Below, piece by piece: positions 1-64,000 of a stretch of 64,000 bases of DNA. Numbering within the stretch: position 1 is the first letter of the stretch; each line of letters starts with the position of its first letter. A program made the translations under genes and the position numbers. Below the pieces are notes generated by a model. The model saw nothing but the letters and a program-made list of their open reading frames with translations, had not been told where the DNA came from and searched no databases. The stretch is from Nereocystis luetkeana (taxonomy: Eukaryota > Sar > Phaeophyceae > Laminariales > Laminariaceae): the NCBI GenBank assembly GCA_031213475.1, contig JARUPZ010000017.1, positions 2,299,920-2,363,919 on the forward strand. The letters are read 5' to 3'.

Positions 1-690
1 AAAACATGTAGACGAGTTTATATGGGAACATCGCGACGAGGTCTATCCAAACCCACCGTCGACGTTGTCATGGGCAATTAATGTCTGTGTACCGAAGGGT
101 CGGGTACTAGTATTGAAAACATACCGAGCTCTCACTGTCGGGTACCGGTATCGAGGCCGTACCGAACAAATACCGACACGCCCGCTATTGTTGTTGTATG
201 TTCGAGTCGGTGTACCGAACTTACTTGTAGGAGGGTCGGGTATCGCTGTCGAGGTTCGTACCGAACGTACCAAAGTGTCGGGTACCGGTATAGAGGCCGT
301 ACCGGATAAATACCGGGTCCTCCAGTATTGCGGTCGAGGTATATCAGTTCCCGTGGTATATTTGTGGGTAGGCGTGCCGAGGTTTTGGCAAGTGTCGGGA
401 ACGGTATTGGAAGCGTAATGCCGAACTCACGGGAGGTTCGGATACCGGTTTCGAGGCCCTACCGAACAAATACCGATACCCCCCGATATTGTGATCGGGG
501 GGGGGGGTATGTATACCGGTACCCGGTGTATACTTGGGTCGGAGTACTGGTCGGGGGTTCACTGGCACCCGGGGTATATTTGTGTCGGAGTACTCAACTT
601 ACAGAAGGAGTATCAGATGCCGATATCGGGGTTCGTACCGAATAACCCGAACTAGGTACCGATATCGAGTTCGGGTAGAACCGTCCGGTA
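1..690. repeat. Degenerate GGTACCGG-rich tandem repeat
   Basis: The core GGTACCGGTATCGAGGCC followed by GTACCGAACAAATACCG recurs near 139, 279 and 440, a spacing of about 140 then 160 bp, with weaker copies up to 690. The block is cut by the window edge. Several frames are open only because the repeat lacks stops; no gene is called. Confidence 0.7.
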
Positions 691-799
691 TAATTCGGTA
701 GGGGATTTGCCGACAAATTCCCCCGTACCCTACCGACCACTCGGATGGTATCAATAGGATTCCCTTTTTACGCTGCTGCGTGTTTTTTTCTTCCATCTT

Positions 800-950
800 T
801 TTTCTCTTCCCATTTACAATCTTCCCCCCTTTTTATTCTGCCTCCTATCAATAATAGCTCTCTCACACATCAGATCCGGGACCACACATCATTCTCTCTC
901 CCCCTCGTATTACTAGCACCACGGTTTTTGTGCCTTCATTTTTACTTCAT
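800..950 (-). repeat. Decayed SINE core fragment
   Basis: A diverged version of the SINE body seen at 962-1310: CAGATCCGGGACCACA and TGCCTTCATTTTTA appear in the same order, without the tRNA-like head. It is older than its neighbour. Confidence 0.45.
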
Positions 951-961
951 TACCAGGTGCC

Positions 962-1310
962 TTTTTTATTTTATTTTATTCTCATCCCATTCATTATCTT
1001 CGCACATCTTCTTCTCTCTCTCCTTCCAACTCGTAACTCAGATCCGGGGTCACATAGCAGGCTCTTCTCCCTTCTTCCCGCTACGGTACGTGCCTTCATT
1101 TTTATCGCGAGAAGATTTCAGCCTTTTCTTCCCTCGTCGACTCGCATCGAATTGTGCCTACCCACGGTGCAAGGCGCTCTCAACAATCGAATCCTTTTTG
1201 ATTTTTGATTTTCGCAAATATAGTCAAAGCCCGACCCACCTGGGGCTCGAACCCAGGACTCAAAACAAGTAGAATTCGAGGTTAACCACTTGAACCACCG
1301 GGGCGACCGG
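962..1310 (-). mobile_element. tRNA-derived SINE, full length
   Basis: Read on the minus strand it starts with a tRNA-like head: an A-box-like TGGTTCAAGTGG and a B box GGTTCGAGCCC, the two internal RNA polymerase III promoter elements. A body of about 230 bp follows and the element ends in an A-rich tail (the T-rich run at 962-980). The same order is seen in at least six other copies here. It carries no coding capacity and would depend on a LINE for mobility. TACCTGGTA abuts the head at 1312. Confidence 0.8.
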
Positions 1311-1417
1311 CTACCTGGTATATACTACGTAGCTCGTATAAAACTGTTCTAATATAATTTCACAGCATGAATGAATGAGCCGCCAACCTTCGAAACGTAA
1401 CTATGAGCGACGGGGTG

Positions 1418-1610
1418 TTTTTTTTTTTTTTTTTTTTTTCATCCCATTCATTATCTTCGCACATCTTCTTCTCTCTCTCCTTCCAACTCGTAACTCAGAT
1501 CCGGGGGCACATAGCAGGCTCTTCTACCCCCTTCCCACTACGGTACGTGCCTTCATTTTTATCGCGAGAAGATTTCAGCCTTTTCTTCCCTCGTCGACTC
1601 GCATCGAATT
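1418..1610 (-). mobile_element. SINE, 5'-truncated
   Basis: Same SINE body as 962-1310, with a long homopolymer tail (T run at 1418-1439) and no tRNA-like head, as expected from incomplete reverse transcription. Confidence 0.75.
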
Positions 1611-1854
1611 GATCGAATAGTGTCGCGTACTATTAACAGTAATTCTGCTGTGTATACTGCTGCACGACAGGCAACGACCCGCCTTCCTCTTCTCCTTTTC
1701 CGGCAGGTGGATCTGCTACTTTGGGTAGATGACCCCTAGGCTACTGGAAAAAAAGTTTAACCAACTAGATGCCCGCTCCCCTGCCTCGTTAGGATCACCG
1801 GTATATTTCGGGGTCGGCGCAGGCGTGTGCCATAGAAGCAGAGAGTCTCCGGAC

Positions 1855-2712
1855 TGTGTGTGTGTGTTCTTCACATTAAACCGTTCTTTCTACCCGTCGA
1901 CATCCAGCACAACCAGTGTCCGTGCCGATTCTTCAATCCTAGAAGAGATACAAGTTCTGTGGTCACTACGCCACAGAGATACTACGTTGCCACGTGTGCA
2001 GTGTGCACTGCATTGGGCAATGCAAAGCCATGTCATCATACTAGATACGATAGGCACGACATACGCAATCTATGAAATAGTGAAACGAAAAGAAACAAGA
2101 ACAAGGTAGACAAATCGAAAGAGAAAAAATGAAAGCAAAATCTAGGAGAAACAATCTGTCGTGCCCCCCCCCGCAGGCGAGGTGGCCAACACTTGAAAAA
2201 GAACGATCTGGAAAATAAAAAAATAAAATAAAATAAGAAAAACACCACTGCTTGTAAACAGAGTAAGACAAAGCACAAATAAAAAAAATAAAAAGGAAAA
2301 ATAACAAAGGGGAAATAACAGGCAGACCAAAGACCAAAGCATCTTCCAGGTGGCGGCAGCAGTTTGTGTACGAGTAGTATAGCCAGGTTCTCCCTGCTAA
2401 TCCGCCTGGTACCTTGCTACCCAGACTGCCGTCTCCGCCCTGCGTTCGTCAACTACGCCCAGCCCCTTGGCGTCAGACAAGACGAAACGAGCAGAGTAGG
2501 TTCGTCATCCAACCACGCCACACGGCTCCTTCAGTACGGCTTATCAATCAGAAAAGGAAGAGAAAACAAAAAAATGAAAATGAAAATCACGGAGAGTCAG
2601 CGCAAGAAAGAAAAAAAAAACAAAAAACAAAAAGAGAAGACAAGGGAAGACCACGTTCGAACCAGCGGCACCAGTTGGTAGCACTACTAGTAGTATGGTC
2701 ATGGTCTATTTT
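1855..2712 (-). mobile_element. LINE 3' end, 5'-truncated
   Basis: The complement of the LINE 3' untranslated region: it begins at the TG-rich tail, then TTCTTCACATTAAACCG, and runs through the G-run and A-rich blocks to just beyond the LINE stop codon. It matches 7317-8010 and 14692-15541 block by block. No open reading frame is retained. Confidence 0.8.
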
Positions 2713-2836
2713 AGGTCCTATTAACTCTTTTAGAAACGCAGTCAGTCCCGTTATGGGGACAAACCAGTCAAATTTCAAGTAGTTTTGTCCCCAAACGGGA
2801 CTGCGGTTCTAAAGTTAACTATGGTCCCCTGTAATA
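2712..2836. mobile_element. MITE1 remnant split by pbMITE
   Basis: GGTCCTATTAAC lies left of the pbMITE and TTAACTATGGTCCCCTGTAAT right of it. Rejoined they give the right arm of MITE1, so this MITE1 arm was present before the pbMITE landed. Confidence 0.7.
2726..2814. mobile_element. pbMITE (piggyBac-like), nested in MITE1
   Basis: An 89-bp palindromic element with the TTTTAGAA...TTCTAAA ends and the GTCCCGTT/ACGGGAC arms of the family. TTAAC is duplicated on both sides (2721-2725 and 2815-2819), and the undisturbed MITE1 sequence has it once. A TTAA target and CCC-type ends are hallmarks of the piggyBac superfamily. Confidence 0.8.
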
Positions 2837-2936
2837 TTTATAGTTGTTGTTCTCACATCGACATCATCATTATAAATTGGTCAACCCTTCGGCACATTGT
2901 CCGATGTCAAACAAGAGCAAAAAAAAAACACGCAAG

Positions 2937-3257
2937 TTTTTTTTTTTTTTTTTCCATTCTTTTTCTTATCCCATTCATTATCTTCACACATCTTGTTCTC
3001 TCTCTCCTTCCAACTCGTAACTCAGATCCGGGGTCACATACTTCATTTTTATCGCGAGAAGATTTCAGCCTTTTCTTCCCTCGTCGACTCGCATCGAATT
3101 GTGCCTACCCACTCTGCAAGGCGCTCTCAACAATTGAATCCTTTTATATTTTTATTTTTGCAAATAAAGTCAAAGTCCGACCCACCTGGGGCTCGAGCCC
3201 AGGACTCAAACACAAGCAGAATTTGAGGTTAACCACTTGAACCACCGGGGTGACCGG
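2937..3257 (-). mobile_element. SINE with internal deletion
   Basis: Head (GGTTCGAACCC-type B box on the minus strand near 3200), body and A-rich tail (T run at 2937-2954) are all present. About 40 bp of the body between CGGGGTCACATA and CTTCATTTTTATCG is missing compared with other copies. Confidence 0.8.
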
Positions 3258-3352
3258 TTCTCCGAACGCACGAATAGGAAAACGCTGTGGATCAGCCCAC
3301 AGAAGAAGCAGACACGGGAGGAGAAGAACGCAACTCGATGCGTTTTAGTCAA

Positions 3353-3441
3353 CCCTTGTAGAACCGCAGTTTGGTTTTGGGAACAATCCGGTCAAGTTAT
3401 AAGTAATTCGTCCCCAAAACGGGACTGCGGTTCTGAAAGGG
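3353..3441. mobile_element. pbMITE
   Basis: Foldback copy between TCAA (a mutated TTAA) and TTAA at 3442-3445. Arms GAACCGCAGT and ACTGCGGTTC pair. Confidence 0.75.
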
Positions 3442-3525
3442 TTAAAGTACGAATGTTCTGTGTCTCATCGGGTTTTTTGTTTTTATTTTTTATCCTATAC
3501 TCCTGCGTTGTTTTCTTTCCTGCAA

Positions 3526-3613
3526 ACCTTTAGAACCGCAGTCCCGTTTTGGGGACAAGCCACTCAAATTTCAAGTAGTTTGTCCCCAAAACGGGACTGC
3601 GGTGCTAAAGGGG
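3526..3613. mobile_element. pbMITE
   Basis: Foldback copy ending GGGG-TTAA at 3614-3617; the left target has decayed to CAAA. It lies directly upstream of a LINE 3' region. Confidence 0.75.
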
Positions 3614-3627
3614 TTAAGAGTATTAAT

Positions 3628-4121
3628 AATATTCTTTGTTTTTGTTCTCTCTCTGGTTGTTTTGTTTCGTTTCTCTATTTCATAGAATGTGTATCTCGTG
3701 CCTGTCGTATCTATTAATATTAATAGTGTGATGACATAATATGGCATTGCTTTGCACAATTCGATCGACGAGGGAAGAAAAGGCTGACATCTTCTCGCGA
3801 TAAAAATGAAGGCACGTACCGTAGCGGGAAGGGGGGAGAAGAGCCTGCTATGCGATCCCGGATCTGAGTTACGAGCTGGAAGGAGAGAGAGAAGAAGATG
3901 AGCGAAGACAATAGATGGGATGAGCAAAAAAAATAAAAAAATAAAAATTGCCCGCCACTGCTGTGCTTACTGCACACGTGGCAACCTAGTGTCTCTGTGG
4001 CGTAGCTTCGTGACCACAGAACTTGTATCTCTTCCAGGATTGAAGAATCGGCACGGACACTGGTTGTGCTGGATGTCGACGGGTAGAAAGAACGGTCTAA
4101 TGTGAAGAACACAAACACACA
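3628..4121 (+). mobile_element. LINE 3' end, interrupted by a SINE
   Basis: Plus-strand LINE 3' untranslated region (TTTCATAGAATGTGTAT... to TCTAATGTGAAGAACAC) ending in an AC-rich tail near 4121. A SINE sits inside it at about 3756-3948; removing the SINE restores the order seen in uninterrupted copies such as 10600-10870. Confidence 0.75.
3756..3948 (+). mobile_element. SINE, 5'-truncated, inside LINE 3' end
   Basis: SINE body from ATTCGATCGACGAGGG to GGGATGAGC followed by an A-rich tail. The tRNA-like head is missing. It is younger than the LINE copy it interrupts. Confidence 0.75.
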
Positions 4122-4324
4122 ACTCCAATTATTATTTGTAATAATGATAGTGTTTTTTTGTTTCTCTTGTTTTTTCCCTATTATTATTATAGAGTGTGTA
4201 TGTCGGGCCTTGTCGTATCCAGGACGATGACATTGTCTGCTCTCCCCACTCACAGCAGAAAACATTGAATCTAATCACAGAAGGAGACAACATAAGACGA
4301 CACTGCAGGCGAGAGAGAGCACGC

Positions 4325-4440
4325 AGACTTGCCAGCCGGCGTCCCCGGCGGCTTGGTCGGTGGTCCGCGTCCCGATCTAGATCAATTTCGTGGGTTCAAG
4401 TCTCACCGAGTGCATGCTCGTAGGGGCTTTTTCTTGCATT
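4325..4440 (+). other. Possible tRNA-like SINE head
   Basis: CTTGGTCGGTGG and GGGTTCAAGTCTC are spaced like A and B boxes of a tRNA promoter. The acceptor stem does not close in my reading, so a working tRNA gene is unlikely; a decayed tRNA-derived SINE head fits better. Confidence 0.3.
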
Positions 4441-4499
4441 AAAAAATATGTGATCAATTAGCGGAAAGCGCGAGAGCGTGAGTTAGCTGCGTTCGATGA

Positions 4500-4685
4500 A
4501 AATCGACGAGCAGGGGGGATGCTGAACCCTATGCGCGACGGAAGATAAAGGCACGTACCGAGGGGGGGAAGGGACGACACCTGTGACCACGGCTTGTCCA
4601 GAAGATCGCCGAGGGTAAAACCTCCTATTAATACGAGCTAGGCTGGAAAGTAAAAGTGATGTAAAAAAAAAAAAACTATTTTTTT
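4500..4685 (+). repeat. Diverged SINE relative
   Basis: It contains GATAAAGGCACGTACCG, a SINE body motif, then GACCACGGCTTG and GCCGAGGGTAAAACC before an A run. The block at 28930-29130 has the same order, so a second SINE subfamily is likely. Confidence 0.4.
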
Positions 4686-4689
4686 CTTG

Positions 4690-4921
4690 TTTCAAGTTTT
4701 CTCTCTTTCATGGGGTATGCCGTGCCTGTCGTATCCAGTACGATGGCATCGCATTGGCATTGCCCACTCTGCTTGCTGCGTACCAGGGAACAATGTACCG
4801 GGTAGTATGACATCTCTGTTGCGTATAGTTTCGTGACCACAGGGCTTGTATCCCTCTAAAGAATCGGCACGGACACTGGTTGTGCTGGATGTCGATGGGT
4901 AGAAAGAACAAAGACTACATA
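4690..4921 (+). mobile_element. Diverged LINE 3' end
   Basis: It matches the last 230 bp of the LINE (CGTGCCTGTCGTATC, GAATCGGCACGGACAC, GATGTCGATGGGTAG) with many substitutions, and stops at an imperfect AC tail. An older copy than those at 9013-10092 or 14692-15541. Confidence 0.7.
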
Positions 4922-4924
4922 CAC

Positions 4925-5616
4925 CTGTAAATCACATGATCTGCGCGCACACTATCATCACGACGAGAGAAGCAGTCATAGTGTGTTTCTCCTGATGATA
5001 TTGTTTTTGACGATGCAGAATAGTATCTACCGGTACATGTTATTAACGTCGTCACTGGTCTTTGTAGTTTAACGAGTTGTATACCCTTCATGGGGAATAA
5101 CCTACGCAAATATCAGGGACGTGGTATCATTACTGTGCTGCACCTTTTTGTGTCCGACAGTCCAGGAAGAGAATCCGATCGTTGATATTCGTGTGATAGT
5201 AAGGTTCGATTGCTCCTTTTTTCACTGCAAATCCGCGAGTCTTCACTCTGACAGCACTCCAGATAGCAGGCAGGTGTGTTCCTCTTTCGTTTTCACGACT
5301 ACCGTGCGTTTCGTACGGTGCAGGCAGCACTTCAGACAGCATCCGCATTAGTCAGCAGCCACGAGTTGGTTAGTGGTGGGAACGGGGGTACTCTATGTTT
5401 TAGTTGAGAGGATATACCCGCGGCCATGTTAGTTCAGTTTGCACATTGGTCTTAGCTCGTGTGCGCTTTCTTCGTCTCGTGTATGTGGAGGCAGCCGAGG
5501 AGGCAGCCGAATTTTCGATTTTTTTGTTTTTTCGGATCTTCCTAGGACTCCAGCACCTTTGTGCGACCACGGTCTCCTTCGTCAGAGAGTTAATGTGAGA
5601 ACAACAACAACAACAT
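4925..5616 (+). mobile_element. AAC-tailed element, plus-strand copy
   Basis: About 690 bp that recurs almost unchanged on the other strand at 8026-8697. It ends GTTAATGTGAGAACAAC in an AAC microsatellite, close to the LINE 3' end TTTAATGTGAAGAACAC. Both strands hold open frames of about 70 codons in both copies, which is not evidence of coding in copies this similar. It may be a non-autonomous element using the LINE machinery, or the 3' end of a related LINE. Confidence 0.65.
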
Positions 5617-5749
5617 AATATCACGTGATGATTCATCCCGAGGCATGTTGCTGTAGCTACTGCTTTGAATCACGTTTGTAATTATTAGGCCCCGGGAGTG
5701 GTTTCCTGTCGCATGTGGTGAGATTATTTCGAACGTTATAGTCGTATAT

Positions 5750-5836
5750 TCCCCGGTCCGCAGCCCCGTTTTGGGAACAAACTACTTGGAACTTGACAGG
5801 CTTGTCCTCAAAACGGGGCTGCGGTCCTGTAAGGGT
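5750..5836. mobile_element. pbMITE
   Basis: Arms CCGCAGCCCCGTTTTGGG and ACGGGGCTGCGG pair; the TTAA flanks have decayed. Confidence 0.65.
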
Positions 5837-5838
5837 TT

Positions 5839-5895
5839 CGTTCTTTCTACCCGTCGACATCAAGCACAACTAGTCAGTGTCCGTGCCCACAATCA
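5839..5895 (-). mobile_element. LINE 3' terminal scrap
   Basis: Complement of the last 50 bp of the LINE (TTCTTTCTACCCGTCGAC, CAGTGTCCGTGCC). Confidence 0.6.
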
Positions 5896-5934
5896 TCATT
5901 CAACGAACATGTTCTACTCAAGTTTCGCCATACT

Positions 5935-6252
5935 TTTTCATTTTTTTTTGCTCATCCCATTTACTATTTTCGCCCATCTTCTTCTCTCTCTCTTTCCAAC
6001 TCGTAACTCGGGCTCTTCTACCCCCTTCCCGCTACGGTACGTGCCTTCATTTTTATCGCGAGAAGATATCAGCCTTTTCTCCCCTCGTCGACTCGCATCG
6101 AATTGTGCCTACCCACGCTGCAAAGGCGCTCTCAACAATTAAATCATTTTTATTTGTATTTTTGCAAATACACTCAAATGTCCGACCCACCTGGGGCTCG
6201 AACCCAGGACTCAAACACAAATAGAATTCGAGGTTAACCACTTGAACCACCA
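5935..6252 (-). mobile_element. SINE split by a LINE insertion
   Basis: Tail, body and most of the tRNA-like head are here, and the head stops at GAACCACC. Its missing end, CCGGGGCGACCGG, is found 3.8 kb away at 10094-10106 directly after a LINE AC tail. The SINE was therefore in place first and was opened by LINE insertion. Confidence 0.8.
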
Positions 6253-7315
6253 GAAATTGTCTCGAAGTCGGCTGCAAAAATGATGACAGTCATCGTGACT
6301 GTTTTCGAAGCAGCAGGCCTCACGGTGTCAGAAAAGACGACTGAGACAATGGTCCTACAAACACCAGACCGGACAACCCTCGCACCACCGCTCGTCATCG
6401 AAGCGGCAGGTCAGAGGTATAAGCAGACGACCCAGTTCTTATACCTAGGCGGCGTTATCCACGAAAACGCTGCGCTCTCGCTCGAAATCGACCGACGGAT
6501 CCGCCTCATGCGAGCATGCCTCAAACGGTTCGGCCCGGAGTTGTATGATAGGACGACCGCCCTCTTTAGCCTTAAAGTCCGAATGCTGAAGGCCGAGGTG
6601 ATTGAGACCCTGCTGTACGGGTGTGTGTGACGTGGACCCTCAGAGCGGAACACTTTGCCAAGCTTCGAACGGCTCACCACCAAGTCCTGCTGCTGCGAGT
6701 CATTGGCTTCCAGCGCCGACTTCATACTGACCATGCCACCCTCTCGTACGCGAAGGCCCTCAAGATAACGCGTTGCGAGAGCATCGAAACGACCATTCGT
6801 AAACGGCGGCTCTTCTTTGCGGGGGGCGTGGCACGGCAAAGCAAGGAGCGATTACCCAGTCGGGTAATGTTCGGGACGATAACTGGTGGGGAGAACCCGA
6901 GACCAGGCGGACAGTGTAAGACTTGGCATAGATGCATAGTCGAAGACCTTAGGGAGTTCCGAGCCACCGAAGGGTCAACGGAAGTAGCCCCCTCGGTGTT
7001 TGGAGTTGAGACCGCGTTGTGGTCCACTGCAGCCAGAAAGGCGGGGAAGTGGTACCGGGGGATCCTTGAAGCAGCCGAACGGTTCATGGTGAGGTGGCAC
7101 GAGGCTGAGGCTGAGATGAGTAGGCAGCGCCGCGCATCTGCCATGGATGGTATCCAAGGGAACGGGGGGGGAGGGGGCAACAACAGGAGAAGCGGCAGAA
7201 AGCCCGACCAAGGGAATGCGGAGAGGGGGGGGAACAGGAGGGGTAGAAGGGAAACGGTGGTAGACGAAAGTAGGAAGGAGATGGCAGACAGGGTAGCAAG
7301 GCACCAAGTCGACTA
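6253..7315 (+). pseudogene. LINE ORF2 C-terminal part (copy a)
   Basis: The first frame (to about 6630) gives the end of the reverse transcriptase thumb, including the GLTVSEKTTETM and YLYLGGVI stretches, and ends at LLYGCV. The next frame continues TWTLRAEHF... through RRLFFAGGVARQSKERLP, a Gly-rich run and RVARHQVD before a stop at 7313-7315. The two frames are separated by one extra TG in GGGTGTGTGTGACG near 6620. Copy c shares the same change, while the copy at 58513-60140 lacks it. It cannot make the full protein. Confidence 0.75.
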
Positions 7316-8015
7316 GGAAGTAGAACATGACCATACTACTAGTGCTACCAACTGGTGCAGCTGGTTCGAACGTGGTCTTCCCTTGTCTTCTCTTCTTGTT
7401 TTGTTTTTTTGCTTTCTTGCGCTGACTCTCCGTGATTTTCATTATATTTTTTTCTCTTCCTCTTCCTTTTCTGATTGATAAGCCGTACTGAAGGAGCCGT
7501 GTGGCGTGGTTGGAAGATGAACCTGCTCTGCTCGTTTCGTGTTGTCTGACGCCAAGCGGTTGGGCATAGTTGACGAACGCAGGGCGGAGACGGCAGTCTG
7601 GGTAGCAAGGTACCAGGCGGATTAGCAAGGAGAACCTGGCTATACTACTCGTACCACAAACTGCTGCCGCCACCTGGAAGGTTCTTTGGGTTTTGGTCTG
7701 CCTGTAATTTCCCCTTTGTTATTTTTCCTTGTTACTTTTTCCCTTGGTTCTTTGTCTTACTCTGTTTACAAGCAGTGAGTGGTGTTTTTTCTTTCTTTTT
7801 TTCTTAGTTTTTTTTTTCTCCAGCTCGTTCTTTTTCAAGTGTTGGCCACCTCGCCTGCGGGGGGGGGGCACGACAGATTGTTTCTCCTAGTTTTTGCTTT
7901 CATATTTTTTTCTTTTTTCCCTTTCTATTTGTCTACCTTGTTTTTGTTTTCTCTTTGGTTGTTTCTTTTCGTTTCACTATTTCATAGATTGCGTATGTCG
8001 TGCCTGTCGTATCTA
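7316..8015 (+). mobile_element. LINE copy a 3' untranslated region
   Basis: Pyrimidine-rich blocks, the conserved GGCGGAGACGGCAGTCTGGG, a G run near 7860 and TTTCATAGATTGCGTATG in the order shared by every LINE 3' end here. It is interrupted at about 8015-8026 by the AAC-tailed element and resumes at 8700. Confidence 0.75.
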
Positions 8016-8025
8016 GTACCAGGTT

Positions 8026-8697
8026 GTTGTTGTTGTTGTTCTCACATTAACTCTCCGACGAAGGAGTCCGTGGTCACACAAAGGTGCTGGAGCCCTAGGA
8101 AGATCCGAAAAAACAAAAAAATCGAAAATTCGGCAGCCTCAAAATACACGAGACGGAAAAAGCGCACACAAGATAAAACCAATGTGCAAAACTGAACTAA
8201 CATGGCCGCGGGTATATCCTCTCAACTATAATATAGATAGAAGAGTACCCCCGTTCCCACCACTAACCAACTCGTGGCTGCTGACTACAGCGGATGCTGT
8301 CTGAAGTGCTGCCTGCACCGTACGAAACGCACGGTAGTCGTGAAAACGAAAGAGGAACACACCTGCCTGCTATCTGGAGTGCTGTCAGAGTGAAGACTCG
8401 CGGATATGCAGTGAAAAAAGGAGCAATCGAACCTTACTGCCACACGAATATGAACGATCGCCATCTCTTCCTGGACTGTCTGACACAAAAAGGTGCAGCA
8501 CAGTTATGATACCACGTCCCTGATAATTGCGTAGGTTATTCCCCATGAAGGGTATACAACTCGTTAAACTACAAAAACCAGTGACGAGTACCGGTAGATA
8601 CTATTCTGCCTCGTGAAAAACAAAACCAGGAAAAATCAAACTATGACTGCTTCTCTCGTGATGATAGTGTGCGCGCAAATCATGGGTCTCCATGCAC
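8026..8697 (-). mobile_element. AAC-tailed element, minus-strand copy
   Basis: Complement of 4925-5616, beginning with the GTT microsatellite and ending near GTGCGCGCAAATCATG. It lies inside LINE copy a: the interrupted sequence CTAGTATGATG resumes at about 8712. Confidence 0.65.
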
Positions 8698-8820
8698 CGT
8701 CTTCCTGCCGCAGGTATGATGGCATGGCTTTGCATTGCCCACTGCAGTGCACACTGCACACGTGGCAACGTAGTATCTCTGTGGCGTAGCTTTGTGACCA
8801 CATAACTTGTATCTCTTCTA

Positions 8821-8925
8821 TTACGGGGGACCATAGTAAGTAGGACCTACGGTACAGACAAAAACCTATATGTTTCGCTATTTTTACCAACAATACTTGG
8901 TCCTATTTACTATGGTCCTCCGTAA
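8821..8925. mobile_element. MITE1 inside LINE copy a
   Basis: A 105-bp foldback between TTACGGGGGACCATAG and CTATGGTCCTCCGTAA. The LINE sequence TCTTCTAGGATTG is opened with TA on both sides (8819-8820 and 8926-8927), showing a TA target duplication as in the Tc1/mariner superfamily. Confidence 0.85.
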
Positions 8926-8934
8926 TACCTGGTA
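8926..8934. other. TA-CCTGG-TA, putative excision footprint
   Basis: Directly after the MITE1, CCTGGTA is inserted between TA and GGATTG relative to other LINE copies. Removing these 7 bp restores the exact TA duplication of the MITE1. Confidence 0.6.
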
Positions 8935-9012
8935 GGATTGAAGAATCGGCACGTACACTGGTTGTGCTGGATGTCGACGGGTAGAAAGAACGGTTTAATG
9001 ACACACACACAC

Positions 9013-10092
9013 ACATCCGCCGTGGATGGTGCCCAAAGGAACGGGGGGGGAGGGGGCAACAGGAGAAGTGGCATAAAGCCCGACCGAGTGAATGCGGAGA
9101 GGGGGGGGAACAGGAGGGGTAGAAGGGAAACGGCGGTAGACGAAAGTAGGAAGGAGATGGCAGACAGGGTAGCAAGGCACCAAGTCGACTAGGAAGTAGA
9201 ATATGACCATACTACTAGTGCTACCAACTGGTGCAGCTGGCTCGAACGTGGTCTTCCCTTGTCTTCTCTTTTAGTTTCGTTTTTTTTTTTTTTTTTTTTT
9301 TTTTTTTTCTTTCTTGCGCTGACTCTCCGTGATTTTCATTTCATTTTTTCTCTTCCTCTTCCTTTTCTGATTGATAAGCCGTACTCAAGGAGCCGTGTGG
9401 CGTGGTTGGAAGACGAACCTGCTCTGCTCGGCTCGTATTGTCTGACGCCAAGGGGCTGGGCATAGTTGACGAACGCAGGGCGGAGACGGCAGTCTGGGTA
9501 GCAAGGTACCAGGCGGATTAGCAGGGAGAACCTGGCTATACTACTCGTACCACAAGCTGCTGCCGCCACCTAGAAGGTGCTTTGGGCTTTGGTCTGCCTG
9601 TTATTTCCCCTTTGTTATTTTTCCTTGTTACTTTCTCCTTGGTTCTTTGTCTTACTCTGTTCACAAGCAGTGGTGTCTTTTGTTATTTCTTCTTTTTTCC
9701 AGCTCGTTCTTTTTCAAGTGTAGGCCACCTCGCCTGCGGGGGGGGGGGCACGACAGATTGTTTCTCTTAGATTTTGCTTTCATTTTTCTTCTTTTTCTTT
9801 TTCGACTTGTCTACCTTGTTTTTGTTTTCTCTTTGATTGTTTCTTTTCGTTTCACTATTTCATAGATTGCGTATGTCGTGCCTGTCGTATCTAGTATGAT
9901 GACATGGCTTTGCATTGCCCACTGCAGTTCACACTGCACACGTGGCAACGTAGTATCTCTGTGGCGTAGCTTTGTGACCACAGAACTTGTATCTCTTCTA
10001 GGATGGAAGAATCGGCACGGACACTGGTTGTGCTGGATGTCGACGGGTAGAAAGAACGGTTTAATGTGAAGAACACACACACACACACACAC
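9013..10092 (+). mobile_element. LINE copy b, 5'-truncated
   Basis: It starts inside the C-terminal Gly-rich tail of ORF2 (encoding DGAQRNGGGGGN) and runs through RVARHQVD-stop at 9190 and the whole 3' untranslated region to a long AC tail at 10073-10092. It begins directly at the AC tail of copy a, so it probably landed in that tail. Confidence 0.8.
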
Positions 10093-10093
10093 A

Positions 10094-10106
10094 CCGGGGC
10101 GACCGG
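10094..10106 (-). mobile_element. Displaced SINE head end
   Basis: CCGGGGCGACCGG is the outermost part of the SINE head missing at 6252. Confidence 0.7.
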
Positions 10107-10211
10107 ACGGGAGACCATAGTTAATAGGACCAAATATCGTTAGTAAAAATGTTCAAGTATATAGGTTTCTTATGTATACCATAGGTCCTATTAAGTAATG
10201 GTCCCCCGTAA
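10107..10211. mobile_element. MITE1
   Basis: Foldback copy ending TGGTCCCCCGTAA; the left end has decayed to ACGGGAGACCATAG. The centre AAATATCGTTAGTAAAAAT matches the family. Confidence 0.8.
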
Positions 10212-10274
10212 GGTTAACTTTTCCCACCGGGGGGTGTTTTGTCATCGGGAGTAAGTACTACCCCTGGTATTATA

Positions 10275-10401
10275 TTACGGGGGACCATATTAAATGGGAC
10301 CTATGTTACAGACAAAAACCTACCAGGTATATATTTCGCTATTCTTACTACCAGGGTATTAATAACAATATTTGGCCCTACTTACTCAGGTCCCCCACAG
10401 T
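10275..10401. mobile_element. MITE1, lengthened copy
   Basis: It starts TTACGGGGGACCAT after TA and ends GGTCCCCCACAGTA. Compared with 8821-8925 it contains CCAGGTA at 10323-10329 and a related TACCAGGGTA near 10349, which account for most of its extra length. Confidence 0.75.
10321..10329. other. TA-CCAGG-TA, putative excision footprint in MITE1
   Basis: The family reads AAAACCTATATGTTTCG and this copy reads AAAACCTA-CCAGGTA-TATATTTCG: a clean 7-bp insertion after TA. Confidence 0.6.
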
Positions 10402-10404
10402 ACT

Positions 10405-10870
10405 GCTGCACGTGCCAAGTGTGTGACACATCGCCTGTGGACGGGGGGGGGGGGGGACCACTGTTTTGTTTCTTCTATTATTCTTTTCTTTTTCGTTTGT
10501 TTGTTTGTTTGTTCGTTTGTTTGTTTGCTTGTTTGTTTTTTTTCTTCTCCTTTCTTTTTCGATTTGTCTTTGTTTCTGTTCTCTCTTTGATTATTTCCTT
10601 TCGATTCCCTATTTCATAGAATGTGTATGTCGTGTCTGTCGTTTTTATTATTGTAATAGTAGCTAGTATGATGACATGACATTGCATTGCCCACTGCTGT
10701 GCTTACTGCATACCAGGTACCTGGTACGTGGCAACGTAGTATCTCTGTGGCGTAGCTTTGTGACCACATAACTTGTATCTCTTCTAGGATGGAAGAATCG
10801 GCACGGACACTGTTTGTGCTGGATGTCGACGGGTAGAAAGAGCGGGTTAATGTGAAAACACACACACATA
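10405..10870 (+). mobile_element. LINE 3' end, 5'-truncated
   Basis: It runs from CACATCGCCTGTGGAC and a G run through a TTTG-rich tract to TTAATGTGAAAACAC and an AC tail. Two stacked 7-bp insertions lie at 10711-10726. Confidence 0.75.
10711..10726. other. Double TA-CCAGG-TA-CCTGG-TA
   Basis: Other LINE copies read ACTGCACACGTGG. Here two 7-bp units, CCAGGTA and CCTGGTA, are stacked in ACTGCATA...CGTGG. Deleting both leaves the family sequence with one substitution. Confidence 0.6.
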
Positions 10871-10874
10871 CCCG

Positions 10875-11262
10875 AATAGGGGCGTGGTAACGGCGGGAGG
10901 TGATGCGAATGCAATGGGTAATACTTTGTTTTTGGCACACGTGCTGCACCTACCCCGACCGCAGCGGGGCGATGACTACGCGGAGGCTGGCGCTGCTGCT
11001 TTCGGGAGACCTGGTGCGGCCGGTGCCCGAGGGCTTGGTGCTGCTGCTGCCGGGGGGGCTGGTCTCGCTCGTGGCTGGAGACGGCCCAGCCGACCGCGTC
11101 GGGGCAGTTGGCTTCTTCGCGGCCGCAGCTGCGTTTTGCCCACACGGTGACGGGGCCGCCCGCGCGGAAAAGGCTCTGCGCCTGTTCGATGCTGGCGTCG
11201 TTCTCCGTGATGTGTGGTGCCGAAATATATCTGCACCGCAGCAGAGTACTTTGTAGTGCGCC
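10875..11262. other. GC-rich block, no recognised gene
   Basis: Open in several frames on both strands because of high GC. The plus frame from 10971 gives a short Leu/Gly-rich protein, and the minus frames give Ala/Ser/Pro-rich low-complexity peptides. No domain, splice signal or family motif was recognised, so no coding strand is chosen. Confidence 0.3.
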
Positions 11263-11264
11263 CC

Positions 11265-11450
11265 CCCAGGGAGTAGAGTTGCACCCCGGCCTCGGCATTT
11301 GGAACCGGATACCCGACCGGGTGGACGGAACCGGAACCGGGTACCCGGGTTACCATACACTGCTGTTTGCCCTTTTAGCGTTGAGGGGCGGCGGGTAAGG
11401 CGGATACGGGTATCCAGGTATCCGGGTACCCGGGGTTTACCATACACTAT
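11265..11450. repeat. GGTACCCG-rich repeat
   Basis: Short direct repeats of ACCGGGTACCCGGG and TACCATACACT. AGAGTTGCACCCCG near 11275 is the complement of CGGGGTGCAACTCT near 12568, so this block and 12446-12600 are related in opposite orientation. Confidence 0.5.
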
Positions 11451-11838
11451 TTGCTCCCCGTGTAGCTTTTGAGCGGTGGCGTGCTGAGGCGAAAGGTGTG
11501 AAAGCATGACTTCTTTCGCCGCTCTCGATTGATGAAGGCAAGTAGGTACCCTCGTAGAGGGGTATTCTCTGTGGGATCGACTAGAGATGGGGATTTGAAA
11601 TAAAAGCATGGAACAGGGAACACATACTCCCAGGCCGATATCCGTCCAATTGTCAAAAACATCAAACATCCAATCAACCCCGTGCGCGAACCATGATGAA
11701 CATCAACAAACACCGAAAGGTTGGGACTTGGGACTTCTTGTGATCCGTCTACCTCCCGGTTCACGGTAAAGTAGGGCCGCTTACTTACGCCGGTAGGGGT
11801 ATCGTGTGTGTCGTGTTACGCGAAGGCAGGTATTAATG

Positions 11839-12318
11839 TTACGGGGGACTATAGTAATTATAGGACCAAATGTTGGTACTATAGTAAAAATAGCGAAACA
11901 TATAGGTTTTTGTCTGTACCGTATATCCAATGTAATGCCGGTCGCCCCGGTGGTTCAAGTGGTTAGCCTCGAATTCTGCTTGTGTTTGAGTCCTGGGTTC
12001 GAGCCCCAGGTGGGTTGGACCTTTGACTTTATTTGCAAAAATAAGGATAAAAAAAGATTCAGTTGTTGAGAGCGCCTTGCAGCGTGGGTAGGCACAATTC
12101 GATGCGAGTGGGCGAGGGAAGAAAAGGCTGAAATCTTCTCGCTGCGATAAAAAATGAAGGCACGTACCTGGTATACCGTAACTGGAAGGGGGTAGAAGAG
12201 CCTGCTATGTGACCCCGGATCTGAGTTACGAGTTGGAAGGAGAGAGAGAAGAAGATGTGCGAAGATAATGAATGGGATGAGCAAAAAACAAAACAAAAAA
12301 TAACATGGTCCCCCGTAA
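11839..12318. mobile_element. MITE1 split by a SINE
   Basis: The left part is 11839-11936 (TTACGGGGGACTATAG...) and the right end 12301-12318 (ATGGTCCCCCGTAA). A SINE fills the gap, so the MITE1 is older than the SINE. Confidence 0.75.
11937..12300 (+). mobile_element. tRNA-derived SINE, full length, inside MITE1
   Basis: Complete head GCCGGTCGCCCCGGTGG with A box TGGTTCAAGTGG and B box GGTTCGAGCCC, body, and an A-rich tail at 12282-12300. TACCTGGTA at 12165 adds 9 bp relative to other SINE copies. Confidence 0.85.
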
Positions 12319-12445
12319 TAGAGGTTTTCTCTATTCTCGGTCTGTATTCTGACGGGTAGAGGGGCAAGAGTCTAGGGGCACAGCCGCTGCAGTGTATGTC
12401 GTACAAATCAACGTATAACCCAGTCTTGGGGGCTCCGTATTGAAC

Positions 12446-12600
12446 ATTTGACGGGTACCCGGGTCCAGCGTAAAAATACCCGCGATTTCGTGAGGTGGAC
12501 AGGGACGATTCCGGTTCCGACGGTTCCGGGTAGCCGCTACTACCGGGTACCCAGTTCTCTGTCAGACGGGGTGCAACTCTACCCGGGAGTAATACTTTCG
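12446..12600. repeat. GGTACCCG-rich repeat, inverted relative
   Basis: Contains GACGGGTACCCGGGTCC, CTACCGGGTACCC and CGGGGTGCAACTCT, the reverse of the block at 11265-11450. From 12600 to 12850 nothing was recognised. Confidence 0.45.
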
Positions 12601-12856
12601 CGTTGTCAGGAAGGCGTATCGGCCCAGGGTGATGGTGGCTAGCGTACCCCGGTGATAAACACGTACATCTTTTATTTTTTTTGTTTTTTGGTATTTGTCG
12701 TCATCGGGGGTGGTCTCTAAGGGAAATGGGTGGTACCTTACGTCAGACACGGTACTCCTCGCACAGATGTAGCCTAGGTATGTTCTTAGAAGAGTTCGGA
12801 CGGCGTAATAGGAAAGCTCCCCTGTACATACATACATGCAGAGAGCATACTGACAT

Positions 12857-15541
12857 GTGTGCTTCGTCGACCTGCAGAGAGCGTACGACTCTGTCGACCG
12901 AGACCTGCTTGCTGCGTTTGTTCTTCACATTAAACCGTTCTTTCTACCTCTAGTCCCTCTGCAATGGAAAGAGGCAATGATCAAGGTCCTTCACAAAAAG
13001 AAGGATCGAACTGACTGCAACAACTACAGAGGGATTTCGCTTGTTGCCCACGCAGGCAAAGTGTTGTTGAAAATCGTCGCGTCCCGCCTCCGCAACTACT
13101 GCGAGACCGAGGAACTACTCCCTGAGGAACAGTGCGGCTTCCGCCCCGCACGATCAACGATTGGTATGTTGTTCGTCGTGCGCCGGCTGCAAGAGCTCGG
13201 ACGACAGAGGAAAATCCCCTTATACGTGTGCTTCGTCGACCTGCAGAACGCGTACGACTCTGTCGACCGAGAGCTGTTATGGAAGGTACTCACACGCTTT
13301 GTCGTACCAACCAAGATGCTGAGAATTATCCGTAATTTCCACGATGGCATGCGGGCTCGCGTGCGTACTGATGACGGCGAACACTCGGAATGGTTTGATG
13401 TCACGCAGGGGCTGCGGCAAGGCTGTGTACTGTCACCGTTACTGTTCAACATGTTCTTCGCTGCTGCGTTACACGTCGTACTAGTACGCTTCAGCCAAGA
13501 CGAAGCCATTGTAAGGGATTTGGTCCAACTCAGTGATGCTGGAGTAGTTCGAACAGGGAAGGAGGAGCCATTGGCGTGCGTGCGAAGGTCTGTATGGGGC
13601 ATGTTGTACGCCGATGATGCAAGAATTGTCTCGAAGTCGGCAGAAGGGCTCGCGAAAATGATGACAGTCATCGTGACTGTCTTCGAAGCAGCAGGCCTCA
13701 CGGTGTCGGAAAAGAAGACAGAGACAATGGTCCTACAAACACCAGACCAGACAACCCTCGCACCACCGCTCGTCATCGAAGCGGCAGGCCAGAGGTATAA
13801 GCAGATGACCCAGTACTTATACTTAAGCGGCGTTGTCCACGAAAACGCTGCGCTCTCGCTCGAAATCGACCGACGGATCCGCCTCATGCGAGCATGCCTC
13901 AAACGAATCGGCCCGGAGTTGTATGATAGGACGACCGCCCTCTTTAGCCTTAAAGTCCGAATGCTGAAGGCCGAGGTGATTGAGACCCTGCTGTACGGGT
14001 GTGTGTGACGTGGACCCTCAGAGCGGAACACTTTGCCAAGCTTCGAACGGCTCACCACCAAGTCCTGCTGCGAGTCATTGGCTTCCAGCGCCGACTTCAT
14101 ACTGACCATGCCACCCTCTCGTACGCGAAGGCCCTCAAGATAACGCGTTGCGAGAGCATCGAAACGACCATTCGTAAACGGCGGCTCTTCTTTGCGGGGG
14201 GCGTGGCACGGCAAAGCAAGGAGCGATTACCCAGTCGGGTAATGTTCGGGACGATAACTGGTGGGGAGAACCCGAGACCAGGCGGACAGTGTAAGACTTG
14301 GCATAGATGCATAGTCGAAGACCTTAGGGAGTTCCGAGCCACCGAAGGGTCAACGGAAGTTGCCCCCTTGGTGTTTGGAGTTGAGACCGCGTTGTGGTCC
14401 ACTGCAGCCAAAAAGGCGGGGAAGTGGTACCGGGGGATCCTTGAAGCAGCCGAACGGTTCATGGTGAGGTGGCACGAGGCTGAGGCTGAGATGAGTAGGC
14501 AGCGCCGCGCATCCGCCATGGATGGTATCCAAGGGAACGGGGGGGGAGGGGGCAACAACAGGAGAAGCGGCAGAAAGCCCGACCAAGGGAATGCGGAGAG
14601 GGGGGGGAACAGGAGGGGTAGAAGGGAAACGGTGGTGGACGAAAGTAGGAAGGAGATGGCAGACAGGGTAGCAAGGCACCGAGTCGACTAGGAAGTAGAA
14701 CATGACCATACTACTAGTGCTACCAACTGGTGCAGCTGGGTTGAACGTGGTCTTCCCTTGTCTTCTCTTTTTGTTTTGTTTTGTTTTTTTCTTGCGCTGA
14801 CTCTCCGTGATTTTCATTTGATTTTTTTCTCTTCCTTTTCTGATAGATAAGCTGTACTGAAGGAGCCGTGTGGCGTGGTTGGAAGATGAACCTGCTCTGC
14901 TCGTTTCGTATTGTCTGATGCCAAGGGGCTGGGCATAGTTGACGAACGCAGGGCGGAGACGGCAGTCTGGGTAGCAAGGTACCAGGCGGATTAGCAAGGA
15001 GAACCTGGCTATACTACCCGTACCACAAACTGCTGCCGCCACCTGGAAGGTGCTTTGGGCTTTGGTCTGCCTGTAATTTCCCCTTTGTTATTTTTCCTTG
15101 GTTCTTTGTCTTACCCTGTTTACAAGCGGTGTGGTGTTTTTGTTATTTCTTCTTTTTTCCAGCTCGGTATTTTTCAAGTGTTGGCCACCTCGCCTGCGGG
15201 GGGGGGGCACGACAGATTGTTTCTCTTAGATTTTGCTTTCATTTTTCTTCTTTTTCTTTTTCGATTTGTCTACCTTGTTTTTGTTTTCTCTTTGATTGTT
15301 TCTTTTCGTTTCACTATTTCATAGATTGCGTATGTCGTGCTTGTCGTATTTAGTATGATGACATGGCTTTGCATTGCCCACTGCAGTGCACACTGCACAC
15401 GTGGCAACGTAGTATCTCTGTGGCGTAGCTTTGTGACCACAGAACTTGTATCTCTTCTAGGATTGAAGAATCGGCACGTACACTGGTTGTGCTGGATGTC
15501 GACGGGTAGAAAGAACGGTTTAATGTGAAGAACACAGACAC
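12857..15541 (+). mobile_element. LINE copy c, longest copy, 5'-truncated
   Basis: It holds most of a reverse transcriptase, the ORF2 C-terminus and a complete 3' untranslated region ending TTTAATGTGAAGAACAC at about 15535. The head is scrambled: 12857-12916 encodes a displaced piece ([16 protein letters not shown]), then about 30 bp of antisense LINE 3' terminus (12917-12949), then the collinear element. The upstream half (endonuclease, ORF1) is absent. Confidence 0.85.
12950..14691 (+). pseudogene. LINE reverse transcriptase ORF2, two frames
   Basis: A non-LTR reverse transcriptase that would copy LINE RNA at a nicked target. Motifs in order: [16 protein letters not shown]; the catalytic strand [38 protein letters not shown] at 13607-13621 (the two catalytic Asp); [16 protein letters not shown]. 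It then runs to LLYGCV and a stop near 14008. The next frame, overlapping from 13999, continues TWTLRAEHF to RVARHRVD-stop at 14691, with a Gly-rich run near residue 180 of that frame. One extra TG in GGGTGTGTGTGACG separates the frames. The C-terminal layout resembles RTE/Jockey-type LINEs; I do not assign a clade. Inactive as it stands. Confidence 0.8.
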
Positions 15542-15542
15542 A

Positions 15543-15735
15543 CCTCTCGACATCCAGCACAACCACAGCAGTGTTCTTGCCAATTCTCTAATAAATAGTC
15601 AAGATACATCCTCCGTGGTCATAAAACTACGACACAGATACACTACTGTACCACTACGCATTGCAGGAAATTTGTTATGCAGAGAACAGAATAGACACTG
15701 CAATGGTATGCCATCGTACTGGGTTCCGGGTCATC
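15543..15735 (-). mobile_element. Diverged LINE 3' end
   Basis: Complement of the LINE terminus (TCTCGACATCCAGCACAACC, TCCGTGGTCATAAAACTACG) with many substitutions, placed tail to tail with copy c. Confidence 0.6.
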
Positions 15736-15739
15736 ACCC

Positions 15740-16345
15740 AAGCTCTGGCGTGCCAACCAAGCTGTTTAGAATTATCCGCAATTTCCAAAGAGGTGCATGC
15801 GGGTTCACGTGCGTGCGGATGGCAGCGCGCACTCGGAATGGTTTCCTGTCTCGCAGGGGCTGCGGCCAGTCTGCGTGCTATCACCGTTATTATTGCTGTG
15901 TTCACGGTGTTTCTCACCGCGATGCACGTCGTACTGGAACGCGTCAGCAAAGACGCAAGCACAATACTGATGTACCAGATTTGGTTTTACTAAACGATGT
16001 TGGAGTAGTCGGAGAAGAGGAGCAGAAGCTGTTGGCATGCGTGCGGAGGGCTGTATGGGGCATGCTGCACGCCGATGACGCAGGAATAGCCTCGAAATCG
16101 GCTGAAGGACTCGCTGAAGACATGACAGTCATCGTGACCATCACAGCAGGCCTCACGGTATTGGAAACGACGACAGAGACAATGCCGCCACGAAGACCGG
16201 ACCCACCAGACATCGTCACCCCACCGCTCGACTCGTCATCGACGCAGCAGGCCAGAGGTATAAACATACGGCCCTCAGAGCGGAACACTCCGCCAAGCTC
16301 CGAACAGCCCCACCACCAAGTCCCCCTGCGGACTATTCGGTTTTC
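15740..16345 (+). pseudogene. Diverged LINE reverse transcriptase fragment
   Basis: One frame gives GVPTKLFRIIRNF and later LLACVRRAVWGMLHADDAG and SAEGLAEDMTVIVT, matching copy c around the catalytic motif, here with HADDA in place of YADDA. The segment between is decayed. The match ends in the region encoding PSERNTPP. An older member or a sister subfamily. Confidence 0.7.
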
Positions 16346-16347
16346 AG

Positions 16348-16446
16348 TTCGCAGGATCATTTTGGTTCTCTGATACACCACATGGTTCTGGAGATACGGC
16401 TTGGTTCTCATTTTAGGCTTCGTTCCCATTTTTCCGATTTGTCTGT
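16348..16446. mobile_element. MITE4, one end only
   Basis: It matches the last 100 bp of the element at 21336-21724, from TTCGCAGGATCATTTTGG to TTCGTTCCCATTTTTCCG. Confidence 0.65.
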
Positions 16447-16454
16447 TAGCACCG

Positions 16455-17134
16455 ACCTCGTACCGACCGCACCAGTCTATATAGTATGCTGCTCGTACCA
16501 CAAGCTGCTCGTACCACAAGCTGGTGCCTGAATAGTGTATTTTGTGTTTCTTTTGCGTGTTCTAGTCCCCTCCCCCCGTCCCCCCCCCCCCCCCCCGAAT
16601 TCAGGAAATATATATAATTACGGTGTAATAGATCTTGTTCGAGTGCATGTTGTCTCCTCGGGACCAGAAAATGATATAATACCCCTTCCATTTTACGTTA
16701 CACCAGTTCTTCTTCAGCAGAACAATGTGGTTCCACAGCCACGGACTGACTGCCCCGCCACAGATTCCTCGTCCGGCGGAAGCGGGGAATCTCTCGTCGA
16801 GTCCGGTTCCGCCAAAAAGCCCGTCTCCCCTCTCCCCGACGCCCCACTCCGACAAACGCCAACGTATTTTTGGTCTCCACAGCACAGCGAAGCACCGAAG
16901 CCACGAGCACAGCCTCCCGGCACCGGAGCCCTCCGGCCCGCCCGCCGTCGCCGCCGCCCTCCCGAGGAAGACCTGTCTGTCCTCGAGACGAACGAGGAAG
17001 TACGCTCCCCGGCGACCACATCTTCTGCGGCCTCGGAGCGTGCTCAACCTGCCCCTTCTCTCGCGCCCGGACATCGTTTTGAGGCCTCTGGGGACTCGGG
17101 GCGTAGTATTTACTGCTGTCTTGCCTCTGCCATA
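16455..17134. other. GC-rich low-complexity block next to LINE sequence
   Basis: 16460-16530 keeps a LINE-like scrap with CTCGTACCACAAGCTG twice. 16535-17130 is open in several frames on both strands; the plus frames are Ser/Pro/Ala/Arg-rich without a recognisable domain. Codon position cannot be decided by eye, and no gene is called. Confidence 0.3.
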
Positions 17135-17472
17135 CCTTCTGCGGGGGGGGGGGGGGGGGGGGGCACGACGTTTTTTTTTCGTTTTTTTTTGCTTTCTTGT
17201 GAATTTGTTTTGTTTGGGTTCTTCAGGTGTTTGTCTCTCTCATAGATAGGATGTTGTATGTCGTGTGCTTCTTGTGCATCAAGTACGATGGCATGGCATT
17301 GTGTTGTCTATATACTCTGGTCACTGGCTAACAATGCCGTACGTTTGTGTGACTACGGAAGGTTGAGTCTCTCTAGGATTGAAGGATCGGTGCGGGCACC
17401 GGTTGTGCTGGATGTCTACGGGTGGGAAGGGTGGTTCAATGTGAAGAACACAAACATGCACAAGGAGTGAAA
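17135..17472 (+). mobile_element. Diverged LINE 3' end
   Basis: G run at about 17142-17163, then TTTCTTGTG, ATGTTGTATGTCGTG, GGATTGAAGGATCGGTGCGG and TTCAATGTGAAGAACAC, the order of the LINE 3' region with many substitutions. An old copy. Confidence 0.65.
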
Positions 17473-17689
17473 AATACGAAAAATACCCGATATAATCCTA
17501 AAACAGTACGTGTTCGTACACACGAGTAGTACTTCGTATGTGCATGTTACGCCGTAATATCGGTCCTCCCGCAAGAGAAACAGGGTACCAATGCTGTAGT
17601 AACCTAAAGAAAGTGTTGTCAATCAGGCGCGCGTTGTAGGCGTTTCGTCAACATATTATGCACATTCGGGAATATAGGACTTTAAGGCA

Positions 17690-18345
17690 TTTGCAACTCC
17701 AAGACCCGTTTTTCAAAGTTTTTACACTCTGGACAGATATATCATGATCTACTGTACTGTTGTAGATCTGTTCGATCTTTGTTGGGCACTACTGTATATA
17801 CCTACAACAGTGGATCAATCATATATTACCCAGCATAAAACACGTGCAGATCATACAGATCATACATATTTCACCCCCATGTGAAGGATCTAATTCATAC
17901 AGATCCCACCTAAGAACATATGTGTCATATATCTATTAATAGGTCATCATACAGATCCCATCCAGCCAAGTTTGTGTGTAAGAACCGGATCACACAATAA
18001 TATATCGCATGATCAGTAAAAAACTATACCTGGTATAATCTCCCACAGATCATCCATATCTCAATTATAAATTGACAAAACATGCACAGATCATCATGCA
18101 GATGATACAGGTCCCCCCCAAGCAAAGATATATGAGCTATCTACTAAGATCATTCAGTTCCCACCAAGGAAAACATATGTGTGTATGTGCAAGACCTAGT
18201 TCACTCAGATCCCAGCGGAAACAGAACGTTATCTAGACCTCTAAGACCATACAGATATCGCCTCCAAAAACATAATTGTGAGCGCAATAAGTGGATCATA
18301 CAGATCCCATTTTGCATAACGCGTGCCCAAGCAAGAGCTAGATAA
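17690..18345. repeat. AGATC-rich degenerate repeat
   Basis: CATACAGATC and variants (CAGATCATAC, ACAGATCCCA) recur every 40-90 bp among AT-rich spacers. Related scraps occur at 19260-19310, 20218-20240, 23640-23720 and 42290-42420. TACCTGGTA lies at 18027. No gene seen. From 18345 to 18900 several short frames are open, but nothing was recognised. Confidence 0.6.
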
Positions 18346-18899
18346 CACAGGCTGCACCCAGGCGAACGCAAACGTGTGTACCCAAGACATGAGGGAACAC
18401 ATACATGCACGGCAGGTCTCCGTGATGAAGCTCGCCCCATCTGTGAACTGATCGAGAAGATATGTCCTACCTCGTACCGGCAGATCGTAATATTATATAT
18501 GGGGGTGAAGTGTTGCCATCGCATGAAACATGGCGGAGGTACAGTACTGTGTGTAGCTTGCAAAGCCTTAACGAGAAATGGGCACCCTCCAGGAACACGG
18601 TCGTATCGACTCCACCATCCGCAGAAGAACCTGCCGTGCGTTCCGCTGCGGAGATCGTCTGCGGCCGCAGGGCCGCTAGACCTGCCGCCACCGACATCTG
18701 CCATGGTTTGCTTCCAACTCCATGTGACTGTGTGCCTGTGAAGGCATTGTGTGCACGGAAGCTTGGTCGGCTACCACCAAGGACTGCCGTCTCTTATGCG
18801 CAGCCCCGGCCCCGCATAGAGCACAACCAGTCCGAGTTCCAATCATGATGATACCGGTACCGGTATGATATATATACGCACCAGGTACCAAGTATTGAT

Positions 18900-19231
18900 A
18901 TACTGGTTCAAGTGGTTAACCTCGAATTCTACTTGTTTGAGTCATGGGTTCGAGCCCCAGGTGGGTTGGACCTTCGACTTTTTTTGCAAAAATACAAATA
19001 AAAAGGATTCAATTGTTGAGAGCGCCTTGCAGCGTGGGTAGGCACAATTCGATGCGAGTCGACGAGGGAAGAAAGGCTGAAATCTTCTCGCGATAATAAT
19101 GAAGGCACGTACCGTAGCGGGAAGGGGGTAGAAGAGCCTGCTATGTGACCCCGGACCTGAGTTACGAGTTGGAAGGAGAGAGACAAGAAGATGTGCGAAG
19201 ATAATGAATGGGATGAGCAAAAAAAAAAAAA
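18900..19231 (+). mobile_element. tRNA-derived SINE, near full length
   Basis: Head from TGGTTCAAGTGGTTAACC with B box GGTTCGAGCCC, body, then GGGATGAGC and a 14-base A tail. This is the cleanest copy in the window for defining the 3' end. Only the outermost head bases are missing. Confidence 0.85.
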
Positions 19232-19335
19232 CTGGTATATGGTAATCATCCGCCGGCGAATATCAGATAGATCATGCAGACCTTCAAGATCCCACTCAGG
19301 TAAACATCCGCGAGATATCCAGGGCTCTTAGGGGG

Positions 19336-20110
19336 TCAGGAGGTATTCAAAATTATCACGCGGGTCGGGCCGGGTCAAGAACTTCTCAAATCTCGCTGGT
19401 TGGGTCCGGTTGGGTCAAAACATGTCCTAATCTCACGAGTCGGGTCTAGTCGGGTGAACAGCTATTCAAATCTTACGGGTCGGGTGGGGTCGGGTCGGGT
19501 CGGGTCAGGTCAAGAGGCGATAAAAAGCTTAAGGACCGGGTCAGGACATGACCCGCGAGAAAGGGCCACTCGCGGGTCGGGACAACATGACCTGCGGGTT
19601 GCGTTCAGCGGGACCTGGGGGTCGAACCCCGCGGATTCGACACTTCGAAAACATCCCGCTTTCGGCCGGAATGTTTCTTGGACCAACACTGAATAGTACT
19701 CCTTCGCTATCACAATAAATATAAAATCCGCATAATAAAGATACATTCGTGAGTCGCTATCATAATAAATGTAAAATCCGCATCAAGATATATTCGTTCG
19801 TCCGCATCCATCCGCATCTACTATAGCCAGGCCACAGATCACCAACCGTGGGGTACAAAATTGATCAAATCGAATTTCTTTTTTGACGCGTCGAACCACA
19901 GGCCGGATGCGCGGGTCGAACCCCCGGGTCGAGAGAAATAGTCTCGCGGGTTGGTGACCCGACCTGTGACTAACCCGTATCTCTCACGGGTCGATCGGAA
20001 TCTGGCGGGTCGGGTCAGGAGGTTTTTAAATATCACGGGTCGAGCCGGGTCGGGTCGGTCCACAGGAGGTTTTCAAAACGTCGCGGGTCAGGTCGAGTCA
20101 GGTCAAGATA
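19336..20110. repeat. GGGTC-rich repeat block
   Basis: Pentamer-based repeats (GGGTCGGGTC, CGGGTCGGGCCGGG) at 19340-19640 and 19890-20110 around an AT-rich centre, which itself has a short direct repeat (AATAAATRTAAAATCCGC at about 19712 and 19767). Related blocks lie at 43135-43330 and 50738-50885. Confidence 0.65.
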
Positions 20111-20857
20111 TCTAAACAAAATTCCACCCGTGAGCTTTGGCTTGACCAGCCAAAACCCCTGAAAATATGTACATAATAAAATTGCCATTGAAGGAAAAAC
20201 ATGTGTCAAACAACTGCGCTAGATCCTACAGATCCCACATCGAGGAATAATAGCGTTTTTTGTTAAGATCAAACAACGCACAAGGGTCAACGAACACCAG
20301 AGGGCAATCAACGAGGCGAGTGACGGCCCGCATCCTCCCCGGGGCGCCGCGGGCAGCGACCGGTTGTTTCTGCCGGACCGCCGAAGAGGCTATTGCTCTT
20401 GGGATGTCTTAGGTGGCTGGCGCAACCCCGAAGCCCCACGCAGGCAGCAGCGACGGGGTGCATCGATTGAACGAAGTCGTGGCCTGGTCGTCGGTGCTCG
20501 TATGTTTTGCCAGCAAGGATGAAAAACTGGGTTTGCGACGGCTTTGTATTTTTTTGAGCCGCCCGGATGGTCTATACTCTGTGCTAGGGGCCGTCGGGCC
20601 TCGCGCTGCGTCTGCTCCGGAAACCCTGCCTCTCGGGAATGGTGGATCTCACCTGTCTGTGAAGCAGTCGACGACAAGGGTCAAGTTTTCGTGGCTTGCT
20701 TCGGTTTCAGGAATATATATGCCACGTCGAGTTGGACAAACTCCCCGATTGGAATAGCCCGAAGAGCAAACGAAGTCCAAAGAGACGTCTTGTCTAATTC
20801 GCTTTTTTCGTTATTATATTCGAATCAAACATCAAAATTTATGTGCCTGATGATGGA
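20111..20857. other. No gene recognised
   Basis: Moderately GC-rich from 20280 to 20700 with short open frames on both strands, but no domain, repeat or convincing splice pattern was recognised. Confidence 0.3.
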
Positions 20858-21085
20858 TGATTCACTTTTCGACCGATCAGATGCAAATCAGATCAAACGA
20901 CGCAAACGACTGTGGCGGAGTATCATATATATATATGTTTCGTTTTTTTTTCGTTTTATTCGAATCAAATAAATGCCAAAAAGCCGCCTTGGTGATTCAC
21001 TTCTCAACCAATCGGATGCAAATCAAATCAAACGAAAAAACGATTGGCGGAGTATCATCATATATATATGTTTTCTCGTTAGATG
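20858..21085. repeat. 135-bp tandem duplication
   Basis: TTCACTTTTCGACCGATCAG near 20861 recurs as TTCACTTCTCAACCAATCGG near 20996, each followed by ATGCAAATCA, TGGCGGAGTATCAT and a TA run. About 80% alike by eye. Confidence 0.65.
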
Positions 21086-21335
21086 GGCCCTTATCGTTCG
21101 CTGATGATGCGGCAGTTCAAAAAAACGTGGTCTCCCGGCGATTCGGAATAATAATAGTACCCCATCAACGGCAGTGCCGTACGAAGCGATTCTGAAAACA
21201 ATACTTTCGGCAATCCCGCGCGCTTATATTTACAGCGACCCCTTGAAACGCCTTCCACGGTCATTCGGTGCTCAGGTGCGTCTGGACGCATACCACGGCA
21301 GATGTGCGCCCGTTTTGTTTCCGAGGTTACCCAGA

Positions 21336-21724
21336 TAAATCGGAAAAATGGGAACGAAGCCAAAAATGAGAACGGACGTTTTTTTTTAGAAAGCAAACCA
21401 ATTGTGTACAACTCCAAGAAAAAAAGTTGACAGTCCTGTGGGGCTGCACAGCAGCCTTCGAATGAGCTGTCGCTCAGGCTGGAAGTCCTCGGCATCGCCG
21501 CGGTAGCCAGCATCTATCTAGAGAAATCACAATAGAGCCAGCGTATATCGCTTTTTGCGCCCACCCGAAGGCACGAGATGGAGCATGATCGTTCTGACGA
21601 GCTCCTCTCACAGGGCTGGCCAAGGGATTTCGCAGGATCATTTTGGTTCTCTGATACACCACATGGTTCTGGAGATACGGCTTGGTTCTCACTTTAGGCT
21701 TCGTTCCCATTTTTCGGTTTTGTT
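21336..21724. mobile_element. MITE4, copy 1
   Basis: About 390 bp with inverted ends: AATCGGAAAAATGGGAACGA at the left and TCGTTCCCATTTTTCGGTTT at the right, continuing AAAATGAGAAC/GTTCTCA inward. The copy at 25389-25782 is the same element in the opposite orientation. No transposase; a non-autonomous DNA transposon. Confidence 0.75.
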
Positions 21725-21744
21725 CCCAGGCCTCGTTTTGTTCC

Positions 21745-22110
21745 CAGGCCTGACCACACCCGGACCTGACCCCTCCAAGTTGACCCTGGATAGGACACTA
21801 TTACGGGGGACCATAGTTAATAGGACCAAATATTGTTAGTAAAAATGGTGAAATATATAGGTTTTTATGTATAACATAGGTCCTATTAACTATGGTCCCC
21901 CGTAATAAACGCCGGCGACAATTACGTTTCTCGCCTTCGAGAAGCGGTTGCTTGGTATTTTTGTTACCAAGTCTCTGGTATTGGATGCGTCGACTTTGGT
22001 GGGTTTGTGGGGCCAGGGTGCTTGGTGGCCCCTGCAGGCGGCCAACCATATCCCCAGGGTCAGTTTAGAGGGATCAAGTCCGGGTGAGGTCAGGTCTGGA
22101 TGGGACCGGG
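21745..22110. mobile_element. MITE6, foldback element carrying a MITE1
   Basis: The left arm (CCTGACCACACCCGGACC... to TTGACCCTGG) pairs with the right arm (CCAGGGTCAGTTTAG... to GGTGAGGTCAGGTCTGG) over about 45 bp. A MITE1 sits just inside the left arm. Only one copy was seen, so the element status is inferred from structure. Confidence 0.5.
21801..21905. mobile_element. MITE1, clean copy with TA duplication
   Basis: TTACGGGGGACCATAGTTAA to its complement, almost a perfect 105-bp foldback, flanked by TA at 21799-21800 and 21906-21907. A good reference copy of the family. Confidence 0.9.
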
Positions 22111-22324
22111 GTGGGCAAGCGGGTGCAGGATGTTTGGGAGAAGCACTAGAGTCGCCGGGGCGACCGGTGAAAAGCGAAACCAAGTGCCCACCCAGAGCTA
22201 AAGCCATACAATCGTGCGGTCAGGCCAGACGTGCATTTGTATGGCCTAGGGCAGCGTTGTAGACTCGCCTGGCCTACTGCTGTCTACCTGTAAGACGCGG
22301 AACAAAGTGCCCGCCCAGGGAAAT

Positions 22325-22572
22325 AGACGCGTTCTACGATAGAGCAAGCACATTTCCTCTACAAGGTCTTCTGAATGACGGAGCTCCTTAACCCAAAATC
22401 GTCGCATTCCCAATCTTGTTTCGAAAACTGGCGTGTTCGTATACTTGGGCACACGGGATTATCCATCGGGATTCAAATTGATTTTTGCTGAAATCCGGTT
22501 TCGGGTGAGGTATGGAGCTCCTCAAGTGAGAAGCCTCAGAAAAATTAGGGTCAACCTCTATCGTAGAACGTC
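22325..22572. mobile_element. MITE3
   Basis: About 250 bp between GACGCGTTCTACGATAG and CTATCGTAGAACGTCTC. The interior has GGTTTCGGGTGAGGTATGG and GAAGCCTCAGAAAAATTAGG, shared with the copies at 26149, 37840, 41625 and 51438. Confidence 0.8.
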
Positions 22573-23886
22573 TCAACAACCCTACACCAAACGACCGTTA
22601 CACCAGAGGGTCGTATCGGCATGTATGTGCTAGGGCCACCATTAAATTCATCGTGAAGCGAAAATTAGGCCGGTGCTTTGACAGTACAACTGTACCCCAG
22701 GGCATACACAGTATATACTGTGGTGTCATCGAGAGGGAGCGGGTCAGTCACATATATATGCACTTCAAGTATATATGTATTACACCTGCTCCCCTGAACT
22801 CATCACGTCAGGAGCTTAGCCGGCATCTCGCCGGCACAGACAGGCGGCTCGGTAGACGGGCCCAGTTCAATCGGTTTCCCAAAGAGATACACACAGTTGA
22901 AAGCATGTGCATCGCAGTCGGCGATGTTCCCAGGACTCTCATCATACTGTACCGAATACATGTTACATGAAAGTACGAGTAAAATCACACACGCCTACAC
23001 ATTAGAGGTACCCTCGTGTGTGTGTATGTATGCCAGGATGCCCCCGCAAGCCATAACGCCCACAAATACTGGTGATGAACACATACATTCAACTTCAGGC
23101 GCACTGTTTGGGGATTACCAAGAAGACTAGACAGGTCTACTAGGCCTGGCCCACCCCTCTCTCAAGTCTTAACCCTCCACCGTGTACTATTTTCGTCTAG
23201 CTTTGGGTCGTCCGTGCGGGTACGAAGTGATGTTCTTCGTTAACATACTGTACGCGGAGTTATCAGTTCGAGTTGTGGTTAAGACATCGTGCTCAGCGAC
23301 AAGCTCGAAATGCCAATGATATAAACCCTCTACTCGTATCGGCTAATTCTATATATGCTCAAGGGTACTCAATGTGGGTGTCTATACGGATTTTCACACA
23401 TCGGACATATGGCACTTACTTGACATGCAGTCACTGGATTATCTGCAGCAGATCATTTGGTTTCCTTTCTGGGATATGTTTGTAGATAGATAGATGGGAT
23501 GCAGGAGCTGCACCATACATATCCCACCCCCGGCAAGCATGTACGAAAGAGCTGTGTAGTACAGATTTCGCACTCAAAAAATATACCAGGTACATAATCT
23601 AAGTCGGCCAAATATTACAGCTCATACTTACTTATCGTAAAACCCATACAGATAATACAACTCATACATATAATACAACTAACTCATACAGATCATACAA
23701 CTCATGCATCTAACCGTCCCTAAATATATATGCAGGTCATGAAATAAATGCAGACCTCATCCCTCCGATGGGTGTAAGGCTTCAAGGGCTGCTCGGACAC
23801 CGTGTTTCACGTTGGCGGGCCCGTGCCGTATACATCCTGTCTCTCCTTGTCTTTCACAGTGTGGGTACCCGTAGCTCACCCCATAT
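22573..23886. other. No gene recognised
   Basis: AT/GC-mixed sequence with short frames only. 23500-23720 has weak AGATC-type repeats (CATACAGATAATAC). TACCAGGTA at 23584. Confidence 0.3.
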
Positions 23887-23990
23887 GTACAGCAGTCCCG
23901 TGTTGGGGACAGTTGGGGACAAATGACTTGGAACTAGAGTCAGATACATTTTCATGCACCGCGCAGTACTTAAAAGATTAAGGGCGCCCA
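23887..23990. mobile_element. Decayed pbMITE
   Basis: GCAGTCCCGTGTTGGGGACA resembles the left half of pbMITE; the right end has decayed to GCGCAGTACTTAAAAG-ATTAAGG. Confidence 0.35.
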
Positions 23991-24537
23991 ATACAAAAAA
24001 AAACATTCTCGAGTTGTAAGAGCGGTCAGAAACGGCTTGTTTGTCCCTTCCATGCTAAACACTACGTATAGCTCTTGACCGATACGAGCAATACGCATTC
24101 AAGAACGCGTGTTTCGATTGTGTCACGGGGTGCTCTTAAATCGGGGTGCCCACCACTGCATTTGGTTTTCACAGTTTACTACTCTCACCACTATGCCGCA
24201 GCGGCAGCAGTACAGGATGGACAAAATAAAACGAGCAAATAAAATATGGAAGCCAGGCTGGGTTAAACAATAATACCTGGTGACATCCACGGCAGTGAAC
24301 ACCTGGAGCCTCCTCCATGCGGTTGGTGCAAGAAAGCACGCTCTAAGACTTGCTAGATAATACATCGACCGGTCCCAGATGAGCGATCGAACCATTTCGC
24401 CCGTACCAACTTCCCAGTTGCTTACCAAGCAGGGTAGGTGTCCTTCGCTTTTTTTTCGACCTCCCATGTTTTTTTTTGCCTTCCTCGTTTTTGCTCCTGA
24501 GCCCTCCTTGTCGTACCTCAGCCCCGGAGTCTCATTG

Positions 24538-24613
24538 TACGTGGGACCATAGTTAATAAGAAGACCAAGTATTGTAGGTAAAAATACCGAAATATATGGG
24601 TTTTTTTGTACTG
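24538..24613. mobile_element. MITE1, left half
   Basis: TACGTGGGACCATAGTTAAT through AAATATATGGGTTTTTTTGT. The right arm is absent; a diverged SINE scrap follows. Confidence 0.65.
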
Positions 24614-24620
24614 TATAGGC

Positions 24621-24722
24621 CCTGTCTGACCTCTCCCCACCACGGTACGTGCCGAGAAGGATTCAGCCCTCTTTCTCCCCTCGTCTACTCGCGCCAAATC
24701 GCGCCTAACCACTGTAGTAGCG
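24621..24722 (-). repeat. Diverged SINE body fragment
   Basis: CACGGTACGTGCC, GAAGGATTCAGCCC and CCCTCGTCTACTCGCG keep the order of the SINE body. Just after it stands TACCAGGTA (24723). Confidence 0.5.
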
Positions 24723-24784
24723 TACCAGGTAGGTGTGTATATATATCCCACCGCACTTCTCCGAGAACGGCGGCGCTGGCGTCG

Positions 24785-24810
24785 GGGGGGGGGGGGGGGG
24801 GGGGGGGGGT
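24785..24810. repeat. Poly-G run
   Basis: More than 20 consecutive G. From here to 25388 no gene was recognised. Confidence 0.7.
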
Positions 24811-25388
24811 GCTCACCTTGACGACAGCAGTACATCTTCCCGCTTTTCTCCCTTCTTGATGAACAAGCAGCAGAGGAAAATCCGGGGGAAAGTTCCTCTA
24901 TCTACGGTAGTGGCCCTAAGAACGGCGTGAATGTGCGGGAGGCAGGCGGGCAGATTTTGACATCGGATTCCTATTTGCAGTCCTCCTCCTTCTCCAGGTG
25001 TATTTTGGCCCGTTTCGGTTTCGCGGTACGGTAGAGGACCTACGGCTTTTTTTGGAGGAGACGGTTGTTAGTGTCACGCGGAATAAACTCTCTTGGCCTC
25101 CCTCAAAATGTCATTTTTTTTCTGAATGAATCCGGTACGGCGAGGCAAACAAACGCGCTACGCGGTTGAGACTAACAGCAAAAAAAAACCAACTTGCCCC
25201 GCACAGATTCCAACTATCTATAGTGTATAATGTAGTGTTTGGTTTCCCCAAAAAACGCCGGTCGGTGCAGTTCTCGTACAACAGCAGTAGTAGGGGTCCT
25301 TCTATAGTTAGTGCAGGTTGAGAAGTAAGTGCCGGCTGTCCTCTATGCTCCGGATGAAATCGCTCGGCACGTATGGGATCGACCATAA

Positions 25389-25782
25389 ACAGACAAATCG
25401 GAAAAATGGGAACGAAGCCTAAAATGAGAACCAAGCCGTATCTCCAGAACCATGTGGCGTATCAGAGAACCAAAATGATCCTGCGAAACCCCTTGGCCAG
25501 CCCTGTGAGAGGAGCTCGTCAGAACGGTCATGCTCCATCTCGTGCCTTCGGGTGGGCGCAAAAAGCGATATACGCTGGCTCTATTGTGATTTCTCTAGAT
25601 GCTGGCTACCGCGGCGATGCCGAGGACTTCCAGCCTGAGCGACAGCTCATTCGAAGGCTGCTGTACAGCCCCACAGGACTGTCAACTTTTTTTCTTGGAG
25701 TTGTACACAATTGGTTTGCTTTCTAAAAAAAACCGTCCGTTCCCATTTTTTGTTTCGTTCCCATTTTTCCGTTTTGTCTGTT
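25389..25782. mobile_element. MITE4, copy 2, inverted
   Basis: Same element as 21336-21724 read from the other strand. Ends AACAGACAAATCGGAAAAAT and ATTTTTCCGTTTTGTCTGTT show the terminal inverted repeat most fully (about 30 bp plus). Confidence 0.8.
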
Positions 25783-26148
25783 CATAGTAGTAGTTTGTGG
25801 TGACGGCTGCAGCTACGATAGCGCGGCCACTACTGTTGGTTGGCGCATATCATACCGGCACTATAAATAAAGGGACTTTCCACTACTACTCTGTGCTTGT
25901 CTTCCTGTTGTACCAGGCATCGGGTAGTAAGCTACTTACGTCCTAACCCGATACCTGATATTTCTTGAACCGATAATTCTTAAACGGCAACCCCGCCCAC
26001 TGCTGTGCTTCTCGACACGAAGAACATACATGCTAAATACCTCTACAGCATCCACCGCGGCAGGTACAGGAGTCGTTTATTCAACCAACGTATCGTGCGG
26101 ATCTCGAACGCCGCGGTGTCTTGTGTACACTGCCTGTACTATACTAAT

Positions 26149-26400
26149 GAGGCGTTCTACGATAATAGGGGTTCACCCTAATTTTTCTGAGGCTCCTAAC
26201 TTAAGGAGCTCCATACCTTACCCGACTACTGACTTCAGCAAAAATCAAATTGCATCATGATGAGTAATCCCATGTCCCAGGTATATAAAACACGTTTTTT
26301 TTCGAAACAAGATTGACATCCCGACGAGTTTGGGTTAAGGAACCCAGTCATTCTGAAAACTTTTTCGCCGAAATAAATGTGCTACCTCTATCGTGGAACG
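26149..26400. mobile_element. MITE3, reverse orientation
   Basis: GAGGCGTTCTACGATAATAG at the left, CTCTATCGTGGAACG at the right. The interior AATTTTTCTGAGGCTCC is the complement of the 22325 copy. Confidence 0.8.
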
Positions 26401-26676
26401 TGACTTGTATTATGTCGGAGCGGTGGTGTGTCATGCGCAACAGCCGTGGGGTACTACCATACCACACGCCAGGTTCGAGTACCTGGTACGCGTTTATCCG
26501 AAACGTGGTACCATAGTGTACATGCATAGTGATTGTACATACATGGAGACGAAGGAGGGGCGGTGTCGGATACACACATTTTTTATCCCGCCGGTGATGA
26601 TGTGTCGTCGAAAAAATAGCCGTTCCGTATCCCTGCGTACCTGGCACAAACCACACGCATAATAACCATCTGAAAT

Positions 26677-27019
26677 GTTACAAGGATTACCCTGGGCTGG
26701 GTAATCGATTGATCTTTTACCCCTATAGCTCAGTAGGTAACACCTTCACATTATTTGGCGTCGCCCAGGTCACGGGTTCGAACCTCACTTCGAACGGTTC
26801 TTTTACAGAAACGCTTGCGCGTGCACACCTAAAAAAACCCAACTCCCTCTGGTTCCCCAGGTAATGAAACGAAGCGGGTAGGTCAGCGTGCGGACGTATA
26901 CGGTTCCGACGCCCCAAAGATCCCGCCGTTTAGAGAGGGGGAGAGTGTTATAAGGATTACCCTGGGCTGGGTAATCGATCGATCTTTTACCCCTATAGCT
27001 CAGTAGGTAACACCTTCAG
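26677..27019 (+). repeat. tRNA-like sequence with a repeated 70-bp segment
   Basis: AAGGATTACCCTGGGCTGGG...CAGTAGGTAACACCTTCA occurs at 26678-26742 and again at 26950-27019. The first is followed by GGGTTCGAACC (B box) near 26774, and TAGCTCAGTAGG looks like an A box. The acceptor stem does not close in my reading, so a tRNA-derived SINE or a partial tandem duplication is likelier than a tRNA gene. TACCTGGTA at 27027 follows the second copy. Confidence 0.45.
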
Positions 27020-27095
27020 AGAACCATACCTGGTAAAAGCATACCAACCTACCACCAATTAATTATCAATTTAAGAGAAACGAGCTAGGCGTAGA

Positions 27096-27190
27096 CAGCG
27101 GACGAAGGCGCGGCGGTGTCGTGCTTACTACATGTCGCTTCGGCGGTGTCGTGCTCACTATATATATGTCGCTTCGGCGGTGTCGTGTGT
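27096..27190. repeat. CGGCGGTGTCGTG direct repeats
   Basis: CGGCGGTGTCGTG three times at 30-40 bp spacing, separated by TACATGTCGCTT-type spacers. Confidence 0.6.
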
Positions 27191-27584
27191 CTTCGACTAT
27201 CGCCGTTCCGTAATATTATATCACACCGTGCGCATCAATTTTGTACCATACCTAGGATATATATATATCGGATCTATTCCAGGGAAACGAGCTAAACGGG
27301 GCGTACATAAAAAAAACGATTTCATTGGAAGTTTTTTGTTGCCTACATACATCCAGCAGGCGAACAAACGTCCTCGATATCATCCGTACCTTCCTCCTCC
27401 TGGCAGGATGACTGCGTGTGAAAGGGTCAACGGTGTGTACTGCCAATGTTGCTGACGATTGCGCTATTTATTAATGTTAAGAGTAGGAGGGTTTGAACCT
27501 CGTCCGGAGTTCTTTTTTAACGCAGGAGGAGGACCTTTTTTTTAGGCCTTTATGAGGCCTGCTGACGCGTTCTACGAAAGGGAT

Positions 27585-27702
27585 ACTCGTACAGTATTAG
27601 TAGGTACAGTAGGTACAATAGGTACACAGTAGGTACAGTAGGTGCAGTTGGTACAGCTGGTACAGTAGGTACAGTAGGTAGGTGCAGTAGGTGCCGTATC
27701 AC
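27585..27702. repeat. GTACAGTAG minisatellite
   Basis: About ten units of AGGTACAGT with small variants. Confidence 0.8.
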
Positions 27703-27731
27703 ACTACTTGTTTCTGAAGCTCCTCACATAA

Positions 27732-27822
27732 CCCCTTTAGAACATCAGCCCCGTTTTGGGGACAAACTACTTGCGAAATTTGACTGCTTTGTCCCCAAAA
27801 CGGAACTGCGGTCCTAAAAGGG
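27732..27822. mobile_element. pbMITE
   Basis: CCCCTTTAGAACATCAGCCC to GCGGTCCTAAAAGGG, followed by TTAA at 27823-27826; left flank ATAA. Confidence 0.8.
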
Positions 27823-28225
27823 TTAAGGAGCTTCACACCCTCACACCCCCAAAACGGAAGACATTTCACCTTCGGGACGCCTTTTCCACACCGGTACGAT
27901 ACACCCTGCACGGGACTCTGTTACCCCGGGAGTAAACGGTATCAGCATAGATAGTATGTATGGGATGTTGCCACCGCGGGACGGTTTAAGCGAGAACCCG
28001 GGCTTTATACTTTTCCGTGGCGCCGGGAGCGGGGTACAGGTAATATGATTTGTGCGAGACGCTTTTGCGCGGGCACGGGGTTTCATCTTATAACGGCACC
28101 ACGGGAAGGATCCTCTTGAATCCCGCGCAAAACCGCGGGAATTTTCTGGCGGGAAAAATCCCCAGGGATGCCCTGAAAAAAACGACGCTCGATACTCGAG
28201 AAAATGTGCAGGCTTATAAGTCTTA

Positions 28226-28315
28226 CAGTACTGCAGCAGTCCCGTTTTGGGGACAAACTACTTAGAAGCTGAGCGCTCGGTTTTCACCGAGAACAGGGCT
28301 GCAGTGCTGAAAGGG
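28226..28315. mobile_element. pbMITE
   Basis: GCAGTCCCGTTTTGGGGACA to AGGGCTGCAGTGCTGAAAGG, then TTAA at 28316-28319. Confidence 0.7.
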
Positions 28316-28358
28316 TTAACCCGGATGAACGATCCTACGGCCTACTACTACTACTATA

Positions 28359-28470
28359 TTACGGGGGAACATAGTTAATAGGACCAAATATTGTTAGTAA
28401 AAACGGTTAAATATATAGATTTTTGTGGTTACCGTAGGTCCTACTAACTATGGTCGACCGTCCCCCGTAG
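28359..28470. mobile_element. MITE1
   Basis: TTACGGGGGAACATAG to CCCCCGTAG with TA-rich flanks; the right arm carries a short GACCGTC duplication. Confidence 0.8.
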
Positions 28471-28564
28471 TAATAAATAGGTGGCGTGGACGAAAACGAT
28501 TCCGCGGCACAGATTGGGAAGGCGGTTACTGCAGTTCCTCAGTCTGTTCAGTTGAGGAGGTTAA

Positions 28565-28653
28565 CCCTTTTAGAACCGCAGTCCCGTTCTGGGGACAAAC
28601 CAGTCAAATTTCAAGTATTTTTGTCCCCAAACGGGACTGCGGTTCTAAAGGGG
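28565..28653. mobile_element. pbMITE, clean copy with TTAA flanks
   Basis: TTAA (28561-28564), CCCTTTTAGAACCGCAGTCC ... GCGGTTCTAAAGGGG, TTAA (28654-28657). Best reference copy of the family; ends and target match the piggyBac superfamily. Confidence 0.9.
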
Positions 28654-28929
28654 TTAACCCACCACAAGTGAATATCTCGGTCAAAAGTGGCACAGCAGTT
28701 ACTGTACCCTACGTAGTATCTCAAAATAGAACGCGGCGTCTACGTACGATCGCCGAAAGAGCGAGAGCCCGAAATCGAAACTACAAAACCAGTGGTTTTC
28801 CATTTATTTGCTTCGTACTGCATAATATGTCTGACAATCCATCCATGTGTGGCGCGGATTCCATCCATACCATCCAAATACAACGGGGAATTTATCGTAT
28901 GATCCAATGACTTCAAACACGGAAGTGCT

Positions 28930-29130
28930 CGCATCAACGTTAGTTAGCATTCGATGCAAATGGGGGAGCGGAGGGAGCGCCGAAGCCTCTGCGCGATAGA
29001 AACGAAGGCACACGTACCGGTGCATCGGCGGGGCGTGGGGAAGGAACGGCAAGTTGGGACCCCGACTCGCCGAGAAGGCCGTTGAGGGTGAAACATTCCA
29101 TTGAGTTGTTGAGCCGAAACCTAGAAGTGA
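28930..29130 (+). repeat. Diverged SINE relative
   Basis: GAAACGAAGGCACACGTACC, then GACCCCGACTCGCCGAG and TTGAGGGTGAAACATTCC, the same order as 4500-4685. Confidence 0.4.
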
Positions 29131-29133
29131 CTA

Positions 29134-29271
29134 TTACCGGGGGGCATGGAGTAAATAGGACCTACGGTACACACTAAAACCAAAATATATATATATATAT
29201 ATATACCAGGTATATATATATCCCTGTTTTTGCTGACAGTATTTCGTCCTATTTACTATGGCCCCCCGTAA
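29134..29271. mobile_element. MITE1, expanded by a TA run
   Basis: TTACCGGGGGGCATGG to CTATGGCCCCCCGTAA. The centre is expanded by a TA microsatellite that contains TACCAGGTA at 29204. Confidence 0.75.
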
Positions 29272-29288
29272 TAATAGCGTGTATTACT

Positions 29289-29311
29289 TACCAGGTACCA
29301 GGTACCAGGTA
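29289..29311. other. Triple TA-CCAGG stack
   Basis: TACCAGG three times in a row, closed by TA. Further TACCTGGTA at 29355. Confidence 0.55.
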
Positions 29312-29364
29312 CACGATATGTGCCGATGCCTTGTATAATATACGTACGTGCGTATACCTGGTAT

Positions 29365-30420
29365 GTCTGAAGTTCCTATTATTATTGTAGATCAAACGTT
29401 TCGGGCTGCGTTTCTCTATGTATGTGAAAGCAGAGGCACGTTCGGTGCTACCGCGCGCGAAAACATCTGCGCTATTAACATTTCGAAGCTGGGACACGCG
29501 CGCAAGTATATATATATATGGCAAGCCGAGGCATATTAATAATAGACCCGCCTAAAGGAGTAACGTCGGTTTTCGCCCACCCACTGTCACTGCGGACCTC
29601 CACGAAGTGTTCACGAATCAGGTTATTTATGCACCATCCCGTACCGTAGTAGTCACGATCCCCCCGATCCTCCCCCTGCGGGGCTTTGCAACTCCTACAT
29701 ACAGCTCAATAACATCCAACGGTCGCACCGGCTCTTGATTCAATCTGATTTCCCCCCCCTCCCGCGAGCGACCAGGCGGTCGGGCGGGCAGACGGGTTGG
29801 TGGGATAATCGCTCGATTGTCGCGGGCAAGCTGCCTCTTAGAAGAACGCTGATTACGTTGAAACATCTTCCGCGCGTAGTCACGCAGGGACGGAAGGACC
29901 ACCAGCTAGCTCTCGACGTCCCTTAATCAGGTCTGCCGTCGTACCAGGTGTATATATATATAGATAGCTGCGGTGTAGAACCTGGTGATTGCGGTGATTT
30001 CGCAGGCTGCTGCGCGCTTTGTGTTCGTTGGTCGAAGTATTGAATGGATGACCTGGCATAGCATTTTACCTACCTGCAGTATACACCAGTGTACTGTTGA
30101 AAAACAAACATTGTTTAAACGAAAAAATGAAGTTTATCATATATTTATCGTCTCCTGAAAAAAACAATCACCAAGCACATCAGTTACACTCCCACGGTAC
30201 TTGTAACTCGAACCGTTTATTTTTTTCAATGACCCACCGAGACCGACATACCAACTACCGTACGTTACACACTGCGATCCCCCGATATCGTGGGGTACCC
30301 GATTGAAGAGCTCCCCACTTTAGAGAAAAGACGGAGTAAAGAGCGGATACGGAAATTGTACAGACAGATACCTGGTAAGAAAGAGCGGTTTGGCTGTTCG
30401 TGTCCATTTGCTCTTGATCC
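29365..30420. other. No gene recognised
   Basis: Short frames only. A purine/pyrimidine-skewed stretch at 29745-29790 and scattered TA runs. TACCTGGTA at 30369. Confidence 0.3.
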
Positions 30421-30424
30421 TTAC

Positions 30425-30505
30425 AGTACCGCAGTCCCGTTTTGGGAACAAACCACCCGAATTACAAGTAGTTTGCCCGCTAAATGGCACTGCGGTCCTA
30501 AACAG
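30425..30505. mobile_element. pbMITE, diverged
   Basis: CCGCAGTCCCGTTTTGGGAA to GGCACTGCGGTCCTAAA; flanks decayed to TTAC and GTTAG. Confidence 0.65.
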
Positions 30506-30923
30506 TTAGCTCGGGGGATATGGCACCTCCGCAACCATGAGGATGCCCCCGATTGAAACACGTATGGCGCGGCGATCGCTCTCTCACAGCGTCGGCCTGC
30601 ACCATGCCCTCTGCGCGGCTGGTGAGCGATGCGAGCCTAAGCACAACACTCCAGGACCTCGTAGCAGGGCACACGTTCGCACATCAGGTCTTCTTGGCGT
30701 ACTTACAGTAGCATCGGAAACGAGTTAACGGCACAGTTTGATCAATTTGATTGATTTTGCTTCCTACACTCTATTTGTGCAGGGTAGCCGTAGATCTCAC
30801 CCCGTACGTGATTACCAATTTTGCATGTTACGGTGTGAGGTGAGCATGAGGCCACAAAGAAAAGACAAAACTTTTCTTTTGAATCTCGGCGTGCTGGCGT
30901 GTGAGCAGGCGGAGATGTTGCTA

Positions 30924-31042
30924 TTACGGAGGGCCATGGTTAACAGGACCAAATATTGAGTGTAAGAATGGTTACACATATTGGTTTTTATGTATATATA
31001 ATACCATAGGTACCTGGTCCTGTTAACTATGGTCCCCCGTAA
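30924..31042. mobile_element. MITE1 with TA duplication
   Basis: TTACGGAGGGCCATGG to CTATGGTCCCCCGTAA between TA at 30922-30923 and TA at 31043-31044. The right arm has a 7-bp insertion (TACCTGG) in CATAGGTCCTG. Confidence 0.85.
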
Positions 31043-31330
31043 TATATATTAATGTTGCTCCTGCTATTATTTAACGCATGCCGGGGGGCGTTGGAGTTCA
31101 CTGGGTTGAACGAGCTTTCAAGTAAGTTGAATATGCAATGAATACACAGGTTTCGCCTGAAGATCTTTGGCGCTATGCGGCGAGCATAAAAACATTTCCC
31201 AACTAACTTGAGAAAGAGTTTTATCTTAAACATCCCCAAGGCGAGAACGCACCACTCTTCAAACGAGGATACGAGCGGTGCGGCGATGAGAGCGATATTT
31301 TATATTGTCGTAGTTCCGAGGGGCTCTTAA

Positions 31331-31424
31331 CCCTTTTAGAACTGCAGCCCCATTTGGGGGACAAGCCACTCCAACAACGTCAAGTAATTCGTCCTCCAAA
31401 CGGGACTGCCCCCCCTAAAAGGGT
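31331..31424. mobile_element. pbMITE
   Basis: TTAA (31327-31330), CCCTTTTAGAACTGCAGCCC to GGGACTGC...CTAAAAGGG. Confidence 0.75.
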
Positions 31425-31428
31425 GCAA

Positions 31429-31521
31429 CCCTTTTATATGTGCAGTCCCGTTTTTAGAGGGACAGACCAGTCAAATTTCAAGTAGTTAGTCACCAAAACG
31501 GGACAGCGGGCCTGAAGGGGG
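31429..31521. mobile_element. pbMITE, adjacent second copy
   Basis: CCCTTTTATATGTGCAGTCC to ACGGGACAGCGGGCCTGAAG, head to tail with the previous copy and only 4 bp apart. Confidence 0.7.
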
Positions 31522-31885
31522 ACATCACAGTTGTAATTGTGCACGAGTCGTACCATGGTATACAATCATACTCGTATGTTATTGGAATCGGCACCAGGCT
31601 TAATTATTGCACACCTAGCATTCATTGTGCTTAGTTCATGCACGTTGTCACAGATAGGGCGGCGTGTGTGCCCCCAAGAAGACGCGGCAGCAGAGAGGCT
31701 GAGCGCTGGGGTTGATGGTCTGACCGCAGTATACTGATGTACACTTACTTGGGTGCAGCAATAAAATAACAGTTTCCTTCATTTCCGCCGGGGGTTTGTC
31801 CTTTCAGGGATGTGTTGGGTGACCAACGCTGAAGCCCATGCTGCACATGGCCGGATAGCATGCAATATAATAGTACTAATAGTAA

Positions 31886-31893
31886 CACCAAGA

Positions 31894-31946
<53 letters not shown>

Positions 31947-31951
31947 AATAG
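31886..31951. repeat. TAA microsatellite
   Basis: Interrupted TAA run. Confidence 0.85.
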
Positions 31952-32158
31952 CGTGGGGGTGGACTGTAGATAGATAGATGCGGAGTAGGAAGCGTGGCGT
32001 ATAGATACACAGTAGGTAAAATATCTCGGTAAATGGTGGGGGTGCAAGTGAGTACACGCAGGGAAGGAGAATTGGTTCGATGAAGTTAGTGGTATTCGAT
32101 GAATCATGCCAGCTTTTTTCATTTTGAATGAATAACGCCCTGCACATTGTCAGAAGGC

Positions 32159-32219
32159 AAATAATAAATAATAATAAAAAATTGATAATAATACCAGGTA
32201 TAATAATATTAATATTAAT

Positions 32220-32271
<52 letters not shown>

Positions 32272-32276
32272 TATTA
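32159..32276. repeat. TAA microsatellite with inserted TACCAGGTA
   Basis: TAA/TAT run of about 118 bp; TACCAGGTA at 32192-32200 breaks it, as expected if a TA within the run was the target. Confidence 0.8.
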
Positions 32277-32599
32277 AAGAGAGCGTTTTTTATTGACCCA
32301 TATCTATCTGGCCAAAATGAATGTCCAGAGAAAATATACTTTTGTTGGTGTTATCACAGCAGTGAAGATCGCAGAACGAGTGCCAACGTGTGAGCTGTCT
32401 CCCGTGCCACGATGATGATCAGAACGACCGATCCGTCGTCCTCTGCCACAACGTACAGTATATATTATCGTGGATATTGACCTATTCCAGAGCAACGCCT
32501 TGATGCTCTGATCTCGAAGGTAGCCAATGATATACAATTGACCCCGCCGCACTACTGTACTCTAGAACGCTCCAGTGCAACACGAAGGTTGCAAAACTA

Positions 32600-32704
32600 T
32601 TACGGTGGACCATAGCTAATAGGACCAAATATTGTCAGTAAAAATGGTTAAATATATAGGTGTTTATGTATACCATAGGTCCTATTAACTATGGTCCCCC
32701 GTAA
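32600..32704. mobile_element. MITE1, clean copy
   Basis: TTACGGTGGACCATAG to CTATGGTCCCCCGTAA; TA at the left flank, TT at the right. Confidence 0.85.
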
Positions 32705-33800
32705 TTCTTGTAACTAACTTGGAATACCTCCGGAGTTCGTACGCCCGTTTCACCGATCCTAGGACACGTGATGTATTCCATACCTGGTACCTATCTATTT
32801 ATGGATCATTCAAACGTTCGGTTGATGCTCCCGGGTGACCACTCCTGCCCCAAAGCAGGGGGTGGTGTACCACAGTAGCAGTCCTCAATGGCGCGCTGCT
32901 AAAGTTGAAGAGGGTAAAGAGGCTATGCAGCACCGCTGGCTGCTGCGTGCGATTTTTTATTAAGCTTGATCTAATCTACCCCAGGAGCATTGTTGACTGC
33001 CCGTTACACGGTTTCTCCCGAGTGTTCTAACACCCGGATCTATCTGTGCAGAATGCAAACCTTAGGTTGATCCTGCCACAGCTTTTTCGTAGGTCTCAAC
33101 TCTGTATTATACCGCAACTGAAATGTAGTATCTGCGGGCGTTGCAATACAGGACAGGACGAAGAGAGAGGGTGGAACCTGGAATATTTCCACCCCGAGCC
33201 AAATACTCAGAACAGGGCCTGCGAAGGTGCATGTATCCCTCTACAACACGCCGTCGAAACTGCTGGGATGATCCAAACGAACACTCCCACTGACTCTCCG
33301 CAGCAGTGACGAGACGGACGGGATATTCAAGCCGAGCTAGGGCCTGAGAGCCGCCAGCGAGAGCCCCGCAAGAGGAAACCGGGCCACGGGATCCGAATCC
33401 CTTTTTCCCACGCCAATACTCCAAGCCATCGCAATCGAAAGAACGACCGCACTCCAATTGTTGGCCATGGCCAGAAACGAAAATGGCGAGTGGTGCCCTA
33501 CTCGCCCACCCCCCTCAGAGTATTGCGGAGTGAGTGGCAACCTAACAAATTAACTTCTCGCTTCGCTCCAACGTGGTATACATAGAAGAAGACTCGTAGC
33601 CGATACCAGGGCTAAGTATCCAATGGCAGATGCTCAACAAGCGCTTGGGGTTATATTGAAGTGCAGTCGCAGCAAGGGATTCCATCTTATCCTCCGCGTG
33701 CTACTTTTGAAGCTACAAACTGAGAATTAATGTTCTTCGCGCGCAACCAAGCTCTTCAAGAAAGGGAGACGCGGGTCAACATGCTTCCTCCGAGCAGAAC
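32705..33800. other. No gene recognised
   Basis: Short open frames on both strands at 33046-33540. TAGGTTGATCCTGCCA at 33063-33078 resembles the start of an 18S rRNA gene, but the match does not continue. TACCTGGTA at 32781. Confidence 0.3.
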
Positions 33801-36800
33801 TAGGAGGGTTATCAGCAAACGATATGACCCCATGAAAGCCGCAAAAACAACAATGCATGATCCGCTCGTCTCTGGGAAAATAAAAAGAGCACTGCTGTGC
33901 CCGAAACAGAGCCTCCTTTACGCCTCGACCTACGTATAGGGTGGCGTACGTCTGCCTTTATTGCGGACAGCGCAGCACACCTTTGCGTGCTACTAGCCCA
34001 ACTGGCGGACCCCCCCTCCAGGGCAATGGCCGTCCTTTCCCGAACGCCTGTCGTAGGACGTGTCGACGTAGTCGGCATGACTACACGCAGTTTAACCCAA
34101 TTCCTAACCCCGCACAAACGTCAACCCTAAGGCACCATGAAGGTATGGCATAGTCTTCATGCGCCCACCGGTGGGGTTGCGAAGGTGGCGCGCCACAGCA
34201 CGCAAATCGTTTGAGATGTCCGGCCTCGTCATGGTCGACAGCCGCAGCAGGATACCCACAACCTACCTGTACGGCCACTCTCCCCTAGGATTGTCCTCGT
34301 CTCTTAGACCTAGTATCACACAGGGGGGTCATGGGGATGCCAGGTGACGAGTTCATGCCGTCACGAATTGACATGCTCGGAAAAAAAAAGCCTTCTGCGA
34401 AATCGCTTAAGGCCCCCAATTCCCAGTGGCGTTAGAAGAAACAATCAGTGCATCAAGTTAGCTCTCTGACGGTACTCGTGGGGAGCTTTGAAACTAACGC
34501 GGCCTGGAACTCTTTGCGTATCTCGTCCAATCCTGCAATCAAGATGTCGTCTACACGAACACCCGTCTACAACCATGCGAAAAACACACTGATGTTCCAT
34601 ACCGTACTCTACCATGGTTTGTACCAGTAGGCCGTCCCATTGACATCCGCCCAGCATTAAATCATACAAATGTAGGCTGAGGCGAAGGGTCTTTCCTGAT
34701 ATGTCACCACATCCGCTGGGTAGTTTCATGAATATGCCATGGTCGAGTTCCGCGGGAATAAAACCTGCGGGGAGTCTGAATGGAAACTGTTAGAATAATT
34801 ATCATTGACAAACGCCGCCAGAATATTTGCTGACGCTGACGAGGGGCTTGGTGTAAACGCTTAAAAGAAATATACGTCCTGAACCTGGCCAAATCTCTTA
34901 ACCACAGCAGCCATGTTTTAAATCAAGCCATCCCTGTCCGTTTTGTGGGTATACACCCACTTCGCACCTATATATACAGGTTCACGCTTTAGCGGCGGTG
35001 TCACGGCTTCGTAGTTAGCGGTCGTTGTGGGACGACCCAACGCAGTCTCCATGGCTTTGTTTCACTCCGCTTTGGATAATAAACGCTCCACATCTGCGAA
35101 CGATTGCGGGGTCAGCTCAACGTCTACCGGGAAACCACTCGGCAAGCACACATTCAACCCACCCTTCGTTCTCCACAGGTCGTCCATCCCTCGTGGTCCT
35201 TGCGTCTTCCGTCGTGCAGGATGTACCCTTCAGGACAGTCCCAGACTTCTTCCACTCGTACCCTGCCGCAAGCAGCGCGTTCACGACCTCCGAGCCAGTC
35301 CCTTGCTGGTGCTCGGCAGGCTTCCCCTCCCGGCGTTGGCTCTGACTTCGGATCCGGCCTGTTACTGCTGCAGGTAGAAGCCCCCAGCTGGTGGGTTCGC
35401 GTGCTTCCCTCCCCGACAGGACGGCGGGTGTATCCTCACTGTTCTCCTGGTCGGCATGGTCGGCATCGGTAACTCATACTACGCGCGAGCGGCTCGCCGT
35501 GCTCCCATCCCGGACTGAGGAGACGTCCGCGTTGGTTGACTTCGTGAGACGGATCGATCCTCTCGGTCGTTTCGGCTCTTCCTGCCGAGGCGGAGGGGTC
35601 GCCGCTCTCACGCGCTTGAGACGAACCGATCGGCTCGGCGGTCCCATGGTCGGCGTCGTCAGCGGCAGTTAGTTGCCAGCTTTTCACACCATTCAAAAAC
35701 ACGTGTCCAGATCAAAACCCCGCGTCACGTCGAGGTCGTTCAGTCGATTGAACCAGGCCATCGTCCGCTATTATTCCTACCGCGCCTCCACCGCCTCAAT
35801 TCGACGTGCTCTGGCCGTCCTCGGCTGACCCCCCCCCCCCTCTTCCGTAGACTGGGAGGCATTCATCTGGGCGGGTAGATAGCAGACGACACGCGTTGGC
35901 AGGTGATATGTCGCGTCATGAGCCCAGCACGGTGTCTATTAATAGTCAGCCCTCATACAGAGTCAATATAGTGTAGTGAGTCATCCCACGGTAGAGGTCG
36001 CACTTTTTGGGCCAAATGTTTCTGACCAATTGAGTTCCTTTAGCGAGGAACCACCAGTTAGGATGAAAGTTTTACTCGTATGTTCGTTTTAGGACTAGCG
36101 CATACTGTAGGAATGCCGGTCGGGTGGCACGAACGAACTTCTTCGAAGTGAAGTGTTACATCGGGTGAGATATCGAGCTCTTAATGTGAGGGGCTACTCA
36201 GGAACTTCTGGTGCACCCCTACCGTGGGATGGCTCTAGTTGGGTGCGGGATCAAGGCCGTAACACGCCTGCGCTTCGCCCGTGACGTGTTCTCCCTCTTT
36301 ACCTTACAGTAGCTAGGCGGGATGGATGGTAGGAGCACTCCCGGCGGGGGGTACCACGTCACATCTTACGCGGCGACTTGCTCTCTGGGCTCGCCATGGT
36401 CGCTGTGCGGTTCAGGACGTCGCACGTCCAGTGACACGCTTTGGCCCACAGCGACGCAGTTGCCAGCGAATGCCTGCCGGGAAAAGGCTGACAGTCCTGG
36501 AGTCGCCCCGCCATTGCGGTCATCATCTCGATCAAGCCTGCTGTAGCGCGAGTTCTGCTACCCCATCGAGTTGGGGACTATTGATCATCTGGGATTCCTT
36601 CTTAAACACCTCTCGATCTACACACGTCTCCAAACTCCCCCCCCCGTACTTTTCGCCACTATCGCCTGATCGAACGATGACCACCTTGGAAGGGACACCG
36701 CCCGCACGAGTTTCCACGGGGAAAGGTTAAACAATGCCGCGGCGTGCGACTTGTGGCGCATAAAATTCACCCACATATATATGCCGTAAAAAATAGTCGC

Positions 36801-37500
36801 GTACTACTAGGAGAGTGCACCGTTTCCTTCTGATAGGGGCTCTACCACGTAAGGTCCACTCAGATCCACTGATGTACCCTGCCGAGTTTATTTTCTGTTC
36901 GTGTGTGGGTGGACGGTTTGGATGCCTTTGCAGAGAACGTTTGTCAAAGATCACACCTTGCACTCCATCAGTTCGCCCTCGAGGGCGATTCCTAGCTGCG
37001 CCGCGATCTTTCACAGTACAGCATTGTGAGGGTGTCCAGCAGCTCAATGAATGGAAGTCGTCGATATCAATGGAGGGCATTGTTGGGCGTTTGCCCCGGG
37101 GCGCGTACCAGGTACAGCACAGGACGTTTCCCCTACTACTACTGCTGTTGTCGACCACCCTGTAGCTGCAAAGGCTAAACGGAGTCCCACGTAACGGAGA
37201 CACGATCGAACGTTCTGATTTTGGGTCTACCTCCAACCCCTGCGGGGCATCCCTCGAACTTGTGGCCTTTCCTGATGCCACTGGGCAGGAAAAACAAGTG
37301 GCAGAGGAACCCACTGCACGCGCGCAACGTTGGTTGGTAGCGCTAGCCTTTTCTGACCAATTTTGATATCGCCGTCCGTGCCGTTCAATCGGTGGGATAC
37401 TACCGTCCGCGAGGTGCGAGTTAAACGTTGCACACTTACTTGGACATGCGGTCTGCTGAGGGCGTAATGCAAGTAAAGCCTTCATCCTCGCCAACCTAGG
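33800..37500 (-). mobile_element. Ty1/copia retrotransposon fossil
   Basis: Minus-strand parts in the Ty1/copia order. Integrase-like region about 36730-37480; a low-complexity linker about 35100-35700; reverse transcriptase about 34400-35100 (peptides such as WVYTHKTDRDG and CVFRMVVDG); RNase H about 33810-34150 (GSASWASS, RCAALSAIKAD). The integrase-before-reverse-transcriptase order is diagnostic of this superfamily. It is broken, with at least a dozen interruptions by impression, and clearly older than the LINE and MITE copies nearby. Terminal repeats were not found, so the ends are approximate. Confidence 0.65.
36085..36235. mobile_element. Decayed MITE3
   Basis: ATCGGGTGAGATATCGAGCT and GTGAGGGGCTACTCAGG recall the right half of MITE3. 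Confidence 0.35.
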
Positions 37501-37770
37501 CTTCGTATCCTACCCGCCGTGCCAACTTTCCATCCCCCATTCTGCTCAAACAGCATCACCGCACTCGCCTGTGTCTTCGGCCTTGGAAGCGGAAATCTGG
37601 ACCATGCCATCATCACCGTCGTCATCCCTTCGCCTGAACGTCGCTCCTCCCCCCAGCATAGCCCCGTCTTTCGACGGGGGCCAGACGTCAGCAGTGTACC
37701 CCCGTCGGTTGCATCGGCTGCATTGCTTCTCCGTCGTACAGTCGGCTTTATATATGACCTTTTGACTCGA

Positions 37771-37785
37771 ACCCTAACCCTAACC
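37771..37785. repeat. Interstitial telomere-like motif
   Basis: CCCTAACCCTAACC, just over two units of the TTAGGG-type repeat. Too short to mean a telomere. Confidence 0.4.
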
Positions 37786-37839
37786 TGTAGATTGTGCTTA
37801 GGAACACGACAGAAATGACCCTCTCGTATTGGGCAGTGG

Positions 37840-38096
37840 AGTAGTTCTACGATAGAGGTAGCACATTTCCGCTGTTTTGTTTCCGAAAGACGGGGTTCCT
37901 TTGACCCCAAATCGTCGGAGTGTCAATCTTGATTTAGAAAAAAAAAGTTCTTTGGACTTGGGCCATGGGATTATTCGCCGCGATGCATTTTGAGTTTTGC
38001 TGAAGTCAGTTTTCGGAAGAGGTAAGGAGCTCCCCAAGTGAGGAGCCTCAGAAAGTTTAGGGTGAACCACTATCGTAGAACGCCTCAGTGCCATAT
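37840..38096. mobile_element. MITE3
   Basis: GTAGTTCTACGATAGAGGTA to CTATCGTAGAACGCCTC with the shared interior GTTTTCGGAAGAGGTAAGG and GAGGAGCCTCAGAAAG. Confidence 0.8.
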
Positions 38097-38121
38097 ACTG
38101 ATGTGGGAGTAAAGGAAAGGG

Positions 38122-38253
38122 GGTTATAGGCGGTTAATCGCGGGTTAACAGGAAGTACATTGTGAATTATAGGCGGTTAATCTGCGGGTTAACAGGAGGT
38201 ATATAGTGAATTATAGGCGGTTAATCTGCGGGTTAACAGGAAGTATATTGTGA
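38122..38253. repeat. 44-bp tandem repeat, three copies
   Basis: Unit begins TTATAGGCGGTTAATC and holds GCGGGTTAACAGGAAGTA; copies differ at only a few positions. Confidence 0.85.
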
Positions 38254-38536
38254 TGGTAGTCTGCTGGATAATGGCCTTTAAGGTCTCGTCATGGGGTGTC
38301 ATTCGACACGTCGGGACTGTCTAGAAAGCGAGGGTTTCGTGTCACTGTCTGAGGTCAACCACGCGCTCCCGTGCCAGCCGCGTCTATCACTTTATATATC
38401 AATCAGCGCACTATTGAGCCGGTGATCTGCTGTTGGTGAGCGTAGCCACGACCACCCACAAAAAGGTGGGAATCTGTTTCCAGCAAGGCTGACATAGATG
38501 ATGCACCAAGCCGGGCTAGCGGCGTCGGAGCAGAGG

Positions 38537-38617
38537 GAGAGAAGATTAACGAGTTGAGAGAAGAGAAGATTAACGAGTTGAGAGAAGAGAGGATTCACGA
38601 GTTGAGAGAAGAGATCG
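38537..38617 (+). repeat. 24-bp in-frame repeat, coiled-coil-like
   Basis: GAGAAGATTAACGAGTTGAG three times (the third slightly diverged). In the plus frame each unit reads EKINELRE, an acidic/basic heptad-like helix. The open stretch is short and no gene was recognised; it could be part of an old gag-like protein together with 39120-39680. Confidence 0.6.
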
Positions 38618-39119
38618 AGGTCCTGAACGGACGGGGTGGAGGAGCAGAAGCTGCGCGCTCAGAGTGACGCACTGCTCGTTGAGGCGGAGAAGGGGAACGG
38701 TGGGGATGGAAGCGGGGAAGCAGCTGCGAAGAAACCGACATCGTCGCCTGTGCCTGCACCCGGGCTGGTAGCCCAATGAGGCAAGTCGCAAATTTCTCTC
38801 CTTCGCACTAGTGAGCACTAGTGAAGTAGAAACCCACTTTACTATTTGGCGCCGTACGTGGTAAGCTTACACGTCATCTCTTGGGTGCCCGGCATGTCTT
38901 CAGCGCTACAGCTGATCTAGTGATGGTAGGAGACATGAACGTTAACGTGCTTCAAGAGGAGTAGTAGCCGAGGCGCTTGCCACTGGGAGTTAAGGATGTA
39001 CGGTTGGTGTATGGCTCGAGGAAGGAGTCTATGACAGGATATGCGGTCGCTGAATTTGGCATGCTTAAGGCAATACCGCCAAGTGTTGCTTCGTAAGAGC
39101 GAGAAGACTACTACATGTC

Positions 39120-39636
39120 TAAAGTTATAGCAGTGACCCACATAGGTTGAAGCGATAGTTTGAGGCCATCCGCATGTCGGAGGGTGGCTACCCACTGTTG
39201 TTTCTCGGAAGGGTAGACAACGCAGCTGATGAATCGGCCATGCTGGAGGCTGAGGCAAGAGCTGGGATCAAGTGAACCATCACATTGTGAATGACCTCTC
39301 GTCTTGGTACACGAAACAAACTAATTCGACATTTACCGCCCTTCAACCCCCCGTCCCGAGACTGAGGAGACCATCCGTGACGCTTACCCCAATGATAAGA
39401 CTGAGAAGGAGATGATGACCATAAAAATTGGGTGCGAAGGAAACGGTAGATCCGCATGCCTTGTGTGCCAGAGGTGCGCAGCCTGCCGGTGGTGGAGGTG
39501 CAGGTTTAGGATGGGGGAGGGAGGAACACGAGAGGTGGGAGGTGAGAGAGTGAGCAGCGGGAGCAGCCCCAACCTCAGCTGCAGCAGAAAACGGCGACCT
39601 CAGCAGCAGGAGCAACATAATCCCAGACGCCCAAGC

Positions 39637-39670
<34 letters not shown>

Positions 39671-39680
39671 GCATCGTCCC
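39120..39680 (+). mobile_element. Gag-like retroelement fossil fragment
   Basis: The plus strand gives pieces such as YPLLFLGRVDNAADES and, further on, DAYPNDKTEKEMM, which recall the gag (UBN2-type) region of Ty1/copia elements. It is on the opposite strand to the copia fossil at 33.8-37.5 kb, so probably a separate element. Broken, several interruptions; ends not found. Confidence 0.4.
39638..39675. repeat. AGC microsatellite
   Basis: AGCAGC run with one AGT, giving poly-Ser or poly-Ala depending on frame. Confidence 0.8.
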
Positions 39681-39810
39681 AATCAGTGAGGTGAAGACAG
39701 GGGTGAAGCTTCGCCGGGGGGAGCAAATGGCCCCAAAAGGGCGTTGGGATGCCGTGACGTGTGGTACCGTTGGGGTGGCTTTGATCCGAACCTCTTCAGT
39801 AAGCGTGGGC

Positions 39811-40540
39811 TAGGTTCTCCGACGGGTTGGATACCTACCCAGCCATCGCCGAAGGTGAATCATTCAAGAGGCTGAGGTTCCCTACCGAGCGGTACGCCGG
39901 GGGGGGCGCAAGGCGCGCCGCTTCCGGTGCAACCGGTAGGGTTACTACGTCGCAGAATGCCTGGTTTTCCCCGCGCGTACGAGCGTCACGATCCCATGTG
40001 TTGCTCCTCAATACCTCTCTTCAATGTACCACGGCGGTGGCTGGTTGCAGGGGACACCCTGCGGCAGTTGTGGGTTATCCAAACGCGGTGCGAATTGTCA
40101 TTACTGCTGTTGTTATTTATGGCAGCAGTAGTTCCTCCGCCCATTGGTGTTTTCACAAACACAGCGGTGATCCGCGCTTCGAAACGCTTTCCTCGACACG
40201 AGGTGCATGGGTTCGGTTGGTTGTTTGACCAGCGCGTCCGCCTGCCTCGACAGTACCGGGGGAGGTTTGGCCGATGGTCTACCAGATGACTCGTGCGGAC
40301 GGCGTGGGGCCTTGAAATCTCTACAACAGCAGTTGCAGTAGTTGTGGGTGAGTGATCACCCAATCAACAGGCCGCGAGAGGTTTCCCGTTGACTGCTGCG
40401 TAGTAGTGCTGCTGCCGTGGTCGGGCTGCGATGCCTCCGGACGAGACGCTGCATCGCTCAACAGGCACGGGCGCGACGTAACCAGCAACACGTTGGATAC
40501 AACGGCCTAGAGCCTGGTATCGCGTGAACCTTGGTGGGGT
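39811..40540. other. No gene recognised
   Basis: Several frames of 110-130 codons are open on both strands, without recognisable motifs. Confidence 0.3.
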
Positions 40541-40546
40541 ATGTAC

Positions 40547-40562
40547 TACCAGGTACCTGGTA
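40547..40562. other. Double TA-CCAGG-TA-CCTGG-TA
   Basis: Two stacked 7-bp units in opposite polarity, as at 10711. Confidence 0.5.
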
Positions 40563-40570
40563 TATACCCA

Positions 40571-40816
40571 CCACCGTATCACACTAGGGTGGTAAGATAC
40601 ACACCCCCTCGGACGAATTTCAAATCTGGGTTTCTCGACAACAACGGGGAGGCAGGAGGGCGTACTGAATACGACCAGCGATCGATGCGTCCGCGTATCC
40701 AACCTTCTCGTTGAAACCTTTCGAAAGCCGCCATTTGTTTCGCTCTGTGTACCCCTCATGTGTTGGAGTTCGTCGCAGGGGGGGCGTTGTTTTATCACCC
40801 AATGCGATAGTGTCAT
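40571..40816. mobile_element. MITE5, foldback element, copy 1
   Basis: Left arm TATCACACTAGGGTGGTAAG, then ATACACACCCCCTCGGACGA; the right arm's complement reads ACACTATCGCATTGGGTGAT, then AAAACAACGCCCCCCCTGCG. The two pair over about 45 bp. Confidence 0.6.
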
Positions 40817-41624
40817 TCTTGATACCCCCCCCCCCCCGAACAATACATGACTACGCCATGAACCTTGGTATTTATTTCTTGGTCATGTCCATCCTATTCA
40901 CGGGTATTTTTCGACATGTCGCTCTGAGATGCGAGGTATGCGGTGTATTGATATATTATCATGTGATGCATCACGTAGAGTTTTTGCGAGGTATCATGTG
41001 ATATCTGCCCTCCATATATTTCCCGATTTCATGTGATATTCTACACTATACAACGTGTTCTGAGTATACGTAAAATATCACCGCTCGCCACATCATCAGT
41101 ACATGCTCGCGGGGTTGCGATATGTGGCGCACTGACTGGTGAAGCAGTCTGGCTTCGGTCCTTGACGATCTTCCCCCATTACGTAGTACGCGACATGTGC
41201 GTCGATGGTACAGAAATCCCTTATCAACCAGGATATAGTGTTGCACGATGTGTGTATGTGGTTGAATGCACACAGGGGTATATATATGGCGATGTCGCAT
41301 CACGAGATCGTGCACTGCCGGTGCACGAGGTACCAAGTAGTACCAGGTTTAATCATTTTTGGATTACAACACATGATTGCTGTAGTTCAAGGCACAATTT
41401 ACGTTCCACCTACAAAGCTCACGAATAATAGGATAATTCTATTTTATGGTACCTACCGACTGAACCCTTCTTCGCAAAATAGTTATCTCGTAGTGCGTCT
41501 TGCATGTATGTCCGTGAGACGCGTGCTACCATACAAGGAATGGTGCTACGAGTTTGGAAAGGGCGGGGGGGTCGTTTTTGGACCCGTTGTTTTCGGTCGC
41601 TCAGAGCCACTTACTTACCGGAGT
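40817..41624. other. No gene recognised
   Basis: Short frames only; ATCATGTGAT-type palindromes near 40955-41040. Confidence 0.3.
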
Positions 41625-41880
41625 GACGCGTTCTACGATAGACTCTGGTAGCACATTTCCGCTAATTTGTTTCTGATTGACGGGGTTTCTGAGCTCAAAA
41701 TCGTCGGAATGCCAATCAATCTTGTTTCGAAAAATGACGTAACCGTAGACTTGGGCCATGGAATTATTCATCGGGATACACTTTTTTTTTTTTCTGAAAC
41801 CAGTTTTGGGGTGAGGTGTGGAACCCCTCAAGTAAGGAGACCCAGAAAAATTAGGGTGAACCTCTATCGTAGAACGCCTC
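41625..41880. mobile_element. MITE3
   Basis: GACGCGTTCTACGATAGACT to CTCTATCGTAGAACGCCTC; interior GTTTTGGGGTGAGGTGTGGA matches the family. Confidence 0.8.
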
Positions 41881-42289
41881 GAGTGACTACCACCCTGCTT
41901 TGTTTGCAGTCCTGTTAACCTCTGAGTGTGTCATAAACTCCGTACTCGGGGTGTGGATAAAACACCTTTGATCGAGGAGGGAGACAATAATAGGCACGGA
42001 CCATGGGAATGTTTGGTTGCTCTGCGCCAACAAAGAACTTGAAATCCCAATTTGGAGTGAGGTACGGCGCCACTCGCCCGAGTGGCGTATACGCGGTGCG
42101 TAGTAAAAACAATGGCATCATACCTTCCCCCCCCCCTATAAGTACGCTCCTCCCCCCCACCTACCGCATCACTAGTCAGAGGTATCACTGTTCGACGAGA
42201 TTCGTTAAAACTGACTGACCAGACTCCTAAGCAGAGTCAATGCTCAGTGTCATTGGGATACAATTTGTGGTTTGCACACTTTTCCATAG

Positions 42290-42420
42290 ATGCCATCAAC
42301 AATGGCAATGGCCCATACCTCGTACAGATCACTCACATATCATCTACAGATCATCTAGAGATTGCCCACAGATAATCTACATGTCATCTACAGATCATTC
42401 CCGCTTCCTGTATTAGATTT
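42290..42420. repeat. AGATCATC repeats
   Basis: CTACAGATCATC and variants every 15-25 bp; related to the block at 17690-18345. Confidence 0.55.
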
Positions 42421-43134
42421 TCCAAGGTAGATAAATCATGTATTCCCGATGTTTATGATCCTTTAGAATAACTCATTTTGCCGAGTGGGAGCCGTTTATT
42501 GCGCATCATCTAGGACATATGCGGGATATGTGCTGTGCAGATCTTGCTCAACCTCTCGAAACGGCAGCTGAGGAACCAAATGATATGCCGTAGATAGATA
42601 GATAGATATATGATGATCTGTATGATCTGTCCCAGGTGGTGTGCAATGTTCCTCGGGCTGCACTTCCTGGTTTTGGGGGTCATGCGTAGGGTGGCGGGGG
42701 CGGGGGGGGGGTATACAGATCCTACAGTCAGAAGCCTCAGCGCAAAAATCGGTGCACGCCCATCATAGCATGCATTGGGGTCCCTGCCACCGAATTCACG
42801 CAGCACCAAAAAAAAAACACCCTTCTTTGGGGTTGCCGCATAGTATATTTTCCGACAACAGTACGATATAGAATGTTCGTATGAGTTTTTTTGCCTTACG
42901 CCCGCTCAAGTCCATGTTGATCGATCAATATATCACTCTTGATTCGCTGGCTTCGAGCGCTATAGGAAACGTGATATGTGGTTCATACAGCTCATACAAC
43001 ACACACGCCTTGTTTGCTACCAGTACTCAATTTTGTTGTTTCAGTACGTCCCAGCAACATCACACACTGAACATTATAGGCTCTGCGCGCTCTACAGGGG
43101 ATACGCGAATGCTACACACATCAATACACCCAGG
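42421..43134. other. No gene recognised
   Basis: Short frames only, a GATA run at 42592-42606 and a G run near 42700. Confidence 0.3.
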
Positions 43135-43330
43135 GCTCGTACCGGGTCATGACCCGACACGCGAATCGGCTCCGGGCGGTTTGGAAATGTCATGGTCTGG
43201 GCCGGGTCGGCTCGGGTCAGGACGTGTTCAAATTCTCATGGGTTGGGCTTGGTCGGGCCACCCGTATATACCCTTAGCCGACTCGACCTGACCCGCGAGG
43301 TTTGACCCGGCCCTTGAACAACCCTGAATA
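43135..43330. repeat. GGGTC-rich repeat
   Basis: CCGGGTCATGACCCG, GGGCCGGGTCGGCTCGGGTC and GACCTGACCCGCGAGG; relative of 19336-20110. Just upstream of the sulfotransferase exons. Confidence 0.6.
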
Positions 43331-43833
43331 ACCAATGTGTCACTCGTCTGCTCTTCCGCCCGTTCGTTGTCGAAGGTCGATCGCCTGCACACGGAGCGGA
43401 CGCCCACGGCCAAGGGGCACCGAACGCGACTATCTGAATGGGTTGGTTGAAGCTTCAGTAGCGAACACGGACGAACAGGCAAGACACTAGCGTGTACACG
43501 ATTGCATACAGCATACCCGGCAAGGTGTAACAAGGGATCGGGTGCGCTTGGCCGTGAAGAGGGAGCCGGAAACCGTTTGTGCATGTCTGTTTCACCGTGT
43601 TGAGGGCTATCGGGCGCTCGCCTGACCGTGCTACGTTTGAACGCCGTTGACGCCCCACGCCTGGAAGGGAACGAAACGTTCACCACAGAAGGTTTATAGT
43701 CATATGTATAGTTACAGCAAAATCTATATATAACAGAATAGGGGTGGGATAGTAAGATTCAATACACGCGTAAGTGGGTAGGGATGAGACAGTTTTACCT
43801 AAACACTGCTTAAGCTCACTGCTTTGGTTTCAG

Positions 43834-44030
43834 GAGACGGAATTGATAACGCTCGCAAGCCTAATGAGTGCACGCTCCTCGTCCGCGTCGTCACTGACAG
43901 CAACTCCCCTTGCCCGCGCCTGGTTCCCCGTTGTCAGGAGGGGAACATCGTGTTTATCAAAACGCACAAGACGGGATCTACGTCTCTGGTGGCCATTCTG
44001 TATCGTCACGCGATACGCCACGACCTGAGG
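43834..44030 (+). CDS. Sulfotransferase exon with 5'-PAPS loop
   Basis: Internal exon of a Golgi-type sulfotransferase that would move sulfate from PAPS to a sugar hydroxyl. The acceptor is TTTGGTTTCAG and the donor AGG-GTAAGC. It encodes about 65 residues ending NIVFIKTHKTGSTSLVAILY then RHAIRHDLR. KTHKTGSTS is the 5'-phosphosulfate-binding loop of galactose-3-O-sulfotransferases (Gal-3-O sulfotransferase family). Upstream are CTLLVRVVTD and several Cys. The exon opens one base into a codon, so at least one more 5' exon (start codon, probable membrane anchor) exists; I could not place it in the 500 bp upstream. Substrate unknown; in algae a sulfated polysaccharide is likely. Confidence 0.8.
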
Positions 44031-44581
44031 GTAAGCGTTCACCCTTATGTTCCTATCCCGCGATATGTCGAAAAACAAAAGTCAGGATGGTCCTAGCTCT
44101 ACCGTGCGGCCTATTAAAGTCAGCTGGGCTTGCTGAAATTCAGTACTTAAAGACGCTGATCAGCGATTCAGTGGCTGGTGCTTTTGCGTTAACGCGTGAC
44201 ACGTGCCACGAAGGAGGTAGATTTGTTTTTGGGTGAACGGGTTTTTGTCGGACGGGCTGGATCCTTGCGAAACCACCCACCCAAGTTGAAACACCATTCA
44301 TAGTATACACTGTCATTCTCAATGTATCCCTAGGCTATGGGAATGGTCATGAACACTTCTCACTCGTAACATCCAGTTTTCGGGAGGGGTACAGAGCTAC
44401 TGACGTGCTTAAGTAGCCAAAGAGAAAGCGGGTACCGGCACCCCCATCCCGTGTTTTCGCCACGGACAGTTTAGCCCATCCTTGAACGCGCATTCACCCC
44501 GTCCCAATCGTCCTGTCGTACCATGTAATCGATGCTATCGCGTGTGCGATGCCAACTGCATTTCCGTGCCTGTTGATTCAG

Positions 44582-44635
44582 ATAGCCCAGCTTGGCCGAC
44601 TGAGAACCGCCGACATCAAGACGCTCGCTGAGGAG
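44582..44635 (+). CDS. Sulfotransferase exon 2 (short)
   Basis: Eighteen codons, IAQLGRLRTADIKTLAEE, between an acceptor TGTTGATTCAG and a strong donor GAG-GTGAGG. It joins the exons on both sides in phase 0 and supplies the helix expected between the PAPS loop and the next exon (LAEE followed by VKRGEFQRVDVMHYH). The call rests on phase and position rather than on a motif of its own. Confidence 0.55.
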
Positions 44636-45971
44636 GTGAGGATTCGATGGTGCCGCCCACACGTGTTGCTGTCTGTTTACGGCTACGCAGGTCACACAAT
44701 TATCAGCCACCTGCTAAGGAGTGATTGCGCTTACCTGCATCTTCCCCGCAGCCTGTCCGTTTTGCGCCACGAAACTTCCCGCGCTCTCATCAACCGCACG
44801 GGTGACCGAGACCTCCCCCCCTGCACAATGTGGGCCTAAACTCTTCTTTGTGTGGAGACGTTGAACTATGTAGCTCACAGTCAGACGTACCGGACTGAGA
44901 GGCAGTGGATACCTCATGGGGTTTGGTACATTGCCCATTATCTTTGTAAAACATTGGTGCACGCCCACATTATGCAAGAGGGGGGGGTGTGCTGGCCGTC
45001 TGTGAGGGCGTTGCCAGAACGTTAGTGCTAAGGCGACGGCGAGGTCAACCATCGTTCCTGGCAAGTAGCTCAGCAGGGGCTTGCGGAAATCCCGATGTTG
45101 ATGGTAGATACGTGGGGTACGTGAATTCGTGTGAGCCGCCGCGCTTTCTATGACGATGTATTAAAGGCGCCCTTTGTTGTCAAGTAAGTACAAACAACAC
45201 AGATTCCTCTAACTCCGATATGTAATTGGTATGTGAGGCGTGCGGCACAGGGCGGTGCGACACTGCTCCGCCATGACACCGAGTGTGGTGTTCAGACAAC
45301 ACTGCTTTTGACAATGGAGCATGACGCGCGGAAAAACGGAAACACAAGGTACTGGTGCTACGCTAGGACGATTTCAGTCAGGAAGTCGTCCACAAGTGCT
45401 CTTGTTTCAGTCCGCCCCACCCGGGTCAAAAAGGCAACACTACTTAATACCGCGTATATAGAAACTCGGGCAAGTGGGTCCCGTATCCCACTCAAAGTTG
45501 GGCTTGGTTTGCTATGTCGGCACGCAGCGTAACAACCAGTCCCATGGCGTTGCAATATCGCGAAAGGCCTAAAGCTATAACACAAGCCCTCTACAAAGAC
45601 TGCACATAATCTGGATAACCCCCACAGTAGCCGAGTGGCTCTGGGTGGCTGAGAACCAAGGGCCTCACGGCGGCCGCCAACCGTAGCCTAAGTCGAAAGT
45701 ATAGCACCGAGCAGGAGTTGACCGTCCACCTCGAGACCAGCCAGATAAGCGAAAAAGCGAAACTACTACCGACTACTGTAGAGGCGGGGGCAGGCACAGT
45801 GTGTGAGCCCAAGCGAATCGTGTACGTTAACGTTGCTTCTACTGCAGTATTGAGTCTGTTAGATGTTCGTGTAAACCCCGCACGAGTGCGGCGGTAGGGC
45901 GCACACCTGTTGAGTTTCTGAGGCCCGTCAACACATGCTACGTGCGACATAGGGGCACACCTACCAGGTAC

Positions 45972-46225
45972 GCACCGTATGACACTATCACACTGCGTGA
46001 TAAGATAACACACCTCTTGGGACGAGTTTTTAGACCCGGCTTTCTCCAAACCGTGGGGTGCGCGCACAGCGAAAATGGTGGCTTTCGGAAGATTTCGTTC
46101 GAGAAGGTTAGCATAGGCGTATCGCTGGTCGTATTCAGTACCCCCTCCCGTTGTCGACAAACCCAGCTTCAAAACACCGTACGAGGGGTGTGTTGTCTTG
46201 CGTGTTATACGACTCGATGTATAAT
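45972..46225. mobile_element. MITE5, copy 2
   Basis: Left arm GCGTGATAAGATAACACACC...TTTTTAGACCCGGC; the right arm contains CGTTGTCGACAAACCCAGC and GAGGGGTGTGTTGTCTTGC, which pair with it imperfectly. Matches 40571-40816. TACCAGGTA at 45962 precedes it, as a double site precedes copy 1. Confidence 0.55.
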
Positions 46226-46437
46226 CATTTGTAGGCCATGGTAGTGCTCATCGGGTTACTGTAGCACGTTTTCTTCCCTCCATGACCAGTTTCTGAGTGT
46301 CACTGGGACTATAGTAGAGAGCTCCTCCAGTGAGAAGCCTCATAAATCGAGTCGGTGCACCTCTACCCTGGGGACCATCCTTGTTCGGGTTTGGTGTCTG
46401 GCGAAGACCTATGTCAACGCTTTCTGTCGGCCTCCAG

Positions 46438-46610
46438 GTCAAGAGGGGCGAGTTCCAGCGTGTGGACGTCATGCACTACCACATTTCCCCTAACGGGCAC
46501 TATGACGGCGCTTGGTCGGATGCGCAAGAGAGCTATCGAGGCATCATGCGGGACCCTGACATGATTAACTTCATCACGGTGCTGAGAGAGCCCCGGTCAC
46601 ACTTCCTGAG
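46438..46610 (+). CDS. Sulfotransferase exon 3 with 3'-phosphate-binding motif
   Basis: Acceptor TCGGCCTCCAG, donor CTGAG-GTGCGA. It encodes VKRGEFQRVDVMHYHISPNG, then HYDGAWSDAQ and INFITVLREPRSHFL. The stretch FITVLREPRSHFL matches the 3'-phosphate-binding segment of Gal3ST-type enzymes (ITVLRDP...F in animal members), and the His-rich DVMHYH block is the usual strand before it. The exon ends two bases into a codon. Together with the exon at 43834 it gives both halves of the PAPS site, making the family call firm. Confidence 0.8.
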
Positions 46611-48735
46611 GTGCGAGATGATCGAAGGTTTTTACGTTGTCTTGGTTCCGCGCAGTCCTTGTATGTCTTCCTGCGGATGTTCCCCACGCTGTATATTTGT
46701 ATTATTTCTTAGTGTATATACCGCTGAGTTGCTGGAATCCCGAGGGCAGCCTTCGCACATGGTGAACGTAAAGAAATATCATTCGGTGTGCCGAACCGTG
46801 ACAGAACTGCAATACATATATAGAGGGGAAAACGGAGGTAGGAAGGGGGGCAGAGGAGGAGGATGATATCCCGTTGCGGTCGAACCGATATGCGGACATG
46901 CAGGATGAGGATGCTTAATAGAATACCCCTCACGCTGGTATCCGGCAACAGTTTAGATTCACGCTTGATGCCTTGAGGTTGTGACTGACGTAACACGAGC
47001 TTCCCGCTCTCCGCTTGTTCATGCCCGTGCCCGTTTTCCGTTGTTCCGGGTGAAATTTTATATCTGGCAATTCATTTCGCTGGCGGGATCGAGAAACTAC
47101 TACTACTATTACTGCCAGCCTGTCAATAAGGTGCGGGGACGCGGGTAAGACATTTTCGCCAAAGTGTGTTCGAACTGACAGGGCTCCTCAACAAAGGGAT
47201 TACCCAACACCGCTGGAAATTGAAATTGTTTTAATACTATGTGTCAAGAAATCGTCTCGTACTCGTTAGTTAGTGCGTGGAAATTCTTTTTGATAAGAAG
47301 TATGTCAAGGTATTCACATGCTGTAGTAAATTATGACTAAAGTTCGCCCATCCCTACTTACTTTTCGATATATATCAGGTACCGGCAACGTATGACGTCT
47401 TGGCCGTAGTATTTTCGGACTGACAAGGGCTATAAAACTTGAGGAAATGCCTAAATATCGCAGGAATCGCTCGGCGTTATGCACCTGCTGTTCGATCCAT
47501 ACCTACTGTACTGGTCCAGCCCATGACACTGCTCGATGCCTTCTGCAACAACAGAGGAAGCAGCTCCTCTTGCCCAAAATTTGTTTTTGACCGACCAGGC
47601 GCCTCAACCCCCAGATTGCCGGACCACCATTAAAAAGTTTTCAATCCGTTTTCGTGAGATACCTACTACAGGAGTAATATGCCAAGGGATTGACTGTTCA
47701 CCGGGAATACTCCTTATTTTTTTGTTTTGTCCAAAACCAAAAGAACGTTTCGCGTGAGGAAAAAAAAGAAAAACTCAGTTGTGAAGCTTCAGGAAAACGT
47801 TGGTGCACTCCTACAGTAGGAGGTGTTTTCTATCGGGGGCCACGTTCATTTTTCACATGATGGGTTGCCAGGCGAGGTATAGCGTTCCCCAAGAGAGAAG
47901 CCCCATAGAGGCCGTTGCCCTTCTAAGGCAGATTTTTAGCAATGTTCTGAGGAAGACATTAGGTGCACACACCTTTCACATAGCTTGCCTCCCTCCGCGG
48001 GGAGACGACCGCGGCATTGCTTTGTGTTCTGGAAACAAGTGTGTACCCAGAAAACAGGGAGATTCCCCGAAACGTGCATGCGGTACCATAGAAGTAGCTT
48101 TAGCGTTCCAGAGCTGAAATCGACACAAATTATGGAACTGGTTGGTGCGTTTGGGCGGGATGCACACCTCCGTTTTCTGGCGGGTTTCCTTGCCATTGTT
48201 GCAATAGGCCTTCCATGGAACCGGACTTGGGGGTATAAGACAAACGCAGAGCGCACGTCAACGAATACCACTGCACCGAGGATCTGCTCGATGCAACGAT
48301 GTCTGCTTGGTGGGGATGTACAGATTGGTGCTGCGTCTGCCGCTGGGGGGCTATTTCTGGTTTGTCGCTACCGGTGTTTTCCCCTCTCGGGGCGAGCAGC
48401 TCCCTGATGCAGAGTGACAGCAACACCTTCTTGTGGTGGTGCAAACCGTGAAAATAAAACATCAAGGCCGTTTTTTAAGACTGTAAAGAACCACGGTGGT
48501 GTTCACTCCGCCGAGTAGCTCTGAGCGGGTGGGAAAGAAACACCCGAGCTGTTTCAATTTTGGAAGGCAATCGCAACATGCACCTCGTATGTCGGTAACT
48601 GTTATCGGTGGTGACGCCGGAAGTCAACCAAGCCTCGACTGCATCGATACGTTCCCCATACATACGCCCGTTTCCCCCACGCCAACCCCTGTTCCCGTAC
48701 CTCAACGTTTTCCACGACCCCGGTTGGTCGGACAG
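46611..48735 (+). other. Intron 3 of the sulfotransferase
   Basis: 2125 bp, no other gene recognised. MITE3-like scraps near 47865-47930. A short unseen exon here could explain the frame puzzle in exon 4. Confidence 0.4.
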
Positions 48736-48892
48736 CTCTCCATCGAGCAGTTTTTCGCGAAACCCACCTAGAGACCATCACAAGCTCGGCTTATTGCACA
48801 ACTCTCTCTCGTCGGAATTCGGGGTTAAAAAGCTGGACCAGCTGGAACACCTGATTGCGCACGATTTGTCGTCTTTCAACCTGGCGAGGAAA
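48736..48892 (+). CDS. Sulfotransferase exon 4
   Basis: With acceptor TCGGACAG the exon takes up the two bases left by exon 3 and reads on in frame: ...RDHHKLGLLHNSLSSEFGV, then LEHLIAHDLSSFNLARK before GTGTCG. HNSLSSEFGV is the conserved HN...EFG block of the family. Oddly, LSIEQFFAKP, which looks like the family's usual sequence just before that block, lies in another frame over 48736-48765 and runs into TAG. Either the splice is as modelled, or a one-base change separates the two frames. The donor is weak. Confidence 0.6.
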
Positions 48893-50281
48893 GTGTCGCG
48901 ACACTGAGTCGTACAGCCGTGTGGGACACTGCTGGACTACAAGGGATGGAGTGACTGTAGTGACACTTGTCGCTACGAGCGTGGTAGCAATCGTAGACCG
49001 GGGCATGTCGTATACCAGGTTCTAGTAGCTGTTACCTGTATATAATACGCCTTCACTCGTAGGCCTCCACTCCCGTTGTCAGGCCTATTTGCTTCGAACT
49101 ACACTTCAGTAATACTTAGGTTTATGTACAGTGTACGAGTAGCAGTGCACTAAACAGGGTAGCCTACTGTTCCTGTCGGCGATTTCTGGGCAGTATATTT
49201 CTGTTTTCAGCGTGTAAGTTAGCACCGGCGGCTCACGGCCATACCGCCGCTTGTTCCGGAACGCGAACAGCGTGCCTCGCCGAATTCACGCCCAAAAAAA
49301 GGAGGTACTAATCGGGTTTACGCGCTACTCATCCGATGGTCGACGAGCGCTACGTTTCTTCGTCGTAATATTAAGCCGTTGATGTCCACGCAACTATTGC
49401 ACCGTCCGCGATCGTCCGACGCTGCATGAGTGGGACAGGCTGGTTTCAACGATATAACCAAGTAAACCCGTCCAAAGGCTATCGATAGGTAGTGCAACGT
49501 TGGCCGGAATGATGAAGTGAATACACAACGAACACGCAGCACCCAAACCTCTCTTTAACGACAATTTAGGAGGAGAAGGTGCCTTCGCCTCGTGGCGCGG
49601 TCTCTCAAGGTGATTGGGAGATCAAAATGTGTTGACCAATCAAAATGTATCGACCCCTTCACCCACGCGTGCTAAGATAGAGGTTGTATCTTTCGGACAG
49701 AACGCTTCATATTGGTATTTCAGTTACCGCTAGGAGCTACTAATCGATTTATTTCGCGCTAGGAGTTGCATTGTTTGCCTTCTGAGGCATTTTTGCTTAC
49801 CGGTTGAGCTCCTCGAGTGATGTTCAACTGTCGGTTAATATGTTTACGTTTACCAGTAGAGTAACCGCCGTCAAAACTGTTGCATAGAAATACTGGTCGG
49901 TCTGCACGAACAATGTTCTTCCAGAGCATGTTTCAGCTGAAACGCTGCGATCTTTACAAGAGCTCATGAAATACGCCCCCAAGTTTGCTCGTACGAGCAC
50001 AATTGAATATACTACCCCGTAATTCGTGTAACGTCTGGTAGGATTAAGCGTATCATTTTGTTGAAGCCTTTGTTTTTGGTGATGTATGGAGATCACCGGG
50101 TGAGGAGCCTCAGAGAACAATAGCTGCTGCGCCTATTGTAGCATGCGTCCCGCCAAGCACAATGGTTTTCGTAGTAGCCGCGCGTTCGGGTTGTCTGCGC
50201 GCGTCGCCGTTTACTCCAATCAACACGGTAACCGTGGTTCGTCTATATGTCCCATTCCCCGACACTCCGCGAGGTGCAAAG
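48893..50281 (+). other. Intron 4 of the sulfotransferase
   Basis: 1389 bp. Right half of a decayed MITE3 at about 50045-50150 (GAGGAGCCTCAGAGAACAAT). Confidence 0.4.
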
Positions 50282-50452
50282 ATATTCCTGACGGAGCGGT
50301 ATGAGGAGGGTCTTATGGTGCTACGGCGTATCCTAGGCTGGGACATGATCGACATGACCTACTTGCCGATGAAAGTGACCGAGGCGGGGGAGAAGCGATG
50401 GGACGGCAAACGTTTGGCCAACAAGCCGTCCTTCGATGAACTCCCCAAAAAG
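50282..50452 (+). CDS. Sulfotransferase exon 5
   Basis: Encodes IFLTERYEEGLMVLRRILGW, then DMIDMTYLPMKVTEAGEKRW, DGKRLANKPSFDELPKK, with donor AAG-GTAAGA. LTERYEEGL-VLRR-LGW is the most recognisable C-terminal block of Gal3ST-like enzymes (compare LQEYFDESLVLLKDLLCW in animals). The acceptor GTGCAAAG at 50281 keeps phase 0 with exons 4 and 6; an earlier start up to 50142 is open but out of phase. Confidence 0.75.
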
Positions 50453-50737
50453 GTAAGACACTGAGGACGGGCGTGGTTCAGACCATAGCTGGTAGACAGC
50501 AGTAGCGGGACTATGTATAGAGCGTACGATCTGACCTGTAAACAAAACTGGTGCAAAATCACAGGGTGAGGCGGTGGCCTTCGACGAACGGAGCGCGATG
50601 TTGATCGCTACGATATCACCGAAATTGTTTGTCATTGGGGCGTGCATGATTTGCCTCTAGCCCTACACTCCCTCGGATACGTTCAAGGTCACGCGGGTTC
50701 TACTGGACCCTGTGCGAACAGCTCCCCCTCGAACGAA

Positions 50738-50885
50738 AACCCTGAACACGTTTCCAGGGTTGTTCTCGGATCGGGCCGAACCGCAAGGGCCGAGTCGAGG
50801 AAGGGTGGCCCGACCCGGCCAGACCCGGCTCGTGAGATTTTCAAAAAGTTCTGGACCCAACCCTTGGATCGGGTCATACGCCCGT
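50738..50885. repeat. GGGTC-rich repeat inside intron 5
   Basis: GGATCGGGCCGAACCGCAAG, GACCCGGCCAGACCCGGCTC and GGATCGGGTCAT; relative of 19336-20110 and 43135-43330. Confidence 0.55.
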
Positions 50886-51140
50886 GAAGATTCCTCTATT
50901 ATTGTTGTACGGCCCTGCTGGGATGAGATGAGCTCGCTGTGATTTCCGTTGCATGGTCGGTCGGGATTTTCGTCCGCAGGAACCGGAGAGCCCCGTGGCG
51001 CAAACACAATACATCTATGTTTCGTAGCGCGTGTCCGCAACAACAGTGCCGATAAAGATTGACTCTGTGAAGGCCCACACCTGGGGTATTGTTTTTACCA
51101 CGATGTGGCGTCGGCCGCTCGCTCTCCCCTGTTGACATAG

Positions 51141-51215
51141 GTCCAGAAACAAATCGACAGGTTAACGGAGCTGGACCGCTTGCTGTACGCTGCAGCCCAA
51201 GCGGAGTATGCGAAG
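51141..51215 (+). CDS. Sulfotransferase exon 6
   Basis: Twenty-five codons, VQKQIDRLTELDRLLYAAAQ then AEYAK, between the acceptor CTGTTGACATAG and the donor AAG-GTATAT. The LD-LLY-AA pattern is the helix that follows the LGW block in this family. Phase 0 on both sides. Confidence 0.75.
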
Positions 51216-51437
51216 GTATATAACACCAGGGGCGGGGGGGGGGTGCCTCTGAATTCCACGTGGCAGCACTGTTAAAAACCCACCTTTTAAAGTTTTGGAG
51301 ACGTGCGGACCAGGTAGAGATCGCAATGTGTATTATTGTGGACAAAAGCAAGGTTCATACACCTCGATTCTCTGAGGGGCTCTGATATTCTCCAACCCCC
51401 GGCCCGACTTTATGAAACATCGCGTGTATGCACGCTT

Positions 51438-51670
51438 GACGTGCTCTGCGATAAAGGTAGCACGTTTCCGGTATGTGTTTTTCTGAATCACGGGGTCCCT
51501 TAACCCAAAATCGACGGAACAGACAATCTTCTTGCGAAAACGCGTACAATGGGAGTATTCGTCGCGATGTAATTTGAGTTTTCCTGAAGTCGGTTCGCGG
51601 GTCAGATATGGAACTCCTTTAGTGAGGAGCCTCACAATATTCAGGGTGAACATCTATCGTAGAACGCCTC
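51438..51670. mobile_element. MITE3 inside intron 6
   Basis: GACGTGCTCTGCGATAAAGG to CATCTATCGTAGAACGCCTC; interior GTTCGCGGGTCAGATATGGA matches the family. Confidence 0.75.
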
Positions 51671-51771
51671 GCTTATGCTAACGAACAACCGCATGGCCTA
51701 GGAAAAACATGCAATCGCGAGAATGCATATAGCGATGAGGTTCCTACGATATTGGGTAGTTTTCCAGGCTC

Positions 51772-51864
51772 ACCCCTTTCGGACTGCAGTCCCGTTTTGG
51801 GGACAACCTCGCTCAAATTTTAAGTACTTCGTCCGCTAAACGGGGCTGTGGTTCTGAATGGTGA
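51772..51864. mobile_element. pbMITE inside intron 6
   Basis: CCCCTTTCGGACTGCAGTCC to GGGGCTGTGGTTCTGAAT; flanks decayed. Confidence 0.7.
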
Positions 51865-52377
51865 AGGAACCCCATGCGGTCTTAAATGTTTTCAAACAAG
51901 AAGGGCTATACCCCGATCGTAGCACGCTGAGGTCGTGCTTGACTTCGACAAGCCGGAAACACCGGCAAAGCGGGCTCAATGCGACGCCTGAAACTGCCTT
52001 GTCGATACCGCACAGAACGTAAGCACGGGGGCGAAACACATGCGGATCACGCCAGAAAATAATATAAGAATGACGTGCAAAACCTTGATTATGGGCTCGA
52101 TATCGCAAATAATCTTGCACGTACGTAGAAAGGGGAGAAATCCAAGTGTTGAATTTCTCATCTATCTGACAAACGTGTAGCGAAACTACGCTGGATTGGC
52201 ACGATCGTCCTGTCTGGGAATCTACCGATTGAATACGGCCATAGTACAGTAGCTACGCCTGGTGGATTGCAACCGGCGCCTTGACCGCAGTACCTAACGT
52301 TTTTTTGTAGTTCGGCTCCGACTGGCCGTGGTTTGCTCCGCAATGCCTGCTTTTGATCTCTTCGGCCCCTTTCGCAG

Positions 52378-52494
52378 CGGCTGCGACCTCTGTCCGACGT
52401 GATAGCCGCAGACTTGGAGGAGTTCCAGGGGCTGCCGAACGTTGTCCGCGATTACCTCGACGCCAACGACTCGAGCAAAGCAAATGCTATGTAA
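52378..52494 (+). CDS. Sulfotransferase exon 7, possibly terminal
   Basis: A strong acceptor (GGCCCCTTTCGCAG) joins in phase 0. The exon encodes RLRPLSDVIAADLEEFQGLP, then NVVRDYLDANDSSKANAM and TAA. The amphipathic DLEEF...VRDY helix suits the C-terminal end of the family. The stop overlaps a good donor (CTAT-GTAAGC at 52490), so the exon may instead continue; a candidate next exon at 52951-53024 does not join in phase. Confidence 0.65.
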   Translation, partial: RLRPLSDVIAADLEEFQGLPNVVRDYLDANDSSKANAM

Positions 52495-52950
52495 GCGAGC
52501 CTTGAAATAGCGGGAAGGAGTGCACACGTCAGATCGACAAGATCCTAATATCTATGCTGTTCTCAAAGACTACAACGCTGCCCCACCCAGGCAACATGGG
52601 CTCAATCTTACAGATCAAGAACACATACGAACATATCTCCCCGCGGGAAGTCTACTGCAGTTGTGGACTATCCGATGATTGTAAGCGAGGGAACATATGC
52701 TCTTTTTTGTTTTCTCGTGGGTAATTCCTACCCTACTGTCCCTTCTTCCTGTTGAGCGTTTCGCCCGTTGGCCTTGGTTGTGCCTGCGACGGCAGCGGGA
52801 AACCAACACCAAACCAACGCACTGGCGACGTCGTCGATCCGTCTCCTCGTAACAATTGCGACAATGAGGCACTAAACGATAACTGGCATGTGTATCCGGT
52901 AGTCTCCAGGGCGTGTGTCGGAATATCTTTCCAACGTCTTCCCCTGACAG

Positions 52951-53024
52951 GGTACTCACCACAACAGTGTGCTCTGACTGACACCGTCCTGGCGTACAAC
53001 GTGTGTTGCCGTGCCTGCCCACAG
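52951..53024 (+). CDS. Tentative extra exon
   Basis: A pyrimidine-rich acceptor (CTTCCCCTGACAG) and donor CAG-GTATCG bound an open stretch reading CALTDTVLAYNVCCRAC, which recalls the Cys-containing C-terminal tail of this enzyme group. It is out of phase with exon 7 as modelled, so it is left outside the main model. Confidence 0.2.
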
Positions 53025-53483
53025 GTATCGAGCGGAGTAGTACTTCGACCTAGTGCCGCCGCTGAACCCGTTTTGAGTGAGCCTACGCCACATCTCTCTT
53101 TGGTTAGGCGCAACGGGATAGACGGCTAGGAGCCCGTCTATGGGATTAATAGTGCACTGCTGCGGTACCGGAGGCAAAAACTCCTTTTGAAAGTGTCAAT
53201 TTGGTCCAGTCTCTCGACTTCAGTTTTTGACTCTGTTTAGCTTATTATCCGTTTGAGCGCTTGGCGACGCACGAGAAGATGTCTCTGCAAGAAAAAAGAA
53301 ACATACCTGGCACGTCGTTTAAGCGCACTGTAGTATGTTACAATATCCTCCAAGGAAAGATTCATAGGCCGAGAAGGGCAACATGCTTACTGTACTGCGG
53401 TGTCACAAGTTTTCGGTGTCTTTGTTTCGCGAAAAGAGTAGTTTTTGAGAGCCGTGTGCAGGCATGTCATTGAGCCGATCGAC

Positions 53484-53660
53484 CCGTAGGTCAACTGGTT
53501 AACGTCGAATACTACTATTATTGTCGAGGTTGAGGGATTCGAGTCTCTGGTTGTGTTTGGAGGTTTTAGTTTTCTTTCGTGTAGGCACAATTCGACGCGA
53601 GTCGACAAGGGAAGGAGGTGCTGAAACGTATCTCGCGATAAAATACAAGACGCCTCACAC
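53484..53660 (+). mobile_element. Old tRNA-derived SINE
   Basis: GTAGGTCAACTGGTTAACGT as A box region and GGGATTCGAGTCTC as B box, then AGGCACAATTCGACGCGAGT and TATCTCGCGATAAAATACAA as in the main SINE body. Strongly diverged, so an old copy or sister family. Confidence 0.55.
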
Positions 53661-54412
53661 CATTTGATGGCTCGCGCTGATCGGCGAGAAGGCAGAGATT
53701 TGGGGAGGTACGTATTTATGCGAGCAAAGTCCCAACAAGCGTTTTTCATTGCTGGCTTCGACGATACATCTGTCTTTGGGGGGTCTTACGCTACTACTAT
53801 CAATAGCGCGCGTTATTCAAACCGTACGCTGATCGTACAGAATGAGGACTGCTGTCAGCTGTAAGGTTAGCCGGCAGTGCTACTACGCCTCTCTCTGCTG
53901 TATCAGGGAGACGGTGGCGGGATAAGGGCAGACAGCATTGCCTCGAAGCTGGTGTGTGATCGTTTAAACACTAGAAGGGTCAATGGCCTGCTGCGTATCA
54001 TCGATTCAGCTCGGTCTGCTGCGGGAGCGCTTTTATGCTCGGAGTACCATGGCATTTATCGTTCTCCGAATTTCTCTAGGGTTGAGAGTTTGTTTCCACA
54101 AATAAACACGCCATCGTTTCTCGACCATGGTTTTCTGTCCGCGGTTTGCTGACGTCTGTTTTCTAACCGCAGGTTTATGGTCTCAGTTTTCATTTATCTG
54201 CCGTTGTTGAAACATCTACGCTCGAGCAAGCCGTGGTCGGGTAATCGCGGCCGTGGCTCCACGTGATGAGTCGCCCGCTGCTTCCCATCAATGCTCGTGG
54301 TTCTTCTGCCCGGGAAGGTCGGCGAGAAATCGTACTGCGCGTCTTCAAAATTCCCTTTCACTTGACCAAAGAACGGAGTAGCCTTCCAAGGCAACCGTTA
54401 CAACGTCTCCGC
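53661..54412. other. No gene recognised
   Basis: Short plus-strand frames at 53664-53864 and 53877-54152 without motifs. Confidence 0.3.
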
Positions 54413-54500
54413 CTAACCCATTTAGGACTGCAGTGGACATACCACTCAAATCCAAAGTGCTTTGCCCCCAAAACGGGACTGCAGTAGTACTAAAAGGGCC
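54413..54500. mobile_element. pbMITE, diverged
   Basis: CCCATTTAGGACTGCAGTGG to AAACGGGACTGCAGTAGTAC, then TAAAAGGG. Confidence 0.6.
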
Positions 54501-55117
54501 AAGCTCATCACGCCCACAGGCTCGGGGCGGTGGCCTCACACGTGCCCCCCGCCGCTGCCCACAAAGTGTCACAAAGTGTGGTGGTTCTGCTCGGTAAGTT
54601 CGGCCAGGTATCGCATTTTGCATATATATATCAAAGACGAGGCGACACTATTCCAAGACAGCTGGAAATACTCGTGACGTCTGGCTTGCATATTTATCAT
54701 GATGAGCCGCCAAATAAATCATTACGGTAGACAGCCGTAGACCATGATTTCTGGTGAAAACGATGTACCAGGTAGGTACACATTATATACAGAGAGGTCG
54801 TACACGACGATGGTAATTAGTATTATCAATATCTTCAACTTCCGAGACTTCTATGATGATTGTGATAGGCAGAGGGATGACATGTGTGTCGCTTGGCAAT
54901 ACACACACCGCTACCGCTCGAGCAGAGGTTACCAGTGCATTATCCCAGGCCTCACGCCAGAAGAGCCGACCTAGAGTAGACGTGCTGCAGTATCAACCAT
55001 GCTGCCCAAAGCACGTGCTCCCGATACCCAGCGATACCACTCTGCCGACCTTCGACTTTGCGAGAATTGTCTCCTCAGCTTAGGCGTGTAGACCATCTGC
55101 TGACAACCCGCCCCCAG

Positions 55118-55121
55118 TGCG

Positions 55122-55154
<33 letters not shown>
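55118..55154. repeat. GTT microsatellite
   Basis: Twelve GTT units. Confidence 0.9.
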
Positions 55155-55155
<1 letters not shown>

Positions 55156-55355
55156 CGGCGGCGATGCTGCTGGCGGTATATAAAAGGAGCTTGGGAAGGT
55201 AGGTGTCGTTGCAGCTGTGTTGTTTTTGTTGATGGTCATATGATATCCAGGTGCTTCCTGGTAACTCGCGAGGACTCAGCCCTTTCAGCTTCTGGTACCC
55301 TGGGGACGCGCGAGGATTCAGGCATGTAGGTTCAAGGCTGCGAGTCGTGAGTTAT

Positions 55356-55463
55356 TTTCACGGGGGGACACAGTAAATAGGGCCTACGTGACACGCAAAA
55401 ACCTGTATAGTTTACTATTTTGACGAACAACGTTGTGTCCCATTTACTGTGGTCCCTCGTAAA
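55356..55463. mobile_element. MITE1, diverged
   Basis: TTCACGGGGGGACACAGTAA to TTTACTGTGGTCCCTCGTAA; centre CACGCAAAAACCTGTATAG matches the 8821 subtype. Confidence 0.75.
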
Positions 55464-55708
55464 CAGTTGGAGTGATAGTCGGTCGTCAAATGAAAGTGCC
55501 GAATTTCCGACTGTTGTTAACTGTTGTTGTTGTCTGTCCTCATTATTAATAGTGGGAAGGCGAATTTTCTCACCGAAAAACACAGCTTCCAACGTTATCA
55601 GCTGCGGGGTGAGGACGCCATCATGCTTCGTGATGCTACAGCACACGTCGAGATATCCACAAAGTAAGTGCACGCACGCAAACCCATCTCTCTCGACGGT
55701 GCTGGCAG

Positions 55709-55848
55709 CCTCAACTCCGGCGCACCCGATGCCAACACTGATCGAGGAGATCGCGTCGGACAAAGCCCCGGCCATCAACGGCCCGCGGATCACTGTCACG
55801 CCACAGGGGACCGGTGCACTGGGGGATCTCTTCGATGATTTCGCATAG
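55709..55848 (+). CDS. Candidate terminal exon, unknown protein
   Basis: After CTGGCAG, an open GC-rich stretch encodes STPAHPMPTLIEEIASDKAP, then AINGPRITVTPQGTGALGDL and FDDFA before TAG at 55846-55848. Third codon positions are mostly G or C and the acidic end is protein-like. I do not recognise the family and found no partner exon; the minus strand is also open here. It may belong to a gene whose other exons are not recognised. Confidence 0.3.
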
Positions 55849-57149
55849 ATAGATAGCCGGTGTCTCAAGAGTTCGAATCTACGGCAGTGTGCTGAGGGAC
55901 CGATTTACTGTAGTAGTGGTGTGCTTTTGTTCTCATGCGTTCTGCACATATTTCAAGAGTTCTTTACACGACGAATGAATGGGAAATTGGTGCATGGGAA
56001 ATTGATACCAACCAGGATTTTGAGTTAGGATTCGGCAATGTTTTAGAATGTAGTCCTAAATTCGAGCACGTCAACCCTAAGCCATTGTTCTAAACCAGAC
56101 AACGGCCGACTTCGATTTCGTATTCGGTATAATATAGGGACGATGGGGGCAAAGTGTCATGGGTTGGCATAATGTTTCCAGCTGCGGATTTATTTTGAAA
56201 GTTTTATTTCAAACCCAATCCCCTGCCGTAATATTACCGCTCAAATTTACTATCATACCAGGTATGTATTGTGTTGAAACAGCAGCAATGTATTGATCAC
56301 TCATGTAGCGATGCAGACGCACTGTGGGCCTTGTCCGAACCGGAATGATCCAGTTGATTGTTTCAAGTTTAAACATCATCAAGTGGTATAAGATTTGAAT
56401 CTCGAACGACTTCACTTCGCATCAATAAAGCCTCCACCAGAAACTATTACTGGCCTTCAAAAGCCGACTTCGTATAGATCAAACTGCCGCAATATATTAA
56501 GATCCCTTCACCTATTTAAAGGCGTCCGTTAAAAACACGTAGAATTTGATACTTACTTCGGAAGGAGCACGCGTGGGCCATGTTTTTCAAACGTATGCAG
56601 AAGCGGGTGACCTCGGTCGACATCGTACTGATCAAGTCACTCCTCCGGTTAGTTATACACCCGAGCCAAACCCTTACAAAACCGGGGAACTACTTACTTG
56701 GAGAAGGGAGGGAAAGTATATATATATATATATATTATGCTCGTAATTTGTCAGCGCGGTCGGACGGTTTCGTACCGCTCGCAGGCAAAACTTGAGAAAT
56801 AAAGCCGTACGTGGATATATATAAAGAAGGGGTTTTTCACGAGCCTGGCACTTCGAGTGCACACACTTCTTCTATCGGGTATACACAACTAACTGGCCAA
56901 CCCACGAGAAAAACGCCCTGCTAGACGGTCGGCCTGAGAGTCCGAGGAGTACATAAAATACAGTATAAAACGAAAAACCCAAAGAAAGACAAAAAATATC
57001 GAGAACACACCTACCTGTGCTCAGATAAGAAACTAGCCGGTGGCAATAATGGCCTCTCTGTCATCTCACAGCCAGCCTTTACCACCCGACCGGCCTTCCT
57101 ATCGGCCTTCTCATACGTTGTACACGTATTACGCAGTATATTCTAAACG
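55849..57149. other. No gene recognised
   Basis: Short frames; TA run at 56718-56735; TACCAGGTA at 56256. Confidence 0.3.
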
Positions 57150-58041
57150 GACTTTGCCACGTATTCAGTAAGCACAGCTAGCTGTGTGCAGTGCAATGCC
57201 ATGCCATCATACTATTAATAGAGACGACAGGCACGACATCCACATTATGATATGAAATAGAGAAACCAAAGGAAACAAACTTGAAGAAAAAAACACAGAA
57301 GACAAATCGAAAGAGAAACAAAATGGAAAAAATAAAAAATGGAAAGAAACAAACTGTCGTGCCCCCCTCCCCCGCAGGCGATGTGGCAAACAACTGAAAA
57401 TAAAGAGCTGGGAAAAAAGGAAAAAGACGAAACACACCACTACTTGTAAATAGAGTAGGACAAAGAACCAGAGGGAAATAACAAGGGGAAAAATTACATT
57501 AGGAAATAACATGCAAACCAAGCACAAAGCACCCTCCAGCTAGCGGCAGCAGTTTGTGGTACGAGTAGCAGCATAGACAGGTTCTCCCTGCTAGCCCGCC
57601 TGGTACCTTGCTACCCTGACTGCCGTCTCCCTCCTGGGTTCGTCAACTATGCCCAGCCCGTTGGCGTCAGACGATACGAAACGAGCAGAGCAGGCTCGTC
57701 ATCCACCCGCGCCACACGACTCCTTCACAATACGGCTTGTCAATCGAAACAAGGAAGACAAAGAAATGAAATGAAAATCGCAGAGGATCAGCGCAAGAAA
57801 GAAAAAAAGCAAAAATAAGAGAAGACAAAGGAAGACCACGTTCGAACCAGCTGCGCTAGTGGTGGCACGAGAAAACAAAGTATAGTATGTTCTACTTCCT
57901 AGTCGGCCTGGTGCCTTGCTACCCTGTCTGCTACCTCCTTCCTACTTTCGTCCATTTCCCTTCCACTCCTCCTGTCCCCCCCCCTCTCCGTATTCCCTTG
58001 GTCGAGTTATCTGCCACTCCTCCGGTTGCCCCACCCCCTCC

Positions 58042-58512
58042 TATTCGAAAACACTGAAGCTGCGGTTTCGTGTAGGTGACCTGGGCTTGCCAGAAAGAAG
58101 AAAGATGTATACCAGTAGCCGGGAGGAGGAAGAAATAGATGCACAGATGTGCCCGTGTGGGAAAGCGATAGAGAGTAGAACTTACATAGTAGGAGAATGT
58201 GACATATACAAGGTGGAACGGGATGTGTTAGAAGAGGAGATGAGGGAAATAGACGAATGTGACATGTAGGATTTCGACACACTAGATAGCAACGAGAAAA
58301 TGATCGCTATCCTAGGAGATAAATGGTGGCCACAGGCGGCCAAACAGGAAGGGGATAAGATGAGCAAAAAGTTTGTATGTAATATATACTATTATGGAAA
58401 CAAGGTAATGAGCGCCAAATTGTTGGAGGTGTCTCTATTAGGAGTAGGAACGGTGCTCCGTTTCGAAAGGGATGCGTGGTGAATTGTCAAATGACTAAGG
58501 CAAGCAACAAAT
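58042..58512 (+). mobile_element. Fragment of a second LINE family (ORF2 C-terminus)
   Basis: The plus frame reads LRFRVGDLGLPERRKMYTSS, EEEEIDAQMCPCGKAIESRT and IVGECDIYKVERDVLEEEM; it later gives AILGDKWWPQAAKQEGDK, and a further frame ends GCVVNCQMTKASNK at a TGA near 58512. CPCG...GEC is the Cys/His knuckle common at LINE ORF2 C-termini, here with Tyr where the His is expected. A stop after IDECDM and a frame change show decay. It lies inside the Gly-rich tract of LINE copy e. Confidence 0.6.
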
Positions 58513-59600
58513 GAGTACCCCCCCCCCCCCCATTCCCTTGTACACCACACCCATGGCGAATATGCGGCGCTGCCTGCTCAGCTCTGCTCCAGCCTCGTGC
58601 CACCTCATCATGAACCGTTCGGCTGCTTCAAGGATCCCCCGGTACCACTTCCCCGCCTTTTTGGCTACAGTGGACCACAACGCGGTCTCAACTCCAGACA
58701 CCAAGGGGGCTACTTCCGTTGACCCTTCGGTGGCTCGGAACTCCCCAAGGTCTTCGACTATGCATCTATGCCAAGTCTTACACTGCCCGCCTGGTCTCGG
58801 GTTCTCCCCACCAGCTATCGTCCCGGGCATTATCCGACAGGGTAATCGCTCCTTGCTTTGCCGTGCCACGCCCCCCGCAAAGAAGAGCCGCCGTTTACGA
58901 ATGGTCGTTTCGATGCTCTCGCAACGTGTCATCTTGAGGGCCTTCGCGTACGAGAGGGTGGCATGGTCAGTACGAAGTCGGCGCTGGAAGCCAATGACTC
59001 GCAACAGGTTTTACAGGACTTTGTAGTGAGCCGTTCAAAGCTTGGCAAAGTGTTCCGCTCTGAGGGTCCACGTCACACACCCGTACAGCAGGGTCTCAAT
59101 CACCTCGGCCTTCAGCATTCGGACTTTAAGGCTAAGGGGGGCGGTCGTCCTATCATACAACTCCGGGCCGAACCGTTTGAGGCATGCTCGCATGAGGCGG
59201 ATCCGTCGGTCGATTTCGAGTGAGAGCGCAGCGCTTTCGTGGATAACGCCGCCTAGGTATATGCACTGGGTCGTCTGCTTATTATACCTCTGACCTGCCG
59301 CTTCGATGACGAGCGGTGGGGCGAGGGTTGCCTGGTCTGGTGTTTATAGAAGCATGGTATCTGTCTTATTTTCCGACTCCGCGAGGCCTATTGCTTCGAA
59401 GACAGTCACGATGACTGGCATCATTTTCGCGAGCCCTTCAGCCGACTGCGAGACAATTCCTGCGTCATCGGCGTGCAACATGCCCCATACAGCCCTTCGC
59501 ACGCACGCCAATGGCTCCTCCTCGTCCGTTCGAACTACTCCAGCTTCACTGAGTTGGACCAAATCCCTTACGATGGCTTCGTCTTGGCTGAAGCGTACCC

Positions 59601-59716
59601 TTACGGGGGACCATTGTTAACAGGACCAAATATAGGCAGTAAAAATGGTTAAATATATACCAGGTAGGTTTTTGTGTATACCATAGGTAGGTCCTATTAG
59701 CAATGCCACCCCGTAA
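59601..59716. mobile_element. MITE1 inside LINE reverse transcriptase
   Basis: The intact copy c reads GCGTACTAGTACG on the matching strand. Here the foldback TTACGGGGGACCATTG...CACCCCGTAA lies between GCGTACCC and TAGTACG, consistent with a TA target. A 7-bp CCAGGTA sits in its centre. Confidence 0.85.
59659..59667. other. TA-CCAGG-TA, putative excision footprint in MITE1
   Basis: The family reads AAATATATAGGTTTTT and this copy AAATATATA-CCAGGTA-GGTTTTT: an exact 7-bp insertion after TA, within an element that is itself nested in a LINE. Confidence 0.6.
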
Positions 59717-60140
59717 TAGTACGACGTGTAACGCAGCAGCGAAGAATGCGTTGAATAGTAACGGTAATAGCCCACAGCCTTGCCGCAGCCCCTGCGTGAC
59801 ATCAAACCATTCTGAGTGCTCGCCGTCATCAGTACGCACGCAAGCCCGCATGCCATCGTGGAAATTACGGATAATTATCAGCATCTTGTCTGGCACGTCA
59901 AAGCGTGTGAGTACCTCCCATAACAGCTCTCGGTCGACAGAGTCGTGCGCTTTCTGCAGATCGATGAAGCACGCGTACAGGGGGAGTTTCGTCTGTCTTC
60001 CGAGCTCTTGCAACCGGCGCACGACGAACAACACATCAATCGTTGATCGTGCGGGGCGGAAGCCGCACTGTTCCTCCGGGAATAATCCCTCATTCTCGCA
60101 GTAGTTGCTGAGGCGGGACGCGACGATTTTCAACAAAACG

Positions 60141-60837
60141 TGTACGAAATATTCGTGGTCACTGCTGTACAACAATCGTGAAAACCTACGTATTACGAGT
60201 GCATTACCCCGAGATAATTACGCCATTATTTTCTCGCTGTGCCGTTGATCTGGGAAGCAATTCCTAGCAGCTACAACATCTACCATAGCGGGAGTTTGCG
60301 CCCTTGTCCGCGTATACCGTATGCCCCTGTGTTCCCAATAGGTCGACCGCAGCGGACTAAGTCACTCCGATGTTCGTATGTAACGTACGCGGCTGTATTT
60401 CCTGGTTTCAGGGCGCGGTACGCGGTACGCGGTACCTGGTTTTGAGGCATAACCGGATACTCGCGCCGTTACCCCTCGCGGTCGCAATAGGATGCAAATT
60501 TTCTCAGACAACTCCCACGCCGAGTCTGCAGTTTCGAGCCTGTGGCTTCAGCTGAAGGACTTGATGGTTTCGTTGGTAGTGGCGATAGGGCAGCGCAATT
60601 ATTTGTTCTCAATTTCGGGCCGACGTTTACAGCGGGTTAGTTCTGGTTTCTCCTCTCGTGGGGACGTTAATGCGCAACATACGTTCGATATTTACCATGA
60701 ACAAATACCCTCGGTCCCGAGGGTGAATAAAACACGATGCCATCGCGTGCTCCCCGTGTCTGGCGCCGCATGATGAAAGTAAGTGACGTCGCTCGTCTTT
60801 CAACTCTTTAGTGATAGGGTCGGGACCGGTTTTGTCT
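60141..60837. other. No gene recognised
   Basis: One plus-strand frame (60492-60773, 93 codons) is open but carries no motif I know. Confidence 0.3.
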
Positions 60838-61140
60838 CACGGGTTTAATGTTGGGCGGTCGGAATGACTTGTGTTAACCACCCCCGCGCGCTGTCATACA
60901 TGCTGTCGCGTCGCTGTTCACCCCATCACATGCTTGGTACACGGGTCTAACGTTGGGCGGTCGGAATTACTTGTGTTAACCACCCCCGCGCGCTGTCATA
61001 CATGCTGTTACGTCGCTGTTCCCCCTATCACATGCTTGGTACACTGGTGTAATGTTGGGCGGTCGGAATTACTTGTGTTTACCACCCCCGCGCGCTGTCA
61101 TACATGCTGTCCCGTCGCTGTTCACCCCATCACATGCGCG
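60838..61140 (+). repeat. 102-bp tandem repeat, three copies
   Basis: TGTTGGGCGGTCGGAATTAC recurs at 60849, 60951 and 61053, a period of exactly 102 bp, so frame is kept. In the plus frame from 60871 each unit reads LTTPARCHTCCxVAVxPITC, Cys-rich. Copies are about 95% alike. Whether it is translated is unknown. Confidence 0.8.
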
Positions 61141-61408
61141 TAGGCGTCGGGCCCGCCCGTGCGTTGGCTTCGCCTTGCAAGACGCGGTCAGTCGTTTTCC
61201 CGCACGGGCCACCGCTCTTTCGCGGACGCTGAGCGTGCCCCACCGTAAGGGGGCTCCAGTGGCTCTGTTCCCGCTCCGATGTCGGTCTGCCCCTGGGAGG
61301 GATGACTTCACCCGGAGCTTCTCATTTGTCAGGAGCTAGGGTGACAAGACGCTGTCTACAGACAGTGCTTCCTTTTGCAACTCTCGCGTTTCGTTCTCAT
61401 GCGCTGGG

Positions 61409-62112
61409 TGAATGCGTGCCTCTGCTTCAGCTAAGCAAGCGTCGCATCGCGCTGGCTTTCTCACGTACGCCCGGTTGGTTGTGCATCCGGGGGAGCTACC
61501 GTTACTGGCCCTGCGCCGGACCATTTGGCTGCCGGGGAAACGTGTGCCTCTGCTTGAGCGGAGCAGGTGCCGCATAGTGTTGGCTTCCTCATGCACGTCT
61601 CGTTTGTCATTTATCTGGGGGGGCTAGGGTTTACTGGTCAAGGAACGCGTGCCTTTACTTCAGCAAGGCAAGCGTCGCATGACGTCGGTTTTCTCACGTA
61701 CGCCTGGCGTGCCGTTCATCTGAGGGGGAGGCACCGTTTACTGGTCCAGCGTCGCACAATTTAGTGGAACGTGTGTCCCTGCCCCAGCGCAGCAGGGGTA
61801 TCATACCGTTCACAAGGGGGACGCGTCCCTCTGCTTTACCAAAGCAGGCGTCGCATCGCGTTGACTTTCTCATGTACGCAAGGTTTGTCGTTCATGCGGG
61901 GGAGTCCACGCTTACTGGTCCTACGTCGGACCTTTTAGTTGCCGGGGGAACATGTGCCTCCGCTTCGGCGAAGCAGGTGTCACACAATGTTGACTTCCTC
62001 GTGCGCGTCCAGTTTACCGCTCATCCAGGGGAGATAGCGCTTACTGGCCCTGCGTCGGACCACTTCTGTTTACCGGGGGGGGCGTATGCCTCTGCTTGAG
62101 CGAAGGGGGTAT
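61409..62112 (+). repeat. About 129-bp degenerate tandem repeat (43 residues)
   Basis: GTGCCTCTGCTTCAGC-like starts occur at 61416, 61544, 61649, 61773, 61824, 61954 and 62084, mostly 124-130 bp apart. The best frame (61764-62099) holds two full units: ASAKQASHRVDFLMYARFVV... and ASAKQVSHNVDFLVRVQFTA.... Nucleotide copies are well diverged while ASAKQ-SH--DFL is kept, which hints at past coding. Family unknown. Confidence 0.65.
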
Positions 62113-62439
62113 CGCACTTGCCTCGATTTGACGTCTGATTAGTCGTTTATTGGAGGGTATGTGTTTTCAAGCACCATGTATGTGCTGGTCTGGCGACAGA
62201 CCATCCTCGAGTGCTGGTTGGACGTCGTGTGTGCTCATACTTGTTAACGGCGTGGGTACTCCCCTGTTCGAGTGCTGGTTGCCGTCTACAGTGAGTGGGG
62301 GACTGTGGTGTTGCAGTCAGTCCGTATTGTTCTGTCCAGCTTCGTGGATTCCATGGGCAATATGTTTTCCGTGGGGGGCTCGCGAAATGGGCCGTTTGTC
62401 CCGTTGCCCCCACCAAATATTCTCGTTTCTGCGGGTCAA

Positions 62440-63045
62440 GCGGTGGCGGGCTACTGCGGTTTGGTTGCGAGGGGACAACCAAGCAGTCGTGGAGTGGGGT
62501 GCGACGGTGACATGGTGGTAAGGAGCGGTGGTCAGGTGTACTGCCGCGCCTCCTTGGCGTGGTGGACTCGAGTGACGTCTAGTTGTACCCCTCGTCGACC
62601 CCCCCCCGGTTGCGTTCGGTATTGGTTACAGCAAGTGGTCCATGTGGACACTGCACCAAGCGCTTGCTCCCCTGCGAGCAGCGGTTGCGTTGGTGGGCGT
62701 ACGGGCGGAAGATAACGCCCCGCACTTCCTGAGGATTGGAAGCGCAATTCGCCTGTCGGCCGGGGAGGCTACACCGGAGGTCTGGCGGCGGGAGGGTCGG
62801 TGGGCGTCCGACACGTAAGAGGCGTACGTACGAAGTCACGGGAAGGAGGCCGGTTGAGTGACAGACGTGATGGCCCAAGTGGGCACGAGTGACGGGCTCT
62901 AACCTGAGCAACATACGGAGTGGGGCAAGCGAGTAAAACTCCCCGAACTGGGTTGGAAGCGGAAACACTTGGACGATGTGTAGCCACTCATCCGCGGACC
63001 GGTTCGAAGGAAGGATAAGCTGTATAGTACTGATAGTACCGCAAT
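62440..63045 (+). mobile_element. Tyrosine-recombinase (DIRS-type) retroelement fossil
   Basis: RNase H-like RGDNQAVVEWG near 62465, and at 62721-62817 a tyrosine recombinase C-terminal stretch: the H-x-x-R box in HFLRIG, then AIRLSAGEATPEVW and GRWASDT. Reverse transcriptase/RNase H followed by a tyrosine recombinase is the DIRS/Ngaro arrangement. Broken, with several interruptions; ends not identified. The tandem repeats just upstream may or may not belong to it. Confidence 0.55.
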
Positions 63046-64000
63046 AAGCGCGCGGGCGGGAGGGGGGGGGGGGTAGCGTAGGCGTCCGAAATTGAGCCAA
63101 CCCCATGTTGGAGGCTGGCGTCGAGAGATCGACATCGCCAGTGGGAATGAAGTTTGACTCAGGTTGCCGGATGATAGGAGGGCGTTGGTACTGGAGCAGC
63201 TCCGGGGGTCTGCCCCTCTCTCCACGCCCCTTCCTCCGGGCGAGGGGCGCTCATTAATATGATACAACTTCGAAAGCAAAATGCAAAGCGGAGTATTATC
63301 GAGGTACGAGAAAATACGTGTTTTGTATGTACGGAAGAAGTTGACCAATCAGATCAACACGGGTTGTTGTCCCCGTATATAGCCTAGAAGTGCACCTGGG
63401 ACCAGTTCTGCTGTAGCAGTTGACTCGCGATCGAGAGGACGCAGCGAGGCAGGGTCGTCAAGACAGGTGCAAGGTGTGGTAAAGACTTGTGTAGCTTCCC
63501 ACCCACCCACCCGTGTTTTTGAGGGAGCCAGTGGAGGGGGAGTTACCTAGCCGCAGCAGCGGTATGGGGCATCGATTGGCTGCTGTTTGGTATACGTACG
63601 TAGTGGGTGCCGGGGTTGGCGCCCAAGAGTGCATCAGTTCTTGGTATGACGCGGGGGACACTGCTGTTTATTTCGCTCTGGGTTCGGCTTGCGCTTCCCC
63701 AGGCTGGGGGCGCTCTTTCCCCGGCCGAGGGCATGCATCACTTGACGCATATAATACGGGGGAGTGAGCAGCACGCCCTGCATGCACGTCATGGGGTGGC
63801 GTCATCAGCTTGGATAGAGGCGCGCAATCTGAAACCTAGGAGAGAGGTTATTATCGATGGTAGGGATGGGATGGGGCGTGGAGTACATTTCGTGTTGCTT
63901 ACACGGGTTCCTTTTGGTGTGCGTTGGTATGTATACGTCATATATATAATACCAGGTACGCGGTTATTCTGTGTACATGGTTGGTGCATACTACGTGTAC
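63046..64000. other. No gene recognised; CCAAT/TATA-like spacing
   Basis: A G run at 63061-63074. GACCAATCAG at about 63342 is followed 30 bp later by CGTATATAGCC, a promoter-like spacing that could be chance or part of the neighbouring fossil. Short frames only. TACCAGGTA at 63950. Confidence 0.25.

Follow-up and report, generated by a model that had tools for sequence, protein, structure and literature searches.

Copies of the 9-mer TACC(A/T)GGTA scattered through the window, the whole 64,000-nt stretch of DNA analysed here, are probably the excision footprints of a putative TA-targeting, Tc1/mariner-like element. Exact matches number 27 at 23 places, and all those listed in the earlier note were recovered, with one position corrected from 59659 to 59658. 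That note had put the chance level at about 0.5; dinucleotide shuffles gave a mean of 0.38 and a maximum of 2 (n=100), so the excess is real. Sequences generated from a third-order Markov model contained 0.78 copies on average and at most five (n=200). With simple sequence filtered out, the motif ranks first among all 9-mers of the window; the runner-up, ACCAGGTAC (n=16), shares bases with it, and the most frequent 9-mer independent of it occurs 15 times.

The centre of the motif is almost exclusively A or T, as had been claimed: the middle base is A in 16 copies, T in 11, G in two and C in none, so that the C/G-centred form (2 observed versus 0.70 expected) stays near chance. The 12 classes of single-base variant at the outer positions together contribute 26 copies against about 15 expected, a modest excess which suggests that most scars are in their intact state. 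Shuffle, Markov and variant counts together rule out chance or base composition as the source of the 9-mer.

Gains relative to paralogous repeat copies

Scar sites were compared with paralogous repeat copies inside the same window. The exact 7-bp gain at a TA that had been described for three sites is seen directly at 10321 (three of the four copies lacking the scar pass a stricter flank filter) and at 59658, and at 8926 once a neighbouring MITE insertion is taken into account. Omitting the 7 bp and this TA-flanked MITE from the 8926 copy leaves 120 gapless bp with 99.2% identity to an undisturbed copy, the best of five that lack the gain over 119–120 bp; one of these five has CA instead of TA at the site. 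In all three cases the inserted bases have TA on either side. The identity of 99.2% suggests recent, undated activity; across 191 alignment columns the figure for the 8926 copy and an unscarred one is 95.3%. The other scarred copies tested are more distant from their unscarred paralogs than the 8926 copy is.

Two comparisons go beyond the earlier claim. The tandem scars at 10711 correspond to a 14-bp gain, all five empty copies carrying CA rather than TA at the site, and at 12165 the gain is 9 bp rather than 7, since it includes an extra TA. For the latter site an alternative count gives six empty copies, one of which may appear twice because the query pieces overlapped. Scars also adjoin one another: four such joins occur where random TAs would give 0.2, and these tandem scars need a hotspot or nested insertion on top of the excision model.

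Table 1 Positions of the putative excision scars and associated features in the window
Feature	Position	Basis
Scar TACCTGGTA, edge of dispersed repeat	1312..1320	Exact match; repeat edge by paralog comparison
TTACGGGGGACC-family MITE, inserted at the scar's TA; right TSD TA = left TA of 8926 scar	8821..8925	Gapless 120-bp match, 99.2%, without MITE and scar
Scar TACCTGGTA, 7-bp gain at TA	8926..8934	Exact match; paralog comparison
Scar TACCAGGTA, centre of MITE copy, 7-bp gain at TA	10321..10329	4 copies without it
Possible atypical scar at TA; the alignment makes the gain 14 bp (CCAGGGTATTAATA) or 9 bp	10351..10364	1 empty copy per alignment
Tandem double scar TACCAGGTACCTGGTA, 14-bp gain	10711..10726	5 empty copies, CA at site
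Scar TACCTGGTA, 9-bp gain (extra TA)	12165..12173	5 copies with 9-bp gap
Scar TACCTGGTA, window without spanning paralog	18027..18035	Exact match
Scar TACCAGGTA, window without spanning paralog	23584..23592	Exact match
Scar TACCAGGTA	24723..24731	Exact match
Scar TACCTGGTA	26480..26488	Exact match
Scar TACCTGGTA	27027..27035	Exact match
Scar TACCAGGTA, (TA)n centre of MITE copy; (TA)n blurs gain length	29204..29212	Exact match; paralog comparison
Tandem triple scar TACCAGGTACCAGGTACCAGGTA, adjoins MITE copy	29289..29311	Exact match
Scar TACCTGGTA	29355..29363	Exact match
Scar TACCTGGTA	30369..30377	Exact match
Scar TACCAGGTA, breaks up (TAA)n microsatellite	32192..32200	Exact match; local context
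Scar TACCTGGTA	32781..32789	Exact match
Scar TACCAGGTA	37106..37114	Exact match
Tandem double scar TACCAGGTACCTGGTA	40547..40562	Exact match
Scar TACCAGGTA	45962..45970	Exact match
Scar TACCAGGTA	54766..54774	Exact match
Scar TACCAGGTA	56256..56264	Exact match
Scar TACCAGGTA, 7-bp gain at the corresponding central TA of a further MITE copy	59658..59666	5 empty copies
Scar TACCAGGTA	63950..63958	Exact match

Flanking target preference

Reading outward from the TA, the flanks of the scars show a symmetric Y-R-T preference, which is the pattern expected from insertion-site choice. T is preferred over A at the first position. The purine at the second is the strongest component (38 of 46 flanks versus 22.4 expected, P 4e-6), and T occupies the third in 21 of 46 (12.5 expected). 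Both flanks read YR at eight of the 23 sites, compared with 10.9% of all TAs (P 0.002). When the nine sites in or beside repeats were dropped, the purine bias persisted in the remaining 14 (23/28, P 4e-4), while T at the third position (11/28, P 0.2) was not significant. At four other TA-bounded motifs the second position is not significantly biased towards purines (P 0.29–1), and all other TA-N5-TA sites pooled gave a slight excess (260/484, against about 49% at all TAs). Palindromic flanks around the TA are thus present as in target choice of the Sleeping Beauty type. The target consensus of Sleeping Beauty is AYATATRT, which the outward T-R-T preference at the scars resembles.

A model for scar formation and the search for its source

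A cut-and-paste DNA transposon of this type would insert at a TA, duplicating it, and staggered cuts would later release it, so that each flank keeps a short 3′ overhang made of the element's terminal nucleotides. With CCAG(G) or CCTG(G) at the start of both ends, these overhangs could anneal through C:G, the central A facing A or T facing T as the one mismatch; once joined, and with the mismatch repaired to either base, the site would read TACCAGGTA or TACCTGGTA, a net 7-bp gain at the TA. The A/T-only centre fits such a mismatch at the non-pairing middle of the putative terminal bases. The 5-nt overhang proposed in the earlier note is compatible with the scars, which do not force it, as a 4-nt overhang, CCAG, annealing through its inner three bases would yield identical scars. 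We infer the element, its ends, an overhang of 4 or 5 nt, a DDE/D transposase and the repair route from these footprints.

The model calls for an element with matching inverted ends and a transposase, and we found neither, the search for the first covering the 64-kb window and that for the second the frames given below. Pairs of the form TA-CCWGG...CCWGG-TA spaced 40–6000 bp apart numbered 173, the best agreeing at 15 of 20 terminal bases in TA-rich sequence, and included no inverted-repeat element. A broader search, with simple sequence excluded, for TA-bounded inverted repeats of 60–6000 bp agreeing at 15 or more of 20 bases returned 115 pairs, none starting with CC(A/T)G. No transposase domain was detected with Pfam in six frames of 19,000–63,900 (minus two gaps of about 100 bases) and four of six frames of 4,100–19,000, nor in 10 of the 17 listed open reading frames of at least 200 amino acids, and three Tc1-type motifs had no match in the six frames of the window. 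That the 9-mers are scars is well supported by the gains at TA relative to paralogs, the W-only centre and the symmetric YR flanks; the element and its transposase are predicted from them. Other TA MITEs and reverse-transcriptase elements are still in place in the window, and tRNA and Rfam searches of it returned nothing.

Other TA-bounded motifs were considered as further scar types. Mos1-type 3-nt scars (TACCATA/TATGGTA) occur 14 times versus 9.4 expected (P 0.075, no clear excess), and 3+3, 4-nt and 5+5 footprints likewise show no significant excess in the window. TACWGTA is raised (28 versus 8 expected), but no paralog shows a gain and five of the 28 copies, those at 27590–27676, fall within or beside a tandem array; TACSGTA likewise exceeds expectation (17 versus 8.6, with simulations reaching up to 18), which counts against TACWGTA as a scar. 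TACCGGTA (7 versus 1.2 expected) was rejected because some copies lie in pairs of related context (143/283 and 5028/8589), one pair overlaps (18852 and 18858) and no paralog gain was seen. Comparison of exact patterns and the reverse transcriptase of the window with IMG/VR revealed no recognisable same-species DNA. The double-scar pattern matched nine contigs, with two copies in eight and three in one, including the defining two, and we take these matches as probably due to chance; the reverse transcriptase had only distant matches, on plasmids, at 24–29% identity in four records.

Alternative explanations

A 7-bp unit might instead arise by another process, such as templated filler synthesis at breaks or slippage of the heptamer TACCWGG. 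The tandem arrays at 10711, 29289 and 40547, the occurrence of 9- and 14-bp as well as 7-bp gains, and the lack of a visible element in the window would all suit such an origin. We nevertheless consider it unlikely, given insertion at TA with a symmetric YR preference at 23 dispersed places and the alternation of A and T centres in two of the three tandems, which is no direct product of slippage; we also know of no filler process that would produce a single invariant palindrome whose centre is A or T. A palindrome this dense could in principle be a conserved binding or regulatory motif under selection, and its flank preference could belong to a longer palindrome. This is extremely improbable, because repeat copies acquired the motif by insertion, with four to five paralogs lacking it at each of five sites, gains that point mutation could not create, and because it breaks up a microsatellite.

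The TTACGGGGGACC MITE family of the window also targets TA, at the one copy tested, and a copy is found no more than 100 bp from eight of the 23 scar sites, versus 2.2 expected (P 0.001; six distances tried, P 0.001–0.07). It is very unlikely to be the source in place of an unseen element, since its TTACGG ends cannot yield CC(A/T)GG by footprint logic, and scars inside three copies and beside others fit TA-rich copies as targets. Finding 27 scars and no elements in 64 kb might also mean that the sequenced genome is somatic and has lost the element's germline copies during development, each leaving a scar; nested insertion at TSDs would then explain the tandem scars without repeated cycles. 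Nothing in the window shows it directly, other TA MITEs and reverse-transcriptase elements were retained, and ordinary excision accounts for the data, so this scenario is highly improbable. Within the excision reading, a transposon with an unusually long 4–5-nt stagger that excises so readily, perhaps by a programmed or domesticated route, as to leave dense, uniform scars and copies that are rare or confined to the germline, appears quite unlikely.

Relation to known transposons

The footprint of Sleeping Beauty is C(A/T)GTA (PMC3878927), the same logic as TACC(A/T)GGTA with a shorter overhang. Sleeping Beauty and Frog Prince, of the Tc1 branch, share the TA target and the alternative A/T footprint centre (PMC3878927) and differ in leaving 3 nt between the TAs where 5 nt are found here. 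The mariner element Mos1 (mauritiana) also targets TA, and in most listed copies its 5′ ITR starts with CCAGG, the end sequence needed for the scars of the window; it differs in its 3′ ITR, which starts with TCAGG in most listed copies, and in its described 3-base overhang (PMC3419177). Stowaway-like MITEs mobilised by mariner transposases leave a similar remnant, the duplicated TA together with terminal bases (PMC4561436); the window yielded no MITE whose ends match. In the brown alga Ectocarpus, 17 Mariner-Tc1 families with almost 12,000 copies, mostly non-autonomous, have been described, in a paper whose main text contains neither ‘footprint’ nor ‘excision’ (PMC12477816). Of the 19 papers that contain TACCAGGTA or TACCTGGTA, none concerns transposons to judge by its title. 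Separate literature searches revealed no report of this footprint in the titles and abstract openings of the matches listed, which is weak evidence of absence.

The 5 nt between the TAs exceed the footprint length of 2–4 bp stated for Tc1/mariner excision (PMC7913693), a range that a uniform 5-nt footprint would stretch. If the excision reading is right, the footprints are a record of past jumps by an element unseen in this stretch; they would predict TA-CCAG(G) as its ends, as well as the length of its stagger and the targets it chooses, and its excision history could be counted straight from the genome sequence.

Abundance and centre base of TACC(A/T)GGTA

The window holds 27 copies of TACC(A/T)GGTA, spread over 23 places; with simple sequence filtered out, no other 9-mer is as common. 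Dinucleotide shuffles held 0.38 copies on average (maximum 2 in 100 shuffles) and third-order Markov sequences 0.78 (maximum 5 in 200). The motif also ranked top among TA-bounded palindrome types (27 against 0.68 expected), the set being TA-X-W-X'-TA, TA-X-S-X'-TA and TA-X-X'-TA motifs that have half-sites 1-3 bases long and occur three or more times. An earlier note had read these copies as excision scars of a TA-targeting transposon; its coordinates match ours except at 59659, where the correct start is 59658. The A/T alternative that it described at the centre is borne out, with A in 16 scars and T in 11, while G (2 copies) and C (0) together give a TACC(C/G)GGTA count close to chance (0.70 expected). 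Forms with a single base changed show only a modest excess beside the 27 exact copies, which speaks for a regular excision reaction, whereas an account of Hsmar2 describes footprints that can be irregular (PMC3770610). TAC(A/T)GTA is also elevated (28 against 8), mainly dispersed over 15644-56959, and appeared as a gain in none of the paralog comparisons within the window.

Gains at TA relative to paralogous copies

Because several scars sit within repeats, unscarred copies could be compared inside the window. Each scar with 150 bp on either side was aligned to the window, and a second comparison took 119 insertions of at least 3 bp between paralogous copies, keeping those with CCWGG at a TA. 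The exact 7-bp gain at TA claimed for the scars starting at 10321 and 59658 was seen against four and five copies without it, respectively. At 10711 the gain is 14 bp, two scars in tandem (five copies without it), and at 12165 it is 9 bp, CCTGGTATA, holding one TA more than expected (five copies without it; six in the second count, one perhaps counted twice). A possible aberrant gain of 14 or 9 bp lies at 10351 (one copy without it). The 7-bp gain claimed at 8926 holds once the adjoining MITE, a member of a near-palindromic family, is also left out: the joined flanks then match 15400-15519 without gaps over 120 bp at 99.2%, four further copies at 94-97.5% and, taken more widely, a best copy at 95.3% over 191 columns. 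Hence two TA insertions, the MITE and the scarred one, struck one TA, and the repeat copy carrying both is still close to its relatives. At the site itself, all five empty copies for 10711 and one of the five for 8926 read CA in place of the scarred copy's TA. In a paralog of the 10711 repeat, TACCAGGGAACAATGTACCGGGTA (4781-4804) lies near the matching place and is possibly an irregular footprint.

Target-site preference

Both sides of the 23 scar runs, read outward from TA, gave 46 flanks. T was in excess at position 1 (22 against 14.0 expected; A, 3 against 8.8) and at position 3 (21/46, 12.5 expected), and purine at position 2 (38/46, 22.4 expected, P 4e-6). When the nine sites lying within or next to repeats and microsatellites were removed, the purine bias persisted (23/28, P 4e-4) and the position-3 excess lost significance (P 0.2). 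Position 2 showed no purine bias beside TACWGTA, TATTAATA, TACCGGTA or TACCATA (P 0.29-1), and a slight one when the remaining TA-N5-TA sites were pooled (260/484). The scar flanks take the form A-Y-R-TA-Y-R-T, which resembles the Sleeping Beauty target consensus. Symmetric flanks could in principle also arise if TACC(A/T)GGTA were an ancient motif forming part of a longer palindrome, but the gains at TA relative to paralogous copies argue against this.

Probable scars and the MITE family

The window combines sparse coding with reverse-transcriptase elements, MITEs and microsatellites, which suggests eukaryotic DNA, conceivably that of a brown alga. Twelve MITE copies of ~105 bp (TTACGGGGGACCATAG..., ends TTACGGGGGACC) were hand-picked from repeat comparisons; their ends are approximate and some are decayed. 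A second family of short palindromic repeats (GCAGTCCCGTTTTGGGGACAA...), some with TTAACCC-like ends, is piggyBac-like in outline.

Repeats and domain matches in the window
Feature	Position	Remark
MITE copy	8821-8925	TA target duplication demonstrated
MITE copy	10101-10211	
MITE copy	10270-10396	
MITE copy	11839-11936	
MITE copy	21799-21907	
MITE copy	24538-24640	
MITE copy	28357-28461	
MITE copy	29132-29273	
MITE copy	30922-31044	
MITE copy	32598-32705	
MITE copy	55352-55462	
MITE copy	59601-59719	118-bp insertion in its host repeat, judged against another copy of that repeat
Second palindromic family, copies	2733, 3357, 3529, 5751, 27738, 28569, 30422, 31436, 51778	
Reverse transcriptase (RVT_1) fragment of repeated element	12854-14008	
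Reverse transcriptase (RVT_1) fragment of repeated element	59546-60217	
Downstream part of the RVT_1 element, further copy	6606-7316	no Pfam match
Galactose-3-O-sulfotransferase fragment, weak	43905-44039	scores 27 bits at a cut-off of 27; may be an exon

In three MITE copies a scar (10321, 29204 and 59658) occupies the same centre TA or lies close to it, and in family orientation the centre bases at 10321 and 59658 differ. A tree built without the scar requires three scar changes, and one-change trees made up 0% of 200 bootstraps; since all branches lack strong support and shuffling the labels gives an equally high number of changes (mean 2.8), these scars may nevertheless derive from a single origin followed by losses. 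In another copy, TACCTGG is inserted at GG/TC (31011-31019, TACCTGGTC), possibly a decayed scar.

Eight of the 23 scar sites lie within 100 bp of a MITE copy, against 2.2 expected for random TAs (P 0.001; P 0.001-0.07 over the six distances tried). Tandem scars form 4 joins where random TA choice predicts 0.2. Both excesses suggest that some targets are favoured or that re-insertion is local.

Proposed excision mechanism

Tc1/mariner transposases are described as cutting the non-transferred strand within the element, a few bases from its end, leaving 3' overhangs whose joining makes the footprint (PMC8151067). For Sleeping Beauty this is given as C(A/T)G between TAs (PMC3878927, PMC8151067) and printed differently, as TAG(T/A)CTA, in one review (PMC2874221). 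Stated values include Tc1/mariner footprints of 2-4 bp (PMC7913693), overhangs of 2 or 3 bp (PMC3878927) and breaks two or three nucleotides inside the element (PMC2642840). In most of the listed Mos1 copies the 5' end starts with CCAGG, and a 3-base overhang is described for this element (PMC3419177).

By the logic that holds for Sleeping Beauty, an element with ends CCAGG or CCTGG and cut with a 5-nt overhang would leave TACC(A/T)GGTA through one central mismatch. The earlier note proposed this for CCAGG ends, including the A/T choice at the centre; the 5-nt length is not forced, because a 4-nt overhang, CCAG, pairing over C-A-G with fill-in would give the same product. For a 3-nt overhang, CCA, that outcome would require joining with no pairing at all. 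No candidate source element was found in the 64-kb window, and domain searches gave no transposase domain, returning only reverse transcriptase and the weak sulfotransferase fragment; they covered six frames of 19,000-63,900 (with two gaps of about 100 bases), three plus frames and one minus frame of 4100-19000, and 10 of the 17 listed ORFs of 200 aa or more. IMG/VR scans contained no DNA recognisable as the same species. The source element, the precise length of its stagger and how far scarring extends through the genome are inferred; the TACC(A/T)GGTA copies themselves are probably transposon excision scars, a reading that has stronger support now than when first proposed.
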